Shown in pieces: positions 1 through 64,000 of a DNA stretch of 64,000 bases. Numbering within the stretch: position 1 is the stretch's first letter; each line of letters begins with the position of its first letter. Origin of the DNA: Segatella oulorum JCM 14966. GTDB taxonomy: Bacteria > Bacteroidota > Bacteroidia > Bacteroidales > Bacteroidaceae. The notes below the pieces were generated by a model. The model ran no database searches and was not told where the DNA came from. It worked only from the letters and a program-made list of their open reading frames with translations. The stretch spans positions 1 through 64,000 of the forward strand of contig NZ_BAJQ01000007.1 in assembly GCF_000613785.1 (NCBI RefSeq), in the 5' to 3' direction. A program made the translations under genes and the position numbers.

Positions 1-254
1 TAGGTGGCAACGTTCGTGCTACCGATTGATGCCACCTTGCACATAGGTGGCAACGTTCGTGCTACCGATTGATGCCACCTTGCTCAGGTAGTCACGTTCG
101 TGCTACCATTTGGTGCCACCTTTGGCTCGGGTAGTCACGTTCGTGCTACCGTTTGATGCCACCTTTGGCTCTGGTGGCAACGTTCGTGCTACTGTTTGAT
201 ACTACTTTTGCTCAGGTAGTCACGTTCGTGCTACTGTTTGATACTACCTTTGGT
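1..254. repeat. 43-bp tandem array, six units
   Basis: Six imperfect units start near 1, 44, 87, 130, 173 and 215. Each has the core ACGTTCGTGCTAC. Every unit can fold in two ways. In units 1-2 the outer arms are GGTGGCA and TGCCACC; in unit 6 they are GGTAGT and ACTACC, so both arms changed together. An inner hairpin, GGTAG-T-CACG-TT-CGTG-CTACC, is perfect in units 3 and 4. There is no open reading frame of interest. The array lies downstream of the DUF721 gene and may continue left of the window. Confidence 0.9.
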
Positions 255-279
255 TAAAATATACGAATAAGTGTGATAG

Positions 280-475
280 TTTACTTCGCTATTCACCTAT
301 TCTATCATTGTTAGTGTTGTGTTTTGCATGGCGTTTCACCTATTATATAACAGACAGTGTGACGGTTTGCATGGCATTTCACCTATTATATAATAGACCG
401 TGCGTCGGTTTGCATGACGTTCTGTGCTCCGCACGAGCATTCGAGCCATCGTTTGCATCAGCATGATGAAAAGCG
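280..475. repeat. second 43-bp tandem array
   Basis: The word TTTGCATG recurs at 323, 366, 409 and 452, exactly 43 bases apart, with a degenerate copy (TTTACTT) at 280. The best two units (323 and 366) share TTTCACCTATTATATAA. The sequence is unrelated to the array at 1-254 but has the same period and follows it directly. The last unit decays just before the stop codon of the DUF721 gene at 489. Confidence 0.75.
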
Positions 476-488
476 GGAACAGAAGTGG

Positions 489-779
489 TTAATAGAAATG
501 GATGTCGCTGATGATGTAGCCACCGACAGCGGCATTGAGTTGCTGCACCAAACGCTGCCGCATCATGCTCAGGTCCTGCCGAAGTGCTGGGTTAAGCACT
601 TTCACATACAACGTTTGGTTTTTTATGAACCGCTCGCCGGTGAGGCGTGCCACCGTTGCGCCTGCTACCGTCGGCCAAACATCCAGCAGTCGCTTCTGCT
701 TCAACGGAGTTTCCAGCCCTTCGTTGCGCAGAAAGGTTTGCAGCAAATCTCCTAAGGGTTTTACATCGCGCTTAAACAT
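489..779 (-). CDS. DUF721 (DciA-like) protein
   Basis: A 96-residue protein matching the small DUF721 family by its pattern: a basic N-terminus, a central VWPTVAG motif, a short strand giving LYVKVLNPALRQDL, and a conserved QQLN near the end. DUF721 includes DciA, a helicase-loading factor in many bacteria, so a replication role is plausible but inferred. Its start overlaps the 3' end of recF by 8 bases, so the two are almost certainly one transcript. The recF-DUF721 pairing supports a DNA-metabolism role. Confidence 0.8.
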   Translation of the reverse strand: MFKRDVKPLGDLLQTFLRNEGLETPLKQKRLLDVWPTVAGATVARLTGERFIKNQTLYVKVLNPALRQDLSMMRQRLVQQLNAAVGGYIISDIHFY

Positions 780-1881
780 GGCTTTCGAGGGTTACGTTGC
801 CGTGAGCCACGGCGTAAAGGTGATAGTCGAAATTTCCTTTGCCCAAAATCATGTCCAGATGCGTGCGATTGGTGTCGGTGATGAAGATTTGGCCAAAGGC
901 TTCACCGCTGACGAATTGGATGATGCGCTCCACGCGTCCGGCATCCAATTTGTCGAAGATGTCGTCGAGCAGCAACAGCGGTTTCTGCTCGCCCGACTGC
1001 CGGTGCAGGAAGCTATACTGTGCCAACTTCAAGGCCAAGGCAAAGGTTTTGTGCTGCCCTTGGCTGCCCTCGCGCTTCATGGGGAAGCCGTCCAACAGCA
1101 TTTCTAAATCGTCGCGATGGGTGCCGTGGAGTGAATAGCCCACGGCCAAGTCTTTGTAACGGTCACGCTGAATGGTATCCAACAGCTCCCCGCGCTGCCC
1201 ATGCGAAACGTAGCGCAGTCCCACCCGCTCGCTGCCACCCGAGATGTAACGATAGATCTCTTGGAACACCGGCACCAGCTGGCCGACAAAGGCGGTGCGC
1301 TTTTGATAGAGTTCGGTGCCATGCGCAGCCATCTGCTCCTCCCAGATGCTGAGCAACGCCGTGTCGGCCGCCTCGCCCTGCTTGAGCATTGCATTGCGCT
1401 GCTGCAACGCCTTGTTATAAGCCATGAGCGATTCCATATAGGCGTGGTCATACTGTGAAATCACTACGTCCATCAACCGTCGGCGCTCTTCGCTCCCACC
1501 CTCGATCAATGCAGCATCAGCAGGCGAGACAAACACCAGCGGAATGAGCCCTATGTGCTGTGCCAAGCGCTTATATTCCTTCTTGTTGCGCTTGACATGC
1601 TTCTTCGTTCCGCGCTTCATGCCGCAATAAATGTGCTCTTCATCGCCCTGGTCAGAGCGGTAATCCCCCTCCAAGACAAAGAAGTCCTCATCATGCCGCA
1701 TCACCTGCGCGTCAATCGGATTAAAGGCACTGCGGCAGAACGACAGATAATAGACGGCATCTAAAATGTTGGTCTTTCCTTCGCCGTTATTGCCAATGAA
1801 ACAGTTAAGTTTCGGCGACAGATCAATCGTCGCAGTCTGGATGTTCCTATAATTTAAGATGGATAATCTACGTAATATCAT
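772..1881 (-). CDS. recF: DNA replication/repair protein RecF
   Basis: RecF is an SMC-like ATPase that loads RecA at gapped DNA with RecO and RecR. From the chosen ATG the protein is 369 residues, the usual size. The N-terminus MILRRLSILNYRNI is typical. Walker A is GNNGEGKTN (about 30-38), the signature GSQGQHKTFALALKLA is near 275, and Walker B LLLLDDIFDKLD is near 300. A reading from a TTG at 1893 would add four residues and is less likely, because family members begin at MIL. The -7 promoter element lies only about 10 bases upstream, so the mRNA would have almost no leader. Confidence 0.95.
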   Translation of the reverse strand: MILRRLSILNYRNIQTATIDLSPKLNCFIGNNGEGKTNILDAVYYLSFCRSAFNPIDAQVMRHDEDFFVLEGDYRSDQGDEEHIYCGMKRGTKKHVKRNKKEYKRLAQHIGLIPLVFVSPADAALIEGGSEERRRLMDVVISQYDHAYMESLMAYNKALQQRNAMLKQGEAADTALLSIWEEQMAAHGTELYQKRTAFVGQLVPVFQEIYRYISGGSERVGLRYVSHGQRGELLDTIQRDRYKDLAVGYSLHGTHRDDLEMLLDGFPMKREGSQGQHKTFALALKLAQYSFLHRQSGEQKPLLLLDDIFDKLDAGRVERIIQFVSGEAFGQIFITDTNRTHLDMILGKGNFDYHLYAVAHGNVTLESHV

Positions 1882-1890
1882 ATTGGTGTA

Positions 1891-1898
1891 CAAAGTTA
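1891..1898 (-). promoter_or_regulatory. -7 element of recF promoter
   Basis: On the minus strand this reads TAACTTTG, matching the Bacteroidetes -7 consensus TAnnTTTG. The -33 box is poor (TTCG about 18 bases upstream). Transcription would start almost at the ATG at 1881. Confidence 0.5.
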
Positions 1899-1936
1899 TG
1901 GGTTTATCATGAATAACGAAAAAAAGAGGCCATAAA

Positions 1937-1968
1937 TTTCACCAATTGAGATTATTTCAGTAATTTTG
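1937..1968 (+). promoter_or_regulatory. promoter of TPR-ribH operon
   Basis: TTTC (1937-1940), 20 bases, then TAATTTTG (1961-1968). The spacing is ideal, the -33 box is one base off consensus and the -7 box fits TAnnTTTG. It gives a leader of about 75 bases before the ATG at 2047. Confidence 0.6.
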
Positions 1969-2046
1969 TGACTGCCTTTCTTGCGCACCTTTCAGGACGC
2001 AGATACGCTGAGAACAGAATACAAATAGAAAAGACAGAATAAACAA

Positions 2047-2745
2047 ATGACAAACATCAAAGAACAAGGAGCACTCGAGAATGGGGCGCTCATGAAGTCG
2101 GAAGCTTTCGCTATGAAGTATCGGAAAGCCATCATCATCGCAGTTGCTGCCATCATCATCGCAGTGGTGGGCGGATTTCTCTACAAGGCCTATGTTGCAC
2201 AGCCGCGCGAGGAAAAAGCAAGCACGGCCTTAGCAAAAGGGCAGGAGTATTTTGATGCCGAGCAATTCGACAAAGCCTTAAAGGGTGACGGCGCAGGCTA
2301 CGCAGGCCTATTGAATATCATCAGCGACTACAGCAGCACCGATGCGGCGAACTTAGCTAACCTCTATGCAGGGCTTTGCTATGCCAATTTAAACAAATGG
2401 GACGATGCAGTGAAGTATTTAGATGCCTACAGCCCGGCAGACGATGCCATGGTTAGTCCCGCAGCAATCGCGGCACTCGGCAATGCTTATGCCCACGTAA
2501 ACCAGCTCGATAAAGCCATCGATAATCTGGAAAAGGCTGCTGAGATGGCCGATAAGCAAGCCAAAGACGGCGTTAATAACTCCATCGCTCCCACTTTCTA
2601 TCTGCAAGCCGGCATCCTGTTGGAGAGCCAAGGTAAGAAGGACAAGGCGCTGGAACTCTACCAAAAGATTAAGGCTAACTATGTAAACGCACAGCTCGTG
2701 CAAAGCCAAGAGATAGATAAATATATCGAAAGAGCTTCACGATAA
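2047..2745 (+). CDS. membrane-anchored TPR protein
   Basis: A 232-residue protein with a short charged cytoplasmic N-terminus, one membrane helix at about 28-48 (isoleucine/valine/alanine-rich) and then a helical domain of tetratricopeptide repeats; examples are [22 protein letters not shown] and the stretch around [20 protein letters not shown]. The layout resembles YfgM-type inner-membrane TPR proteins, which help periplasmic folding, but this is analogy. Its stop codon overlaps the ribH start codon (TAATG), so the two are translationally coupled. Confidence 0.8.
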
Positions 2746-3221
2746 TGGCAACAGCATTACATCATCTCTCGGATTACGACCCGGCTACCGTTCCCGATGC
2801 CAGCAACATGTGCTTCGGCATCGTGGTGGCTGAATGGAATCCTGACATCACTGGCGCCCTCTTATCGGGTGCTATGGCAACACTAAAACAGCATGGTACG
2901 CTGCCCGAGAATATACATGTGAAAACTGTCCCGGGCAGTTTCGAGCTCATCTATGGCGCACACCAAATGGTGTTGCATGGCGGTTATGATGCCGTTATCG
3001 TGTTAGGGAGTGTAATCCGTGGCGAGACTCCCCACTTCGACTATATCTGTCAAGGTGTAACGCAAGGTATTGCCCATTTGAATGCCACACAGGAAATCCC
3101 TGTCATCTATGGCCTTCTCACCACCAACGACCTGCAACAAGCACTTGATCGCTGCGGTGGGAAATTGGGGAATAAAGGGGATGAGTGTGCCATTGATGCG
3201 ATAAAAATGGCCAAATTCTAA
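2745..3221 (+). CDS. ribH: 6,7-dimethyl-8-ribityllumazine synthase
   Basis: Lumazine synthase condenses 5-amino-6-ribitylamino-uracil with 3,4-dihydroxy-2-butanone 4-phosphate, the penultimate step of riboflavin synthesis. The 158-residue length is normal. Visible family motifs are [10 protein letters not shown] at the N-terminus, [12 protein letters not shown], the loop [17 protein letters not shown] with the catalytic histidine, and [18 protein letters not shown]. It is coupled to the TPR gene by a one-base stop/start overlap; no other rib gene is in the window. Confidence 0.95.
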
Positions 3222-3228
3222 TCAACAG

Positions 3229-3609
3229 ATGAAACTCTACCAATTAATACAAGCTTATTCGTTTGACGAGCTCATGCCGGTCATCAATGAAATGTTCCCC
3301 GGCACGGCCAAATACCGCGAACCATTAAAGGAGGCTTATACCATATTGGAATCGCTTCGTCCCGTGAACTCTTCCAAAAGCATTCGTTACAAAATCATGA
3401 AAGGAAACGGAGACGAGCAATACATGGGAGCCGAAGATGCCAACTTTAGAGGCAACTGGGAAGTGATTATCGGTAAAGATGTCTCGCGTGAGAAAGGAGT
3501 TGATTTGAGTGACATAGAACTCTTGGCCAACTGTATCGTTAACATATGCTTCATCAGCAACTCCCCTAAACGATTTGAGCAAGCACATCAAGCGCTCTTG
3601 CAAGAATAG
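3229..3609 (+). CDS. small conserved-looking protein, unknown
   Basis: A 126-residue soluble protein that I do not recognise by function. It is acidic and mostly helical, with no signal peptide or membrane segment. It starts 7 bases after ribH and so belongs to the same operon. Features visible are an N-terminal YQLIQAYSFDELMPVI helix, a central segment around NFRGNWEVIIGKDVS that looks like a beta strand pair, and a helical C-terminus. It ends just before a hairpin that closes the operon. Confidence 0.75.
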   Translation: MKLYQLIQAYSFDELMPVINEMFPGTAKYREPLKEAYTILESLRPVNSSKSIRYKIMKGNGDEQYMGAEDANFRGNWEVIIGKDVSREKGVDLSDIELLANCIVNICFISNSPKRFEQAHQALLQE

Positions 3610-3640
3610 GACGAAGGTTTAGAATACGAGTATAACTCAT

Positions 3641-3679
3641 GCAACGCGGTGGGAACAGATTTTGTTTCCATCGCGTTGC
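3641..3679. terminator. hairpin between convergent operons
   Basis: GCAACGCGGTGGGAAC (3641-3656) pairs with GTTTCCATCGCGTTGC (3664-3679): a 16-base stem with two G-T pairs and a 7-base loop. It sits between the ribH operon and the end of the polysaccharide operon, which converge here. There is no long T-run, so intrinsic termination is likely but not certain. Confidence 0.55.
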
Positions 3680-3733
3680 ACGACTTTAGGTACCTTACGC
3701 TTTTAAAAAGCAACTGCTCATGCAACTGATAGG

Positions 3734-4341
3734 TTAATTGTACCCATTGAATGGCTCCATCGTTGCCGAGCCCTCATGCGCAATACCATCTCGTTTCAAT
3801 ACGCTTTTTATCGTCAAAGCAACCACCTTACAATCGGTGAGGAACGATAAATGGTCGACATACCACACATCATAAGCAAACTTTTCACTCCAAGTGAGTG
3901 CGTTGCGACCATGACATTGCGCCCAACCTGAGATACCAGGTCTGACCTCATGCCGGCGTGCCTGTGTGGCATTATACAAGGGTAGATATTGAACCAGCAA
4001 AGGGCGTGGCCCTATTAAACTCATATCGCCTTTCAACACGTTCACAAATTGCAACAATTCGTCCAAGGAAGTAGACCGTACGAAAGCACCAACACGTGTA
4101 ATCCGCTCCTCATCAGGCAATAGATGACCAGCTGCATCGCGTGCATCAGTCATCGTTTTAAACTTGATCACCTTGAATATCTTCCCCCTTTCCCCGGACG
4201 CTCCTGTAAAAAGAATGCTCCAGCACCACGATTAGCGAAATGCAACCACACTGTAAGCAACAACAACAATGGTGACAAACAAAGAAGCACCAAAAACGAA
4301 ATCACGACATCTAAAAAGCGTTTGAAAAATTTCCGATACAT
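3734..4341 (-). CDS. initiating sugar transferase, frameshifted
   Basis: A bacterial sugar transferase (WcaJ/WbaP catalytic-domain family), which puts the first sugar phosphate on undecaprenyl phosphate in the inner membrane. Reading from the ATG at 4341 gives [16 protein letters not shown], a membrane hairpin, and LQERPGKGG; then a one-base loss near 4183 (GGGGGAA) sends the frame to a stop. The rest continues in the next frame: [11 protein letters not shown], the catalytic region [23 protein letters not shown], and [10 protein letters not shown]. Repairing one base gives 202 residues, the normal size of the short class. It is the last gene of the polysaccharide operon, a usual place for this enzyme. 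Confidence 0.85.
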
Positions 4342-4350
4342 AAGTCTTCT

Positions 4351-5603
4351 TTAAAGTGATTGATAGCATTGCAAAACAGCCTGCCACACATGCTCCCGCT
4401 TATAACATGTAACAATTTGTTCACGCGCATTATGCGCCATACGCCCCACGTCATCAGGATGATTTATAAACCACTCCATGGCATGATATAGCGCATTTTC
4501 CATCACTGTACCTCCGGATTTGGTCAACAGTCTTCCCTCATCTGAAAGTGGAGCTACAATGATTTTCCCGTTCAAACCATCCTTGATAATTTCATTACAT
4601 CCATTGATATTGGTCACAATAGAAGCCAATTCCAAAGCACCTGCTTGCAAAGGAACATTGGGAAAGCCCTCCCGATAGCTAGGAAAAACTAGTGCATCAG
4701 CTGCTAAGAGATAAGGCGTACATCGTTTTGCCAGCCAACCCACACAATATGGGGATTATTTTTAATCTCGTTTTCAGCCACTTCGCCCACAGCATCCCCC
4801 GACTCAAAACTCCCTACTATAAGGAGCTTTGCCTGCTGATAACCATTCACATGCAATCGATTTAAGGCGTGAAGCAACTCTATAATTCCTTTATCTTTCA
4901 CCAAGCGACCTACAAAGACAAAAATAAAATCATTGAGATTGAAGCCTAAAGTCGCTCGAATTGAAGCACGATTTGGTGCACTTTGCTCCGTCATTTCCAT
5001 GCTTTTACTAAAACGATGATCATGCATAAGATCCGCTTCTGTCCTACTCACTGAAAAAGAGTCGGTATCAATTCCGTTGATATTCCCATTTCCCAAAACT
5101 GCAAGCGGCTTCTTCGTGATACCATCAACCTGCAATGTGTGCAACACTCCGTTCCCTTCAGGAATCACCTTCGTCGCGAAAAGACAGGTAAGCCGTTCCA
5201 TTGTCTTTAAAATGAAACGCAACATGCCGTTGGCACCTTGATAACGTAGGCCTGTAACGGTGTATATACGATGGGGAACCCCCACCACTTTCCCGGCAAT
5301 CATTGCCAACAAAGACCCCTTTGGTGTGTTGGCATGCAAAATATATGGACGTTCCTTTTTAAAAAGCTTCATCAGACACCACAAACTTTTAACATCCGCA
5401 AAGGGACGGATTTCACGCTCCATGGACACATTGATTACACGAATTCCTTCACGCTTAGCCAAGTCATGGAGCACGCCTGTATCGGCAGAAACACCCACAA
5501 CCTCATAATATTGATTGAGGAATTTCAACTGCCCCACCAATAAGTTATAAAGCGATATGTCGACCGTTGTCAATCGAATGAGTTTTTGTCTATGAGCTTG
5601 CAT
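4351..5603 (-). CDS. GT4 glycosyltransferase, frameshifted
   Basis: A family 4 (GT-B fold) glycosyltransferase, probably adding the second sugar since it sits directly before the initiating transferase. The N-terminal half includes LHANTPKGSLLAMIAG and TVTGLRYQG; the linker FIFVFVGRLVKDKGI starts the nucleotide-sugar domain; the donor-site EX7E region is FPSYREGFPNVPLQAGALE. Near 4715 a C is missing (CGCCTTAT where CGCCCTTAT is needed), giving a premature stop after VGWQNDVR. With one base restored the protein is 417 residues with no other defect. The start overlaps the HAD gene by 34 bases. Confidence 0.85.
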
Positions 5604-6250
5604 AAATCTTCTATATGATGTATTTTGTATTGGGGCAAACAGCTTTCATCGACATTAAACTGCTGAGAATGGATATTCTGCCCGTCATCCAACAAGCAAA
5701 TTGTTATCCATCCCAAAGCATTTGGCCATGCAAAATCTTTTTTAGGATTATCGCCTACATAGAATATTTCACTATTTTCGCCATAGCGTTGCTGCACATC
5801 CTGGAACGATTTTCCTTCTGTTTTTTCTGATCCAAATGCTTCCGAGATATAAATATCCTGCTCTCCAAAATACTTTTTTATCTCTAATGCCGCTATTTTA
5901 TTTTGCTGTGTTAAGGTTCGTCCGTCAGTAATTAATCCCATTCTGATACCCTTTTCATGCAAATGTTCTAAAGTGTGTTGCGTTTCAATGCCTAATGTAA
6001 TCTGTGGAACGTGTGCCCGATAATGCAAAAGTAAGTTTTGCATCGTCAAATCATGTAAGGAATGAGATGCTAACAAGCACTGGAAGACATTCTCACCAGC
6101 CTGCCAATAGCCCATCATCTCTGCATAAATTCCTTGCAAATGATAATTTGTTTCAATAAAAGAAGCTATCTCTCGGTAGGCCGATTTCAGAAAATCGACT
6201 TCGTGATAGAGTGTATCATCTAAATCAAAAAAAACGACTTTATCCTTCAT
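5570..6250 (-). CDS. HAD-superfamily hydrolase
   Basis: A haloacid dehalogenase-type phosphatase of 226 residues from the ATG at 6250 (MKDKVVFFDLDDTLY). An in-frame ATG 21 bases upstream is less likely because family members begin right before motif I. Motif I is DLDDTLY (aspartate nucleophile at about residue 9), motif II LITDGRT, the lysine is probably in SEKTEGKSF, and motif IV is GDNPKKDF. It follows an ATP-grasp gene with an 11-base overlap. The substrate is unknown; a phosphorylated sugar or phosphorylated substituent made for the polysaccharide is likely. Confidence 0.85.
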   Translation of the reverse strand: MKDKVVFFDLDDTLYHEVDFLKSAYREIASFIETNYHLQGIYAEMMGYWQAGENVFQCLLASHSLHDLTMQNLLLHYRAHVPQITLGIETQHTLEHLHEKGIRMGLITDGRTLTQQNKIAALEIKKYFGEQDIYISEAFGSEKTEGKSFQDVQQRYGENSEIFYVGDNPKKDFAWPNALGWITICLLDDGQNIHSQQFNVDESCLPQYKIHHIEDLCKLIDKNSFD

Positions 6251-7238
6251 GAACAATAATTTCGCGGTCATAACGCAACATCAGCGTATGGTTTTTCCAA
6301 TTATCTTGATACGTTATTTTCTCACCTAAACAATACTCTCTCAACATAAATTCCGCAAAATTTGCCCCAGCATAATAACTTAACGGGTAGCCACCGCCAA
6401 AACGAGGATTAATTTCTATACCATAAACACGCTCATCAGCCTCACGATAGAACAACTGAATACAAATGCACCCCACAACGCCAGGCAAATAATTCATGCG
6501 CTTTTTGAGGAATGCTACTAAACTGTTTTTTTGCGTAATGCCTTTATTGATTTCGCCAGCACGAATCTTTAAGCGTTCCCGCGGTACAATACTCTTCACT
6601 TGATGATCGCTTCCATAATACATATCCACCGTAAATTCTTTAAACTCTTCGGGGTTGATATACTCCATAAAAATAAGCTTTTCATCAGCCAACAACTCCG
6701 AAGTCAACTCCTCTTGATGACGGATGACATGAAGGTTAGTACTTAAAGAACCATCGTAGGGCTTGGCAAAAAGGGGGAATGTTGGATGAAACTTATCTAT
6801 TTCTCGAGGCACATCAATCCCCAAATCAGCAAAGAGTTTGGCTGTCTTTCGTTTATCCCGACACTTTGAAATAAACTTTTCATCCGACACCATCACATGA
6901 ATGCCTGCTGCAGCAAATACTTCTTTGTGCTGTGCCAGTATTAAAAGTTCTGTGTCAATCGTAGGAACAAGGATACCTATATCATGTAATTGACATAGTT
7001 CTAACAAGTGTGTGATGTAAGTAGGAGCGGTACATCGCTCTACTTCAAAACAACCATCCGACACATATCCCGCAGGTGCCATTCGCGGATTCATATCTGT
7101 TGTAAACACTTTTCCTTCAAGATGCAAAGTAGCGAGTGAATTTTTAAAAATCTCTGTCAACACAACACGCTGACCGGCAGATGTAATTAATATGTTTCTT
7201 TGCATTGCTGTATTGCTTATTTTATCGTTATTTGTCAT
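6240..7238 (-). CDS. ATP-grasp enzyme of glycan locus
   Basis: A carbamoyl-phosphate-synthase-like ATP-grasp ligase of 332 residues. The N-terminal Rossmann-like part has ILITSAGQRVVL and ILVPTIDTELL; the nucleotide-binding part has DVPREIDKFHPTFPLFAKPYDGS; the metal-site region near the end reads VYGIEINPRFGGGYPLS. These enzymes join a carboxylate to an amine or thiol through an acyl phosphate. The start at 7238 overlaps the stop of the preceding GT4 as ATGA, which favours coupling; ATGs at 7247 and 7205 are also in frame. The acceptor is unknown, but ATP-grasp plus HAD next to glycosyltransferases suggests making an amide-linked decoration. Confidence 0.85.
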   Translation of the reverse strand: MTNNDKISNTAMQRNILITSAGQRVVLTEIFKNSLATLHLEGKVFTTDMNPRMAPAGYVSDGCFEVERCTAPTYITHLLELCQLHDIGILVPTIDTELLILAQHKEVFAAAGIHVMVSDEKFISKCRDKRKTAKLFADLGIDVPREIDKFHPTFPLFAKPYDGSLSTNLHVIRHQEELTSELLADEKLIFMEYINPEEFKEFTVDMYYGSDHQVKSIVPRERLKIRAGEINKGITQKNSLVAFLKKRMNYLPGVVGCICIQLFYREADERVYGIEINPRFGGGYPLSYYAGANFAEFMLREYCLGEKITYQDNWKNHTLMLRYDREIIVHEG

Positions 7239-8341
7239 GCTTTGCACAACGTTAAATATACTTGGTTGTATGCTCGGACCATCTCGTTAATATCAAACTG
7301 TTTCGCACGTTCATAACAACGCTGGGCTATCTGCTTATAATAGGCATCATCGGTTGTCAACTGCTGAAGAAGAGCAGCCAACTGTTTTGCATCTTCATGT
7401 GGGAACAATAGCCCCCAATCCTTTGTCACTTCGTGCAAACCATTCACATCACTTGCAATGAAAGGCTTACCCACCGACATCCCTTCAACATTACTAAGAC
7501 TCAGACCTTCCCAATGAGAAGACATCACAATAATATCGGCCGCTTGCAACACCTGAGGAATATCAGTACGAATGCCCAAAAACCTTACATAAGATGCAAT
7601 ACCTAAAGTCTCACTTAACTTTCGCACTTCCTCTAAACGTTCACCCGATCCAGCAAACCATACTTCATACGCTGTTTTAGGAAGCAATGCTAAAGCTCGT
7701 ACAAGCGTGTCTTGATCCTTTTGTTTCCTAAAGGCCGCTACCATTAATAGGGCACATCTTTGTTCTTTTGTCTTCACCAATTCCTGACACGGCTCAGCTG
7801 CATGAATCGCCTCAACATCAATACCATTGTTAATCGTTGAAATGCGTTGATAAAGTGAAGACGCAGGGCTATTCCAGCCTTTCCCCATATACTCACGTAA
7901 CTTCTGAGCAGCAATATCGCTAATACAAATAATATGCTGATAACGATGATACATCCATCGTTCTATAGGACGATACCACCTCCAATTCCGTTTCCTGTTT
8001 GAAGTGTTATGTTCTGTCGTACATAACAAAGGCTTATGCCACAAACTGGCTAAAGCAACAAACAACTGGGGTGACGAATTATGCGTGTGAACAAGATCAT
8101 AATCACGCATCATCCGCATCAATTTAAAGATATATAAAGGGTTATAATAGCCCGTCCCTAAAACAAAAAGGTTTGTTTGTGGACATTGTTCCTTTAATCG
8201 TTGCATCAAAGGGGTTTCATTACCATTAAAAACACAAAGGTCAACTTCGTGTCCCAAAGCCTGCAGACGAGGTATCATATTAACCAATAAGGTTTCAGCC
8301 CCTCCCATTTCCAATGAGGTTATGACTTGTAAGATACGCAT
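7235..8341 (-). CDS. GT4 glycosyltransferase
   Basis: A GT-B retaining glycosyltransferase, 368 residues. The N-terminus MRILQVITSLEMGGAETLLV is the usual acceptor-side start of the family, with LVHTHNSSPQL further on. The donor domain begins at CALLMVAAFRKQKDQDTLV, and the EX7E-type site is in SSHWEGLSLSNVEGMSVGKP near residue 280. Cytoplasmic, acting on the lipid-linked oligosaccharide. It overlaps the ATP-grasp gene by four bases. The sugar donor cannot be told from sequence. Confidence 0.9.
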   Translation of the reverse strand: MRILQVITSLEMGGAETLLVNMIPRLQALGHEVDLCVFNGNETPLMQRLKEQCPQTNLFVLGTGYYNPLYIFKLMRMMRDYDLVHTHNSSPQLFVALASLWHKPLLCTTEHNTSNRKRNWRWYRPIERWMYHRYQHIICISDIAAQKLREYMGKGWNSPASSLYQRISTINNGIDVEAIHAAEPCQELVKTKEQRCALLMVAAFRKQKDQDTLVRALALLPKTAYEVWFAGSGERLEEVRKLSETLGIASYVRFLGIRTDIPQVLQAADIIVMSSHWEGLSLSNVEGMSVGKPFIASDVNGLHEVTKDWGLLFPHEDAKQLAALLQQLTTDDAYYKQIAQRCYERAKQFDINEMVRAYNQVYLTLCKA

Positions 8342-8346
8342 TTCGA

Positions 8347-9308
8347 TTATTTTTTACGAAAAGGAGAATGTAACAGAAGTTTCAGATAACCTGCTAAACG
8401 CTGCGAATTTACAGCAACTCCCTGTGCATTGAGATGATAAGTTGTGTTATAAAGCAAACTATCTGGATAAGCTAAACTATCGGGGGAGACCGCATAGGCA
8501 CAACCTGCAGCGGCCAAACTCCGTTTAATCTTAACAATTTGCTTATGATTTAGCGCTACCATTTTCTTGCTGGTTATTGGAGGAAAAAAGATGACTCGTA
8601 CACCCCTCTCTCGTAAATGATGGACCTGGTTTAACAAATGTTGGGTGTAACTTGCATTATAGGCACCAAAATAGGATAGGCACCTATATTATTAATATTA
8701 GGCGGAAGCATCCTATGTGATACTTCATCCCCCCATTTATTAAATCCGCTCATCTTATATTCATACACATTTCCTGCCGGCCTAAAGGCATGAAGCAACT
8801 TAAAATAAGTTCCCTTAACAGCTATCTGTAATGTTGTTTTAAGAAAACCTAAGCTGACAACGCCAAGCTGTTTATCATTCAAAAGCCATGGTTTAAAATC
8901 GCTTAAATAGGGCAAATAGCCAGCAGTCTCTGGATTTCCATAAGCATTATCACCATAGAAATGATCGTATTCGGGCATTAAAATCACAATATCTCCCCGA
9001 CGAAAATAAGGCTCATAGCTATCAAAAATATAACGCATTCCCAGACCAGCAATAAGCCCTGCATTAAAAACCGGAAGCTTTATACTATCGGATATTGTCT
9101 TAGAATCAATGCCAAAAGCTACATTGCTACCACCCACAAAAATAACTTTTGGAAGACGAGTCTTCATTTGAATGAGCTTACCTTTAACGGTAAATTCATT
9201 GTTATAATGATCGGTTGCAAGCCAATATTTATTGAGAAGAAATAACAGACCCACCCAAACAGAGAAGAAAACAATAAAAGAAAAGAGCTTAATTAGTAAT
9301 GCTTTCAT
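8347..9308 (-). CDS. SGNH-like acyltransfer partner, frameshifted
   Basis: A membrane-anchored SGNH/GDSL-like protein. It has an N-terminal membrane helix (about 5-27), then VIFVGGSNVAFGIDS carrying the likely nucleophile serine, and at the far end TTYHLNAQG, the usual histidine block. A base is missing near 8665, so the frame stops at 8631 while the C-terminal third continues in another frame (YNASYTQHLLNQVHH). With one base restored the protein has 320 residues. It lies 3 bases after the MBOAT gene; MBOAT plus SGNH partner is the known alginate-acetylation/DltB-DltD arrangement, so it probably helps O-acylate the glycan outside the membrane. Confidence 0.75.
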
Positions 9309-9311
9309 CTT

Positions 9312-10763
9312 TTAAAAGTTTTGATAAATAAATTGTCCACCTTCTGTTTGAATGTAGAAGAATATAGAGAAAATCATTAAGGTATAGACTGTCCAACGGA
9401 AAAAGCGCGATTTCTTCTGCACAAAATCTAAACCATGGTTCTCATTCCTACCCTTCCATTCTATCCCGATGAAACTCAATAGTAGCGTAAAAAATACAGG
9501 GGGCATCACCATCGTAACGACACTTACCGAACTACTTACGGTGAGATTATTGAACATATAGCCCAGCAATTCACAAGCTTGCGTTACAGATGCTGACCGA
9601 AAGAATACCCAACAAATTGTAATCGCAAGGAAAAGAGTGAACATATGGACGATATTATTGAATGTAAAAGCGACCGGTGTTTGTTTCCATTTCTGCTTAC
9701 TTTTCCCACCATCTAAGAGAATGGGGATAAACAATGCACCGCATAGAAAGCCCCATACCATAAAAGTCCAATTGGCTCCATGCCATAATCCACAGAGTGT
9801 AAACACAATAAGTGTATTCAATATGGTTCGAAATGTTCCACGACGACTACCTCCTAAAGGGATGTAAAGATACTCTGTAAACCAAGATGTGAGCGAGATA
9901 TGCCACGAACGCCAAAACTCTGCCACCGTTCTTGCAAAGTAAGGGAAGCTGAAATTCCGCATCATCTCTATCCCAAACAGACGTCCTATGCCTATCGCAA
10001 TATCCGAATAGCCGGAAAAATCAGCATAGATTTGGACGGAATAAGCCATGGCTCCCAAAAGAATAACAAAAGTATTTTGTTGCGGATAGGTGTTCCAAAC
10101 CTGAGAGACGATAAGTGCTAAATTATCGGCAATGACCAATTTCTTGAAAAATCCATATAACATTTGCCGCAGCCCACTAATAAAAAGGTCTTGCTGGAAA
10201 TGCTTTTTTTCTTCTAATTGCGGAATAAACAGTCGTGCTCTATCAATAGGACCTGCTACTAAATGCGGGAAGAAACTCATACAGACAGCATAATTCAATA
10301 GAGAAGGGGTCTTAGCTATCGTCCGCCGATAGCAGTCAATGACATAACTCATCGACATAAATAGATAGAAACTCAAACCTATCGGCAACAGCAAATGCCA
10401 CGAACTCAACCTCTCTGCAGCCGTGAAATGATGGAGGAATGGCGCTATCGTCGTAACAAAAAATGATAGATACTTAAATAAAAACAGTGTAGAGACACTC
10501 ACTGTCAAATAGCTTCCTACAATGAACTTCCGCTGTTTAACGTGTGTATCGTTTAGCTGTATGAGCTTTTTCCCACAACCATAAGAAAGGATGGTTATAA
10601 AGAAAAGGAAGAAAGAAAAGCGCCAATCAAATAAACTATAGAAAATATAGCTTAAAATAAACAATAAATATTTACGCCATATTCCCTTGCTGGTAGGAAT
10701 ACTCCAATAGACCAAGCAGGCTAAGGCCAAACTAACTAAAAAAGAAAACGATTCAAACTGCAT
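9312..10763 (-). CDS. MBOAT family O-acyltransferase
   Basis: A 483-residue integral membrane protein with around 10-12 helices, of the AlgI/DltB/PatA family that moves acyl groups across the membrane to exported polymers. The family core WRSWHISLTSWFTEYLYIPL is near residue 290, and the catalytic histidine is in LWHGANWTFMVWG near 335. It is intact and sits with its SGNH-type partner immediately downstream. It probably O-acetylates the polysaccharide made by this locus. The N-terminal region has MQFESFSFLVSLALACLVYW, typical of the family. Confidence 0.92.
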   Translation of the reverse strand: MQFESFSFLVSLALACLVYWSIPTSKGIWRKYLLFILSYIFYSLFDWRFSFFLFFITILSYGCGKKLIQLNDTHVKQRKFIVGSYLTVSVSTLFLFKYLSFFVTTIAPFLHHFTAAERLSSWHLLLPIGLSFYLFMSMSYVIDCYRRTIAKTPSLLNYAVCMSFFPHLVAGPIDRARLFIPQLEEKKHFQQDLFISGLRQMLYGFFKKLVIADNLALIVSQVWNTYPQQNTFVILLGAMAYSVQIYADFSGYSDIAIGIGRLFGIEMMRNFSFPYFARTVAEFWRSWHISLTSWFTEYLYIPLGGSRRGTFRTILNTLIVFTLCGLWHGANWTFMVWGFLCGALFIPILLDGGKSKQKWKQTPVAFTFNNIVHMFTLFLAITICWVFFRSASVTQACELLGYMFNNLTVSSSVSVVTMVMPPVFFTLLLSFIGIEWKGRNENHGLDFVQKKSRFFRWTVYTLMIFSIFFYIQTEGGQFIYQNF

Positions 10764-10777
10764 TGTTATCCTATCTT

Positions 10778-11665
10778 TTATTTTAGCAACGATGCTACAC
10801 CCACCTGCCTTTTATCACGCCAATGAAGCAGCATGCCCATGAGATAACACCATCGCCATCCTCCCTTTAAGGCTGTTATCATCACCCGAGAAGGAGCACA
10901 GGATTTGAAACGCCAAAAATTTATAGCTGCTTTTATCTTTTCCTTAAAGGGTATCTTATAGGCCAGCATTTCTGCATACATCATACAAGTGGCTTGCGGT
11001 GCTAACATTCTGACGCGAATGATGGAAGCTGTTATACCATTGGGCTGATACTCTGCAACATAAATTGGGGTATTAAAATAACGGAGTTTATACTTTTGGG
11101 CGATGCGAAACCACACTAATTGCTCTGGACAAAATTTTTCATCTTGTATTTCGGGGAAAGGAAACTCCTGCAAAATGGTGGTCTTAAAAACCTCTTTTAG
11201 ATCCCCATCTACATGGTAGCGATAGCGAATATCCATAGCATTACAATCAATAATATCTTGAGGTAATCCTGTCCCCACAATACGCTCATCATCAAAAACA
11301 TCTAAGCCTGCGACTCCAGCAAAAGTATTATCATCTGCAATAGCTGACGTATGTAGCCCCACTATTGCAACAGATTGTGGTAATAGCCAGTCATCGCTAT
11401 CGGCAATAAAGATAAAATCGCCCTTTGCCTGCTTCACACCTGCATTCAAAGCACGATGCTTTCCACCATTTTCCTGCTGATAATATCGAATGGGAAAAGG
11501 TGCTGACAGGAAGGTTTTACCCGCAAATAAATCAGAAGTTCCATCTGTAGAGCCATCATCCATCACCAACCACTCAAAATTAAAATCGGTTTGGTGTGTC
11601 AGGCTTTCAAACAAACGAGGCAACAGATGCGCTCGATTAAATGTGGGGGTTAATATCGTTATCAT
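10778..11665 (-). CDS. GT2 glycosyltransferase
   Basis: An inverting GT-A glycosyltransferase of 295 residues. It starts MITILTPTFNRAHLLPRLF; the nucleotide-binding DDGSTDGT is near residue 37 and the metal-binding block is FIFIADSDDWLLP near 90. The C-terminal third is basic and amphipathic, suggesting membrane association. Start and preceding stop overlap as ATGA, so it is coupled to the acyltransferase-3 gene. Confidence 0.9.
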   Translation of the reverse strand: MITILTPTFNRAHLLPRLFESLTHQTDFNFEWLVMDDGSTDGTSDLFAGKTFLSAPFPIRYYQQENGGKHRALNAGVKQAKGDFIFIADSDDWLLPQSVAIVGLHTSAIADDNTFAGVAGLDVFDDERIVGTGLPQDIIDCNAMDIRYRYHVDGDLKEVFKTTILQEFPFPEIQDEKFCPEQLVWFRIAQKYKLRYFNTPIYVAEYQPNGITASIIRVRMLAPQATCMMYAEMLAYKIPFKEKIKAAINFWRFKSCAPSRVMITALKGGWRWCYLMGMLLHWRDKRQVGVASLLK

Positions 11666-12780
11666 GAGCGTTCCATTTGCTTCTGTAAGAAATTACGGCC
11701 TATTTTATAAAGCTGCTGATACAGATATAGTCGGATTTGGTCTAACAAAAAAGCGATTATAAAAATACTTATAAATAGTAAAGCAATAGAACACGCATAA
11801 GAATAAGGGGATAGTTTTGTATCCAAATCTAAAATCAACTCACGGAAAGATGTGTGCAAAACTAAAGGATGTGCATGGAGTAAATAAACAGCCAAGCAAG
11901 AAAGTGCGAGCTTATTAATAACCTTGCTCTTCATCTTCAATTGTGAGAAAAACATAAACAAGGCTACAGTTTGCACTATCACTAAAGGGTTGGTGTAAGT
12001 AAAGAGACGGCCTGCAATGAGGATATTATGCCATGTCAGCCATGAAGCCAAAAGAGCTTGTAGGAAAGCTATCCCAAAGAATAACACCAACCAATTTTTT
12101 TTATCCCATTGTTTGCAAACCGATGCATAATGACGCATATAATAGGCCAAGAGATATAACCCTACAAAAGAAGTAGCCGAGTAGCCGCCTGCAAACCAAA
12201 TAGCACCATAAATACTCATCCAAGCATATAACGTCTGGAAACTATAGAAGGCTATCAGCACCCCGCGTAGCTGTTTTTCGGAACACCTCTCCGTAAAACT
12301 ATTCAGCATTGGAGAAAATATCACTAATCCTAAATAGGCCTTCACAAACCAATAGTCGTCGGTATGCCACATAAAAATGGTAGATAGCGCATCGATGTTT
12401 CCGTATGCTTGAGGTGAGAGGCACCACAGCACGCCATAAATGAGCACAGCAAAGAATAGTGCTTGAAAACACAAATTACCTATACTTTGCAAGTTTTTCT
12501 TAATGCCAAACCATCCCGATATAAAGACAAATACATTCACACAGACGATAGATAACGACTCTAACATGAAACTATTGATGCTTGAAAAAGGAGCATCATG
12601 CATGCGCTGATAGCTAAAACCTATTGTCCCAGGATAGATATGCACGATTATCACCATCAGCATCGCTACTATTCTCAACAATTCTATCCCCGATTGTCGA
12701 GGTTGTTTCACAGCCGTGTGCACTAAATTATCGATAGAATTTATCTTTGTCATATCGATAGTCATATTCATATTCATCAT
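11662..12780 (-). CDS. acyltransferase-3 family membrane protein
   Basis: A 372-residue protein with about ten membrane helices, of the OafA/WecH acyltransferase-3 family that O-acetylates surface glycans. The family signature is in the first helix: GIELLRIVAMLMVIIVH, with the R and H conserved. The next helices contain FVFISGWFGI. The start is uncertain: ATGs at 12780, 12777 and 12753 all overlap the 3' end of the polymerase gene. It is the second candidate glycan acetylase of the locus, besides the MBOAT. Confidence 0.88.
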   Translation of the reverse strand: MMNMNMTIDMTKINSIDNLVHTAVKQPRQSGIELLRIVAMLMVIIVHIYPGTIGFSYQRMHDAPFSSINSFMLESLSIVCVNVFVFISGWFGIKKNLQSIGNLCFQALFFAVLIYGVLWCLSPQAYGNIDALSTIFMWHTDDYWFVKAYLGLVIFSPMLNSFTERCSEKQLRGVLIAFYSFQTLYAWMSIYGAIWFAGGYSATSFVGLYLLAYYMRHYASVCKQWDKKNWLVLFFGIAFLQALLASWLTWHNILIAGRLFTYTNPLVIVQTVALFMFFSQLKMKSKVINKLALSCLAVYLLHAHPLVLHTSFRELILDLDTKLSPYSYACSIALLFISIFIIAFLLDQIRLYLYQQLYKIGRNFLQKQMERS

Positions 12781-13914
12781 ACGTTCTATCGGGATTCCGA
12801 TGTCCGTTAGTCAAAAATGTTTTGTAAGGATACAAAATTTGATAACCACCTTCACCCCAACCACGAAGAATTCGGAAATACAAGAAGAAACTTAAAACAA
12901 TGAGGAAAAGATGAAATCCACTTAAACTAATAGATTGTGGAGTGGCATTCACCCGGTGTTTTTGTACTGCAATATTAGCCAATGTGGCCATAATACCGAT
13001 GGCATAATACCAACTTAAACGTCCTCCATTCTCTGAGCGAATAAATAAAAGTAATACACAACAGAAGAATAGCCCTACATTCATCAACAGAATATGGCGT
13101 TTGGTATCTAAGACATATTCATAGTTTCGCAAAATGAGCACGGCAAAAATAACGGCTTCTATCAAATAACCTGGACGCAAAGAACCTGTACTCTCATTCA
13201 GACTTTCGCCACGCGAGTCATCGGCCGCATCACTATAAGTGTCATAAAAGAAACTCGCAACACCCAAAGCACCTAAAAACAAGCAGACGATTAAAACCGT
13301 TATCACTACCCCCTTGGGATATTTTTTTACGGGAATAAAATAAAATGGAAACAGGATTACTGCTGAATTGTGCATCGAATATGCCAACAACACGATTAAA
13401 GTAAATTTCCAAAAGCTGCGCTGATAAGCATAACGGATGGCCAACCAACCGATGCTAAAGCCCATGACCTGACGTAAATAGGTGTACGTGAAGAAAAACA
13501 ACAGCCCCATGAACACCATGAGTGCCATCAGATTATCGTCAGTATATTCGCTGATTGACACGAATAACAGACCATAGACAATGAGCGTAAAGACGAGAAT
13601 AAAGATATAACGATTGCTCGTAAAGAGCGAGATGGCCACATTCAACCATCATATCCCTTCTCACCTTCCCAGTGGTTGAATATCTGTGCCTCGTTAAGAT
13701 AGTCGTGCATCGACGTCTTCCCCACATCAGCCACCTGGTCAAAATACTCGGCATAGATGTAACGATCATAGCCTCCTAACATGTCGGATAATCCCACAAA
13801 GAGCCCCAATGCCAACACGATAAAGAAGAAAAGCCGTTTGTCGCAGCCCGAACCGCGATAAGTCAGCTTATAAATCCCTGCAAGAGCGATGAAAAGGAAT
13901 AAATATAGAAACAT
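12728..13914 (-). CDS. EpsG-type polysaccharide polymerase, frameshifted
   Basis: A polytopic membrane protein of the EpsG family, the best Wzy polymerase candidate in the locus. The N-terminal part (MFLYLFLFIALAGIYKLTY, then LSDMLGGYDRYIYAEYF) stops after EKGYDG because a base is missing near 13650; with one base restored the reading passes through EKGYGWLNVAISLF into the long second half. That half has VFMGLLFFFTYTYLRQVMGF and AYSMHNSAVILFPFYF, the conserved EpsG features. The repaired length is 395 residues. It would link repeat units in the periplasm after flipping by the Wzx at 25270. Confidence 0.85.
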
Positions 13915-13947
13915 TTAAATCTGAAACTACTTTAAGTGATACCCATC

Positions 13948-15177
13948 TCATTCCACCGATGAAATATCCCAATGAAACAGTTTGTGAACGATGGCTAAGC
14001 ACTGGTGGCGCGCTAAAACTTGTTCCCGTCCAGCCTCAGCCATGCGCTCATAGTCGGAAACATGCTGCGGAATAGTTGCCAACATCGTGACAAGCTCGTG
14101 AGGACTATGGTATAACAAACACGACTTGCCATGCTCCACCGCAATATTTTCTAAAGCACCCGGCGTCCCCACAACCAACAGGCCATTGGCAATTGCATCC
14201 AACACTTTACCCTTCGTTCCAGTTCCTACAGCTATCGGAGTAAGTTGTATGTCGTTGGCTTGCAGCGCTTCGATGTAATCCTCTGCAAAACGTTGATGAC
14301 TTACAGCAAAGCCCGCATGCTGCAAAGCCTCTACACACGGTTCCCATCCCTTGCCCAAAAAGGCGATATCGTAATGCGTTTTAATGGTGTCAACCTCCGC
14401 CTCTACATCACGAGCCGTGAGCAAAGCTATCACCTTTTGCACCTCATCGGCCATATAGAAATCATTACGCCCGGCAATCAACAGTTTGATTCGCGGTTGA
14501 TGAAACGCTACAGGCTTGACTTTGTAATCATAAAGTGGATGCCGTAAGAACAACGTCTCGCCCTGCTCAGCATGCGATTGGAAAAACGACGCGTCAGCCT
14601 GCCCTACAAAATGATAACGCACGTGGGGCAAACAAATGCGGCGCTCCAACGAGAGATATTGATGATAGGCAAACGACGACTTTAAAATCTGAAAGAGATT
14701 GCGCGTGGCAAACGTCTTCCCCAGCAAACGATAATAGAACAACGATTCGCAATCGGGCATCGTAACCACGCATCTCATACCACTAAGCCAGCGTGCCAAG
14801 CCTGCAATCTCTTCGCCATAAATCCACACAACATCGGGCTTTTCAGCCTTCACGGCTTGTATTGTAGCCGACGGAAGGCGATAATAAGAGCCCAAAGGAT
14901 AGCGCAAAAACACACGCAACAGAAGCAGTCGCAACCGTATCATGAGCAACATCCAACGCGGACGCGGCAACAACTTGATGGTGATGCCTAAGGTGGTCTC
15001 TATCTGCTTGATTTCATCAGGCGCAATTTCGTTGATGTTAAACGAATAGACCACGAACGCAGTCCCCTCACCACGTTGCGCCCGAATGAGATGATAAGGC
15101 AGTGCCGAGGCAGCTCTGACATTATTATAGGTGGGTGTTGACAGAGATATCAACACTATTTTTTGCAATGAATCCAT
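13948..15177 (-). CDS. GT4 glycosyltransferase
   Basis: A 409-residue GT-B family protein. N-terminal features are TPTYNNVRAASALPYHLIRA and PDVVWIYGEEIAGLARWL; the donor domain has KLLIAGRNDFYMADEVQ and GTGTKGKVLDAIANGLLVVG, the latter in the position of the usual EX7E site. It is more divergent than the other GT4 genes of the locus. A gap of 263 bases separates it from the acetyltransferase gene upstream; I see no promoter there. Confidence 0.82.
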   Translation of the reverse strand: MDSLQKIVLISLSTPTYNNVRAASALPYHLIRAQRGEGTAFVVYSFNINEIAPDEIKQIETTLGITIKLLPRPRWMLLMIRLRLLLLRVFLRYPLGSYYRLPSATIQAVKAEKPDVVWIYGEEIAGLARWLSGMRCVVTMPDCESLFYYRLLGKTFATRNLFQILKSSFAYHQYLSLERRICLPHVRYHFVGQADASFFQSHAEQGETLFLRHPLYDYKVKPVAFHQPRIKLLIAGRNDFYMADEVQKVIALLTARDVEAEVDTIKTHYDIAFLGKGWEPCVEALQHAGFAVSHQRFAEDYIEALQANDIQLTPIAVGTGTKGKVLDAIANGLLVVGTPGALENIAVEHGKSCLLYHSPHELVTMLATIPQHVSDYERMAEAGREQVLARHQCLAIVHKLFHWDISSVE

Positions 15178-15440
15178 ATTTTATGAAAAGATGAGCAAAC
15201 GATTTTACCAAATCATTTCGATACATGTTGCTGCCCCGTCACACGGCAATCATGCATTTATCTCGTTTTCGCAGCCTTAGGGTATTTGCATGAAAAATAA
15301 AAATTCCCGTGACTCGTGAGGGACAATAGATTAGGTCCCTCGAGAAAATGATTTCCTCCGTTGCCGCAAGGTCGCATTCCTTGTGTATTTATCTCATTTT
15401 TGTTGCTCTGAACACGCGCGATGGTGCATTTCTACAGGCT

Positions 15441-16001
15441 TCAATGCTCCTTCAAAATGATTTTGGCAGGTGTACCCACAACGATGGCATCATCGGGCAC
15501 ATCCATATCCCGCACAACCGTGTCGGTCGCAATCACCACCCGATGGCCAATGTGGCACTTGCCAAACACCTTGGCGTTAGGTGCCAAATAGCAATCGTTG
15601 CCGATAACAGGCAGTTCGTGCCTTCGATTGAGCGAGCTAATGCCCACAATCACACCCGGCGATAGATGCACATTGTCGCCAATGCGCGCCTCACTATGCA
15701 CAATGATGAAACCCGCTGTATGCTGTATTTTCACGCCCTTCCCCACCGAATAGAAACTGATTTCGATGTTTCCTTTCTGCGAATAATGATGGTAGCAGAT
15801 GGCTGCCAGCGGATAAAGCCACCGAAAACGTCGATTGCACTGTGCCATCTCTGCCACACGCAACCAAAAAAGGAAGCGGAAGCGATAATTGGGGAAAAAG
15901 AAATCGGCCAAGAGAAACTTTAACCAGGAGTAGGCATAATTGCGCTTAAAATCAGCCGCGATGCTGGCTTTCATCCCCTTCCATGTTACCTTATCTTCCA
16001 T
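15441..16001 (-). CDS. serine acetyltransferase-like (LbH) transferase
   Basis: A 186-residue acetyl-CoA-dependent O-acetyltransferase with a left-handed beta-helix. Hexapeptide repeats run from about residue 85 to 170: IEISFYSVGKGVKIQH, IGDNVHLSPGVIVGIS, IGNDCYLAPNAKVFG, IGHRVVIATDTVVRD. The helical N-terminal part has an aromatic membrane-facing stretch around FFFPNYRFRFLFWLR. It overlaps the upstream GT4 by 11 bases. Probably acetylates a sugar in the pathway; the acceptor is unknown. Confidence 0.85.
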   Translation of the reverse strand: MEDKVTWKGMKASIAADFKRNYAYSWLKFLLADFFFPNYRFRFLFWLRVAEMAQCNRRFRWLYPLAAICYHHYSQKGNIEISFYSVGKGVKIQHTAGFIIVHSEARIGDNVHLSPGVIVGISSLNRRHELPVIGNDCYLAPNAKVFGKCHIGHRVVIATDTVVRDMDVPDDAIVVGTPAKIILKEH

Positions 16002-17106
16002 CGTGATGACAAATTTTCTGATACAAATCCATCCATTGCGCCTGAATGGCTTCTATTTTAAATTGCGCTGCAACGGCAACCGACGCTGCCCCGAAAGCCT
16101 TTCGGAGTTGCGTATCAGCTATCAGCTTACAAATTTTATCGGCAAAGTCGTCGACATCGCCCAAAGGAACCATAAAACCATTTTGCCCATGATGCACTAA
16201 TTCATGAGGAGCTGAGGGGCAATCGAAAGCCACAATGGGCAAGCCACACGCCTCGGCTTCGGTGATAACCAATCCGAAAGCTTCGTCACGTGAACTTAAT
16301 AGAAACATTGAGGCATTGACATATTTCGTCACGATATCCTTTGTCACCCCCCGCAGAGTTACGACTTCCGACAGCTCAGCCTCATCAATTTGCTGCTGCA
16401 AACGCTGCCTTAACTCACCTTCTCCATAGATATCCAACTGCCATTGCGGATAGCGTTGCGCCACCTTCTCCCACGCTTTAATCAAATAGTCAAATCCTTT
16501 TTGATAGTGTAGCCGCCCCACGGCTATGGCCTTGGGATGCTCACAACTTGAGCGGGATTGCGGATGGATGGTCAAAGGATTATAAATAAAGGTGGTTTGT
16601 GGAACGAAACGTCTCCATTTCTTCGCATCACTCCGGCTCAATACCACCAACTGATCATACTTCCTGGCCAACAGAATGCGCCGCAGGGTTTGCATCCATG
16701 CTGCAATTTGCAGAGCCAATCCGTGCCGATGTTGCCCCATCCAAACCCATGAGATATTGAAAGAAAAATGGAACTCGAAAACCTTCTTGCTCCCATCATG
16801 CAACTTATAGAGCACAAAAGACTCTAAGCCCCCTGTTGAAACTGTGATATCTTGCGGATGCTGCTCAAAATAGGCCGACAAAGCCGCATAACACTCGGCC
16901 TTGGTCTTCGCTGGAAGATGCACTCGCTCGATGCGCTGATCTAATGGAAAAATGTCGGAGCGACTTCCATCATCTAACGTGATAAACGTGATATCCAGAT
17001 CATGGCACATCGCATTTACCCGCAAAGAAAGCACGCGCTCCATGCCTGCAGCATGCCACAGCCCCTCGGTGATATAAGCAATTCTGATTTTATGCTGCAC
17101 CATCAA
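15991..17106 (-). CDS. GT4 glycosyltransferase
   Basis: A 371-residue GT-B glycosyltransferase, GT4. The start MMVQHKIRIAYITEGLWHAA leads to MERVLSLRVNAM; the second domain begins with AIAVGRLHYQKGFDYLIKAW, and the donor site is SRDEAFGLVITEAEACGLP with the two spaced glutamates. It looks like the WaaG-type capsular transferases. The second ATG (17103) is an equally possible start. Confidence 0.9.
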   Translation of the reverse strand: MMVQHKIRIAYITEGLWHAAGMERVLSLRVNAMCHDLDITFITLDDGSRSDIFPLDQRIERVHLPAKTKAECYAALSAYFEQHPQDITVSTGGLESFVLYKLHDGSKKVFEFHFSFNISWVWMGQHRHGLALQIAAWMQTLRRILLARKYDQLVVLSRSDAKKWRRFVPQTTFIYNPLTIHPQSRSSCEHPKAIAVGRLHYQKGFDYLIKAWEKVAQRYPQWQLDIYGEGELRQRLQQQIDEAELSEVVTLRGVTKDIVTKYVNASMFLLSSRDEAFGLVITEAEACGLPIVAFDCPSAPHELVHHGQNGFMVPLGDVDDFADKICKLIADTQLRKAFGAASVAVAAQFKIEAIQAQWMDLYQKICHHDGR

Positions 17107-17117
17107 TAAAAATACCT

Positions 17118-17813
17118 TTAATAAAGCCGACCGCCTTTCCCATTGAATTGATAAGTGAGATACTGCGGCCGATCAGCGATTTTCTTGGCAGGAATACCTG
17201 CAACAACTGTAAAAGGTGGCACATCGTGCGCCACAACACATCCAGCGGCCAACACTGCACCTTCGCCAATCGTCACTCCTGGAAGGATAATCACATTGGG
17301 ACCCACCCAAACACGATTGCCAAGCGTTACCTTCTTACAGATAGAATCATCGCAACCAAAATCGGCTGCACGATAATCATGTTGCTCCGTATAGATAGAA
17401 ACACGTGCCGAAAAATTCACATTCGCTCCAATCTCTATCCCATTGCGCGCATCTAACAATAAATCGTATCCACCAATCATCCCCTTTCCTATATGCAAAT
17501 GGTGCGCCGACCATATTTCTGTACCATACCGAAATATGACATTCTCCTCACATTGCACTCCAAGTCCTTTATACATCCACTTACGCAAATGATAAGAAGG
17601 AAGGTGACCAATATGCACGGCACAAAACTTTTCCCAACCCGATCGAGTGAAGCGAGCTACCACTCGATAAGGTATGGCTAATGGCCTCACCCATCGTTTC
17701 TGTGGATGTAGCCAAGTATAGACAGCCAACACATTCCATGGATAGACAACTATAATTACAATCCAAGGAAGATAGGCCAACAAAATCAGTAAAATGAGAA
17801 TAGAAATCAGCAT
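17118..17813 (-). CDS. LbH acetyltransferase with membrane anchor
   Basis: A 231-residue hexapeptide-repeat acetyltransferase of the WcaF/maltose-acetyltransferase type. Two hydrophobic stretches at the N-terminus (LISILILLILLAYLPWIVIIVVY) suggest a membrane anchor. The beta-helix has IGKGMIGGYDLLLDARNGIE, IGANVNFSARVSIYTEQHD (with the conserved catalytic histidine) and NRVWVGPNVIILPGVTIGEG. It lies 11 bases before the next GT4 gene. It likely acetylates a pathway sugar. Confidence 0.85.
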   Translation of the reverse strand: MLISILILLILLAYLPWIVIIVVYPWNVLAVYTWLHPQKRWVRPLAIPYRVVARFTRSGWEKFCAVHIGHLPSYHLRKWMYKGLGVQCEENVIFRYGTEIWSAHHLHIGKGMIGGYDLLLDARNGIEIGANVNFSARVSIYTEQHDYRAADFGCDDSICKKVTLGNRVWVGPNVIILPGVTIGEGAVLAAGCVVAHDVPPFTVVAGIPAKKIADRPQYLTYQFNGKGGRLY

Positions 17814-17843
17814 TACAAACCAATGAATAAATTATGAGAACTA

Positions 17844-18878
17844 TCACATGCCATACTTCTCAAGCCACCGTTTTAAGCGGTATCGTTTCATCCCATCACA
17901 CTTAAAAAAGTAGAATGGAATCATAAGTAAGGCTGCAATATCTTTCACTATGAGTTCAAAGGTGTTGGGAATAAAAGGGCGGACATAACAATTCAGATAA
18001 TAACGCAGAATGAGTATCCTCAATTTCAGGTTCTCTTTAGCATCAATCTTGGTAGTCTTAGGATTCGGAAAGCCCGATAATGCGACATATTTCCAATAAT
18101 GTTTTCCATCAGGAATCTTCACATTCAGCCATGGTTTAAATGACGATGCATAATGGAGTATACAAGGTTCCATAGCATATTCATAGAGATCAAATGTCTT
18201 TTGCCGTCCATCAAGCAAAACGAAAGTCATAGGATATTTACCATATTTATAAGGTAGTTGAAGCCAATGATGCCGGAACTCATGGTTCAACACATCTTGA
18301 TCTTCCATCATAAGATTGTCCCCCATCCTATTAATATACTCCAACATATGATTCGAACTATCATGCTCCCTCCAATACGTCAAATTTATCATGAGAACTC
18401 CTGAGCAAAAGCCTTTATCACCTAAGCCTATACTTAGAATTTGTCGATGTTGATTATTTAAGGGAGTCCCATCACATGTCGCTGCGACACCACAATTATC
18501 AAGTTCTATCTCATATAAATCTATAACCTTCCCCAGGACAATAATGTCACAGTCTAAATAGAGTATCCTTTCTATATCCGCCGTTAATAATGAAGGAAGG
18601 AATATCCGATAATACGCTGCGACAGAAAGATTTGGATGGCTTTCGCTTATTTTAAATTCAGAAGTATATTGTTCATCAATGTCATAAAATGAAATAGCAC
18701 AACTATATCGCTGGCACAATGCTGTAATTAATTGTTGCCCATGCTCTGATAAAGCATGATGTAAAAGATGTACATGGAATATATAGCCTGTATTATTCTC
18801 AAATAGAGAACACAGCATCGCCATACAATGCTGTACGTAGTTATCATCTGTACTACATGTAATGTGATATTCTTTCAT
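17844..18878 (-). CDS. GT8 glycosyltransferase
   Basis: A retaining GT-A glycosyltransferase of family 8, 344 residues. The N-terminus YHITCSTDDNYVQHCMAML is typical; the metal-binding DXD is in RILYLDCDIIVLGKV near residue 105; further family blocks are FCSGVLMINLTYWRE, MEDQDVLN and LHYASSFKPW. It resembles LPS galactosyl/glucosyl transferases such as WaaJ/RfaI, but the donor is not known. The C-terminus is strongly basic. Confidence 0.92.
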   Translation of the reverse strand: MKEYHITCSTDDNYVQHCMAMLCSLFENNTGYIFHVHLLHHALSEHGQQLITALCQRYSCAISFYDIDEQYTSEFKISESHPNLSVAAYYRIFLPSLLTADIERILYLDCDIIVLGKVIDLYEIELDNCGVAATCDGTPLNNQHRQILSIGLGDKGFCSGVLMINLTYWREHDSSNHMLEYINRMGDNLMMEDQDVLNHEFRHHWLQLPYKYGKYPMTFVLLDGRQKTFDLYEYAMEPCILHYASSFKPWLNVKIPDGKHYWKYVALSGFPNPKTTKIDAKENLKLRILILRYYLNCYVRPFIPNTFELIVKDIAALLMIPFYFFKCDGMKRYRLKRWLEKYGM

Positions 18879-18948
18879 TGCGTTTATCGTTTATATGTCT
18901 ATTATTCAAGCTCTACTAAAAAGCATGTACAGGACGTGCTCTTAGAGA

Positions 18949-19881
18949 TTATACAAAATGATATTTAATTCTCAAAAGATTAAAATATATAATTCTTCCT
19001 AAGATACACTTGCTCAACAGCATCTTTTGCTGGCGTGTCACGGTATATCCTGTTTCCTTTATTCTCTCCTTAAGATAAGTTACATAAGAATTACTCTGCC
19101 ACCCTATAGAAAAGAGATTGGAGAAAGTCCATTCTAACAAAGGAATAAAACGAGCTTCCATAATGGCAGACATGTATTGTTGTTGATATTGTTTGGGAAT
19201 AGAAGCCAATCGCAACAAATCATAATTTATCAAAGATTCTGGTGTTTCTTCTGATGTATGTAAGCCCCCATCCGTAATAATGTAGTGATAAACACATTCT
19301 TCGACGACAACAGGCTTATGCTGCATTGCAAAAGCATAACGGACATTAAACAACCAATCCTCACCCTTCAATACGTTTCGTGGAATATCAAACATAAAAT
19401 CAGTGAACAACTCACGTCGATATAATCGCCCATAAACTGCTACATGCAAACTTCTCCGTGCAATAGTATCATAACGATAGTCCTCTAAACTATAGGTCTC
19501 ATCGAACCTTTTTATTTTCACACCATCCCGGAACCCTACAACCATTTCAGCAGTCTCCCTCGCTTTTGTGCCAGCATAAAGATTTTGTAAAGCATCCTTT
19601 GGAAGTGCATCATCGCTATCAACAAAACAAACCCAGTCTCCATTTGCTGCTTTTGCACCTGTATGTCGTGCAGCCATCACCCCACCATTTTTTTGATGAA
19701 TAATTTTTATTCTTGCATCTCGAAGTGCCATTTTATCTGCTATCACACCTGTCTGGTCTGGGCTTCCATCATCTACTAATATCAATTCAAAGGCATTAAA
19801 TGTCTGTTTAAGAACACTCTCAACACAACGTTCTAATAACTTTTCTACTTTATAACAAGGGATTACAACAGAAATTACCAT
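18949..19881 (-). CDS. GT2 glycosyltransferase
   Basis: A 310-residue inverting GT-A transferase. MVISVVIPCYKVEKLLERCV starts the fold; DDGSPDQTG binds nucleotide; WVCFVDSDDALPKDAL carries the metal-binding acidic pair near residue 95. A further block KGEDWLFNVRYAF supplies the probable catalytic base (GED). It shares overall organisation with its neighbour at 19933 but is not a recent copy. Confidence 0.9.
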   Translation of the reverse strand: MVISVVIPCYKVEKLLERCVESVLKQTFNAFELILVDDGSPDQTGVIADKMALRDARIKIIHQKNGGVMAARHTGAKAANGDWVCFVDSDDALPKDALQNLYAGTKARETAEMVVGFRDGVKIKRFDETYSLEDYRYDTIARRSLHVAVYGRLYRRELFTDFMFDIPRNVLKGEDWLFNVRYAFAMQHKPVVVEECVYHYIITDGGLHTSEETPESLINYDLLRLASIPKQYQQQYMSAIMEARFIPLLEWTFSNLFSIGWQSNSYVTYLKERIKETGYTVTRQQKMLLSKCILGRIIYFNLLRIKYHFV

Positions 19882-19932
19882 ACCTTTTTCCTACAGCAAC
19901 ATAGACAAAAATATCATTACAAATAAACTAAC

Positions 19933-20871
19933 TTATTTTCCATGGCGCAATTTCCCTAAAGACTTTCTTACCCATAAAATGAGTTGCCCTAACCAATAAT
20001 GTTGTACAGATAGCCTGAGTAGCCACGTAACACCTGATGTATACTGCAATTCTCTAAATTCTTGCTTAAACTTTCTTGCAGATACAGCATTGTAGTACAA
20101 AGCTAAATAAGCCATCCAAGGCATACTATATCTAACATAAGTATGCCAATAACTCGTATTCTGCAATAAATCTCGAAAACAGACACTCGCCTCATAAGCA
20201 TTTATACCTGCTTGCACATTATATCCCTTTGTTAAACTCCCAACACGATCTATTCTTACATAATGATAAAAAGCTTTGTCTAAATAAGCAAAACGTATAT
20301 TTGTCATTGCCAATTTAATATTCACCCACATATCCTCGCACAACTTAATTGGAGGAAAATGTACATTTAAGTTATTCCACACTTCACGTCTCACTAATTT
20401 ATTCCAACAAGCACCATAGAGGGATGAGTTGAGGTACTGATTCAATATAACTATATGATTAGGACTTTTAGGACATTGTACTACTAACTCTCTACCGAAA
20501 GAACTTTCTACATAAAAATCGCAGATTATCACATCAGCATCCGTCTCAGTAGCCCTATTATAAAGTTCCTCAAGCATTGTTGGCTCGACCCAATCATCAG
20601 GATCCGCATGAATCATATACAATCCTGAAGCTTTCCCTACTCCAAACTCTCTTGCAGATGCAACGCCTCCATTTGCTTTATGAAAGATCTTAAACCGATT
20701 ATCCTCTTGGGCATAGGCGTCACACATCTTTCCGGAGTTATCTGTACTCCCATCGTCTACCAATATCACCTCAAAGTCTTTTAGAGTTTGAGCTTTTAAA
20801 GACGTTAAACACTTATCTAAAAAAGGAGCTACATTATAGACTGCTACAATAACTGAAACTTTTGGTTGCAT
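19933..20871 (-). CDS. GT2 glycosyltransferase
   Basis: A 312-residue GT2 protein with PKVSVIVAVYNVAPFLDKCL, DDGSTDNSG, MIHADPDDWVEP (metal site) and KLCEDMWVNIKLAM (ED catalytic-base region). The usual VDSDD is here HADPDD, still with both acidic residues. C-terminal residues are basic (KSLGKLRHGK), compatible with membrane-surface binding. An AT-rich gap of about 100 bases separates it from the next GT2. Confidence 0.9.
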   Translation of the reverse strand: MQPKVSVIVAVYNVAPFLDKCLTSLKAQTLKDFEVILVDDGSTDNSGKMCDAYAQEDNRFKIFHKANGGVASAREFGVGKASGLYMIHADPDDWVEPTMLEELYNRATETDADVIICDFYVESSFGRELVVQCPKSPNHIVILNQYLNSSLYGACWNKLVRREVWNNLNVHFPPIKLCEDMWVNIKLAMTNIRFAYLDKAFYHYVRIDRVGSLTKGYNVQAGINAYEASVCFRDLLQNTSYWHTYVRYSMPWMAYLALYYNAVSARKFKQEFRELQYTSGVTWLLRLSVQHYWLGQLILWVRKSLGKLRHGK

Positions 20872-20977
20872 ATTAAAGATGTCTTATAAAAAAGAGAATG
20901 GACTCATATAAATATTTCCTCAACCTACAACAAAATATATTACAATCAAATATAAACTTATCTTGTAAAAGTTAGTT

Positions 20978-21934
20978 TCAAAAAATCTTATTTTTATTCT
21001 TCTTAAATTTAAGAAGGAAGTTATAAAATGTTATTCCTAAGATGCGAATTGATAAATCTAAGGAGTGTGCTTTTCTAAACCACCTGAAAACATGCCATCG
21101 CGATATTGACATGTCATAATTGATGAGACCTAAAATTTCATTTTCAACAAATTTCGTTAGATTACTCTTCAAAGACTTATAATAGTATAAATCCTCTATA
21201 TCCGCAGGTTTATCCACAAAAAAGATTTTATACCAATTCTTTGCTTCATACCAGGCTCTTATTTTTTCTTCAGTAAGTGCAATATCTGAAGATATTTCAT
21301 ACGAACTCATCCTAAATTGAAACCCTGGGATATGAGTATTTGCAATCCCAGTCTTTGTAGCCATAATAAATGCCGAAATTCGATCAGAATGCCATGCATA
21401 CGGTATATTATAATATCCCCCATTTGCTCGTAAAGCTTTAGCTTTATACAAGCACTCCCCTATAGCAATAGGCCTCCCACCAAACCAACAATTCCACATA
21501 AGAGAATAAACTGTTTCCCAATCTGGCCCATCCTTTTGTAAACTTATTACATTTCCTTCTTCATTAATATATTCAAGTCTCATGTGATAAATATCAAGAG
21601 TAGGGTATTTCTCTATCAAATAAATATAATCTTGTAAACAATTAGGTAATAGCTTATCATCATCACCCATCATAATAATATACTCCCCAATAGCATATTT
21701 AATACAATCATTCCAATTCTCGACTAGACGCTTTGCCCCCAATCCTTTCTCTCGCTTATAATATCGAATCCTATCGTCTTTATAACTCTCAATAATTTTA
21801 TCTATATCATATGGTGACCCATCATTAACTAACACCAATTCAAAATTAGGGTATGTCTGTCTTAAGATACTATTTATACACTCATTTAGAAAAATATCTT
21901 TATAACAAGGAATTACAATACTAAATTTAATCAT
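20978..21934 (-). CDS. GT2 glycosyltransferase
   Basis: A 318-residue GT2 protein, more AT-rich than its neighbours. IKFSIVIPCYKDIFLNECIN opens the fold, NDGSPYDIDK is the nucleotide motif, and YIIMMGDDDKLLPNCL carries the metal-binding DDD. The tail LKFKKNKNKIF is basic. It may begin its own transcript: a TATCTTTG element lies about 180 bases upstream in the unusually long gap after the WbsX gene. Confidence 0.9.
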   Translation of the reverse strand: MIKFSIVIPCYKDIFLNECINSILRQTYPNFELVLVNDGSPYDIDKIIESYKDDRIRYYKREKGLGAKRLVENWNDCIKYAIGEYIIMMGDDDKLLPNCLQDYIYLIEKYPTLDIYHMRLEYINEEGNVISLQKDGPDWETVYSLMWNCWFGGRPIAIGECLYKAKALRANGGYYNIPYAWHSDRISAFIMATKTGIANTHIPGFQFRMSSYEISSDIALTEEKIRAWYEAKNWYKIFFVDKPADIEDLYYYKSLKSNLTKFVENEILGLINYDMSISRWHVFRWFRKAHSLDLSIRILGITFYNFLLKFKKNKNKIF

Positions 21935-22251
21935 ATATGAATTTTAATATATTACTTCATCGATCCTTTCTAAAGATAATATTAATTATAGTTTTAATTT
22001 TCACATATTATTGAGAGAGGATTTAACAAACAATTCGTTAGAAAATTTGGTGAGACAATCTTCCTAAGATTTTGTGTATTATTATAAGAGATTGTCCTAG
22101 TTTGTAATAAGCACAAAGATAATCTTACAACCAATTGTACGTTGCTACATTTAACGCTTTTTAAAAAATTTTATTGCAAGTTACTTTTAGAATATAAAAT
22201 CTCGTAAGTCTTTCAATAGCATACCATGCTTGATAATAAATTTGCATCGGG
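21935..22251. other. AT-rich gap with a candidate promoter
   Basis: This 317-base stretch has no credible gene. On the minus strand TATCTTTG at about 22114-22121 fits the Bacteroidetes -7 box, but no TTTG sits at the right distance upstream. The rest is AT-rich with no repeat I can define. It is the longest gap inside the polysaccharide operon, so an internal promoter for the genes at 21934 and below is plausible. Confidence 0.4.
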
Positions 22252-23359
22252 TCACTTAAACTTATCAATAGCTCTCCGAAGAGCCTTTATATAACCATCT
22301 CCATACCTTAGATCCGGCTCCATATAGTTTCCTTCCCCCCATTCATTCCAAGACTTTAAGATGATAATCTGCTCCTCTAAAGGTTTAGCTTTTACCGCTT
22401 CAAAAGCATCACAAGCCATTTCATAAAAAGCGTCCGGTTCTGAATTATAATAGATACAAGAAGCATTTCGACCACTACGTGGACTATGATCAATTAGGGA
22501 AAATTTGTGGAATTACACCCCGCTCTTCACATTCTTGTGTAACTGCGTTATGGATAAGAGCACTATAATTCGCTGCCCCATGTGGTTTTTTCGTTACATA
22601 CTCTAGCACCCTTCTATAAGTACGCAAAATAAACATTTCATATTTAGGCATATGAGAATACTCTTCTTGCAAAAGATCCAACACATTATTTCTAACTATT
22701 GCCTGATAGCCTAAAGTCTCATAAAATGAAAATAGTTTATTTCCCCATGTATTACCTATTAAGTAAAGCCCCTTAAACCCAGCTTCTCTTGTCCATTCCT
22801 GAAACCAACCTATATAACTTTCAGGTATTTCTTCCGAATTAAATATATATAGAAAAGGTTTTCCATCGACCTTAATATATCGATGGTCTTGAAAAGCTCT
22901 TAATAAAAAATCAAAATGTTGCCGAGCATCATCAATCCCTGGATAAGTTTGTTCTATCAAGCATTCATCGTGACGCTTCCCGTCATCAAACCAAGTTTTC
23001 CTATACCATGAATGGTTCGCCCATGCTAAAGCAAAAGGAAAGTCTGGCTTACCACTATCCAGCACTTCTTGAAATACCCTTTCCATGATTCGTTTCCCAT
23101 TACCAAACCAGTAATGCCAATAGAGAAAGCCCGTCACCCCAGCCTCACGCGCTAGTTCAGCTTGCTGCTCTCTTACCTCTGGTACACGTAAATCATAATA
23201 ACCTAAATCTGCAGGAACCTTAGGCTGATAATGCCCCTTCCATAAAGGTTTTGCCTTCCCTACATTTGTCCATTCTGTAAATCCCTTCCCCCACCACTCA
23301 TCATTTTCTTTGATGGGATAAAATTGAGGCAAATATAAAGCTAAGATTTTCGGATTCAT
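22252..23359 (-). CDS. WbsX-type glycosyltransferase, frameshifted
   Basis: A WbsX-like protein (glycoside-hydrolase-99-like domain), found in O-antigen loci and regarded as a glycosyltransferase. The N-terminus has ILALYLPQFYPIKENDEWWG and GFTEWTNVGKAKPLW; then GFLYWHYWFGNGKRIME and FALAWANHSW. The frame stops at 22490 after QIFPN because two bases are missing where TGGGATCAT is expected. The rest reads DHSPRSGRN, then ILKSWNEWGEGNYMEPD, the family's C-terminal hallmark, to a stop at 22252. Repaired length is 369 residues. Confidence 0.85.
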
Positions 23360-23394
23360 ATTTTAAATCTATTACAGTTTATATAAAATTCACA

Positions 23395-24620
23395 TTACAG
23401 AATACACCTAATCTTTTCTACAAAGATATTAAATGCCATCCGAGCTTTATTTTTTGCCAATTTTTGCCCATTTGGATTTTGATGTATCAGAGGAATACGC
23501 TCTTCTAATTGTTTTAATACTCTAATATTTTCTTCTTCAGATGAAAAAGTTGGGTGATATCAATCATCTCATCACACAAATCAATTTCTTCTAAAAGTCC
23601 AGACATTTTATGCTCGTAACTAAGAGAAATAAAAGGAACGTTATTGTTTATTGCAAAGACGATAGAATGGTATCTTGCCCCAAACACGGCATCTGCTCCT
23701 CTGATAATCTGCTGCTGGATATCGCTACTATAAATATCATCGGTTACAAATATATCAAGTTTAAGACAATGCTCTCGAATATCTTGGAAAAGATATTTAT
23801 CATCCATTGATATACCTTGCAAAGATAGCTGAGGCAACATTACAATTTTATGCATAGGATAATGTTTAGCTATGACTTTCGCCACAGCACTCCAATATGC
23901 AATAACCTCTTTTTTCGTCGCTCTATCTCGATAGTAATAATGCCAAATCAAAGAATTCGGAACGAAAACAACATAGTTTTTGTTTCCTATTCCACTAAGT
24001 ATCTCATTCGGGATATCTACTTGAGGATAATCTAAAAAGGCTGTATCAGTCGTTTCAATAACACCTTCAATCCCTAAATCTTGTGCTATTTTTATTGAGG
24101 TTGCATCACGTAAACTCACATATGATGCATATTTAAGAATACGTTTTGCTTGCTGCTTAAAAATTCTTTTTTCTTTTGGTTCATCAAAAGGGGCCAACAC
24201 TTCTTCCATAATAGAAAATAGGCTTTTCCAATTTGATGGCTATCAGCAATTGCTCCTCATGCCACGTGTTCATAAACCCCCCATACAAATTCCTCCTGGT
24301 GCACAAACCACAGCATCAGCCCAACGATAGTGTTTAAGATACCTATATACATAAGGATGAGACCAATACAAAGAATGCTCAAGCCCTTTACGAAGGAAGT
24401 CAAAAGCCAATAATTGGTGTTGCTGGGGAGCGAACTCTATAATATACTCCACGCGTTCATTTTGCACTATAAACTGAGTGACAGCATCTACTTCTTCACA
24501 ATAATATAATACACGAATATGTGCATTAGGAAGTACCTGTAAGATACTCCTTACTAAAGCTCTGTGTGCAGACTCATCACCGCGATTACGTAAAGGCTGA
24601 TTAACAATAAGAATATTCAT
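23395..24620 (-). CDS. polysaccharide pyruvyl transferase, three frameshifts
   Basis: A CsaB/WcaK-type pyruvyl transferase that adds a pyruvate ketal from phosphoenolpyruvate to a sugar. Fragments in order: MNILIVNQPLRNRGDESAHR, then WADAVVCAPGGICMGG at a six-G run (one base missing, 24277-24282); MNTWHEEQLLIAIKLEKP and YYGRSVGP; an extra C at about 24190-24193; FDEPKEKRIFKQQAKRILKY to FGARYHSIVFAINNNVPFIS, the conserved histidine region; a base missing near 23558; then SSEEENIRVLKQLEERIPLI. With all three repaired the protein is 408 residues. It is probably the source of negative charge on the glycan. Confidence 0.85.
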
Positions 24621-24658
24621 ATACTAAATTTCATTTGTTCATATCTTTTTACATTTCA

Positions 24659-25267
24659 TCACAACAAACTATTTCCAAGATGCCCTTCTGTTGCCCAATC
24701 CCGATGATGGATTGTCGCAGGATTTCCTATTACGATAGAATGACTTGGAACATCAAAATTAACAAAAGTGTTAGGGGCAATCAATACATCATCCCCTATA
24801 ACGATCTTGCCTACGACCGTTGAATTACATCTAATACAAACATTTTCCCCAAATGTAGGAGCCCCCTTTCGCCTCCCTCTTACATCACGGCCAATTGTAA
24901 CACCATGTGTCAGAAAAATATTACCTTTAAAAGTTGCTGCTCCATTGATTACAATTCGACCTTCATGTCCAATGATAAGTCCTTTAGGAATATTCATATT
25001 TTCATAAAGACCTATTCCTGTCTTAAAACTATACCGACGGAGTAAATACATGTAATATCGATACCATATTGTGCCTTGAGCAGCTTGGGCAAGACGATAC
25101 AAACGTAGATATTTAATTTGTGGGAGGATTAATTCTTCTTTAGATAAAGTGCCATCGTCGCGCCCTCGGAATTCGGCATTAAACTTTAAATCGTATTGAT
25201 AAAAATCTTTAAATAACTTTCGGTTGGGATTCCAAAAATTAAAATCTAATATTTTTTTAAAATTCAT
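24659..25267 (-). CDS. serine acetyltransferase-like (LbH) transferase
   Basis: A 202-residue left-handed beta-helix acetyltransferase. Repeats include NMNIPKGLIIGHEGRIVING, ATFKGNIFLTHGVTIGRDVR (catalytic histidine in THGVTIG), FGENVCIRCNSTVVGKIVIG and DDVLIAPNTFVNFDVP. The N-terminal part is helical as in serine acetyltransferases of glycan loci. It starts 2 bases after the flippase stop. Substrate unknown. Confidence 0.88.
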   Translation of the reverse strand: MNFKKILDFNFWNPNRKLFKDFYQYDLKFNAEFRGRDDGTLSKEELILPQIKYLRLYRLAQAAQGTIWYRYYMYLLRRYSFKTGIGLYENMNIPKGLIIGHEGRIVINGAATFKGNIFLTHGVTIGRDVRGRRKGAPTFGENVCIRCNSTVVGKIVIGDDVLIAPNTFVNFDVPSHSIVIGNPATIHHRDWATEGHLGNSLL

Positions 25268-25269
25268 AA

Positions 25270-26817
25270 TTATAAATGGATTATTTTGGAAAGATGAAAC
25301 CTTTGTACTAAAGCTTGTACTTCAGTGGTTCTATAGGTAGAACTTACGAGAAGAACTATTGACAATAAAACTGTTAAGAGTACCTCTATAATAAAATAAA
25401 GAAAGCTCTTCTCATGAAAATATAAACAGGCCAACCATACAACGATACCGATTAAAATAGTCAACCCAAATTTATAAAAATAATCTTTTAAAGCTATCCT
25501 CCAAGACTGGTGGAAAAGTATCCCCTCTAAATCAACAAGAAATGGGCAGACCGTAATAAATAATTTACACAATACTGGAGACAAAAAGGCTCCAGCAAGT
25601 CCAAATAGCTCAATAAACAATATTGTTAGAGGAATATTAATAATCCCCGCTATAATTTGTCGATTTCTGCCGACCTCGAATTTCCCTGCAGCTGCTCGAT
25701 AAGTAGATATCACCTGACAAGAATTATTGAGATAAAAATCTACACATATAAGTCCAACAATTATTTGACTCAACACATACCCATCCCCCATCTTACCCAA
25801 CCACAAATGGATAAAAGAGTTCAATAACTGAAACAAACAAATCGTACAAAATGAATTAATTAGAAAGACCCCCATATCAAGAACCTTGTACACGGCGAAA
25901 GTTTTTGAAGAGTTTTCCGTTGCAACAACATTACCAATCCCTGCAATAATTGAAGCTGTTATTAATGCAGAAATAGATCCGACTTGCCCTATAACCATGT
26001 AGTAATTACTGTAATACCCTATAAAGACAGTTCCAATGTACACAGAAACAATGATATTTAGTGTAGAATTAAACAATGTAGATCCTAATTTGAAAATAGC
26101 TTCATTAAATGCACCCTTGAAAAATCTTTTAATCTCACCCCTTGTTAATTTCTTAACATTTTTTTCTTGCAAGTAAGGATACCTCTTATCTATCTTCTTA
26201 GCAATAATAATATTCTTAACGATAACTATTATCATTTTAAAAATGAGATAAGCAATAAAGCTTCTTAAAATAAGAAGTACAATTATATCAACAAAACAAC
26301 TAATAGCAACAAAATAAATATTTACTTTTTCTATTTCATATTGTTTTTGATTAGCATTCATAAACGCTTGCTTATATGCCCAAAAAAGATAAGTAAAAGC
26401 CGTGTCTAATAAATACAGAAAATAAATTAAATAAATATTTTCCGGAATAGGCTGATTTACATTAACTAATTTATTTAAAAAGGGCATTATCATACACCCC
26501 AAGCCTATAATTGCAAATCCTACCACACGATAACATTTTTTATAGAATAACATTAAAGACTTAATACGCTCCTTATCATTAATTGATATCGGTTTATAAA
26601 GGTAATAGGCAATAGCACTGCCAATACCCAAATCCGTCAAGGATAATATAGTAAGGATGTTTGAAAAGAGTCCATTAACACCTAAATAATTTGCACCCAA
26701 GACATAAATAAACACCGTACGACTAGCGAATGATAAAAGTAAAGTAAGCAACTGCTTTACTCCACTTGTCGCCATAATTAATACAGAATTCTTAGTTCTT
26801 GAATTTTCCATTGCCAA
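25270..26817 (-). CDS. Wzx-type polysaccharide flippase
   Basis: A 515-residue protein with about 12-14 membrane helices of the MATE-like polysaccharide transporter (Wzx) family. It moves the lipid-linked repeat unit to the periplasmic side. Family features are the N-terminal NSVLIMATSGVKQLLTLLLS, then YLGVNGLFSNILTILSLTDL, and the long helices that follow, with FGLAGAFLSPVLCKLF late in the protein. The start overlaps the SDR-derived gene upstream by 26 bases (an ATG at 26811 is an alternative). With the EpsG polymerase it defines a Wzx/Wzy pathway. Confidence 0.92.
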   Translation of the reverse strand: MAMENSRTKNSVLIMATSGVKQLLTLLLSFASRTVFIYVLGANYLGVNGLFSNILTILSLTDLGIGSAIAYYLYKPISINDKERIKSLMLFYKKCYRVVGFAIIGLGCMIMPFLNKLVNVNQPIPENIYLIYFLYLLDTAFTYLFWAYKQAFMNANQKQYEIEKVNIYFVAISCFVDIIVLLILRSFIAYLIFKMIIVIVKNIIIAKKIDKRYPYLQEKNVKKLTRGEIKRFFKGAFNEAIFKLGSTLFNSTLNIIVSVYIGTVFIGYYSNYYMVIGQVGSISALITASIIAGIGNVVATENSSKTFAVYKVLDMGVFLINSFCTICLFQLLNSFIHLWLGKMGDGYVLSQIIVGLICVDFYLNNSCQVISTYRAAAGKFEVGRNRQIIAGIINIPLTILFIELFGLAGAFLSPVLCKLFITVCPFLVDLEGILFHQSWRIALKDYFYKFGLTILIGIVVWLACLYFHEKSFLYFIIEVLLTVLLSIVLLVSSTYRTTEVQALVQRFHLSKIIHL

Positions 26818-27460
26818 GTTCTATCATTTGTCCTGCCAAAATTTGTCCATATTTACTACTGAGATAAATCGACATCTTCACCATCTCATCTAACTTTCCC
26901 TCGCCATTCACATACACACCATTACAAATCAGCCCATGATTTCCAAGAGCTTTACCTAAACCTTCGACACAAGCCTTAATGGTTGCTGTAATAATTTTGG
27001 ATTCTATAGTTTCATTACCGAGCACAGCTGTCGTTATCGTCGCATATTGAGAGTCGACCAAGGCATCGGCTTCCACTTTTAAAGATTGATATACTAACGA
27101 AACTAAATCATTGTCATTATACTTCTCACCTACTAATAACTGCAAAGAATCATCCAAATGAAAGAGGTTTATCACATGGTCACACTTCCCAACCATTCTT
27201 TCCATTGAGGCTGAAAGCTTCTCTTGCGTCAAAACCGAATCAAGCTGAATGATAAAAAGATTACATCGTTCTTTTTCAAGAAGCCCCTGTATTGTAGCCA
27301 ACTGGGTGATATTTGTTATAACCAATACGTTTGACTCATAGAGAGAACCACCCGCACTTCCTAATATTGATGGATACTGCGTTTTATCAAAAATAGGAGT
27401 AACATATTGAGGTTTTCCCAACAAATGCTTTATTACTTTCTTTAATATTCTCAAAATCAT
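26792..27460 (-). CDS. degenerate SDR-like protein
   Basis: A 222-residue protein that follows the short-chain dehydrogenase plan but lacks the defining residues. VLVITNITQLATIQGLLEKE lies where TGxxxGIG should be, with no glycine motif. CDHVINLFHLDD matches the strand of the NAG motif without it. ITATIKACVEGLGKALGNHG corresponds to the YxxxK helix, but the tyrosine is absent. The end, YLSSKYGQILAGQMIELGNG, closely follows the SDR C-terminus. It is coupled (ATGA) to a canonical SDR just upstream. It may be a non-catalytic partner of that enzyme; this is inference. Confidence 0.7.
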   Translation of the reverse strand: MILRILKKVIKHLLGKPQYVTPIFDKTQYPSILGSAGGSLYESNVLVITNITQLATIQGLLEKERCNLFIIQLDSVLTQEKLSASMERMVGKCDHVINLFHLDDSLQLLVGEKYNDNDLVSLVYQSLKVEADALVDSQYATITTAVLGNETIESKIITATIKACVEGLGKALGNHGLICNGVYVNGEGKLDEMVKMSIYLSSKYGQILAGQMIELGNGKFKN

Positions 27461-28305
27461 AATGTCTCGTCAGCCGATGCTATGATTGTTTTACCTGAAA
27501 GCGCTATATCTCCAGCTACAAAAGCTACCAGTGTGGCAATTTCCTCTGGCAATCCTGTATGCTTTGTTATCATGTTACCACCCACTGCAATATTATCACC
27601 AAACTGCCGTTCTCCCATAGAAGTAGCAATAGATCCTGGGGCAATGCCAATAATGGCCATATTTTCTTTGTATTCTTCTGCCATCACTCGCGTCATAGCA
27701 ATCAGACCTGCCTTAGACATTCCATAGCCCGTATAGCCATAAGATTTAGCGTATCCACATATACTTGATATATTAACAACTTTACAATAGCCACCATTCG
27801 CTTTCATATACGTTGCTATCAAACGACATATTAACAAACAGCTTTTCAGATTGGTATTCATCACCTCTAAAAAATCTTGCTGAGGATAAGAACGAAAGGT
27901 TGGAAAACGATCTATATTTTTTAAAATTCCAGCACAATTTACCCAAATATCAAAAGAATAATTATGCAGTATTTCCTCTGTTTTCTTCTTTACATCGTTA
28001 GCATCCTGCATATTCATTGTGATACAAACAACATTGTTTCCTATATCAAGCAAGTTTTCTTGTAAACCATTTAATTTCTCTTTGCTTCTACCAATGATGA
28101 TCACCTTACATCCTTCCAACAAAAAGCGCTTTACAATTGCACGTCCAATCCCTCCTGTTGCTCCTGTTACAACTACAGTTTTTCCTTTTAATTTTCCATC
28201 AACTACAGAGACACCACTATAGGCATCTGCTAATTCTTGATGATATAGGAGCGGTTTAACCACAACATAATTAAGTCGCCTTTTCAACGAATTCAATATT
28301 CCCAT
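27457..28305 (-). CDS. SDR family oxidoreductase
   Basis: A canonical short-chain dehydrogenase/reductase of 282 residues from the ATG at 28305; an ATG at 28350 would overlap the previous gene by 37 bases and is less likely. A basic N-terminal extension precedes GKTVVVTGATGGIGRAIVKR (NAD(P)-binding TGxxxGIG). WVNCAGIL is the NAG block, KVVNISSICGYAKSYG gives the catalytic serine, and YTGYGMSKAG the YxxxK pair. The end has GEAR-like residues replaced by IAPGSIATSMGERQFGDN. It probably reduces or epimerises a sugar or acyl precursor used by this locus. Confidence 0.9.
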   Translation of the reverse strand: MGILNSLKRRLNYVVVKPLLYHQELADAYSGVSVVDGKLKGKTVVVTGATGGIGRAIVKRFLLEGCKVIIIGRSKEKLNGLQENLLDIGNNVVCITMNMQDANDVKKKTEEILHNYSFDIWVNCAGILKNIDRFPTFRSYPQQDFLEVMNTNLKSCLLICRLIATYMKANGGYCKVVNISSICGYAKSYGYTGYGMSKAGLIAMTRVMAEEYKENMAIIGIAPGSIATSMGERQFGDNIAVGGNMITKHTGLPEEIATLVAFVAGDIALSGKTIIASADETL

Positions 28306-28313
28306 AGATTTAT

Positions 28314-29273
28314 TTAATTTTCCAAAAGCTCCTTCATAATCTTCTTGCAAAGCAAAGAACTCCCAGCAACGTTCAACCTAAATCCTCCATCCGCAAATAA
28401 AGATCTGTTATCTTGAAAATCTACATCATATAAATAGTCTAACAAACGAACTTGATGCGTGCCCACAGCATCCTGAATAAGCTTATACATCCCGTTGTCA
28501 AGAAAAGCCTTTCCAAAATAATTCGTAAGTTCTTTTGCTAAAGGTGTAATAACGATTACAGGAACTATCTCATGCTGAACACAATCATCTATCATTGCCT
28601 TTAAATAACTGGTATTCGCCTTTAGTGCCTTTTCGTTCATCGCATCTCGATTCTTTTCCTTTAAATTAGCCAAACGAAATAAATGCATCCACCCTTCAGC
28701 CATTCCCTTCATATTCATTTTAGCAACCTCCTCACTCACAGATTGAGGAAACAGAGCATCTAAACTCAGTTCTTGCTTTTGATCATTTAAAAGGAATTTC
28801 AGACTACGGAATATTTGTTTGAAATCGGACAGCAAAGGGAACCTAAATCTTATGAACCTACTTAACTTAAAATTAGGGATTTCCTTATGGCTTAATAAAA
28901 AATATGAGTTATATTGTGGAGACTCTTCGTATGTATAATAACAAACACAAGGAGCCAATGTGAATAGGACAAAAGCTCCCTTGTTAAAATGGCTCTTATA
29001 TTTATTAAAAAGGAGATAGTCTTGTTCTATACTTTCCGCATTCAGAGAGAAATTAAAAAAACGATTATTTAAATGATATTGCGGCATCGCTTGAAAAGCA
29101 TATAATGCATAGGTGCTTCCAAAGACTCCACAATCCAATTGTTCAGGGACTCCCTGCTTATAACTTTCTAATTCTAAATGCTGCCATTTAAAATAATCTG
29201 TTTGCTTATAAAAGGCATTAAGCCCAATAAAGATAACGGCTAAAAACAACAAAAAGAGTAGTCCCCAAATCAT
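28314..29273 (-). CDS. membrane-anchored SGNH-like protein
   Basis: A 319-residue protein with an N-terminal membrane helix (residues 1-20) and an extracytoplasmic domain. CGVFGSTYALYAF looks like the SGNH block I with its serine; IVPVIVITPLAKELTNYFG is a central strand; LFADGGFRLNVAGSSLLC matches block V, but the expected histidine before LN is arginine. It may assist acylation or be inactive. It is coupled by ATGA to the F420-like gene. The call rests on motifs only. Confidence 0.6.
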   Translation of the reverse strand: MIWGLLFLLFLAVIFIGLNAFYKQTDYFKWQHLELESYKQGVPEQLDCGVFGSTYALYAFQAMPQYHLNNRFFNFSLNAESIEQDYLLFNKYKSHFNKGAFVLFTLAPCVCYYTYEESPQYNSYFLLSHKEIPNFKLSRFIRFRFPLLSDFKQIFRSLKFLLNDQKQELSLDALFPQSVSEEVAKMNMKGMAEGWMHLFRLANLKEKNRDAMNEKALKANTSYLKAMIDDCVQHEIVPVIVITPLAKELTNYFGKAFLDNGMYKLIQDAVGTHQVRLLDYLYDVDFQDNRSLFADGGFRLNVAGSSLLCKKIMKELLEN

Positions 29274-30442
29274 TTTCGTAAAACTCTTTTTAATAGTCCT
29301 TTGGCCTTTGCTCTAAACTGCTTACAAGAAGAAGGACGCGTAATATGTAATTTTGCTACTTTACGGAATGGATACCGATTAAGATCTTCAAAAAAGGCTT
29401 CTCGATTACCTTGTGGCTGTGGGCTATTGTTAAACATTGCACCATATACCTTCCGTAAATCCGAGAATTGATACTCCTTACTAATAACATCATCCTTTAT
29501 CTGAGACAGGAAATCACGACCTTTATCTGTATTAACCAATATCAAGGACGTACCTTTATCTTGATCCATCGAAGGGTCTAAATTTTCAATTCCCCAAAAA
29601 TCGGCTAATGTAAAATCAGAAACGTGTGGATAATCCCTAAAAGGACATTCATAACAAGATGGACGCGTATAGAGGTGATCGGCACAATAGCCTGCAAAAT
29701 ATGGATCATGACTCCAATCTTTCACATACTCTTTTCCATTTTCAAAATCTATGCGTATCGAGAAATTATGCCATCCCCACTTCTTATGTTTAAATTTAAT
29801 CTTAGTGGCGTGAGAATGATATTTCTCTTCCATCATATCCATATATTTGAGAAACACTTTGGGAGAATTTACACCAAGACAAACAAAATCTGCTACAACT
29901 AAATTCTCATATTTTCGTTTCCCCAAGAAATTATATAAACCTTGGACTTGACAAGGTGTTCCGCAAAAGAATACTTTCTCACCTTTATTTAATAACACTT
30001 TAATGGCCTTGAAAACTCCTTCTGCATTACTTTGTAGGTATTTGGAACTTCGAATATTGGGCAACTGATTGCTATCGTCTGTAACAATTTGTGAAACGGT
30101 ATGGTCATCATTATAAATAGCACCACCCACATATCCTGCTTCTGCAAAAATCTTTTTGGCGAGTGCTGTATGCACGCCTCCAGAAGTACTATCTAATCGT
30201 ATCGACTCATCTTTGTTGTATGCGCCTATTACCTTTGGTTCGTCATAAACCTCCTCTCGCACATGCTTATGGAGCATTGGACAGACCTTTTCACAAAGAT
30301 GACAATCTATACATTTATCTAAATCTACTTTGGGATACCAAAAGCCCTCCTTATCAGAAGGAAAAGTTATTGCATCAGTTGGGCATATATCGCCACAGGC
30401 ATTACAACCACAACAATCTTCAGTCTTAAAAATTTGTATCAT
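29270..30442 (-). CDS. F420H2 dehydrogenase beta-like, 2x[4Fe-4S]
   Basis: A 390-residue protein with an N-terminal two-cluster ferredoxin domain, CCGCNACGDICPTDAI and CIDCHLCEKVCPML, followed by the FrhB/FpoF N and C domains (STSGGVHTALAKKIF, FCGTPCQVQGLYNFL, SCYECPFRDYPHVSDFTLADFWG). Such proteins use flavin and iron-sulfur clusters. In polysaccharide loci they are regularly found close to pyruvyl transferases, as here; the reaction in glycan synthesis is not established. It lies between a GT-D gene and the SGNH-like gene. Confidence 0.88.
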   Translation of the reverse strand: MIQIFKTEDCCGCNACGDICPTDAITFPSDKEGFWYPKVDLDKCIDCHLCEKVCPMLHKHVREEVYDEPKVIGAYNKDESIRLDSTSGGVHTALAKKIFAEAGYVGGAIYNDDHTVSQIVTDDSNQLPNIRSSKYLQSNAEGVFKAIKVLLNKGEKVFFCGTPCQVQGLYNFLGKRKYENLVVADFVCLGVNSPKVFLKYMDMMEEKYHSHATKIKFKHKKWGWHNFSIRIDFENGKEYVKDWSHDPYFAGYCADHLYTRPSCYECPFRDYPHVSDFTLADFWGIENLDPSMDQDKGTSLILVNTDKGRDFLSQIKDDVISKEYQFSDLRKVYGAMFNNSPQPQGNREAFFEDLNRYPFRKVAKLHITRPSSCKQFRAKAKGLLKRVLRK

Positions 30443-30551
30443 TGATTTTGTTATCCATCTACAACCTCAATTCATAATGTCTTAATTGTGCACCCAAAAT
30501 AATTGTTCGTATAAAATGATTGCTTATGCACCAAACAGCAAGTAGTCTATA

Positions 30552-31430
30552 TTATTTTACTTCAGCTATTATCTGCTTTTTATAAATATCATCATTAACA
30601 TCACCTATTCCTTCATACGCATCTGCTTCAAACGTAGCCTTATGAGGTATGGGGCAACGATCTTCTGCTTTCATCTTCCACCAACAATATTCTATATCGG
30701 CATGCCCTATATCAATTGCTTGATAACCTAATTTATACATATCATACGCCAAAATGGTAGCAGTCATGCCTAATGCAATTAACACAAGGGTATTCTTATC
30801 CTTGGGTATTTTTTCTTCTGCTATAGATAATATTTCATGATATTTAGAAAAAGCATTCTTCGAGGGACAGAGGATGCGATGAATAGACTTGGCATTATCC
30901 AAGAAGTCATTTCCTTCACCAAATCGCGTCGTTTCACCTTCTATGATATATACATCACGCCCATCCCATATCCGTTTAATATTATCTACTACAGCATTAG
31001 TTCCACTCCTGTTGGCAAAATCTATATAAAAGCGAGTAAACCATGTATCAAAATATTTATCTCGCTTGAGTAATTTCAGTATTTTATCACCATTGTATCT
31101 AACAAAACCTCTCCAATGAGTCCGAGTATCCCTACGCAAATTCTTTAATGTTAATAACCCCAACGGTAAACATACAATAAAATCTTTTTCAGATACATTC
31201 ACCAATTCTCTAAGACGCTCCGCTAATTCAGGATCAGCCTTCTGAAAGAACTTACTCACACCAAATGCTACGTCAAATTCACCATCGCCATATCTCGAAA
31301 CAGAACAGCGATGAGCAACGATGTAGTCTATTGTTTCATGAGTAGATGCTATTTTAAATTTTGCTTTACGCACAAAGCGATAATATTTGTATCGCTTATA
31401 TAATAGTGATAAAGAATTACGTATAGTCAT
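30552..31430 (-). CDS. GT-D fold glycosyltransferase (DUF1792)
   Basis: A 292-residue protein of the DUF1792 / SP_1767 family, which has the GT-D fold. The family's catalytic DXE is visible in CSVSRYGDGEFDVAFG near residue 48. Other family blocks are FIVCLPLGLLTLKNLR, WFTRFYIDFANRSGTN, and GMTATILAYDMYKLGYQAIDIGH near the end. It is the first gene of the polysaccharide operon. The donor sugar is not known; characterised members add glucose to protein-linked glycans, so the acceptor here may differ. Confidence 0.88.
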   Translation of the reverse strand: MTIRNSLSLLYKRYKYYRFVRKAKFKIASTHETIDYIVAHRCSVSRYGDGEFDVAFGVSKFFQKADPELAERLRELVNVSEKDFIVCLPLGLLTLKNLRRDTRTHWRGFVRYNGDKILKLLKRDKYFDTWFTRFYIDFANRSGTNAVVDNIKRIWDGRDVYIIEGETTRFGEGNDFLDNAKSIHRILCPSKNAFSKYHEILSIAEEKIPKDKNTLVLIALGMTATILAYDMYKLGYQAIDIGHADIEYCWWKMKAEDRCPIPHKATFEADAYEGIGDVNDDIYKKQIIAEVK

Positions 31431-31718
31431 AACAATTCATATAAATAATCGTGTCCACATAAAGAGTTTGCGTGACGTCATTAAGTTAATTAAATAAGAA
31501 AGACGACACCCATATAACCCAAAAGTATTCATTTAAAATATGCTTTATTTTATTTATATTCTATCCTCCCCCACAGAACAATATTCAATGAGGAACAAAT
31601 ACACACATGAACCAGCTGGCCGCAGAGAGTTGAAATAATCAACAAGCAGCAGCAATACCTATTTAGACGGTAACAAAATTCATGTATTGAGAATACATAT
31701 AAACTACTTTATGGGTTG

Positions 31719-31750
31719 CAAAGATATGTGTTTCTTATGAATAATGCAAA
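31719..31750 (-). promoter_or_regulatory. promoter of polysaccharide operon
   Basis: On the minus strand TTTG (31747-31750), 20 bases, TATCTTTG (31719-31726): a perfect match to the Bacteroidetes consensus in both boxes and spacing. The transcript would start near 31713, leaving a leader of about 280 bases before the first gene at 31430. The rest of 31431-31837 holds no gene I can support; no UpxY- or NusG-like reading frame is present in the leader. Confidence 0.8.
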
Positions 31751-31837
31751 TTTAAATATGATTTTTATTCAACGTAATCTAACACAGTGCATACAACAAA
31801 AAAAGCGAGACAGCTTCCATGAAACTATTTCGCTTCG

Positions 31838-31911
31838 TCGGGGCGACAGGATTCGAACCTGCGGCCGCCTGGTCCCAAACCAGGAGCGCTACCGGGCTGC
31901 GCTACACCCCG
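31838..31911 (-). tRNA. tRNA-Pro (TGG)
   Basis: A 74-base cloverleaf: acceptor CGGGGTG with CGCCCCG and discriminator A, anticodon stem CCTGG/CCAGG, anticodon TGG in loop TTTGGGA, and T-arm GCAGGTTCGAATCCTGT. No CCA is encoded. This is the second of two identical copies, 23 bases after the first. Confidence 0.96.
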
Positions 31912-31934
31912 CTGCAAAACGTCATCGTTAAAAG

Positions 31935-32008
31935 TCGGGGCGACAGGATTCGAACCTGCGGCCGCCTGGTCCCAAACCAGGAGCGCTACCGGGCTGCGCT
32001 ACACCCCG
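31935..32008 (-). tRNA. tRNA-Pro (TGG)
   Basis: Identical to the copy at 31838-31911 over all 74 bases, anticodon TGG. It is nearest to the promoter at 32038-32069, so the pair is probably one precursor transcript. Confidence 0.96.
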
Positions 32009-32037
32009 CATTAGATGCGATTTCGTTTTTGCGTGTG

Positions 32038-32069
32038 CAAAGTTAGTATTTTAATTTGGAGCAACCAAA
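32038..32069 (-). promoter_or_regulatory. promoter of the tRNA-Pro pair
   Basis: On the minus strand TTTG (32066-32069), 20 bases, TAACTTTG (32038-32045). Both boxes and the spacing match the Bacteroidetes consensus. The start site would fall about 25 bases before the first tRNA. Confidence 0.8.
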
Positions 32070-32222
32070 GTTTTGTTGCTTTTTCTACATGATGCCAATG
32101 TCCATTGCTGGGAAAAACTGCTTCGCTATCTGCAAGAAAAGACGGCTTCATTAGCTGTTAATTGAAGTTGCATTCATTCATAGTTGTAGCAACACGCACG
32201 AATGTTGAATCAAGCTCTGAAA

Positions 32223-32312
32223 AAGGTACTATCGTTTTGTTTAAAAAGTACTATCGTTTTACCCAAAAAGTACTATCGTTTTTAATGGAAAGTACTATCG
32301 TTTTCTGCAAAA
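32223..32312. repeat. 22-bp tandem array, four units
   Basis: The word TACTATCGTTTT recurs at 32227, 32249, 32271 and 32293, exactly 22 bases apart. Between them lie variable sextets (GTTTAA, ACCCAA, TAATGG, CTGCAA). Each unit contains AGTACT, a six-base palindrome, except the first (GGTACT). It lies between spt and the tRNA-Pro promoter. The rest of 32070-32433 holds no gene I can see. Confidence 0.85.
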
Positions 32313-32375
32313 GCTAATATCCACTTCGCGAGACGATAGCATGGTTTGCATATCACGGCTATTTGCATAGAACAC

Positions 32376-32414
32376 AAAAAGGCGGAACTGCAACCAATGT
32401 GCAATCCCGCTTTT
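32376..32414 (-). terminator. probable terminator of spt
   Basis: On the minus strand AAAAGCGGGA, a 19-base loop, then TTCCGCC followed by TTTTT. The stem has one mismatch or bulge, but the GC core and T-run just after the spt stop codon fit an intrinsic terminator. Confidence 0.5.
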
Positions 32415-32433
32415 ATGAATGAGGAATGAATTT

Positions 32434-33621
32434 TTACTTGATAATGCCTTGCTCGACAAAAATCTTCTTGAGTGCTTTCACTCCACGATCAACCTCGTCT
32501 TTCGTGTGGTTGGCCATCAAAGCAAACCTTACCAAGGTGTCTTGTGGCGCACAGGCCGGTGGAATAACAGGGTTAATGAATACACCCGCATCGAAAGCCA
32601 ACTTTGTTACCAAGAACGTTTTCTCGATGTCACGCACATACAAAGGTATGATGGGGCTCTCTGTATCGCCAATTTCAAACCCTTCTTCACGGAAGCGTTC
32701 TAAAGCATATTTTGTTACATTCCAAAGATTTTCCAAGCGTTCGGGCTCCTGTTGCAGAATGTGGAGTGCTTCCATTGCAGCGGCCGTTGCAGCCGGAGTG
32801 TTAGATGCACTGAAAATATAAGTGCGGCAAGTATGGCGCAAATAGTTAATCGTATCTTTGTCGCTCGCTATGAAACCACCTATTGAAGCTAAGCTTTTAG
32901 AGAAGGTTCCCATGATGAGATCCACCTCATCGGTCAGCCCAAAGTGGTCGCAAACACCTCGTCCCTGCTTGCCAAACACACCTAAGCCATGGGCTTCGTC
33001 GACCATCACCGAGCAATTATACTTCTTCTTCAGCGCAACAATCTCAGGAAGTTTGGCTAAATCGCCTTCCATTGAGAACACACCATCGACCACAATCAGC
33101 TTAATGGCCTCCTGCGGCAAAGCTTTTAATACGCGTTCCAAATCCTCCATGTCATTGTGCTTGTAGTGCAACTGGCGTGCAAACGACAGGCGACGCCCAT
33201 CAACAATGCTGGCATGATCGCGATCATCACAAATAATGTAATCACCTTTTCCAACCACTTGTGCCAACACACCTTGGTTAACGGAGAAACCTGTAGAGAA
33301 ACAGAGTGTTGCATCTTTGTGCACGAACTCGGCCAACTCTTTTTCCAACTGCACATGAATGTCTAAAGTTCCGTTGAGGAAACGACTTCCGGCACAACCC
33401 GAACCATATTTGTCGAGTGCGCGCTTTGCAGCATCGATTACGCGTTGGTCGCCGGTCAAACCTGTATAGGCGTTAGAACCAAACATCAACACATGATGCC
33501 CTTCCATGTCAACTTCTGTGCCTTGCTTACTGGTGATGGCACGAAAATAAGGATATACGCCTGCCTCTATATATTTCTGAGGCTCGCGATAATGCTTATA
33601 TCTTTCTTGTAATTGTCCCAT
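32434..33621 (-). CDS. spt: serine palmitoyltransferase
   Basis: A PLP enzyme of the alpha-oxoamine synthase family, 395 residues from the ATG at 33621 (MGQLQERYKHYREPQKYIEA); an upstream in-frame start at 33675 adds 18 unlikely residues. It condenses serine with an acyl-CoA (or acyl carrier) to 3-ketosphinganine, the first step of sphingolipid synthesis. GSNAYTGLTGDQRV, FSTGFSVNQGVLAQ, VDEAHGLGVFG (cofactor aspartate) and GTFSKSLASIGGF (PLP lysine) are visible. Closely related enzymes make 2-amino-3-ketobutyrate or 8-amino-7-oxononanoate; SPT is preferred for the Bacteroidales context and sequence style. Confidence 0.85.
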   Translation of the reverse strand: MGQLQERYKHYREPQKYIEAGVYPYFRAITSKQGTEVDMEGHHVLMFGSNAYTGLTGDQRVIDAAKRALDKYGSGCAGSRFLNGTLDIHVQLEKELAEFVHKDATLCFSTGFSVNQGVLAQVVGKGDYIICDDRDHASIVDGRRLSFARQLHYKHNDMEDLERVLKALPQEAIKLIVVDGVFSMEGDLAKLPEIVALKKKYNCSVMVDEAHGLGVFGKQGRGVCDHFGLTDEVDLIMGTFSKSLASIGGFIASDKDTINYLRHTCRTYIFSASNTPAATAAAMEALHILQQEPERLENLWNVTKYALERFREEGFEIGDTESPIIPLYVRDIEKTFLVTKLAFDAGVFINPVIPPACAPQDTLVRFALMANHTKDEVDRGVKALKKIFVEQGIIK

Positions 33622-33664
33622 TTTAAATAGGTGTAGAAAACTACGTTTTGATTTTTTTAGGCTG

Positions 33665-33774
33665 CAAAGATACAAAAAACTATGAATAACGGCCTATCTT
33701 TTGGCAATAAATGTTTCAAAATAGCAAATAATCAAGGCGTCACAGCTTTTATAACATTGAAATATTTATCTTTG
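33665..33774. promoter_or_regulatory. divergent -7 elements of spt and lipid kinase
   Basis: Minus strand TATCTTTG at 33665-33672 lies 44 bases before the spt start; plus strand TATCTTTG at 33767-33774 lies 79 bases before the lipid kinase start. Neither has a TTTG at the ideal distance, so the -33 boxes are weak or absent. Confidence 0.5.
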
Positions 33775-33852
33775 CAAAGGAAATGTGTTGAACGTTTTCC
33801 GCTGGATGAATATTTCTTTTTCCTGCCTATTGTCATTAAAAAATAACTCTCA

Positions 33853-34884
33853 ATGAACAAGAAAAAAATTGTTTTTATCATGAACCCCATCTCGGGAACC
33901 ATGAATAAAGCGGCTATTCCAAGCCTCATAGAAAGGTATTTAAACCACGATTGTTTCGACTATGAGATTGTCCAAACAGCCTATGCGGGGCATGCAGTTG
34001 AGCTCGCCACAAAGGCTAAAGACGAAGGAATAGATATTGTGGTGGCCATCGGAGGCGATGGAACCGTGAACGAAGTGGCACGCGCTGTGGTGCATAGCAA
34101 CACGGCCTTGGGCATCATCCCATGTGGGTCGGGCAATGGATTAGCGCGCCATTTGATGCTACCGATGAACGTAGCGAAAGCCATTCAAATCATTAACGAG
34201 GGCGAAATCCACTTGCTCGACTATGGCATCATCAACGATCACCCTTTTTTCTGCACCTGCGGCATGGGCTTCGACGCTTTCATCAGCCACAAGTTTGCCG
34301 AGGCAGGAAAGCGTGGGCCAATCACCTATGTTGAGAATGTGCTCAAAGGCGGATTGCAATATAAGCCCGAGACCTACGAGATACGCGACGAACACGGCAC
34401 CACACGGCTCAAAGCATTCCTCATCTCGTGTGCCAATGCTTCACAATACGGAAACAACGCATACATCGCACCACAAGCATCAATGAGCGACGGATTGATG
34501 GATATTGTGGTGATGCAGCCATTCAGCGCACTTGAAGCGCCACAAATCAGCATCGACATGTTCAACAAGACCTTAAACAAGAACTCGAAAATCAAAACTT
34601 TCCGCTGCAAACATCTTCACATCCACCGCAGTGCGCCGGGCTACATCCATTTCGACGGCGACCCTGTTCTGACGGGTGAAAACATTGAGGTGGTGCTGAA
34701 AGAAAAAGGAATTCATATCATCGTCAATGCTCATGCCGACAAACGGCTGCGCCAGCCCAACCGATTCCAAAACATGGCTACGACGATATTCAACGAGCTG
34801 ACCGACCTTAGTCACGGCATTAATCGCAGAAGCCGACAAATTCAGGCGCTTAACAAAACCATTCAGCGCAAGCTCAATCTCTAA
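33853..34884 (+). CDS. YegS/DgkB-type lipid kinase
   Basis: A diacylglycerol-kinase-fold lipid kinase, 343 residues. KIVFIMNPISGTMNKAAIPS is the N-terminal strand-loop, VVAIGGDGTVNEVARAV the nucleotide-binding GGDGT, and LGIIPCGSGNGLARHL the second conserved glycine block. The family phosphorylates diacylglycerol, ceramide, sphingoid bases or undecaprenol-like lipids. Facing spt across 230 bases, a sphingolipid substrate is an attractive guess but is not shown. The next gene follows after one base. Confidence 0.9.
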   Translation: MNKKKIVFIMNPISGTMNKAAIPSLIERYLNHDCFDYEIVQTAYAGHAVELATKAKDEGIDIVVAIGGDGTVNEVARAVVHSNTALGIIPCGSGNGLARHLMLPMNVAKAIQIINEGEIHLLDYGIINDHPFFCTCGMGFDAFISHKFAEAGKRGPITYVENVLKGGLQYKPETYEIRDEHGTTRLKAFLISCANASQYGNNAYIAPQASMSDGLMDIVVMQPFSALEAPQISIDMFNKTLNKNSKIKTFRCKHLHIHRSAPGYIHFDGDPVLTGENIEVVLKEKGIHIIVNAHADKRLRQPNRFQNMATTIFNELTDLSHGINRRSRQIQALNKTIQRKLNL

Positions 34885-34885
34885 A

Positions 34886-35979
34886 ATGAAAAGAGATAGC
34901 GTCCGCATCGGCCCATTTCGCCCACGACATCTCATCCTCTTTGCACTTCTCGTCGGCATAACGGTCATCCGTTTCATCCCCAAATTAGGCGACGTTTACA
35001 CCGCTAAGCTCTACCCCATCATAGGCCGGGCACTGGCATCGCTCTCCAATCCCATCCCCTTTTCAATGGATGGGATTTTTGTGCTGTTATGTATTGCATG
35101 GCTCATTGCCTACCCCATTTACGCCATCGTTTATCAAAAGAGGAAAAAACGTGCAACGCTGCTGCGCATGGCCGAATTTCTGCTCTGGCTCTATGCGTGG
35201 TTCTACTGCGCATGGGGGCTCAATTATGCGCAATCCAACATTTTCAGCGCATGAAAATGGTTCCGATGTCACCCGACACTGCTGCCTTCCGCAACTTTGC
35301 CTATCGCTATGCCGACAGCCTAAACGCCACGTTCACCCTGAACTTTCCACACGAAGACGAAACCATGGAGCGCATCCAGCAAGGCTATCGGCAGCTCAAC
35401 AGCACCCAAATGGGCATCAACCGTCCTTTCAACCGGCATCCGCATCCCAAAACCATGCTCCTTTCCCCACTCAGCAGCATGGCGGGCGTAACAGGCAGCA
35501 TGGGGCCATTCTTCTGCGAATTCACCATCAACGCCGACGTTAGGCCACACAACTTCCCATCTACTTGCGCCCACGAATATGCCCACAGTCTCGGCATTGC
35601 CAACGAGGGCGAGGCCAACTTCTACAGCTACATCATCTGCACCCACGCATCCAACAAGGCCTTGCGATTTAGCGGTTACTATCAAATCTTTTTCCACATG
35701 CTGCAGCAAGTTGACGACCTCCTCGGCTCTTCAGAATACAAAATCTTCATCAAGCACATTCGCCCCGAAATCATCCGCCTCGCACAAAGCGACCGAAACT
35801 ATTGGCTATCGCGTCGCAGTCCCATCATCGACACCACACAGCGTTTCATCTACGACCTTTATCTGCAAAGCAACCGCGTCGACGGAGGCATCAAAAGCTA
35901 TTCGGGCGTGATGGCCATCATCATGGCATGGGAGGCAAATGTTTTTCGGACTGGAAGCGGCGGCCGAGCCCGCGATTGA
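34886..35979 (+). CDS. DUF3810 membrane metallopeptidase-like, frameshifted
   Basis: A DUF3810 family protein. The first frame gives two to three membrane helices (LILFALLVGITVIRF; GIFVLLCIAWLIAYPIYAIV; LLWLYAWFYCAWGLNYAQ) and stops at 35254 because a T is missing in the TTTT at 35241-35244. The rest continues in the next frame from QRMKMVPMSPDTAAF to the end, and contains CAHEYAHSLGIANEGEANF, an HExxH zinc motif with a downstream acidic E.EA. Repaired length is 364 residues, as usual for the family. It starts one base after the lipid kinase. Function unknown; a membrane protease is likely from the motif. Confidence 0.8.
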
Positions 35980-35998
35980 CAACAAAAACCTGAAAAGA

Positions 35999-36030
35999 TT
36001 TGCCGCTCTCCCCGTTTTCGGCTACCTTTG
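35999..36030 (+). promoter_or_regulatory. promoter of lipoprotein gene at 36081
   Basis: TTTG (35999-36002), 20 bases, TACCTTTG (36023-36030): a full match to the Bacteroidetes consensus. The leader before the ATG at 36081 is about 45 bases. Confidence 0.75.
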
Positions 36031-36080
36031 CACCGCTTGATAAAATTCTTAGCATCAATTTTTTTTAATAATTCAACAAG

Positions 36081-36911
36081 ATGAGAAAATTATTCCAACT
36101 CGCCCTCATGGTCACCCTGACCGTGGGCACCACGATGATGGCATCGTGCAGCAAAGACAACAGCGACGAACCCGAACAAAAGATGGTCAACGGAACGGAT
36201 GTTAATCCGCGCAACGTTTTCCCATTAGGATTGCCCAAGAAGATCTCAGAGATTGTGCTCACCCTGAACGAAAAGGGACAGCTCGTCCAATTTTCTGAGC
36301 CCAATAGCAACGACAGAGCCACGTTTGAATACAAGGATGTTGCCCTGGGGTCGACCCAAGCACCGCAAGTGATATTAACAGAGACGGATGAGCCCGATAA
36401 ACACGTTTATGAGCTTTATCTCAACCAGGACGGCTTTGTGACCCACGCCAAAGAGACCCACTACAGCAACGACCACATCGCCGGGAAAGCAACGTGGGAT
36501 TTTGCCTACAACGCCGACAACCAACTGAAAGACGTGAAATGCTCGGCCGACAAGAAGCACATCGTTCTTGAATATCAAAATGGCAACGTCGTAAAAACAA
36601 CAACCACCACCGTGGTCAAACCCACCGAAGTAACCACCATCACCTATGCCACGGCTTCGATCAGACCGATTGAAAACAAAACGGGTGTGATGCTTTTCGC
36701 CACCACACTTGATGCCGATTTCGACAACCTCGAGGTGGCCTATTATGCCGGACTGCTCGGGAAGCCAAGCAAAAATCTGCCGCTGCAATCTGAAAAATCT
36801 GGTAATAAAGCCACGTCTAAATGGACGCTTGACAGCAATGGCAATCCCACTGCGCTTGATCATAGTTTCAGCAATTCGTCAGAAAGATTCCGAACCTCTT
36901 TCACATGGTAG
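36081..36911 (+). CDS. predicted lipoprotein, unknown
   Basis: A 276-residue protein with a lipoprotein signal (MRKLFQLALMVTLTVGT, then MMASC with cysteine at 24 followed by SKDNSDE), so probably exported and lipidated; the S/D-rich start after the cysteine resembles Bacteroidetes surface lipoprotein signals. The rest is beta-rich with repeating short segments (FEYKDVALG, WDFAYNADNQLKDVKC), reminiscent of YD/RHS-like repeats common in Bacteroidales surface lipoproteins. I do not recognise a family. Confidence 0.8.
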   Translation: MRKLFQLALMVTLTVGTTMMASCSKDNSDEPEQKMVNGTDVNPRNVFPLGLPKKISEIVLTLNEKGQLVQFSEPNSNDRATFEYKDVALGSTQAPQVILTETDEPDKHVYELYLNQDGFVTHAKETHYSNDHIAGKATWDFAYNADNQLKDVKCSADKKHIVLEYQNGNVVKTTTTTVVKPTEVTTITYATASIRPIENKTGVMLFATTLDADFDNLEVAYYAGLLGKPSKNLPLQSEKSGNKATSKWTLDSNGNPTALDHSFSNSSERFRTSFTW

Positions 36912-36948
36912 CCACCGGCGCTCGCATCCCTTTCGCAGCAATAGCAAG

Positions 36949-37135
36949 GGATGCGGACTTTCACGGCTGAACACCCCAAAACGGTGGGCGGATGCGGACT
37001 TTCACAGCTGAATATCCCAAAAAAGTCAACGGATGCGGACTTTCACAGCCGAATATCCCAAAAAAGTCAACGGATGCGGACTTTCACAGCCGAATATCCC
37101 AAAAAAGTCAACGGATGCGGACTTTCATAAACACA
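36949..37135. repeat. 41-bp tandem array A
   Basis: Units start at 36949, 36990, 37031, 37072 and 37113, exactly 41 bases apart; the last is partial. Units 2-4 are almost identical (GGATGCGGACTTTCACAG and then CCGAATATCCC). The arms GACTTT and AAAGTC can pair within a unit. It begins 37 bases after the lipoprotein gene. Confidence 0.92.
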
Positions 37136-37146
37136 TAAAAACGGTT

Positions 37147-37338
37147 GTTCCCCACTTTGGGAACACATGAAAATGGCAAAAACAGACGTTCCCAACTTTG
37201 GGAGCGGGCAAATTCTCGAAAAACGGCTGTTCCCAACTTTGGGAACACATGAAAATGGCAAAAACAGACGTTCCCAACTTTGGGAGCGGGCAAAATGCTG
37301 AAAAACGGCTGTTCCCAACATTGGGAACAGCCGTTTTT
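37147..37338. repeat. 41-bp tandem array B with alternating units
   Basis: Units start at 37147, 37188, 37229, 37270 and 37311, exactly 41 bases apart. Each has the near-perfect hairpin GTTCCCAACTTTGGGAAC or its variant ending GGGAGC. Two spacer types alternate: ACATGAAAATGGCAAAAACAG and GGGCAAATTCTCGAAAAACGG. The sequence is unrelated to array A next to it. The last unit is part of the terminator at 37301-37338. Confidence 0.92.
37301..37338. terminator. bidirectional terminator
   Basis: AAAAACGGCTGTTCCCAA (37301-37318), loop CA, TTGGGAACAGCCGTTTTT (37321-37338): a perfect 18-base stem with A-runs and T-runs at its ends, so it can work both ways. It lies between two convergent genes (lipoprotein and methyltransferase). 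Confidence 0.92.
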
Positions 37339-37362
37339 CTCACGTTGTTTCGGCCCTACAGC

Positions 37363-38148
37363 CTATTTTATGCCATAAATCAGTCCCATGTTCTGCAACA
37401 TGAGGCACATGAGCGGATGCCGCTTGATGAAATCTTGCTTTTCAACGTGCAGCATGCAGTGAATCTCCGCAATCCCCTCGCGACGCAGTTCTTCAACAAA
37501 TGCGTCCATGTCGCCATAAAGCGCTTTGCTGCCGAAAAGGTCTTGGAAAGCAAAAGCACCTCCCTTTTTCACCACACGCAGCGCTTCGCGCACCACTTCT
37601 CGCTTGTCGGGCTGGGTCTTCACCTCGTGGAAAACAAAGTTGCTCACCGCCGCATCAAAACTTTCGTCGGCAAAATCGAGCTTTGAAGCGTCACCCTTGC
37701 TGAAAGTCACACGGTCGGCCACCCCTTCAATCTCGGCATTTCGCTCGCATTGCTCCTTGGCATAGTCCCAGCCCATGCCCCAATAGTCCATTCCTTGGAG
37801 CGTGGCCTCGGGAAATTGCTTTGCACAACGATTGGTGAGCGCGCCGGCTCCACAGCCAATATCAAGAAGCGTTCCGTGCCCATCCCAATCAAGATGGTCG
37901 ATAAGAAACTGGTGGATTTCGCCCATCAGTCCCCCGCCATTAAAGGAAAAGGTGTGGTGACACACCTGCATGAAAACCGCGATGACGATCGCAGCAAGTG
38001 CCAAAAGACCGGCGATGACGGCAGCCCAGAAGTTGTGCCAGCAAAACGCTGAGAAGAAAAATAACAGTAGAAAAGCAACAGCACAACCGTAGCTGATGCG
38101 CAGGATTGTAGCGGGAACCCAGTTCCCATAATTTGTTCTTTGTTTCAT
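37363..38148 (-). CDS. SAM-dependent methyltransferase, membrane-anchored
   Basis: A class I methyltransferase of 261 residues. Two hydrophobic stretches at 15-60 (AVAFLLLFFFSAF and AAVIAGLLALAAIVIAVFM) anchor it. The SAM-binding motif is LLDIGCGAGALTNRCA, with GMDYWGMGWDYAKEQC as motif Post I and FDAAVSNFVFHEV as motif IV. Substrate unknown. It converges on the lipoprotein gene at 36081-36911 across the arrays and terminator. Confidence 0.88.
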   Translation of the reverse strand: MKQRTNYGNWVPATILRISYGCAVAFLLLFFFSAFCWHNFWAAVIAGLLALAAIVIAVFMQVCHHTFSFNGGGLMGEIHQFLIDHLDWDGHGTLLDIGCGAGALTNRCAKQFPEATLQGMDYWGMGWDYAKEQCERNAEIEGVADRVTFSKGDASKLDFADESFDAAVSNFVFHEVKTQPDKREVVREALRVVKKGGAFAFQDLFGSKALYGDMDAFVEELRREGIAEIHCMLHVEKQDFIKRHPLMCLMLQNMGLIYGIK

Positions 38149-38330
38149 TGCATATCCATTTGTTGTTAGAAATCGTGCTTTTGTTCAAGCTAAAGAAACG
38201 TGGCGGAGCACCCTTTGTCCCGACGTGTCTGCAAAGATAAACAAAATTTTTAATACGCCGCCACTTTAGCATGCCTGATGAATATAGAGAATGGGCACGT
38301 ATCTGCAAAGATAAGACGTGACATTCGCAA

Positions 38331-38380
38331 CAAAAAAAACACGAGCCCTTATCAACCAAAAATGTTATGAGAAGGGCTCG
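38331..38380 (-). terminator. terminator of the gene at 38401
   Basis: On the minus strand CGAGCCCTT, a 21-base loop, AAGGGCTCG, then a T-rich run (TTTTTTTT, minus strand of 38332-38339). A classic intrinsic terminator 20 bases after the stop codon at 38401. Confidence 0.85.
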
Positions 38381-38400
38381 CGTAGAGGCTATAGTATGAT

Positions 38401-39516
38401 TTACTTACTCTTGTGATAGATGCTTGCAGCACCACCGGCTAAATCGATCAGCGTTTCGGGAGTCGGACGTTCAGCCATGAGTTTGCGCAACATATACAGA
38501 TTGTAAACGCAATACAGCGTGTTGCTCACCGCAGGCTTCCAGCTATTGGGATCATTGGCATCGGCTAAAAGACCATATTGGTTGGCTGCCTTAAAATCTC
38601 TTCCCATTGCTGAAAGCAGAGCCGCATTGGTGTAAACAAAATACTTATAATCAGTAGACTTACCTTCGACGTTGAGATGGGCAAACCGTTGGCTCAAATC
38701 AACGAACTGCTGATTAAGTTTCTCGCTATTGACATCTTGCAACCATTGAGTATAAAGTGGTGCAGCTTCGGCCGATAAATTCGCCTCTTCAGGATAAGCG
38801 GCCTGCACCTTTTCGGCTACAGCAGTATATTGCAGTTTGCTATACTTGTCACCCACCAAAAAGAGTTGAACATACTGTGCCAAACTATTGCCGGCATAAT
38901 CGAGAGCCTTTTTGGCCGTTAAACCTTGAATGACACCAGCATGCTCAGCAAAATAGCTTCCGGCAACCTCCTCTGTTCCCCATTTCTTCGCACTATTCTT
39001 ATCGGTGATGACAATCTGCTTCGCCGCAGCATCATAACCCACATAGTTTTTGTCAACATAATTAGAGTCGATGACCGTGAAATTTACCAAGGTCTTCCCT
39101 TCCGCGTCTTTAATCCTACAAGCCACACCTAAACTATATTCTGTGCGAATACATACGCCAGCATAGGGGTCGCCATCATATTTGGGCTGCTGAAAATCAT
39201 ATTTCTTTTTAAACACAGGCTTCTTGGTGTAATAGACTTCCATCGTAAATTTAGCTGCACCTGACTTCACATTAATGCCATTACCCTTTCCTAAATTCAT
39301 CTGTTCGGGCAATACGCCAATGGTTTGCTGCGTACCTTCAAACTTGTAAGTGTCATCGGGCGCAAGTTTTGTCAACAATGCCGGAGCAACGAAGCTCTTC
39401 ATCTCTTTGGGCAACAAGTTCTCACGTGTGAATTTAAACGATTTTTGCGCAACAGCTTGCGCACTGCTCATTGTTAGGATGGCACAAACCATCCATGAAG
39501 ATTTAAAATGAATCAT
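38401..39516 (-). CDS. exported protein, unknown
   Basis: A 371-residue protein with a signal peptide (MIHFKSSWMVCAILTMSSAQ followed by AVAQ, cleavage after AVA likely). The N-terminal half is beta-rich (FTMEVYYTKKPVFKKKYDFQ); the C-terminal half is helical and looks like TPR-type repeats (FVYTNAALLSAMGRDFKAAN). No family recognised. It is monocistronic, with its own terminator and a 348-base gap upstream. Confidence 0.75.
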   Translation of the reverse strand: MIHFKSSWMVCAILTMSSAQAVAQKSFKFTRENLLPKEMKSFVAPALLTKLAPDDTYKFEGTQQTIGVLPEQMNLGKGNGINVKSGAAKFTMEVYYTKKPVFKKKYDFQQPKYDGDPYAGVCIRTEYSLGVACRIKDAEGKTLVNFTVIDSNYVDKNYVGYDAAAKQIVITDKNSAKKWGTEEVAGSYFAEHAGVIQGLTAKKALDYAGNSLAQYVQLFLVGDKYSKLQYTAVAEKVQAAYPEEANLSAEAAPLYTQWLQDVNSEKLNQQFVDLSQRFAHLNVEGKSTDYKYFVYTNAALLSAMGRDFKAANQYGLLADANDPNSWKPAVSNTLYCVYNLYMLRKLMAERPTPETLIDLAGGAASIYHKSK

Positions 39517-39824
39517 ACGTTATTTTATTAAAGAAATTATAATGTACATCGAAGAATTTTACTGAAGAATTGATCTATAACGCGCATGCTGCACTATTAT
39601 TTGGATGGCCTAAATCCAATGCAAAAAAGGAAATCTTCTGCAGCTCAAAAACACTATATGTCATCGTGTAATCCAAATTTATGGCCGCGAAATTAAAGAA
39701 TTCTATTGAAAACGACAAGAAAATAGCAGATAAATTATAAAGGATGTGTATTTCGCCCCTACAAGGCATAGGCATTTCAACAACAAAATATAGAATGGTT
39801 ATGCGACGAGGAAATACCACCAAG

Positions 39825-39857
39825 AAAGTCAACGGATTCGAATTTTCACGGCCGAAA
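39825..39857. repeat. stray copy of array A unit
   Basis: AAAGTCAAC followed by GGATTCGAATTTTCACGGCC (39834 onward) matches the array A unit (AAAGTCAAC/GGATGCGGACTTTCACAGCC) at about 80 percent. It is a single degenerate copy right after folB, 2.7 kb from array A. The rest of 39517-39864 holds no gene I can support. Confidence 0.65.
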
Positions 39858-39864
39858 TGGCTTT

Positions 39865-40245
39865 CTATTCTTCAGAAACAAACGTAAACGCTACGCCTGC
39901 GCCATCAGCATCACCCCCCATTGGCGGATTACACTTGAGTAATTGCAAAGAAATGGATGTAATACGAGGAAAAGCATGCTTCAAGCGCTGGGCAATGCGC
40001 TGTGCCACATGTTCGACCAAAGCCGAGGGTTGTTTCATCTCCTCGGCTACGAAGGCATACACGTCGGCATAGTTGAGTGTATCAGCCACTTTATCACTCG
40101 TGGCCGCAACAGCCAATGGGTAGCTTATCCGCAAATTGAGCACATAATCATTGCCCACAAAACGTTCCTGCGGCATCACACCATGAAAGGCGTGAAACCG
40201 CAGGTTTTGCAAAATAATCTCACCGGATTGTATCTTCATCGTCAT
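39865..40245 (-). CDS. folB: dihydroneopterin aldolase
   Basis: A FolB-type aldolase of folate synthesis (dihydroneopterin to 6-hydroxymethyl-dihydropterin plus glycolaldehyde). 126 residues from the ATG at 40245; 40239 and 40272 are other possible starts, the last overlapping nrdJ by 10 bases. ILQNLRFHAFHGVMPQER, VLNLRISYPL, DTLNYADVYAFV (catalytic Y) and LVEHVAQRIAQRL are the typical blocks, ending GGDADGAGVAF. It follows nrdJ and is probably co-transcribed. Confidence 0.92.
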   Translation of the reverse strand: MTMKIQSGEIILQNLRFHAFHGVMPQERFVGNDYVLNLRISYPLAVAATSDKVADTLNYADVYAFVAEEMKQPSALVEHVAQRIAQRLKHAFPRITSISLQLLKCNPPMGGDADGAGVAFTFVSEE

Positions 40246-40262
40246 GAGCAATTCGCGACGCA

Positions 40263-42848
40263 TCAGCCACAACGACTTGCGCCACAGTTAGTGCAGATGA
40301 GACAGCCTTCTTGGTAGACAAGGCTTTCGTGCCCGCAAACAGGACATTTCTGCCCATTGGCTTTGGTCCCATCAACAATATATTTCTTCAACGCACGCTC
40401 AACACCATTCTTCCACGTGTTGATGCTTTCGTCTTTGAGTTGCAGAGAGCTCACGAGCTTCATGACATGGTCAATGGGCATACGATAGCGCAACACGCCC
40501 GAAATGAGTTTGGCATAATTCCAATATTCAGGATTGAATTTCTCACTCAAACCCTCAACGGTCGTTTTATAGCCGCGCTTATTCTCAAATTGAAAATCAT
40601 AGCGATGTGTCCCTTCGGCTGTGGTCGATTTAATAATTTTCCCTTTCGTCACATTCTTAGGCAGCACAATACCTTCTTCATCGTCTTGCAACCCGGTGAA
40701 GATTTCATAGGGATAACCATTGAGCAGGCCCACAAAAGCCACCCATTTCTCTTTATTATTTTGGAAACGCACAACATCGCATTCCAATTCCTTCGGTCGA
40801 ACCTCTGTCACTTCGGGCTGCTTGCAGGGCTGACGGTTATCAGCGACTTCCTGCACATCTGCACCTTCGGCATGCTTCCCTTTCTTTTTATCATCCTTCG
40901 AAACAGAAATCATCACGCCTGCTCGACTTCCATCACGATAAATGGTGCAACCTTTACATCCGCTACGCCACGCCTCGACATAAAGACGATTGACCAATGC
41001 CTCATCAACATCGTTAGGTAAATTAACCGTTACACTGATGCTATGATCTACCCATTGCTGAATGGCACCTTGCATCTTCACCTTCATCAACCAATCAACA
41101 TCGTTGGCCGTAGCTTTGTAATAAGGTGATTTAGCCACTAACGCATCGATCTCGTCTTGCGTATAACGTTTTTCCGTGTCATATCCATTAATCTGCATCC
41201 ACTCCAAGAACTTACGATGATAAACAATGTATTCCTCAAAGCTATCGCCCACCTCATCGACAAAATCTACATGCACATCAGTATCGTTGGGGTTGACCTT
41301 GCGACGACGCTTGTAAACAGGCATGAAGACTGGCTCGATACCGCTGGTTGTCTGTGTCATGAGCGATGTGGTGCCCGTGGGAGCAATCGTCAAGCAGGCA
41401 ATATTGCGGCGCCCATAACGCTTCATATCGTCATAGAGTTCCGGATCGGCCTCTTTCAAACGTAAGACAAACGGATTTTTAGCTTCACGCTGCGCATCGA
41501 ACACTTCGAAAGCGCCACGCTCCTTGGCCATCGTCACCGAGGAGCGATAGGCATTTAGCGCCAACGTTTTATGCACCAACACCGAGAAGTCCGTAGCTTC
41601 TTCTGTGCCATAGCGCAAGCCCAATGCAGCCAACATATCACCCTCTGCCGTTATTCCTACGCCCGTTCGACGCCCCATGCTGCTCTTGCGTTTTATCTTT
41701 TCCCAAAGGTGATATTCCGTCTCTTTCACCTCATCATTTTCGGGATCAGCCTTAATCTTTTCGATGATTTGGTCTATCTTTTCCATTTCCAAATCAACGA
41801 TGTCATCCATGATGCGCTGCGCATATTGCACATGCTGCTTGAATTTATCAAAATTAAACGTCGCATCGGCTGTAAAAGGCTTATCGACATAGCTGAAAAG
41901 ATTGATGCTCAGCAAACGACACGAATCGTAAGGGCACAAGGGAATTTCGCCACAAGGATTAGTGCTCACAGTAGCAAAACCAAGGTCTGCATAACAATCA
42001 GGAATGCTTTCGCGCAAAATGGTATCCCAAAATAATACGCCTGGTTCGGCACTCTTCCAAGCGTTATGCACTATCTTTTGCCATAAGTCGCGCGCAGAAA
42101 TCTCTTTCTTCACCAAAGGCGAATCGCTATCAATAGGCCATTGTTGCACATAGGTTTTACCGTCAATGGCCGCCTGCATAAACGCATCGTCTAATTTCAC
42201 AGAGACATTGGCACCCGTGACCTTTCCTTCCTCCATCTTAGCATCAATAAAAGCCTCGCTGTCGGGATGTTTTATGCTCACCGAAAGCATCAATGCGCCA
42301 CGACGACCATCTTGAGCCACCTCGCGCGTTGAATTGCTATAACGCTCCATAAACGGAACCAACCCCGTTGATGTCAGCGCCGAGTTATTCACAGGACTTC
42401 CTTTCGGGCGAATATGACTCAAGTCATGGCCTACCCCACCACGACGCTTCATCAACTGCACCTGCTCCTCATCAATGCGCATAATGGCACCATAACTATC
42501 AGCCTTACCATCCAAACCAATCACAAAACAGTTGCTCAAACTTGCAACTTGTTGTGTGTTGCCAATGCCTGTCATAGGACTTCCCGCAGGAATGATATAA
42601 CGGAAATGATCCAACAAATCAAACACTTGTTGCGCCGTCAAAGGATTCTTATACTTCTTTTCAATGCGAGCCACTTCATTGGCAATGCGCCAATGCATAT
42701 CTATAGGACTTTTTTCATAAATATTCCCGAAGCTATCCTTCATCGCATACTTATTCACCCATACACGGGCAGCCAGTTCGTCGCCGCCAAAATAGGACAA
42801 AGTTGCCTGAAAAGCCTCGTCGAAACTAAAAGTTTTTTTGGAGTTCAT
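40263..42848 (-). CDS. nrdJ: class II (B12) ribonucleotide reductase
   Basis: Adenosylcobalamin-dependent ribonucleoside-diphosphate reductase, 861 residues, converting NDPs to dNDPs. RVWVNKYAMKDSFGN opens the fold; SNCFVIGLDG and VSTNPCGEIPLCPYDSC carry active-site cysteines; ACLTIAPTGTTSLMTQTTSG is a substrate-binding loop; VDHSISVTVNLP follows. The C-terminus has two CxxC pairs (CPVCGHESLVYQEGCLICTN) as in long NrdJ proteins. No NrdR box search was possible. The enzyme makes the cell dependent on cobalamin, as does the MetH activation protein at 50257. Confidence 0.93.
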   Translation of the reverse strand: MNSKKTFSFDEAFQATLSYFGGDELAARVWVNKYAMKDSFGNIYEKSPIDMHWRIANEVARIEKKYKNPLTAQQVFDLLDHFRYIIPAGSPMTGIGNTQQVASLSNCFVIGLDGKADSYGAIMRIDEEQVQLMKRRGGVGHDLSHIRPKGSPVNNSALTSTGLVPFMERYSNSTREVAQDGRRGALMLSVSIKHPDSEAFIDAKMEEGKVTGANVSVKLDDAFMQAAIDGKTYVQQWPIDSDSPLVKKEISARDLWQKIVHNAWKSAEPGVLFWDTILRESIPDCYADLGFATVSTNPCGEIPLCPYDSCRLLSINLFSYVDKPFTADATFNFDKFKQHVQYAQRIMDDIVDLEMEKIDQIIEKIKADPENDEVKETEYHLWEKIKRKSSMGRRTGVGITAEGDMLAALGLRYGTEEATDFSVLVHKTLALNAYRSSVTMAKERGAFEVFDAQREAKNPFVLRLKEADPELYDDMKRYGRRNIACLTIAPTGTTSLMTQTTSGIEPVFMPVYKRRRKVNPNDTDVHVDFVDEVGDSFEEYIVYHRKFLEWMQINGYDTEKRYTQDEIDALVAKSPYYKATANDVDWLMKVKMQGAIQQWVDHSISVTVNLPNDVDEALVNRLYVEAWRSGCKGCTIYRDGSRAGVMISVSKDDKKKGKHAEGADVQEVADNRQPCKQPEVTEVRPKELECDVVRFQNNKEKWVAFVGLLNGYPYEIFTGLQDDEEGIVLPKNVTKGKIIKSTTAEGTHRYDFQFENKRGYKTTVEGLSEKFNPEYWNYAKLISGVLRYRMPIDHVMKLVSSLQLKDESINTWKNGVERALKKYIVDGTKANGQKCPVCGHESLVYQEGCLICTNCGASRCG

Positions 42849-43028
42849 ATTTTATTATTATTCGTGAATTCTGCGTTGCAAAATTAGGATTATATTTTCA
42901 AAAGGAAATCCTTACCTTGATATTTTCGTTTATCAATTTCCTTTTTTGAAAACTTTCACAACCAAACGCATTCAAGAATAGTTCCAAAAATCATACCAAA
43001 ATAGGTTTGTGCAGCGCGCATCAACGTT

Positions 43029-43208
43029 GCGATAAGTAAGACACGCTACAAAGTAGAACGTACCTTTGGTTCTATGCATAGATGGTTTGGTGCTGGAATA
43101 GCAAGATACATTGGGCTTTCAAAAGCACATGCGCAGCATATTATGGAAGCCATTGCCTACAACTTATACCAAACACCTGGGATTATTGTGTCAAATTCTA
43201 TCAGATAA
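43029..43208 (+). mobile_element. IS5-like transposase remnant
   Basis: An open frame of 60 codons without start ends at 43208. It reads RYKVERTFGSMHRWFGAGIA and then RYIGLSKAHAQHIMEAIAYN, the C-terminal end of an IS5-type DDE transposase with the conserved E in KVERTFGS. Nothing of the catalytic N-terminal part is present upstream, and no clear terminal inverted repeats were seen. A decayed fragment. Confidence 0.75.
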
Positions 43209-43521
43209 TATGAAAATACACCGATAAAAGATTGTTATCTACTCAAAAATAACCTCCAACGGCATCTTTTGATCAAAAATATTTATTCTTCTAAGAGTGT
43301 ATGGGTGAGAATTGAGAGGATGGTAGGTTTTGCAGAGGTCTCGTAATATTCTTTACTTGTATATTCATGCAGTACGTTATGCCATTTTATTTGGTATTGC
43401 ATAATGAGTTTTACAGAATTGAAAGATTGCTGAAAAGTGAAAATAGGGTGTTTAGATGTGCTTTGAGGATCGTTAGAAGATGTTTTGGCTCAAATAGATT
43501 ATGAAAGGGCTAACGGAGAGG

Positions 43522-43761
43522 CTATTTCTCCATTAATCTTGAAATTCTAAGCACATTTGAGGCAAACAGGGTTATTGCACCTTGTATGTACATGCAGTTA
43601 ATACCATAGGATAGTGTGGTGTCGTAGGCTAGGTTGTTCTTGAGTTCGGCATTCTTTGCTTCTATCATATAACAATCGCGTAAGAGTGTTTTAAATTCTT
43701 TAGTTTTCTCAATGGCCATTTGCTTTTCCTGATGGGGTTTCTTGATAGAGACTTCATACAG
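43522..43761 (-). mobile_element. IS1182-like transposase remnant
   Basis: The frame YEVSIKKPHQEKQMAIEKTK and then FKTLLRDCYMIEAKNAELKN matches the C-terminal end of IS1182-family transposases (the EAKN-ELK motif), ending in ITLFASNVLRISRLMEK. A stop codon lies just upstream of the open stretch, so only the tail remains. The remainder of 43209-43521 is AT-rich and has no gene; it may be IS-derived. Confidence 0.7.
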
Positions 43762-43967
43762 AAATCATGCCGAAAACAACAAGAGGCAGGCGGCAAAAGG
43801 CGGGGGCTTTTGAGGAGGGACTCACCTTTGAAAAATGTTGCTAAGGGTGTTAAGACAACACCCTTTTACTTGACTTTTGCAAAGATACAGGCATAAAAAT
43901 ATGCATTTTGTTCATTTATGGAAATAACTACCACTATTTCTACAATAAGAATTTGAAAATTAGTCCT

Positions 43968-44091
43968 TACCTTTGCGCTATCTAAAGTTCCGTGGGAACA
44001 TTACTGTTTACGTCGTGTTAAGTAAAATAGTGAAAAGATAATTAATGTAGTATTTGAAAAGGTAGCCTGTCGCGAGACAGGCTATTTTTTT
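43968..44091 (+). ncRNA. candidate small RNA
   Basis: TACCTTTG (43968-43975) fits the Bacteroidetes -7 box, though no TTTG lies at the right distance upstream. About 90 bases later comes a strong intrinsic terminator: TAGCCTGTC (44063-44071), loop GCGA, GACAGGCTA (44076-44084), then seven T. In between is a small hairpin GTTCCGTGGGAAC and no reading frame. Together they describe a transcript of about 110 bases. The terminator could instead serve only as a shared barrier before the convergent phosphatase gene. Confidence 0.45.
44063..44091 (+). terminator. intrinsic terminator
   Basis: A nine-base stem (TAGCCTGTC/GACAGGCTA) with GCGA loop and a seven-T run on the plus strand. On the minus strand the following sequence is not T-rich, so it mainly stops a plus-strand transcript. 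Confidence 0.85.
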
Positions 44092-44094
44092 GTT

Positions 44095-44589
44095 CTACGC
44101 AAGCCGGCACAGCATTCCATTCACGCCATCTTCAATCAAATCGAGTGCATCATCGAAATCGCGCGTCGTTCCATAATAAGGATCGGGCACACTCTTGACC
44201 CCTTTATATTCTTGAAAGAAATCGGCCATCTTCATTACCTTTTTCCGTTCCGCTTCATTTCGGGCACGCTGACTGATGATGCGGTAATTGTCATCATCCA
44301 TCACCACAATATAATCAAAATGTTGGAAATCGTCATTCGTGAATTGTCGCGCATGATGATTGATGCAATAACCACGTTTTTTACCTTGTGCCATCATGCG
44401 TTTGTCGGGTAATTGCCCCACATGCCAATCGCCAATACCTGCCGAATCGACCATATAATGATGGGTTAGACCTCGCTCTTCAATGGCTTTCTGAAACACT
44501 GCATGCGCAGCCGGCGAGCGACAAATGTTACCTAAACAAATGAATAGAATTTTCGTTTGTGCTTCGTTTTTTGTTGTCATCGTTCTCAT
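44095..44589 (-). CDS. low-molecular-weight tyrosine phosphatase
   Basis: A 164-residue LMW-PTP. KILFICLGNICRSPAAHAVF holds the CX5R catalytic loop near residue 18, and SVPDPYYGTTRDF the general-acid aspartate near 130. In Bacteroidota such enzymes act on phosphotyrosine or arsenate; no tyrosine kinase is nearby. The second ATG (44580) is an alternative start. It lies 3 bases after the AlkD-like gene, so one operon. Confidence 0.92.
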   Translation of the reverse strand: MRTMTTKNEAQTKILFICLGNICRSPAAHAVFQKAIEERGLTHHYMVDSAGIGDWHVGQLPDKRMMAQGKKRGYCINHHARQFTNDDFQHFDYIVVMDDDNYRIISQRARNEAERKKVMKMADFFQEYKGVKSVPDPYYGTTRDFDDALDLIEDGVNGMLCRLA

Positions 44590-44592
44590 TCT

Positions 44593-45324
44593 TTATTCTA
44601 TGATGTGAAGGTTACGTTCTGTAACAGCCATCAATATGGCACGTTCCTCTTGCGAAAATTTCTCAATAGCATAGCGTAGCATCGTGCGAGGCATCTCAAC
44701 ACGACGGCTCATCACATAATCGTAAAGCCGTTGCGGATTGCGTTTACCGGCTTCTCGCAGCATCCAGCCCACGGCTTTATGAATAAGATCATGCGGATGG
44801 TGCATCAGCTGGTCGCTCAACGCATAAACATCGTCGAGTTGATTTTTGCGAATGAACGCGAAGGTCGAAACAATCGCTATTCGATTATCCCACAGAAGTG
44901 GACTTTCTGCCAATCGATAGAGGATGTCGCGCGGTTTGTCGAGCAAATATTCGCCCACGACAGCATAGCAAGAGCAGTCTACCAAATCCCAATTATTGAT
45001 GCGCTGAGTGTGTGCAAGATAGAAATCGAAAAGCTGTTTACGCAACATATCATCAGCCTTTTTGAACTGCTCTTTCAATATGGTTAAGGCACACAGCCTC
45101 ACCTCGTGCCACTCTGATTGCAACAATGCATGTAGCTCGTCTAACGTCAGATTGCGGTGTTGCTTGGCCACAGCCCGCACCTGCGGAACAACCACACCAA
45201 GAAAGCGATCGCCTTCACCATATTCGCCCTTCCCGGCTCTGAAAAACTTTGGGAAAATCGCTTTCTTCTCGGCATCAGACAGCGCTTCGAGTGCCGCCGT
45301 TATTTCAACAACAATATGCTTCAT
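44593..45324 (-). CDS. AlkD-like DNA alkylation repair protein
   Basis: A 243-residue HEAT-repeat-like protein of the AlkC/AlkD superfamily. Visible blocks are KFFRAGKGEYGEGDRFLGVV, VRLCALTILKEQFKKAD, RINNWDLVDCSCYAVVGEYL (the conserved NNWDLVD of AlkD) and AVGWMLREAGKRNPQRLYDY. Characterised AlkD removes positively charged alkylated purines. Operon with the LMW-PTP gene. Confidence 0.9.
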   Translation of the reverse strand: MKHIVVEITAALEALSDAEKKAIFPKFFRAGKGEYGEGDRFLGVVVPQVRAVAKQHRNLTLDELHALLQSEWHEVRLCALTILKEQFKKADDMLRKQLFDFYLAHTQRINNWDLVDCSCYAVVGEYLLDKPRDILYRLAESPLLWDNRIAIVSTFAFIRKNQLDDVYALSDQLMHHPHDLIHKAVGWMLREAGKRNPQRLYDYVMSRRVEMPRTMLRYAIEKFSQEERAILMAVTERNLHIIE

Positions 45325-45373
45325 TGTTTTTATCGGGATGATTAATGAGCAAAATAAATGTATGTAGATTGCT

Positions 45374-47176
45374 TTATACGATATCCAATTGCAGCGCCTG
45401 ACACAACTTAGACAATGCTCCGTTTTGCTCTTTCAGCTTATCGAAAAGCTCGCGTTTCGTCAGTATTTTCTTGACTTCATGGCTTTCGGCAACGCGCCAA
45501 TCAAGTTCGATTTGCCCATTTTTCAGTTCCTGAGCCAAGGTAACTTTTATGCGTGCCTTGTATTTTTCAGCCTGTTGGAGCAACAATTCGTTGTCAAAAA
45601 CAAATTCAATTTGTGGATAGGTCGTTATGTGGGGTGTGATGTTTCTGAGGCGCGTTCCCAAACCTTTAAGATTGTCGGGAAAGCGCTTCAACATGCCAAA
45701 CCAGCTTTCTTCTAATGCTTCTTGTGTGAATTTCCCTTGTTGTGTGGTGTCAATCTCCGACGCGTCGACCTCTTCCACAGATGCTGTGGCTGGCTTTTCG
45801 TTTAGACTGCTAAACGTAACACCTAAATTCTTCAAATTCATTTTAGGTGCGGTTGCACCAGCTTGTGGTGCAGCCGAAGCTGTTGATACCTTCACCATAT
45901 CATGGGGTTGCTGCTCGCCCACACGATGTTGGTCGGCAGGGGGCGTCTGATAACTACTCACAGACGCAGAAACTCCAGTCGCAGCCACCTGAGAAGCCGC
46001 TTTCGTTGACTGGCGTTTAATGATTTTCTGAAACAGGATTTTTAAACGTTTAGGGCTACGCCCCGCACCAGCGCCATCATCGTCTTGGGTGATTTGCGCC
46101 ATTTGTATGAGCGTGAGTTCCACCAAAAGACGCTTGTTGCTACTCTGCTTATAATTGACATCGCATTGATTGAGCAACTTTAATGCCCGATAAAGAAACT
46201 TCACAGGACACTTTTGCGCTTGCTGCTGATACTTAGTTTGCTGCTGTTGGCTCACTTCCAACAGTGGAAGTGTTGCAGCATCGTGTGCCATCAACACGTT
46301 TCTGATGTGTTGAGCCAGCCCGTTAATGAAATGTCCCCCATCGAAACCTTTGCGCAACACATTATTTAATAGCACCATCACGTCGGTCACTTTATTTTCT
46401 AAGGTGTAGTCAAGCACCTTGAAATAGTTTTCGGCATCAAGCACATTCAAGTCTTCTATCACCTTTTGATACGTGATATTTCCCTGACAAAAACTGGCTG
46501 TTTGGTCGAAAATTGACAGTGCATCGCGCATGCCGCCATCAGCCTTCTCGGCAATCACAGCCAAAGCTTCCTCCTCAAAAGCAACATTCTCTTTTGCTGC
46601 CACTTGCTTGAGATGCGCCACAATATTGGGCACTGTCATGCGCTCAAAATCATAAATCTGGCAACGTGACAAGATAGTTGGCAATATCTTATGCTTCTCC
46701 GTCGTGGCCAAAATGAATATCACATGTGCAGGCGGTTCTTCGAGCGTCTTCAAAAAGGCATTAAAAGCAGCCGTTGAAAGCATGTGCACCTCATCGATGA
46801 TAAACACTTTATAGCGCCCCACCTGTGGCGGGATGCGTGTCTGTTCCATCAACGATTTGATGTTTTCTACCGAGTTATTGCTCGCAGCATCCAACTCAAA
46901 AATATTATAAGAACGTCCCTCGTTAAAGGCCTTACAGCTCTCACAGACGTTGCAAGCCTCGCCCGCTTCGGTGGGTGTTTCGCAGTTGATGGCCTTTGCA
47001 AAAATGCGCGCGCAAGTTGTTTTCCCCACTCCTCTCGGACCACAGAAGAGATAGGCATGAGCCAGTTTTCCGCTTTTGACAGCATTTTTCAGCGTCGTTG
47101 TAAGCGATTCTTGCCCCACAACCGCATCAAAACTCATCGGGCGATACTTTCGCGCCGATACAATATATTCTTCCAT
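45374..47176 (-). CDS. dnaX: DNA polymerase III subunit gamma/tau
   Basis: Clamp-loader ATPase, 600 residues from MEEYIVSARKYRPMSFDAVV (ATG at 47176); an in-frame ATG at 47281 would read through the divergent promoter. Walker A is CGPRGVGKTTCARIF, the zinc site uses CETPTEAGEACNVCESC, Walker B is VFIIDEVHMLS, and the sensor-1/SRC region is LATTEKHKILPTILSRCQI. The N-terminal 370 residues are the gamma clamp-loader part; the rest is the low-complexity and C-terminal tau part. I saw no frameshift slip site. Confidence 0.95.
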   Translation of the reverse strand: MEEYIVSARKYRPMSFDAVVGQESLTTTLKNAVKSGKLAHAYLFCGPRGVGKTTCARIFAKAINCETPTEAGEACNVCESCKAFNEGRSYNIFELDAASNNSVENIKSLMEQTRIPPQVGRYKVFIIDEVHMLSTAAFNAFLKTLEEPPAHVIFILATTEKHKILPTILSRCQIYDFERMTVPNIVAHLKQVAAKENVAFEEEALAVIAEKADGGMRDALSIFDQTASFCQGNITYQKVIEDLNVLDAENYFKVLDYTLENKVTDVMVLLNNVLRKGFDGGHFINGLAQHIRNVLMAHDAATLPLLEVSQQQQTKYQQQAQKCPVKFLYRALKLLNQCDVNYKQSSNKRLLVELTLIQMAQITQDDDGAGAGRSPKRLKILFQKIIKRQSTKAASQVAATGVSASVSSYQTPPADQHRVGEQQPHDMVKVSTASAAPQAGATAPKMNLKNLGVTFSSLNEKPATASVEEVDASEIDTTQQGKFTQEALEESWFGMLKRFPDNLKGLGTRLRNITPHITTYPQIEFVFDNELLLQQAEKYKARIKVTLAQELKNGQIELDWRVAESHEVKKILTKRELFDKLKEQNGALSKLCQALQLDIV

Positions 47177-47192
47177 TTTTTGTAGATTGATG

Positions 47193-47226
47193 TTGCAAAG
47201 ATAGCAAAAATTATTATCTTTGCAAA
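47193..47226. promoter_or_regulatory. interlocked divergent promoters, dnaX / divIC-like
   Basis: Minus strand: TTTG (47223-47226), 19 bases, TATCTTTG (47196-47203), facing dnaX. Plus strand: TTG (47193-47195), 19 bases, TATCTTTG (47215-47222), facing the septum gene. Each -33 box lies beside the -7 box of the other, so only one polymerase can bind at a time. The plus-strand leader is about 6 bases, so almost leaderless. Confidence 0.7.
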
Positions 47227-47233
47227 CAAATAA

Positions 47234-47575
47234 ATGGATATGGGTTCTCGTTTCAATCACATTCTCAATCTCCTTGCACATTATAAATATTTAATCGTGT
47301 TGGTTGTTGGCACACTCATTGTGGGTGTGCTCGACGAAAACAGTGTATTGAAACGCGTTCAATTAGATTTACAGATTGGCGATTTAAAAGCCGAAATCGA
47401 GAAATATAACAACCAATATGAGGCTGATGCACGCCAACTAAATGAATTAAGACGCCATCCCCAAGCAATAGAAAAGATTGCGCGCGAACGCTATTTTATG
47501 AAAGCCGATGACGAAGATATTTACGTTCTGAGTGACGATGAAAAGCCCACAACCGAGAATGAAGAAGTTAAATAA
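47234..47575 (+). CDS. septum formation initiator (DivIC/FtsB-like)
   Basis: A 113-residue bitopic protein: a membrane helix at about 14-32 (LIVLVVGTLIVGVL), a coiled coil (LQIGDLKAEIEKYNNQYEAD), and the family end IARERYFMKADDEDIYVLSD. FtsB/DivIC proteins join FtsL and FtsQ in the divisome. The start at 47234 puts the ATG within a few bases of the predicted transcription start. Its end overlaps the next gene by 17 bases. Confidence 0.88.
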   Translation: MDMGSRFNHILNLLAHYKYLIVLVVGTLIVGVLDENSVLKRVQLDLQIGDLKAEIEKYNNQYEADARQLNELRRHPQAIEKIARERYFMKADDEDIYVLSDDEKPTTENEEVK

Positions 47576-47978
47576 AATTGAAAGCATCCTGTTTATGCTG
47601 GGAGGCATGCTCATGGTAACAGGAATTGGCTGCTATGTTTTTATGCTTGCACCTTCTATCACATGCTGGCTTGCACTGACAGGAAGCATCCTTTTTTCCA
47701 CACTACACATGATGCAGGCCTACGAAGGCAGCCAACTTGCGATTAAACGCTTAAAACGCATCCTCAACATAGCCGATTTGTTATTTGTTATCGCAGGCAT
47801 ATTAATTGTTGACAGCACCTATAATTTCTTACGACCTGCTTTTGAAAATCAAGAAAGCTACATCACTTATGTTTACAATAAATGGGTGCTGTTGCTGCTT
47901 ATCGCAGCCATACTTGAGGTTTATGCAACCCACCGCATAGACTATCTGCTTAAAAAACAAGGAAAAGATAAGCACTAA
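47559..47978 (+). CDS. four-helix membrane protein, unknown
   Basis: 139 residues from the ATG at 47559 (MKKLNKIESILFMLGGMLMV). Four hydrophobic stretches: SILFMLGGMLMVTGIGCYVF, CWLALTGSILFSTLHMM, ILNIADLLFVIAGILIV and WVLLLLIAAILEVYATH. The pattern is common downstream of divIC genes in Bacteroidales. Function unknown. The start overlaps the DivIC-like gene end. Confidence 0.8.
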   Translation: MKKLNKIESILFMLGGMLMVTGIGCYVFMLAPSITCWLALTGSILFSTLHMMQAYEGSQLAIKRLKRILNIADLLFVIAGILIVDSTYNFLRPAFENQESYITYVYNKWVLLLLIAAILEVYATHRIDYLLKKQGKDKH

Positions 47979-48076
47979 GAACAACAATGACAGGCCACAA
48001 GTACGAAAAAAAACTAAAAGATAAGAACAATCAATTAAATAGAATGAATTTTTTTTCGCACATCGAGATTACATAC

Positions 48077-48084
48077 TACCTTTG
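48077..48084 (+). promoter_or_regulatory. -7 element of promoter for DUF4369 gene
   Basis: TACCTTTG at the consensus position; TTTT (48053-48056) lies 20 bases upstream as an imperfect -33 box. Leader about 20 bases to the ATG at 48109. Confidence 0.6.
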
Positions 48085-48108
48085 TTTCAGCAACAAGAAA
48101 AACAATTT

Positions 48109-48906
48109 ATGAAGAAAGTCTTATACGCCATTATGACGCTCATGGCTTTGACATCATGTACGGACAGCTACAATATAACGGGTACTTCTAATGTTTCAAA
48201 CTTAGACGGTCGTATGCTCTACCTCAAAGTTCTTAAAGATAATGAGTTTAAAGCTATCGACTCTTGCGATGTTGTACATGGGCAATTCCATTTCTCAGGC
48301 AGTATAGATACGGTGCGCATGGCCAATATTTTTATGGACGAAGAGAGCGTCTTGCCACTTGTGATTGAAGGCGGAGATATTGTCGTAAAGATTGATAATG
48401 CACAACAAACGGTTAGCGGAACCCCTCTGAACGACAAGCTATTCAAATTCATTAACCGCTACAACCAATTAAAAAATCAAGAAGCAGAATTGGTGCATAA
48501 ACACGATCAGGCCATCATGAACGGGCGAGACATGGAGGTTGTCAATACGCACTTAAGCAACGAAGCAGCCTTGCTGTCGCAACGTGAAGATGAATTAGTG
48601 ACCAGTTTTGTCACTGAAAACTTCGACAACGTGCTTGGCCCCGGAGTCTTCTTCATGGTTACCATTGGCTATCAATATCCAGAACTTACACCTTGGATAG
48701 AAGATATTATGAGCAAGGCTACCGAGCACTTTAAAAACGATCCCTATGTGAAGGATTATTATAAGAAGGCACAAGAGAACCAGCAAATCATGAATGGGTT
48801 GCGTGAGCAAGAGCCTGCAACAGGAAATGCCAACGGGCAAGCCCTGCAAACGCCGACAAATCCGGCACCAACACCCAACGAAATGGCGCAACCTTCTGCA
48901 CAATAA
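48109..48906 (+). CDS. DUF4369 lipoprotein
   Basis: A 265-residue lipoprotein: MKKVLYAIMTLMALTSCTDS, lipid attachment at cysteine 17. The beta-rich DUF4369 domain follows (NLDGRMLYLKVLKDNEFKAI, GQFHFSGSIDT, LVIEGGDIVVKID, then the NDKLFKFI helix). In Bacteroidetes this domain often precedes a thioredoxin-like AhpC/TSA domain; here that part is absent and the C-terminus is helical and then low-complexity (PTNPAPTPNEMAQPSA). Probably periplasmic or outer-membrane; ligand unknown. Confidence 0.85.
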   Translation: MKKVLYAIMTLMALTSCTDSYNITGTSNVSNLDGRMLYLKVLKDNEFKAIDSCDVVHGQFHFSGSIDTVRMANIFMDEESVLPLVIEGGDIVVKIDNAQQTVSGTPLNDKLFKFINRYNQLKNQEAELVHKHDQAIMNGRDMEVVNTHLSNEAALLSQREDELVTSFVTENFDNVLGPGVFFMVTIGYQYPELTPWIEDIMSKATEHFKNDPYVKDYYKKAQENQQIMNGLREQEPATGNANGQALQTPTNPAPTPNEMAQPSAQ

Positions 48907-48919
48907 ACCAAGAAGTTGC

Positions 48920-50248
48920 ATGAGACTGATTATCAGAGGCGGAACGATTATCAATGAAGGTAAGTCCTTTTTGGGCGATGTGCTCATTGAAGACCAACAG
49001 ATAACCGCACTTTATAAAGTTGGAGAAACACCTCGAAGAATCTATGACAACACCATAGATGCCTCGGGGTGTTTGGTTATGCCTGGTATCATCGATACCC
49101 ATGTGCACTTTCGCGAGCCAGGATTTACTCAAAAAGGCGACATCGAAAGTGAGAGCCGGGCAGCAGCCTTTGGCGGCGTCACATCCTACATGGAGATGCC
49201 CAACACACAGCCTCAAACAACAACCCTTGAGACATGGGAAAGTAAAATGGCCTTAGCTGCCGAGAAAAGTCATATCAATTACAGCTTTTTCTATGGTGCT
49301 TCGTCCGACAATATGGCCTCTTTTTCTCAGGTCCCTCGCAATGCCTTTCCCGGCATTAAACTTTTCATGGGTGCCAGCACGGGCAACATGCTTGTTGAAG
49401 GGAAGGACAAATTGGCGGTCATCTTCAAAGCTTGTGCCGATTTAAACTTGCCGTTAGTGACCCATTGTGAAGATACCCAACTTATTGCAAAGAATTTAGC
49501 ACAGGAAAAAGCCAAACAAGGCGATCCCGACATCAGGCTTCATCCCATCATCAGAAGTGAAGAAGCCTGCTATCAAAGCACAGCCGTGGCCGTAGCCTTA
49601 GCGAAACAATATGGCACAAACCTACATGTGGCGCACCTCACAACAGCACGCGAATTAGAATTCTTTGGCCATGACGAGCACATCACGGCCGAAGCAGTTG
49701 TGGCACATCTCTATTTCACAGATGCCGATTATGCCACCTTAGGTGCACGCATCAAGTGCAACCCTGCCGTAAAAACAGAGCAGGATCGCCAAGCACTTCG
49801 CAACGCTTTAACTGATGGGCGCATCACCACTGTTGGCACAGACCATGCACCCCATCTGCTTAGCGAGAAGCAAGGAGGCTGTGTAAAAGCTGCCTCGGGC
49901 ATGCCTATGATACAATTTTCATTGCCGTTGATGCTTGAACTGGCCGAGCAAGGAGTGTTGCCTTATGAGCGTGTTGTTGAACTCATGTGCCATCAACCTG
50001 CACAACGATTTCATCTCAGCAAACGAGGGTTCCTGCGTCCGGGCTATTTTGCCGACTTAACCATCGTTCGTAAAGCGCCTTTTCAAGTGACAACCCAGTG
50101 CATTCAAAGCAAATGCAAATGGAGCCCACTGCAAGGACACATCTTCAACCATCAGGTGATGACAACCATTTGCAATGGAACAATCGTCTTGCATGATGGC
50201 CAATTCAACACGAGCTATCGAGGAGCCGCACTCCAATTCGAAACATAG
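48920..50248 (+). CDS. pyrC: dihydroorotase
   Basis: An amidohydrolase of pyrimidine synthesis, 442 residues from the ATG at 48920; the in-frame reading from 48794 overlaps the previous gene. Metal ligands are visible in GIIDTHVHFREPGFTQKGD, VTHCEDTQL, NLHVAHLTTARELE and GTDHAPHLLSE. The length and the FREPG motif fit the class I/III (PyrC/URA4-allantoinase-like) dihydroorotases. An allantoinase is the main alternative; no purine-degradation genes are near. Confidence 0.9.
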   Translation: MRLIIRGGTIINEGKSFLGDVLIEDQQITALYKVGETPRRIYDNTIDASGCLVMPGIIDTHVHFREPGFTQKGDIESESRAAAFGGVTSYMEMPNTQPQTTTLETWESKMALAAEKSHINYSFFYGASSDNMASFSQVPRNAFPGIKLFMGASTGNMLVEGKDKLAVIFKACADLNLPLVTHCEDTQLIAKNLAQEKAKQGDPDIRLHPIIRSEEACYQSTAVAVALAKQYGTNLHVAHLTTARELEFFGHDEHITAEAVVAHLYFTDADYATLGARIKCNPAVKTEQDRQALRNALTDGRITTVGTDHAPHLLSEKQGGCVKAASGMPMIQFSLPLMLELAEQGVLPYERVVELMCHQPAQRFHLSKRGFLRPGYFADLTIVRKAPFQVTTQCIQSKCKWSPLQGHIFNHQVMTTICNGTIVLHDGQFNTSYRGAALQFET

Positions 50249-50256
50249 CATTTAAA

Positions 50257-51056
50257 ATGATCACCCATTATTCGATTCAGGAGATTACACCTTATATTAA
50301 TTGGCTCTACTTCTTTCATGCCTGGGACATGAATGGTAAGCCAAAAGAAGCCAAACAGGCTTTGAGAGCCGACGCCGAAGCTTTGCTCAAAGAATGGGAA
50401 GGGCACTACTTCACACATGCAACATTCGATTTATTTCCAGCTAACAGCGATGGCGACGACTTGATTATCGCCGACATACGCATACCCATGTTGCGCCAAC
50501 AAAAAGCGCAACAAGATGGCACGCCCAACCTTTCATTAGCAGATTTCGTTCGCCCGAAGGCGCAAGGAATAGCCGACCGCGTGGGCATTTTTGCCACCTC
50601 GGTAGATGCTGCCTTGCCTGCTGCTTATGCAAAAGACGACTATCTGCGCATGCTTTCACAAGTGTTGGCCGACCGCTTGGCCGAAGGGACGGCAGAAAGG
50701 ATGCACGAATATGTGCGCCGCGTGTATTGGGGATATGCGCCAAATGAGCAACTCACCATGGAAGAAACCCATGCCGAAGCCTACCAAGCATTCGACCTGC
50801 CGTGGGCTATCCGTCGCTTCCCGACACGAGCGTGAACTTTTTGCTCAACCAACTGCTCCCCTTTAAAAGTGTCGGCATTCAACTCACTGAAACAGGCATG
50901 ATGAATCCGCATGCCAGTGTCAGCGGTTTAATGTTTGCCCATCCGCAAAGCCGTTACTTTGATCTGGGGCGCATTGGAGACGATCAAATTGCTGATTATG
51001 CTAAAAGGCGTGGCATTCCGGCCGATCGCATCCGTAAATTTTTAAAACAACTTTAA
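50257..51056 (+). CDS. stand-alone MetH activation domain, frameshifted
   Basis: A protein made only of the vitamin B12-dependent methionine synthase activation domain (Met_synt_B12), 266 residues after repair. Recognised by ITPYINWLYFFHAWDMNGK, FVRPKAQGIADRVGIFATSV, DYLRMLSQVLADRLAEGTAE, then after the break GIRPAVGYPSLPDTSVNF and LTETGMMNPHASVSGLMFAH, which bind SAM in MetH. A G is missing near 50790 (CAAGCATTCG for CAAGGCATTCG). Normally this domain is the C-terminus of MetH; a separate gene implies a split methionine synthase. Confidence 0.88.
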
Positions 51057-51069
51057 ACACATTACTCTC

Positions 51070-52250
51070 ATGATTGTCAGGATAATATATTTTTTAATTC
51101 CGCTCATCCTTCTGCCCGATGCCATCGTGTATGCAGCTTTTTGCCATAAACGAACACATGCAAAGCCGTGGTTGCGCCTGCTTTGGTGGCTCCCCAGCGC
51201 GGCCATGGTGGTATTTTCCATCGTTTTGGCACTACAAAAACAGTTTGCCCCCGATAATTCGTGTTGGATAAAACTGTTTATTTTCGCATTTGCACTATGC
51301 GTCATCCCCAAGATGATGTTTGCTATCGCGGTACTCATCACACGAAGATGGGGCAAGCAAAGTTTAAAGTTCCGCCGCAGCATCTATGCCATAGCCACAC
51401 TCGTGAGCGTGCTCATCCTATGCACGACGCTTCACGGTGTGCTCGTTGGCCCCAAAGAATTGCGTGTGACGCGCCTGTCACTCACATTTAAAACACTCCC
51501 CAAAGCGTTTGATGGCCTCAAGATTGTGCTATTTAGCGATGCGCACGTAGGCACATTCAATCATGGTTGGGAGCGGTTTTTAGCACGCGATATCGACACC
51601 ATTCTGGCGCAACGGCCCGACATGATTTGCTTTGCTGGCGATTTGCAGAACACCAACCCCGCGGAACTTCAACCGCTCATCCCCCTACTCACTCGTCTTG
51701 CCAAACAGGGAATTCCCGTCTATAGTGTGCTGGGCAACCACGATTATAGCGGCTATTATTATGGAACTGCCGCCGAAAAACAAAAGATTGAGGCGCAGAT
51801 GATTGCCACACAAAAAGAGATGGGCTGGCAACTGTTGCGCAATGAGCACCGGTTTTTCTACAGCAGCCATCATAAAGACTCGATAGCCATCGTGGGCGAG
51901 GAATATTGCGGCGTAGGACTTCACAGCTTCGACAAATCCAACATCCGACGCGCTACGGCGGGAATTGACGCGAACACCTTCACCCTGCTCTTGCAACACG
52001 ACCCCAAGACGTGGCGCACACGCATTCTGCCGAGAGCCATGCCCAACTCACCTTAGCAGGACACACGCATGGTGGGCAAGTGAGCATCTTTGGCCTTCGC
52101 ACTACATTGCTCACCTATACCGATGACTACGGATTGGCCGAAAGCCATGGCCGCTATCTTTACGTCACTTGCGGAATAGGCGGTCTTATCCCTCTGCGCA
52201 TTGGCGTTGAGCCCGAAATCGCCGTCATCACCCTACACGCACAACAATAA
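51070..52250 (+). CDS. membrane metallophosphoesterase, frameshifted
   Basis: A YkuE/YaeI-type calcineurin-like phosphoesterase, 393 residues after repair. Four membrane helices cover residues 1-130. The dinuclear metal motifs are LKIVLFSDAHVGTFN, CFAGDLQNTNPAEL, VLGNHDYSGYYYG and, after the break, LTLAGHTHGGQVSIFG. A G is missing near 52030-52033 (CCGAGAGC for CCGGAGAGC), which truncates the first frame before the GHTHGG block. Relatives hydrolyse UDP-sugar-lipid or nucleotide substrates; the true substrate is unknown. Confidence 0.85.
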
Positions 52251-52254
52251 CTCA

Positions 52255-53023
52255 ATGCTTTCAATGATGAAATACCTCTATCGTCTTTATCAGCTCCTCA
52301 TTTGTTTGCCCCTGCTACTTGTGGCAACCATCATCACAGCCCTTGTCACCATCGTGGGTTGCCACCTTGGCAACGGACATTTCTGGGGCTATTATCCGGC
52401 AAATGCTGGGGATGGCTGTGGATAAAACTTCTGCTCCTACCCATAAAAGTTGAAGGGCGCGAACATCTCGACCCACACCAAAGCTATGTGTTTGTGGCCA
52501 ATCATCAAGGAGCCTTCGACATCTTCCTCATTTATGGTTTCTTGGGACGCAACTTCAAGTGGATGATGAAAAAGGGGCTCCGCCGCATTCCTTTAGTGGG
52601 AGCTGCATGTGCCGCCGCACACCACATTTTCGTTGACCGCAGTGGGCCTTCGAAAATCAAAGCCACTTATGACAATGCCCGCAACATCCTGAAGGAGGGG
52701 ATGTCGGTTGTGGTCTTTCCCGAGGGTGCGCGCACCTTCTCAGGCCACATGGGGGTGTTCTTTCGCGGTGCCTTTATGTTGCCGACGAACTGCAATTACC
52801 CGTCGTGCCCATCACCATCAATGGCAGTTTCGATGTGAAGCCGCGGACACGCGATTTCTTTTGGGTGTTCTGGCATCCGCTGAAACTAACCATTCACCAA
52901 CCTATCCCTCCTGCGGGACAAGGCGCTGAGAACATCAAACAACAAATGCAACAAAGCTATGAAGCGGTAATGAGTGGGCTTGTGCCGGCATATCAAGGCT
53001 ATGAACGCAACCCCGACCAATAA
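52255..53023 (+). CDS. plsC: PlsC-type lysophosphatidate acyltransferase, two frameshifts
   Basis: 1-acyl-glycerol-3-phosphate acyltransferase of phospholipid synthesis, 256 residues after repair. MLSMMKYLYRLYQLLICLPL gives an N-terminal helix; a base is missing at 52396-52399; then WGWLWIKLLLLPIKVEGREH, VANHQGAFDIFLIYG (NHx4D motif) and VFPEGARTFSGHMGVF (FPEGxR); a base is missing near 52778; then ELQLPVVPITINGSFDVKPR and a normal tail. An ATG at 52267 is another possible start. It is the fourth gene after pyrC in one orientation. Confidence 0.85.
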
Positions 53024-53059
53024 CTTCACCTTAGCTTTTGCGATAAACCCAAGTCAAAT

Positions 53060-53384
53060 GCTTGTTCAGCAAGTGCGGAACAATCGTTTTTAAGAAAAAT
53101 GTTCGTTCGGCGGGTGGCGAACAATCGTTTTTGAGAAAAATGCTCGTTCGGCAGGTGACGAACACTTGTTTTGAGGAAAATGTTCGTTCGGCAGGTGACG
53201 AACGCTTGTTTTTGAGGAAAATGTTCGTTCGGCGGGTGGCGAACAATCGTTTTTGAGAAAAATACTCGTTCGGCGGGTGACGAACACTTGTTTTTGAGAA
53301 AAATGTTCGTTCGGCAGGTGGCGAACACTTGTTTTGAGAAAATGTTCGTTCGGCGGGTGACGAACGCTTGTTTTTGAGAAATCA
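53060..53384. repeat. 41-bp tandem array C
   Basis: Units start at about 53060, 53101, 53142, 53182, 53223, 53264, 53305 and 53344, so 41 bases apart with two shorter copies (40 and 39). The core is GTTCGTTCGGCGGGTGACGA. Arms GTTCG and CGAAC frame a nine-base middle. On the minus strand each hairpin is followed by TTTTTCTC, resembling a repeated terminator. It fills the gap between plsC and dnaA, which converge. Confidence 0.92.
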
Positions 53385-53439
53385 GCATCGACTGCTGATG
53401 TGGGATTTTAAGATTTGCGCGCACCCATGTGCGTGCGCC

Positions 53440-54837
53440 TTATCCTTTCAACTGGAATGATGCCTCGATGCGCATCACGTCATCCTTAAAATCCTGATCC
53501 ACCTTGAGGCGCTGCTCCACTTGCGAGCAACTGTGAATAACGGTAGAATGATCGCGATTTCCCACCAGGCGACCAATGCGCGAAGCCGGAATCTTGGTAT
53601 ATTTCTGAGCCAGGAACATCGAAACCTGACGTGCGACAACCAAATCGCGCTTGCGGCTTTTGCTGTTTACGGCTGTGGCCGTAACATTGAAATGCGCACA
53701 AACCGCCTCCATAATATCGTCAATGGTGAGCGGCTTATCGTCGATTTTCACGGCCCGCTTAATCACCCGTTCGGCCAAATGCATGTCGATTTTGCAATTA
53801 TACACCACGCTATAAGCCAACAGAGAGCTCACCACACCTTCTAAATCGCGCACACTGCCGTTGGCGGTCGAGGCGATAAACTGCACCACTTCTTCGGGAA
53901 TATGCAGTCCGTCGCGGCGGATTTTATTGTGCAGGATGTCGATGCACAGCTCCACATTCGGTTTCTCCATCTCGGCAATCAAACCACAAGAGAAGCGCGT
54001 GAGCAGACGCTCGTTCATGCCTTTGAGGTCGACCGGCGGACGGTCGCTGGCCAAAATGATGCGCTTACCATTGCGAAAGAGATGATTAAAGATGTGGAAA
54101 AAGGTGTCTTGCGTCTTAACGGCATTCATCCACTCTTGAATGTCATCCACGATGAGCATGTCGATGGTCTGATAAAACCGAATGAAGTCGTTGATGACGT
54201 GTTTGAGGTTGGCATCGACAAACTGCGACTGGAAAAGGCGCGCGCTGATATAAAGCACGCGCTTCTCGGGATAAAGCTGCTTGCAATGCAGCCCAATGGC
54301 GTTGATGAGGTGCGTTTTTCCGCATCCCGAAGGACCATAAATAAACATGGGGTTGAATTGCGGCGTGGCAGGATGCTCGGCAATCGAAAGTCCCACGCTG
54401 CGCGGCAGCTTGTTGCTCGTGCCCTCAATATAGTTCTTGAACGTGAGATGCGGGTCGAGTTGCGAATCAAATTCAACCGCTGCCGCCCGATTTTCCGCTT
54501 GCTTGCGGCTGCCCTGCGCAGCATTCACATCGGCAATCGCTTCATCCGACTCAATATCTTGCGTCAATTTGTGCTCCTTGTCGGTGACAATGCGATAGGT
54601 GAGCTGCACGCCCTCGCCAAAGGTGCGATAGAGCACCGCGCGCAACAAGCCTAAGAAGTTCTCCTCTAAATATTCATAGACGAAAGGACTGGGCACTTGA
54701 ACGAGGATGGTTTTCTCTTCTTCGTTAAAATGCTCAAAGCCAATGGGCTTAAACCAAGTATCAAACTGTTGCGGCGTGACATGTTGCTTGATGAGCGCAA
54801 GTGCCCTGTCCCAACAGCTTGCAGGACTTCCTTTCAT
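53440..54837 (-). CDS. dnaA: chromosomal replication initiator DnaA
   Basis: DnaA, 465 residues, the origin-melting AAA+ ATPase. Domain I is residues 1-90 (WDRALALIKQHVTPQQFDTW); Walker A is IYGPSGCGKTHLINAIG near 170; the sensor region has LIVDDIQEWMN and ILASDRPPVDLKGMNERLLT; domain IV has the DnaA-box-binding signature GNRDHSTVIHSCSQVEQ. No DnaA box of the form TTATNCACA was seen upstream. It is read in the same direction as the MCE gene and followed by array C. Confidence 0.97.
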   Translation of the reverse strand: MKGSPASCWDRALALIKQHVTPQQFDTWFKPIGFEHFNEEEKTILVQVPSPFVYEYLEENFLGLLRAVLYRTFGEGVQLTYRIVTDKEHKLTQDIESDEAIADVNAAQGSRKQAENRAAAVEFDSQLDPHLTFKNYIEGTSNKLPRSVGLSIAEHPATPQFNPMFIYGPSGCGKTHLINAIGLHCKQLYPEKRVLYISARLFQSQFVDANLKHVINDFIRFYQTIDMLIVDDIQEWMNAVKTQDTFFHIFNHLFRNGKRIILASDRPPVDLKGMNERLLTRFSCGLIAEMEKPNVELCIDILHNKIRRDGLHIPEEVVQFIASTANGSVRDLEGVVSSLLAYSVVYNCKIDMHLAERVIKRAVKIDDKPLTIDDIMEAVCAHFNVTATAVNSKSRKRDLVVARQVSMFLAQKYTKIPASRIGRLVGNRDHSTVIHSCSQVEQRLKVDQDFKDDVMRIEASFQLKG

Positions 54838-54893
54838 GAAAAACTATGCTACTAAAATGATTAAATGTCGTTAGAGTGTTTGCTAAGTGGACA

Positions 54894-54924
54894 CAAAGTT
54901 ACAAAAACTAATGCAAATTCCAAA
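54894..54924 (-). promoter_or_regulatory. promoter of dnaA
   Basis: On the minus strand TTTG (54921-54924), 19 bases, TAACTTTG (54894-54901). A consensus match. Leader about 50 bases to the ATG at 54837. Confidence 0.8.
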
Positions 54925-54931
54925 AGGATGG

Positions 54932-54952
54932 GCACAATCTGTAGCATTGTGC
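54932..54952 (-). terminator. hairpin after the MCE gene
   Basis: GCACAAT (54932-54938) pairs with ATTGTGC (54946-54952) around a seven-base loop. On the minus strand it is followed by a CC then TTTT. It probably stops transcription of the MCE gene just before the dnaA promoter. Confidence 0.5.
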
Positions 54953-54977
54953 ACCAAACTTTTTTGTTTATTGTGAA

Positions 54978-55877
54978 TTATTTATCTTTTCTGCCAAACA
55001 AAGAGAAGTGCACATAGCGCTTGGGATGCTGCCGCACATTGATGAGCAGCGAGTCGACGCTCACCATCGTTTTATTGAGGTTGTTATAGAGTGCCGGGTC
55101 GTGCATGAGCAAACCTAAGCTGCCTTCTTTGCTGTTGAGCTGCTGGCTAAACGCATTGAGCTGCGCGATGGTTTGGTTCACCTGAGCCATCGTTCCGGCG
55201 ATGTCCACCTGCGCAAGATTACCCGTGAAGGTGTTGGCATTCACCATCACACCGTCGGCACGGCGCAAAAGGCCCGGCACTTGCCTGTTCACTCCCGCAA
55301 CGAGCGTGTTGAGCTGCTGCGAAGTGGTGTTGAGGTTGGCGGTGATGCCTTCGATGTTGTGGAGCGAATGTGCCAAAGCTGGGTCGGCCAGCAAGGTGTT
55401 GACACTGCTGAGAATACTATCGAGCTTGGGCAACATTTGCTGCACGGTGGGCAACAATTTTGCCACATTTCCCAACATTCCGCTGTTCTTAGAACCAATA
55501 ATTGTGTCGCCTTTGTTCACCCGCTCGAGAGGATTGTTAGCCAAGAGCAAATTCATCTTCACGTTGCCCATGAGATCGCTTTCAATCTCGGCCGAGCTTC
55601 CTTTTGGGATGCGCAAATCGGGATTGATGTCGATTTGCACGAGCACATCGCCCTTCTTGGCATAGTTATACTGAATGCTTTTCACCACGCCCACCTTGTA
55701 GCCATCGGCATAGATGGGATTGGACGACGAGAGGCCGCTAATATCTTTAAACGCCACGTAATAGGTGGAATCCGTGGAGAAGAGCGACATGCCCTTCAAG
55801 AAATTGAGTCCAAAGAACAGCACCAGGATGCCGACGATGGCAACGAGCGCAATTTTGATTTCGTTTGTCAGTTTCAT
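54978..55877 (-). CDS. MlaD/MCE-domain protein
   Basis: A 299-residue protein with one N-terminal membrane helix (IKIALVAIVGILVLFFGLNF) and an MCE domain at about 35-120 (TYYVAFKDISGLSSSNPIYA, VLVQIDINPDLRIPKGSSAE, MGNVKMNLL). The remaining helical tail holds long amphipathic stretches (QQLNTLVAGVNRQVPGLLRR). MCE proteins form lipid-trafficking rings in the periplasm. No MlaE/MlaF genes are next to it, which is common in Bacteroidota. Confidence 0.9.
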   Translation of the reverse strand: MKLTNEIKIALVAIVGILVLFFGLNFLKGMSLFSTDSTYYVAFKDISGLSSSNPIYADGYKVGVVKSIQYNYAKKGDVLVQIDINPDLRIPKGSSAEIESDLMGNVKMNLLLANNPLERVNKGDTIIGSKNSGMLGNVAKLLPTVQQMLPKLDSILSSVNTLLADPALAHSLHNIEGITANLNTTSQQLNTLVAGVNRQVPGLLRRADGVMVNANTFTGNLAQVDIAGTMAQVNQTIAQLNAFSQQLNSKEGSLGLLMHDPALYNNLNKTMVSVDSLLINVRQHPKRYVHFSLFGRKDK

Positions 55878-55908
55878 ATTCTATTTTTTGTCGGTTCGCA
55901 CTTGCGAT

Positions 55909-57138
55909 TTATTTATTTTTATGGGCTTTAAACGTGCGTATCGCCTCATTGATGTTGCATTTCTGCCCCGCTACAAACGCCACGATAAACGCATCGGGAA
56001 AACGCTCTAAAAGCTGTTTGCGCAGCTTGTAAATCTCGTTATAATTGGCCGAAGCGCCGCAGGTGTATTTAAACAGTGCACCCTCACGGTAAAAATCCAC
56101 GCCGTCGAGCCCTTTCAGACGGCTGTCATCGTTGCGCAAAGCCTGGCTGGTCACAAACAGCTGCACTTTAAACACAGGCTGCGCGGACGTGTCCTTATCG
56201 GGCGTGACATCGGGCTGCGGTTTCACTTCGGGCGCTGCCACCGCCACTTTTTTCTTGCGTGCAGGCTTGGGCGCAGGCGCTTCGTTTTGATAAGAAGGCG
56301 GCACCACCTGCGGAATGACCGGCTCATCCTTGATAGGTTTGTAGGGCACGCTGATGTTGCTGTCATAATGCTCGCGATATTTCATGAATGCGTTGAAGAC
56401 GCCCTGCACATAGAGCGGCACAGAGCTGTCGGCATTGAGGAAATCTTCTTCGTCGGGCGTAGAGATGAAACCCAGCTCGAGCAGGCAACTCGGCATTGAT
56501 GTGAGGCGCAACACGGCCAGATTATTCTGATGCGAACCCCCATTCACGCGCCCCGTGGCAGCGCAGACATATTGCTGCATCAGACGCGAAAGCTCCACGC
56601 TGCGTTCGCGGTTTTTGTCGGCGATAAACTCATACATGATGTCGCTTTCGGCGGCATTGGCATCGAGTTCCTTATACACCTTCTTGTAATCCTTTTCTAA
56701 AAACATCACCGAGTTCTCGCGCTTGGCCACATCGACATTGGCTTTGATGCCGCGGTCGCCCGACTGTGCGCCTCGGCCAAGCGTCCAACTTTGAAACCCA
56801 TGGGCCGATTTCGAGCCCGTGATGGCGTTGATATGGAACGAGAGAAAGAGATCGGCCTTGTTGCGGTTGGCAATGTCGGCGCGACCGGCGAGGGTGACGA
56901 ATATGTCGGTTGTGCGCGTGTAAATCACCTTCACGTCGGGGCAATTTCGCTCCACATAGCGCCCAAAGGCGAGCGCATATTTCAACGTCAAATCCTTTTC
57001 GTTGGAATAGGCCCCCGGCGCACCATTATCGCCACCGCCATGCCCCGCATCGATGACGAGGGTGAAGCGCTTGCCGGCCGCAACCACAGTCAGCGCAAAA
57101 CAAAGCAATGTTATCAGTGAGAATACTCTCTTACGCAT
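55909..57138 (-). CDS. N-acetylmuramoyl-L-alanine amidase
   Basis: A zinc amidase (Amidase_3) of 409 residues with a signal peptide (KRVFSLITLLCFALTVVAAG). Zinc and catalytic residues are in VIDAGHGGGDNGAPGAYSNE, LFLSFHINAITGSKSAHGFQ and LLELGFISTPDEEDF. A low-complexity linker (PAPKPARKKKVAVAAPEVKP) leads to a C-terminal domain near 330-400 (YREGALFKYTCGASANYNEI) that resembles SPOR peptidoglycan-binding domains. It is a cell-division or autolytic enzyme. Confidence 0.92.
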   Translation of the reverse strand: MRKRVFSLITLLCFALTVVAAGKRFTLVIDAGHGGGDNGAPGAYSNEKDLTLKYALAFGRYVERNCPDVKVIYTRTTDIFVTLAGRADIANRNKADLFLSFHINAITGSKSAHGFQSWTLGRGAQSGDRGIKANVDVAKRENSVMFLEKDYKKVYKELDANAAESDIMYEFIADKNRERSVELSRLMQQYVCAATGRVNGGSHQNNLAVLRLTSMPSCLLELGFISTPDEEDFLNADSSVPLYVQGVFNAFMKYREHYDSNISVPYKPIKDEPVIPQVVPPSYQNEAPAPKPARKKKVAVAAPEVKPQPDVTPDKDTSAQPVFKVQLFVTSQALRNDDSRLKGLDGVDFYREGALFKYTCGASANYNEIYKLRKQLLERFPDAFIVAFVAGQKCNINEAIRTFKAHKNK

Positions 57139-57242
57139 AAGCCACTAAACTTGGCGGCAAAATTAGTGAAAAAAAACTATTTCCTTTAAAAACGGCACTT
57201 AGTTTTAGGGTTTATTTAAGATTTCGGAGCGGCCACGAAAAG

Positions 57243-57272
57243 GGGGCAGAACAACCCGCGCTGTCCTGCCCC
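57243..57272 (-). terminator. terminator after DUF6261 gene
   Basis: On the minus strand GGGGCAG, a 16-base loop, CTGCCCC, followed by CCTTTTCG. It lies 18 bases after the DUF6261 stop codon at 57290. Confidence 0.6.
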
Positions 57273-57289
57273 ACTTGCAATTCCCGACG

Positions 57290-58345
57290 CTATGGCTTGG
57301 GCGTCACTTCGGCGCTACCCTGCCCGCTTTCGCCCGGCTTTTTGCCATTGCCGCTGTCGCCGGGCTTTTTCTTGCCCGGATTCTTCGGCGTGGGCTTCTT
57401 GGGCGCAGGTTTTTCCTCGTGTTTCACCACTTCCAACTGATGATTTTTCACCACCACCCAGAGCGGCTCGTCGCTGCCCGCCACGTGCAACTCATATTGC
57501 TTCTTTTTGTCGCTGCCCGAGGTGTTGCCTGTAAACGAGAGGCTGCCCTGGGGCAGATTGCGCTTCACCTCCAAGGCCAAGAACATGGGCGCGAGCATTT
57601 CGCCGATTTTCTTGCGTGCCGTCTCCATAGCCGCAGCATTGGCCCGTTCGCGGTCGGCAAACACCCTTTCGCGGTCGGCCACATAGGTGTTGTAGAGCTC
57701 GATGGCGTGCAGGAGCTTGGCATCGCGCGTCACCTCATACAGACATTCGACGCGCCAGAGCACATCGTCCAACGCCTCGTCGGTGCGTTCGCGCAAAACA
57801 CGTGCACCGCGTTGAGGCGCATTGGCATAGCTCTCATAACGGCCGTAGTAGACCTTGCTAAACGCCTCGTTGGCCTTCTCCAAGCGCGTGATGGCCGCCG
57901 CGAGTGCCAACTTGGTCACCTCGGCCGCCACTTTGGCATCCTTCAGGTCGACAAGGAGGTTGAGCACGGCGCCCGTCTCCTTTTCGTAGTTCATCGTGGC
58001 CAAACCGGGATAGCAGTCGAGCACCCGATCCAGCTTTTTCCCTGCCGCCCGTTCGTCGGCATCGTCGCTCACCAAGGCCGTCTGAATTTTCAGCGACAGC
58101 GAGCGGAAAGCCTGGTCGCGCACGTCGTCCAACTGCCTCACGTCGGCCGTCTCCTCGGCAGCCGCCGGCAAATTGAGCACTTCATCCTCGTTTTTGATGG
58201 CCGTCGCCAAGGGCGGAAGCACCTCGTCGATCTTGTCCATTTTGAGAGCTTTAAACTGCGCCAACACATAGTTGGCATACTGAGAATGCTCCAAATTTTG
58301 GAGCTTTATGCGATTTAAATTATCGACTTTCTCTTTTCTTCTCAT
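57290..58345 (-). CDS. DUF6261-like protein with K/P-rich tail
   Basis: A 351-residue all-helical protein, without signal peptide, of the DUF6261 style found in Bacteroidales. The helical domain spans about 1-245 (NRIKLQNLEHSQYANYVLAQ at the start). The end is very unusual in composition: from about 300 it becomes lysine/proline/glycine-rich (KPAPKKPTPKNPGKKKPGDS), probably disordered. Function unknown. The gene is flanked by a strong terminator and array D. Confidence 0.75.
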   Translation of the reverse strand: MRRKEKVDNLNRIKLQNLEHSQYANYVLAQFKALKMDKIDEVLPPLATAIKNEDEVLNLPAAAEETADVRQLDDVRDQAFRSLSLKIQTALVSDDADERAAGKKLDRVLDCYPGLATMNYEKETGAVLNLLVDLKDAKVAAEVTKLALAAAITRLEKANEAFSKVYYGRYESYANAPQRGARVLRERTDEALDDVLWRVECLYEVTRDAKLLHAIELYNTYVADRERVFADRERANAAAMETARKKIGEMLAPMFLALEVKRNLPQGSLSFTGNTSGSDKKKQYELHVAGSDEPLWVVVKNHQLEVVKHEEKPAPKKPTPKNPGKKKPGDSGNGKKPGESGQGSAEVTPKP

Positions 58346-58479
58346 AGTGATATTATTTTTTAAAAAAGTTACCTTGCGGCATATACAAGGGGGTTATAGA
58401 TTGGCTTAAGGTGTCCACAAATGCCATGGCGTATAACCTTAATATTCTTACATTAACATAAACTGTGCCAAGCGGCGCT

Positions 58480-58866
58480 GCTCACGCGTTAGCAAGCCAT
58501 CTTTTTGATTTTTTGCCCTTGCTAAATTTTTAGCAGCCCATCTTTTTGATTTTTTGCCCTTGCTAAATTTTTAGCAGCCCATCTTTTTGATTTTTTGCCC
58601 TTGCTAAATTTTTAGCAGCCCATCTTTTTGATTTTTTGCCGCTGCTAATTTTTTAGCAAGCCATCTTTTTGATTTTTTGCCCTTGCTAATTTTTTAGTAG
58701 GCCCGTTTTTTGATTTTTTGCCCTTGCTAAATTTTTAGCAGCCCATCTTTTTGATTTTTTGCCGCTGCTAATTTTTTAGCAGCCCATCTTTTTGATTTTT
58801 TGCCGCTGCTAATTTTTTAGCAAGCCATCTTTTTGATTTTTTGCCGCTGCTAATTTTTTAGCAAGC
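58480..58866. repeat. 41-bp tandem array D
   Basis: Units start at 58521, 58562, 58603, 58644, 58685, 58726, 58767, 58808 and 58849, exactly 41 bases apart with no exception; a partial unit precedes at 58480. Each has TGCTAAATTTTTAGCA, a perfect hairpin of seven base pairs, then CCCATCTTTTTGATTTTTTG. On the plus strand hairpin plus T-tracts resembles an intrinsic terminator repeated nine times. It lies between two minus-strand genes. Confidence 0.95.
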
Positions 58867-58903
58867 CCCACCCTTTCTTCATCCGTCGCGTTCACCGCCA
58901 CGC

Positions 58904-58933
58904 AAAGGGGCAGACCAATCTGCCGCCCCTTTC
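58904..58933 (-). terminator. terminator after the lipoprotein at 58950
   Basis: AAAGGGGCAGA (58904-58914) pairs with TCTGCCGCCCCTTT (58919 onward), one bulge, loop about four bases; on the minus strand it ends in CCCCTTTG. A good intrinsic terminator just before array D. Confidence 0.65.
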
Positions 58934-58949
58934 GTGCAGCGCAGCGCGA

Positions 58950-59345
58950 TTACTTCTTGGGCTTGGCGGGCAAGCGGAACGTCTCCTGATCGATGACGAG
59001 CGAATGGTCGCTGGTGTCGATGCGGAAGTTTTGCTCAATCTCGTGGTCCAAGCCGGCGCGCACGAGCACGATGTCGGCATAGCCTTCGCCCGTGCTGATG
59101 ACCCGCCACGAGGTGTAGTCAAACTTCAGCTTCTTGCTCGTCACCTGCCCGTTGGCCTCCAACTTCAACGCTTTCGAACCGTCGTAACTGCGATATTCGC
59201 CGGCATTGGCGCGCATGGCGGCACTGTCGACCTTCACTTGAGCGGCGGGCTGCGGGGCCTGCTGCTGTTGGGGTTGTTTTTGTTGCGAACATGCCGCGAG
59301 GCCCATCATGAGTGCCACTGCGGCGGGGAAAATAAGTCTTTTCAT
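58950..59345 (-). CDS. small lipoprotein, unknown
   Basis: A 131-residue lipoprotein: MKRLIFPAAVALMMGLAAC with the lipid cysteine at 19, then a glutamine/proline-rich linker (SQQKQPQQQQAPQPAAQ) and a small beta-rich domain of about 90 residues (KALKLEANGQVTSKKLKFDY; DYTSWRVIS). No family recognised; an NlpE-C or OB-like fold is possible. It is monocistronic. Confidence 0.8.
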   Translation of the reverse strand: MKRLIFPAAVALMMGLAACSQQKQPQQQQAPQPAAQVKVDSAAMRANAGEYRSYDGSKALKLEANGQVTSKKLKFDYTSWRVISTGEGYADIVLVRAGLDHEIEQNFRIDTSDHSLVIDQETFRLPAKPKK

Positions 59346-59504
59346 CTGTCTTTTGAATTAATTTTACGCACAAATTTAGAAAAAAACTCGGCTGCGGCCA
59401 AAGCTTTGTCGCAAAAATGTGGGGCGGCCGAGCTGAAAAATGGTGCACGCGGCGGATGGCGCTGTCGCAACTCATCCCCCGAGCGGGTGCCGACCAAACG
59501 GCGT

Positions 59505-60596
59505 TTAATAGAGGATTTGCAGGATGCGCTCGGCGGTGCGGCCGTCCCAGCGCTCGGGCAGGCTCGATGTTTTCCATCGGCCGGCCACCATGTCGTCGAC
59601 GGCAGCGTGGAGCAAGTCGGGATTTTCGCCCACGAGGACGTTGGTTCCCTGCTTGACGGTTTCGATGTGCTCGGTGTAGCTGTTGAGCGTGATGCACGCC
59701 ACCTGGTTGAAGGTGGCTTCCTCGGCCACGTTGCCACTGTCGGTGATGATGCCGCGGGCGTGGGCTGCGAGATAGGCGAAGGCCAGATAGCCCTGCGGCG
59801 GCACGAGCGTGATGGACGAGGCTTGCGGCTCGTCGGCCAGCAAAGCCTCAACCACGTGGGCAGCCCGCTGGCGCAGCGGTGCAATCACGCGGATGCCCGT
59901 TCCTTCCACGCTGCGCGCGATGGCCTGCAATAATTGGCGCAGATGCTGCGTTTGCTCGATGAGCAGCTTGCGATTGAGCGTGAAGACGATGTAGTGCTCG
60001 GCTTCGAGCTGCAAGTCGTCGAAGATGGGCGGGCGCCGGAGCGTTTGGTGGATAAATCGCAGGTTGTCCATCAAAATGTTGCCCACCATGTAAACCTTGC
60101 TCAGCTCGGCGCCCTCGCGATTGGCAATGCTGTTGTTGCTGGCTCCGGCAGTGAAGAGCACGTCGCTCAGGCCGTCGATCACCAGCCGGTTGATTTCCTT
60201 GGGCATCGTGATGTCGAAGCTGCGGGTTCCGGCAGCAATATGCGCCAGGCGCACGCCCGCCTTCTTCGTGACAATGGCCACGGCCATGGTGCTGGCCAAG
60301 TCGTCGACCACGAGCACCACGTCGGTGGGATGGGTTTGCAAATAGTGTTCGAATGCCGACATCACCCGGCCGGTAAGCTCGTTGAGGTTCTCACATTCCA
60401 CGCCCAAATAAACGCTGGGCGGCGCAATGGCCAAGTCGCTAAAGATGGTGGCATCCAAGGTGGCGTCGGCCGCCGTGCCCACATAAATCAACTCGGCGTG
60501 GATGGATTGATAATTCTTGTTTCCATGAATGGTGCGGAGCAGCGGCGCCACCTTGATGAGGTTGGGACGCGCTCCGCAAACAATAGCTATGTTCAT
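59505..60596 (-). CDS. UDP-GlcNAc 2-epimerase homologue, degenerate active site
   Basis: A 363-residue protein of the WecB/UDP-N-acetylglucosamine 2-epimerase fold, from MNIAIVCGARPNLIKVAPLL. The scaffold is intact (VDDLASTMAVAIVTKKAG; MVGNILMDNL; GTNVLVGENPDL) but catalytic positions are changed: the usual HTGQHYD is YVGTAADATLD, the HVEAG glutamate is alanine (HIAAGTRSF), and the conserved LHRREN histidine is asparagine (FTLNRKLLIE). The DSGG(I/V)QEE loop reads DSGNVAEEA. It may be a non-epimerising or regulatory relative. A start at 60710 would add a low-complexity N-terminus and is unlikely. Confidence 0.8.
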   Translation of the reverse strand: MNIAIVCGARPNLIKVAPLLRTIHGNKNYQSIHAELIYVGTAADATLDATIFSDLAIAPPSVYLGVECENLNELTGRVMSAFEHYLQTHPTDVVLVVDDLASTMAVAIVTKKAGVRLAHIAAGTRSFDITMPKEINRLVIDGLSDVLFTAGASNNSIANREGAELSKVYMVGNILMDNLRFIHQTLRRPPIFDDLQLEAEHYIVFTLNRKLLIEQTQHLRQLLQAIARSVEGTGIRVIAPLRQRAAHVVEALLADEPQASSITLVPPQGYLAFAYLAAHARGIITDSGNVAEEATFNQVACITLNSYTEHIETVKQGTNVLVGENPDLLHAAVDDMVAGRWKTSSLPERWDGRTAERILQILY

Positions 60597-60711
60597 TGTT
60601 TCGTGTTTATTTTTTAGAGATGGCCGAGGAGCGGCGCTGAATGGTACCACCGCTCCGCCTGCGTCAAAAAGGCAACGCTCCGGGGCGCACAAAGCGCAAG
60701 CCCGGCGCATT

Positions 60712-61665
60712 TCACTCGCCTTTAAAAAGCTCTTTGATGCCGCCCACGCTGCCCAAGAGATTGGTGGCTTCGTAGGGCAGGAAAACGGTCTTGGTCTTGT
60801 CGCCTTCGGCCAACTGCTGCATCATCTGAATGTATTTCTGCGCCAAAAGATAGTTGGCCGGGTTGGTCGATTTGCCCACAGCCTCGGTAATCTTTTCAAT
60901 GGCCACGGCTTCGGCTTCGGCCTTGCGTATGCGTGCTGTGGCTTCGCCCTCGGCGTTGAGGATGGCGCGCTGCTTGGCAGCTTCGGCCTTGTTGATCATG
61001 GCCGCCTTGTCGCCTTCACTCTGCAAGATTTGCGCCTGCTTGTCGCCCTCGCTGGTGAGGATGGTAGCGCGCTTGTTGCGCTCGGCTTGCATCTGCTTCT
61101 CCATGGCTTGCAGCACACTCTGCGGCGGCGTGATGTCTTGCAACTCTACGCGGTTCACCTTGATGCCCCATTTGTTGGTGGCATCGTCGAGCACGCCCCG
61201 CAACTTGGTGTTGATGATGTCGCGGCTGGTGAGCGTTTGGTCGAGCTCCATTTCGCCGATGATGTTACGCAAGGTGGTCTGCGTGAGCTTCTCGATGGCG
61301 TTGGGCAGGTTGTTAATCTCGTAGACAGCCTTAAACGGGTCGACAATCTGAAAATAGAGCAACGCATTGATTTGCATCTGAATGTTGTCTTTGGTAATCA
61401 CATTCTGACGCGCGAAATCATACACTTGTTCGCGCAAATCAATGCTCGTTGAATAGGCGTAACGACCGTTGACGAGCGTGACGATGCTCTTCGCCCGGTC
61501 GATGAAAGGTATCACTAAATTGATGCCGGGCTTGAGCGTGGCGTAATACTTTCCCAAACGCTCGATGATCTTGGTTTCACTTTGTGGAATGATGACAACG
61601 GTCATCTTCAAGAAAATAATGGCTAATGCAACGATTGCCACTAACACATAAATACCAATGTCCAT
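60712..61665 (-). CDS. SPFH/Band 7 (stomatin-like) protein
   Basis: A membrane-organising protein of 317 residues, QmcA/HflK-like. One N-terminal membrane helix (YVLVAIVALAIIFLKMTVVI), then the Band 7 domain (IDRAKSIVTLVNGRYAYSTS; ALLYFQIVDPFKAVYEINNL), and a long alanine/glutamate-rich coiled coil. The motif IIGEMELDQTLTSRDIINTK is the family hallmark. It stands next to an NfeD gene, its usual partner. Confidence 0.93.
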   Translation of the reverse strand: MDIGIYVLVAIVALAIIFLKMTVVIIPQSETKIIERLGKYYATLKPGINLVIPFIDRAKSIVTLVNGRYAYSTSIDLREQVYDFARQNVITKDNIQMQINALLYFQIVDPFKAVYEINNLPNAIEKLTQTTLRNIIGEMELDQTLTSRDIINTKLRGVLDDATNKWGIKVNRVELQDITPPQSVLQAMEKQMQAERNKRATILTSEGDKQAQILQSEGDKAAMINKAEAAKQRAILNAEGEATARIRKAEAEAVAIEKITEAVGKSTNPANYLLAQKYIQMMQQLAEGDKTKTVFLPYEATNLLGSVGGIKELFKGE

Positions 61666-61691
61666 GATTTAGAACTTTTAAAATGAATAAA

Positions 61692-62138
61692 CTATATTAA
61701 TTTCACTGTTACGATGATGGATTCGCGCGAGACGATTTCAACTCTGTTGCCGCTCGCGATGGGCATTCCGTTCTGGCTTACGGCTTTCCATTCGTCGCCG
61801 TCAACCTTCACATAACCGCTCGCGCCAGCCGGAATATCGGCTATGACAACACCAATGCGGCCAATTAAAGCGTCGGCATTGCTCAAACGTGCGTCGCCCG
61901 CCGTGCGCAAATGCCGCACCAACCACGGTCGCACCAACCAAATGCTAAACACCGAAGACAGCGCCCAAAGCAGAATTTGAAGCCACAAGGGCGTGAAAAA
62001 CGAAACAACTATCGGAACAACGGCGCCGACAGCAAGGCAAATGACGTAGAAATCGCCTGAACTCAGCTCTAAAATCAGACACAGCAAGAAGATGAAGGTC
62101 CAAATGAGCCATAAATGGGTGACTAAATAAGCTATCAT
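61692..62138 (-). CDS. NfeD family membrane protein
   Basis: 148 residues: three hydrophobic stretches (HLWLIWTFIFLLCLIL; FYVICLAVGAVVPIVVSFF; LQILLWALSSVFSIWLV) and a C-terminal OB-fold domain (GVVIADIPAGASGYVKVDGD; ESIIVTVKLI). NfeD proteins pair with SPFH proteins in membrane microdomains, which fits the gene 26 bases downstream. Confidence 0.9.
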   Translation of the reverse strand: MIAYLVTHLWLIWTFIFLLCLILELSSGDFYVICLAVGAVVPIVVSFFTPLWLQILLWALSSVFSIWLVRPWLVRHLRTAGDARLSNADALIGRIGVVIADIPAGASGYVKVDGDEWKAVSQNGMPIASGNRVEIVSRESIIVTVKLI

Positions 62139-62173
62139 AATAGAAAGAGGTTAAAGTGAAAAGCGCGTGCCGA

Positions 62174-63070
62174 CTATTTCTTGCGCCGGCGCGCAGCCTT
62201 AGTTTTCTTTGATGCTTTCCCCGAAGAAATCTGCAACGTAGAGGTCTTGGCACCCGAAGCTTCATAATATTTCTCTGCCGTGGGCAACCACTGACGAATA
62301 GCCGCTATACGTTTGGCGTCGCTCGGGTGGTCGCTAAACATGTCGCTGCTGTTGCCGCCACCGCTCTTCTCGGCCATGCGTTGCCAAAAAGGAATGGCTA
62401 CAGCAGGGTCGTAACCCGCCATTGCTGCAAAGATAAGTCCCATGTGGTCGGCCTCGGTCTCGTTGTCGCGACTGTAACGAAGGTTGGCAAAGCTAAATCC
62501 TTGCTGGGCAATGGCACCCGCAAGGTCGCCAACAGATGAGCCGGCGATGGCGCCAACAATCTGGCTTCCGATTTGTGTGCCGTAGCTCTGGCGTATCTTC
62601 TTCGACATCTGCTCGGCACTATGCTTAGCCACTGCGTGCGCAATTTCGTGCCCCAACACGATGGCCAAAGCCGACTCGGTTTGTGTGACAGGCAGCAACC
62701 CTTCGTAAACAACTATCTTTCCGCCGGGCATACAAAACGCGTTCACGTTCTTGTCGGCCACCAAATTAAACTCCCAATCGAAGTTGTTCACCTCGTCAGC
62801 CGCTCCATGTGAGCGCAAATAATCCTCAACGGCATTCGCCAAACGGCGGCCAACACGCTGCACCATCGCTGTGCTCGCAGCATCTGTCGAACGCTTGGCC
62901 GTCTGCATGTATTTCGCATATTCCGACTTACTCAAGCTCAACACCTCGGCATCGCTCACCAACAACGAGTGTTTACGCCCAGTGATGGGCACTGTCTGCG
63001 TCGTTCCACACGCACTAAAGATAAAAACGCCCGCAAGGGCTACCAAACTATATTTAATTTTCTTTACCAT
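62174..63070 (-). CDS. M48 family metalloprotease lipoprotein
   Basis: An M48 (Ste24/LoiP-like) zinc protease, 298 residues from MVKKIKYSLVALAGVFIFSA with the lipid cysteine next (ATG at 63070; 63085 also in frame). The zinc motif is LGHEIAHAVAKHSAEQ, with NETEADHMGL the third ligand region. It has the FCMPGGKIVVYEGLL substrate strand and a lysine/arginine-rich tail. Periplasmic side, probably outer membrane. Operon with NfeD (36-base gap). Confidence 0.92.
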   Translation of the reverse strand: MVKKIKYSLVALAGVFIFSACGTTQTVPITGRKHSLLVSDAEVLSLSKSEYAKYMQTAKRSTDAASTAMVQRVGRRLANAVEDYLRSHGAADEVNNFDWEFNLVADKNVNAFCMPGGKIVVYEGLLPVTQTESALAIVLGHEIAHAVAKHSAEQMSKKIRQSYGTQIGSQIVGAIAGSSVGDLAGAIAQQGFSFANLRYSRDNETEADHMGLIFAAMAGYDPAVAIPFWQRMAEKSGGGNSSDMFSDHPSDAKRIAAIRQWLPTAEKYYEASGAKTSTLQISSGKASKKTKAARRRKK

Positions 63071-63166
63071 ATTCTTTTGTTTCATACTCCCTATTTTTCA
63101 TGCAAAAATAAAACAAAATGACCGAGAGACAAAGGAATTGCATGTTTTTATTTCGTAAAAGAACAC

Positions 63167-63199
63167 AAAAAAGAGGAGCTCTAATTAAGAACTCCTCTT
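63167..63199 (-). terminator. terminator of the tRNA-Arg pair
   Basis: On the minus strand AAGAGGAG, a 13-base loop, CTCCTCTT, then a T-run. It lies right after the second tRNA-Arg. Confidence 0.8.
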
Positions 63200-63206
63200 C
63201 ATGTTG

Positions 63207-63280
63207 TGACTTCGCTGGGATTCAAACCCGGAACCTTCTGATCCGTAGTCAGATGCTCTATTCAGTTGAGCTACGAAGCC
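63207..63280 (-). tRNA. tRNA-Arg (ACG)
   Basis: A 74-base cloverleaf with acceptor GGCTTCG/CGAAGTC and discriminator A; anticodon stem CTGA/TCAG around CTACGGA, anticodon ACG. T-arm TTCCGGGTTTGAATCCCAG. No CCA encoded. One of two identical copies. Confidence 0.96.
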
Positions 63281-63306
63281 ATCCGTTTTAAACATTCTTG
63301 CTGTTG

Positions 63307-63380
63307 TGACTTCGCTGGGATTCAAACCCGGAACCTTCTGATCCGTAGTCAGATGCTCTATTCAGTTGAGCTACGAAGCC
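63307..63380 (-). tRNA. tRNA-Arg (ACG)
   Basis: Identical to the copy at 63207-63280, separated from it by 26 bases. It is the first gene of the pair downstream of the TACCTTTG element at 63400-63407. Confidence 0.96.
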
Positions 63381-63399
63381 TCATTCCTTGAATGCGGTG

Positions 63400-63407
63400 C
63401 AAAGGTA
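63400..63407 (-). promoter_or_regulatory. -7 element of tRNA-Arg promoter
   Basis: On the minus strand TACCTTTG, consensus TAnnTTTG. No TTTG lies 20 bases upstream, so the -33 box is weak. The distance to the first tRNA is about 20 bases. Confidence 0.6.
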
Positions 63408-63501
63408 ATGGTTTTTGGCTAAACTGAAAAGGTAGCACTAAAGAAAAGGCTAATGATTAGTATTTATTAACAAGATTAACTGCAAAAAAACAAAAAGAAA
63501 A

Positions 63502-63531
63502 GCGGGAAACATGCCGCAACATATTCCCCGC
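63502..63531 (-). terminator. terminator of htpG
   Basis: On the minus strand GCGGGGAA pairs with TTTCCCGC around a 14-base loop, followed by a T-rich run (TTTTCTTTTTGTTTTTTT). A strong intrinsic terminator 26 bases after the htpG stop. Confidence 0.85.
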
Positions 63532-63556
63532 CTTTGTGTATAATGTGTGCAGTGAA

Positions 63557-64000
63557 CTACTTAATCAAATCCACCGAGCGCTTCAAAAATGCATCTAATT
63601 CTTTACCTTTTAGCATGCCATTCTGCAACAAAGCAAGATCAATTAGTTGGTGAACAATGCTATTTTCTTTTGCATAGTTTGCAATCACTTCTTTTTGCTT
63701 ATCTTGTTGCGCAGTGATTTCCTTTTGCGTGTTCTGCACATCATCTTTTTCTTCCTGCGTCAGCTCCTCGGGCTTCTTTGCGCTCTGTGCCTGCTGCAAA
63801 GCCGAGAGACGCGCCTGCAATCCTTTCAGCTCACTTTGAATGGGCTTGAGTGCTTCGCCTGTAGCAGCATCGCAATCGCCCAGCACTTTCTTCACCAAAG
63901 CATGGTCGCTGTTGAGCACCAAAGTGTAACTATCGGGCATTTGCTGATAGAAAGCCATGCCGGGTTGGAACTGGCTCATCTGCTTCATGCGCCGCATATA
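63557..64000 (-). CDS. htpG: molecular chaperone HtpG, C-terminal end
   Basis: 148 codons, the C-terminal part of the Hsp90 homologue; the gene continues beyond the window, so the start is not seen. The family block is KQMSQFQPGMAFYQQMPDSY followed by TLVLNSDHALVKKVL. A lysine/glutamate-rich coiled coil (KKPEELTQEEKDDVQNTQKE) is inserted before the dimerisation helices, ending LDAFLKRSVDLIK. Confidence 0.92.
   Translation of the reverse strand, partial: YMRRMKQMSQFQPGMAFYQQMPDSYTLVLNSDHALVKKVLGDCDAATGEALKPIQSELKGLQARLSALQQAQSAKKPEELTQEEKDDVQNTQKEITAQQDKQKEVIANYAKENSIVHQLIDLALLQNGMLKGKELDAFLKRSVDLIK

Follow-up and report, generated by a model that had tools for sequence, protein, structure and literature searches.

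Which process gives tandem repeats of unrelated sequence the same unit length? The question is raised by a window of 64,000 nucleotides from Segatella oulorum JCM 14966 (the whole stretch of DNA analysed), in which an earlier note had described four intergenic arrays, A to D, with a period of 41 bp. TRF and a unit-by-unit reading agreed that all four are real, and the unit counts in that note were borne out. Array A (36945..37127; TRF period 41) comprises four full units and a partial one (GGATGCGGACTTTCACAGCCGAATATCCCAAAAAAGTCAAC), and array B (37137..37329) four 41-bp units and a partial one, with the hairpin GTTCCCAACTTTGGGAAC. Two unit versions alternate in array B to give an 82-bp higher order, and TRF also scores a period of 82, that is, 2x41. 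Its last unit merges into a complete 18-pair terminator-like hairpin on the minus strand (37300..37339; z −9.4), which adjoins the minus-strand gene 37363-38148 at its 3′ end and is a possible seed of the array. Array C (53056..53381; 53078-53381 in TRF), located between acyltransferase and dnaA genes, is built of 41-bp units except for one of 40 and one of 39, and its unit carries a GTTCG..CGAAC hairpin together with an A/T core. Array D (58489..58868) has nine 41-bp units with a TGCTAA-TTAGCA hairpin; at its site in the sister strain HJM029, TRF finds 8.7 copies of a unit that is related but has another hairpin core (GCTGGAGTTCCAGC). As had been stated, arrays A, B and C are flanked by convergent genes, and array D lies between two minus-strand genes.

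The sequences of A to D are indeed unrelated, as no pair of units is more similar than shuffled units (p 0.10-0.47); clustering connects B and C via intermediate arrays elsewhere in the genome. The earlier note had described a short palindrome in most units. Compared with shuffles in pieces of at most 141 bases, arrays B, C and D fold beyond expectation (z −3.5, −2.9 and −2.9), but array A folds no better (z −0.6). On the minus strand the units of array B are terminator-like, and a search of the whole window against Rfam at the gathering threshold returned tRNAs only. The window also contains other arrays: two have a period of 43 (10..242, 5.5 copies at the contig start; 323..416, 2.2 copies) and one belongs to a 22-bp class (32220..32304, 3.9 copies), all as scored by TRF.

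The earlier note had named a sharp peak at 41-43 with many unrelated families as its test, and a peak at 41-42 with many unrelated unit sequences was found in 862 kb, or 30% of the genome. There, 37 of 48 non-coding arrays with a period of at least 18 have units of 40-43 bp, and 25 have units of exactly 41. The 41-bp period is not due to chance, because a lag scan independent of TRF places 28 of 48 repeat regions of the same 862 kb at lag 40-42. Likewise, 11 of 14 arrays in 19 interior stretches unselected for arrays fall at 41-42. A second sharp class, of 22 bp, appears in other Prevotella. Among 186 unique non-coding arrays, 92 have units of 21-23 bp, 62 have units of 40-43 bp and 5 lie at 28-36 or 48-57 bp. 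The 118 Prevotella stretches sampled overlap in part, and the main counts were redone after 6 of 258 arrays had been removed as duplicates; some of the 6 were not DNA read twice but one array recurring in close relatives, or a second copy inside one genome. Controls from other genera and families (721 kb) yielded 18 arrays, none at 40-44 and four at 22, and 20 stretches from more distant Bacteroidales families contained no array at 22 or 40-44. The claim that every unit is exactly 41 bases holds for the full units of A, B and D but is not general, because only 180 of 231 units in 42 arrays match the consensus length. Mean unit length is 41.26 (sd 0.60) over 47 clear-stem arrays of the 41 class and 21.87 (sd 0.52) over 67 arrays of the 22 class, while hairpin length in these arrays varies with an sd of 4.43 and 3.42, respectively.

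It had also been suggested that four helical turns set the period. This rule fits poorly and is rejected, because the second class lies at 22 and few arrays lie near three or five turns (31 or 52). The two classes would moreover imply different twists (41.26/4 = 10.3 vs 21.87/2 = 10.9 bp per turn). Half-unit substructure of 20-21 bp was not detected either, as similarity at a shift of 20 was below that of shuffled units.

Palindromes exceed shuffled expectation in the 41 class of this genome (p 1.7e-5), in that of other genomes (p 2e-5) and in the 22 class (p 3e-9), with no such excess in arrays of other periods (p 0.14) or in flanks (p 0.08). Stems diverge less than the rest of the unit, with ratios of 0.449 and 0.520 in the two classes, and 0 of 200 column permutations gave a value as low in either; some stems keep their pairing through double compensatory changes. 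In two of the hairpin comparisons each distinct hairpin was entered once, so that 7 rows represent 8 hairpins in one and 11 in the other. The hairpin is nevertheless a tendency, unproven for each unit, because few units individually beat their own shuffles at p 0.05 (15 of 40 in the 41 class of this genome, 11 of 31 in that of other genomes and 30 of 98 in the 22 class). A preference of arrays for ending in hairpins was weak (p 0.024 and 0.006) and possibly results from the better conservation of stems. Sense-strand stems contain no excess of G-T over A-C pairs (21 vs 27, small numbers), so that selection on an RNA hairpin receives no support from sense-strand G-U pairing in these small numbers.

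We then compared the arrays with their sites in HJM029, for which 27 of 35 flank pieces were queried and 23 located, leaving four not located. Relative to the sister strain, arrays gain or lose whole units (two vs six units in one case, hairpins 1A-1B-1C vs 5A-4B-1C in another), are missing, or are swapped for an unrelated 41-bp array, as found at one orthologous site. For this pair of strains the ratio of indels to substitutions is 0.152 within arrays and 0.086 in noncoding DNA free of arrays, which argues against suppression of indels within arrays. According to our own codon-model gene calls, which are not annotation, a single one of the 41-class arrays sampled in this genome overlaps a gene, and none of the 30 arrays having genes on both sides occupies a divergent gap. 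Arrays are A-rich on the sense strand.

The alternative that survives best is selection on spacing, in which a protein would recognise hairpins set at a fixed pitch behind genes, or the hairpins would serve a role in RNA or in the structure of the chromosome. Duplications of every length would then occur, with those of 41-42 or 22 bp alone being retained. The avoidance of divergent gaps, the conserved stems and the sense-strand A-richness favor it. So does a family of arrays at three loci, detected by a genome-wide search of one hairpin, which share an identical 22-bp TAACCC hairpin: every linker read measures exactly 20 bp, even with linker sequences that vary widely between loci, and this fits a spacing constraint too. 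However, indels are not suppressed, and the two lengths are already present in small arrays and in near-identical ones. Of 89 arrays with fewer than 3 copies, 50 are at 22 and 13 at 41-42, and of 15 unique near-identical ones (at least 95% match, no indel, period at least 18), 7 are at 22 and 4 at 41-42, counts in which HJM029 loci and stretch L335 were not screened for coding. The lack of G-U preference on the sense strand runs contrary to expectation for an RNA function, and one genus would have to select two unrelated pitches. We consider this alternative unlikely, though it deserves more weight than those that follow.

Common descent, in which one ancient repeat spread and diverged and its length was kept as indels are rare, is less likely still. 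Families A and B do occur at several loci (relatives of A on contigs C67, C124 and C134, and of B on contigs C104, C117 and C128), a 13-member cluster joins B and C by a common A/T core, and the identical TAACCC hairpin recurs with different 20-bp linkers. Since some families have thus spread between loci, part of the shared length is inherited, and the claim that the arrays do not descend from one repeat holds only in part. Against common descent, 56 arrays of the 41 class from six genomes fall into 31 clusters, the 13-member one among them, with no similarity between clusters above the cut used, and A to D are mutually unrelated. The 22 class behaves alike (67 clusters for 98 arrays), and arrays of the same length but unrelated sequence occupy one orthologous site. 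Indels inside arrays are frequent enough for length to have drifted before similarity vanished.

A third explanation, that the units are tandem intrinsic terminators, with 41 bp the length that a bidirectional terminator would naturally have, appears improbable. Array B, with its terminator-like minus-strand units, does join a complete terminator hairpin, and in HJM029 a single ordinary terminator occupies the site of array L030:14709. By contrast, 18 arrays flanked by genes of one direction are rich in A (0.43) and not in T (0.22) over the 9 sense-strand bases that follow the hairpin, without the T run of an intrinsic terminator and with array B as the exception, and hairpin length does not determine unit length. 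Finally, the view that these are ordinary variable tandem repeats, whose peak reflects the repeat finder or contig-start sampling, can draw on the enrichment of arrays at contig starts (7 of 18, in a sample of 20 stretches of which 18 begin there) and on three stretches (L021, L030 and L186) positioned where an array of family A or B was already known, but it is contradicted by the lag scan, the interior stretches and the controls and scarcely merits belief.

The reading that we favor, with a probability of roughly 0.4, is that duplication has given rise to hairpin minisatellites again and again, in steps of two preferred lengths. Tandem duplication would act on short hairpins in single-stranded DNA, and the starting hairpins would often pre-exist behind genes, for example as terminators. 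Each duplication would add a fixed step of 41-42 or 22 bp independent of sequence, and ordinary slippage or unequal exchange would then expand and homogenise the copies. Stems would be retained for their part as the DNA substrate of this process and not for an RNA function, the DNA level being suggested by the lack of a G-T excess over A-C in sense stems. More broadly, and somewhat more tentatively, a molecular ruler might exist in Bacteroidales: some enzyme or step of replication would recognise short DNA hairpins and duplicate a segment of fixed length (41-42 or 22 bp), whatever its sequence, so that minisatellites with a constant unit length would arise repeatedly behind genes.

No enzyme that could set the step length was found among the candidates examined, and the presence of neither RAYT nor reverse transcriptase tracks the arrays. 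Y1 transposase (PF01797) gave a partial match in a 113-codon frame of this genome and matches in HJM029 and G016, with none in G062, G063 and G064, all of which carry 41-bp arrays; mobilisation of all arrays by a RAYT is therefore rejected, with 3 of 6 carrier genomes lacking a match. Reverse transcriptase (PF00078) matched in G016 and G064 and not in this genome, HJM029, G062 or G063, and repeats made by a retroelement are likewise discarded, as 4 of 6 carriers lack a match. Prevotella appears to lack SbcCD, a hairpin nuclease, and this may permit duplication. None of 16 Prevotella genomes had SbcD above the cut-off, perhaps a single evolutionary event, against 7 of 8 genomes representing six further genera of the same family. 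Its loss is neither sufficient nor necessary for arrays: it is also missing above the cut-off in 7 of 8 more distant Bacteroidales genomes, and the 20 stretches from such families show no array at 22 or 40-44, and 22-bp arrays occur in two other genera that have SbcD.

REP/BIME elements, which are associated with RAYT transposases, are short palindromes found between genes, close to 3′ ends and at times in arrays. The present arrays resemble them in being intergenic palindromes near 3′ ends, with one hairpin family at three loci, but the units of most arrays are unrelated, with no palindrome family over many sites (31 clusters for 56 arrays), and 3 of 6 genomes with 41-bp arrays lack a Y1 match, the one here being partial. 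CRISPR arrays combine a palindromic repeat and constant spacing with a unique spacer between repeats. A constant pitch of palindromes is shared, as is, in the TAACCC family, an identical 22-bp repeat with 20-bp linkers that differ among loci; unlike CRISPR, the linkers repeat too and are mostly alike within an array, with no unit-specific spacer.

The arrays also resemble repeats of Porphyromonas gingivalis, a member of another Bacteroidales group, which the earlier note had mentioned and which are indeed on record. Tandem direct repeats of 41, 23 and 22 nt were reported in the 2003 W83 genome paper, as quoted in PMC4596501, which gives as examples the 464/PgRS elements (41 nt) and BrickBuilt (23 nt). 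In PMC4596501 and PMC5771137, the 23- and 41-nt repeats have no mutual homology, BrickBuilt is intergenic with predicted stem-loops and a strain-variable copy number, and the repeats are described as the inner parts of MITE-like elements of ~10-20 copies. Compared by description, both systems consist of uninterrupted direct repeats with units of 41 or 22-23 nt. Unlike the MITE-like elements so described, 21 of the 31 clusters in the samples read here consist of a single array, and in the TAACCC family, the single family with several loci for which flanks were compared, the flanks are not shared and the three loci match only inside the arrays. In Borgs, too, a single genome carries many tandem repeats that arose independently and evolve fast (PMC9879509), but Borgs are archaeal extrachromosomal elements, and the opening of that abstract states no single fixed unit length. 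Our literature search found no description of such arrays in Prevotella.

Tandem repeat birth is usually expected to yield widely varying unit lengths. If true, a pair of sharp lengths common to dozens of unrelated arrays throughout a genus, together with preserved hairpin stems, would mean either that the size of duplication is set by a machine or that hairpin spacing behind genes is selected. The reading would help explain why the contigs of this genome break at arrays, and it would connect the repeats of Porphyromonas, so far treated as separate curiosities, with those of Prevotella, which is common in the human mouth and gut.

Arrays A (36945-37127), B (37137-37329), C (53056-53381) and D (58489-58868) are present as the earlier note described them, with 41-bp units throughout A, B and D and two shortened units (40 and 39 bp) in C. 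Their sequences are indeed unlike, and no pair of unit sets is significantly similar (p 0.10-0.47). The assembly comprises 2.83 Mb in 138 contigs, and the window covers the opening 64 kb of one of them, C132. Our survey took in 862 kb, or 30% of the genome, made up of the window and 40 further stretches. The genome-wide peak in unit length that the note had proposed to look for is present at 41-42 bp in this part. Among 48 non-coding arrays with a period of at least 18, the unit is 41 bp in 25, 42 in eight, 40 in two, 43 in two, and 44 and 82 in one each; five have a period of 22 and four have others. Period 41-42 was found in 11 of 14 arrays from 19 interior stretches picked without regard to arrays, which would correspond to some 80-90 arrays in the whole genome. 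A lag scan independent of TRF gave a lag of 40-42 in 28 of 48 repeat regions of this genome (binomial tail 1e-31, assuming lags 10-120 equally likely). In 47 arrays with clear stems from several Prevotella genomes, the standard deviation of unit length is 0.60 as against 4.43 for the inner hairpin, which spans 12 to 33 bases, indicating that the period is not set by hairpin size.

Seven of the 18 contig starts fetched lie inside 40-42 bp arrays (C118, C121, C122, C126, C127, C128 and C129, read as stretches L036, L033, L032, L028, L027, L026 and L025), and the window's own contig start lies inside an array of period 43 (10-242). Such arrays seem to interrupt the assembly and would therefore be undercounted in draft genomes. 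A minor class of period 65-68, about three times 22, makes up 8 of 186 unique non-coding arrays (for example L170 263-468, L018 1521-1847 and one in L149 of the related genome G016). A period-68 hairpin array in G016 (L208 976-1279) adjoins a Y1 transposase match, and an apparently complete Y1 gene is found in the sister strain Prevotella sp. HJM029.

HJM029 is the nearest named relative among the matches (DnaA 95% identical), followed by Segatella maculosa (79%). In the dnaA neighbourhoods of 80 Prevotellaceae, TRF found 168 arrays, 64 with period 22 and 8 with period 41-42, the latter limited to HJM029, P. illustrans, Hoylesella saccharolytica and P. micans. The complete genome G016 has period 40-41 in 5 of 16 arrays (200 kb), and another relative, G024, has five of its seven arrays at 22 and none at 41. 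Across 118 partly overlapping Prevotella stretches outside this genome (2.3 Mb), 92 arrays of 21-23 bp were found, or 88 after deduplication, spread over 59 stretches; with this genome included, there are 98 unique arrays of 20-24 bp, and these group by sequence into 67 clusters, the biggest with 21 members. Control DNA amounted to 721 kb in 38 stretches, of which 18 came from further genera of the family and 20 from outside it. It contains 18 arrays of at least 12 bp, four at 22, one at 21 and none at 40-44. By these counts the 22-bp class is a genus trait with traces beyond the genus; the 41-bp class is, as far as sampled, patchy within it. Duplicate arrays were left out of the main statistics.

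Palindromes exceed those of shuffled units in the 41-bp class, both in this genome (p 1.7e-5) and in others (p 2e-5), and in the 22-bp class (p 3e-9), but not in other periods (p 0.14) or flanking 41-mers (p 0.08). Since a minority of units pass singly at p 0.05 (15/40 and 11/31 in the 41-bp class of this and other genomes, 30/98 in the 22-bp class), the enrichment is a trend across units. A or T runs of at least 5 occur in 29 of 40 units. Array A is the only one of the four folding no better than shuffles; at its end, array B merges with a terminator hairpin that is complete (z -9.4) and plausibly the seed of the array. Stems are also conserved. Divergence over 35 arrays of the 41-bp class is 0.043 at stem positions and 0.096 elsewhere (ratio 0.449; 0.445 with duplicates), and the ratio in 39 arrays of the 22-bp class is 0.520 (0.509 with duplicates), neither being reached in 200 column permutations. 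One stem pair of the array at L177:18780 and its HJM029 counterpart occurs as C-G, G-C or A-T (covariation matched by 4/500 shuffles). At L183:1367 two pairs covary (7/500), one unpaired in four of seven rows and the other in one row. Array D carries the hairpin core TAATTTTTTA, or a close variant of it, in this genome, whereas HJM029 carries TGGAGTTCCA. Pooled double changes within arrays keep pairing in 12 cases and do not in 6 (shuffles 5.2 and 3.6).

By codon-model gene calls, 39 of the 40 arrays found in this genome with a period of 39-45 or 82 lie outside genes. The 30 non-coding arrays flanked by genes on both sides comprise 13 in convergent, 17 in same-direction and none in divergent gaps (p ~0.002 by gap length for both the convergent excess and the divergent lack), and the upstream stop is the closer gene end in 15 of 18 same-direction arrays, one of them called coding. 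The sense strand of these 18 is A-rich (AT skew 0.195 vs 0.032 in array-free gaps, p 0.004). The placement rule is weaker in other genomes, where 2 of 15 unique 41-class and 17 of 78 22-class arrays lie in divergent gaps.

Could descent explain the common length? The note's view that the arrays do not derive from one repeat holds in part: 56 arrays (39-45 or 82 bp, six genomes) form 31 sequence clusters, but a 13-member cluster joins B to C through a common A/T core, although B and C compared directly are not significantly similar, and families A and B each recur on three further contigs. Descent thus accounts for part, not all, of the common length. Orthologous flanks were located in HJM029 for A-D and for 23 of 27 further sites tried; TRF found arrays at 10 of these 23 sites but not at the other 13, and because some sites align by one flank only, not every one of the 13 is a clean absence. 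Whole-unit differences between this genome and HJM029 occur in A (4 vs 5), C (7 vs 6), L018:13946 (6.5 vs 5.5) and L177:18780 (six vs two), B being equal. HJM029 carries three different hairpins once each at L027:9192, with A/T cores 42 bp apart; here they occur five, four and one times at 41-42 bp spacing. The arrays that the two genomes carry at L178:16175 are unrelated, yet each has period 41. HJM029 has a single ordinary terminator in place of the array at L030:14709 and, by eye, about 22 bp of the unit alone at L184:9949. Separately, tRNA-Arg (63206-63280, 63306-63380) and tRNA-Pro (31837-31911, 31934-32008) each stand in two tandem copies about 100 bp apart, and the HJM029 site matching the tRNA-Arg pair shows a tandem duplication of 100 bp.

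A constraint on spacing has its best case in a 22-bp palindrome with 23 copies in this genome (at most 3 mismatches, 19 exact). None is solitary; all stand 42 bp apart inside arrays, which lie on three contigs. Its linkers vary across loci and, at one locus, across units, while their length stays 20. HJM029 has one 3-mismatch copy, within a three-hairpin array at one of three sites, and G016 has none. Against such a constraint, indels are not rarer relative to substitutions within arrays (ratio 0.152) than in array-free noncoding DNA (0.086). As indels are not suppressed, and small and near-identical arrays already show both lengths, we favour, with modest confidence, a length rule that would act when an array is born rather than selection at a later stage. 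RNA-level selection on stems is not indicated, because sense-strand G-T mismatches do not exceed A-C (21 vs 27; same-direction arrays, both classes). Neither RAYT transposases nor reverse transcriptases follow the distribution of the arrays, with no match in three and four, respectively, of the six genomes that carry 41-bp arrays.

Conserved stems that lack the wobble typical of RNA suggest hairpins that would form in DNA. SbcCD cuts DNA hairpins, and its lack may be a permissive condition: SbcD exceeds the curated cut-off in none of 16 Prevotella genomes (weaker matches only). Of eight genomes representing six further genera of the family, seven exceed it, but just 1 of 8 more distant genomes does, so that the link is correlative and may reflect a single event. 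We found no description of such arrays in Prevotella in the literature searched, most subscription papers being outside its scope. The note mentioned direct repeats of similar size in Porphyromonas gingivalis. PMC4596501 cites the 2003 genome paper on strain W83 for tandem direct repeats of 41, 23 and 22 nt in that species, and places 41-nt repeats in its 464/PgRS elements. With equal lengths recurring in another group, the length rule looks general.
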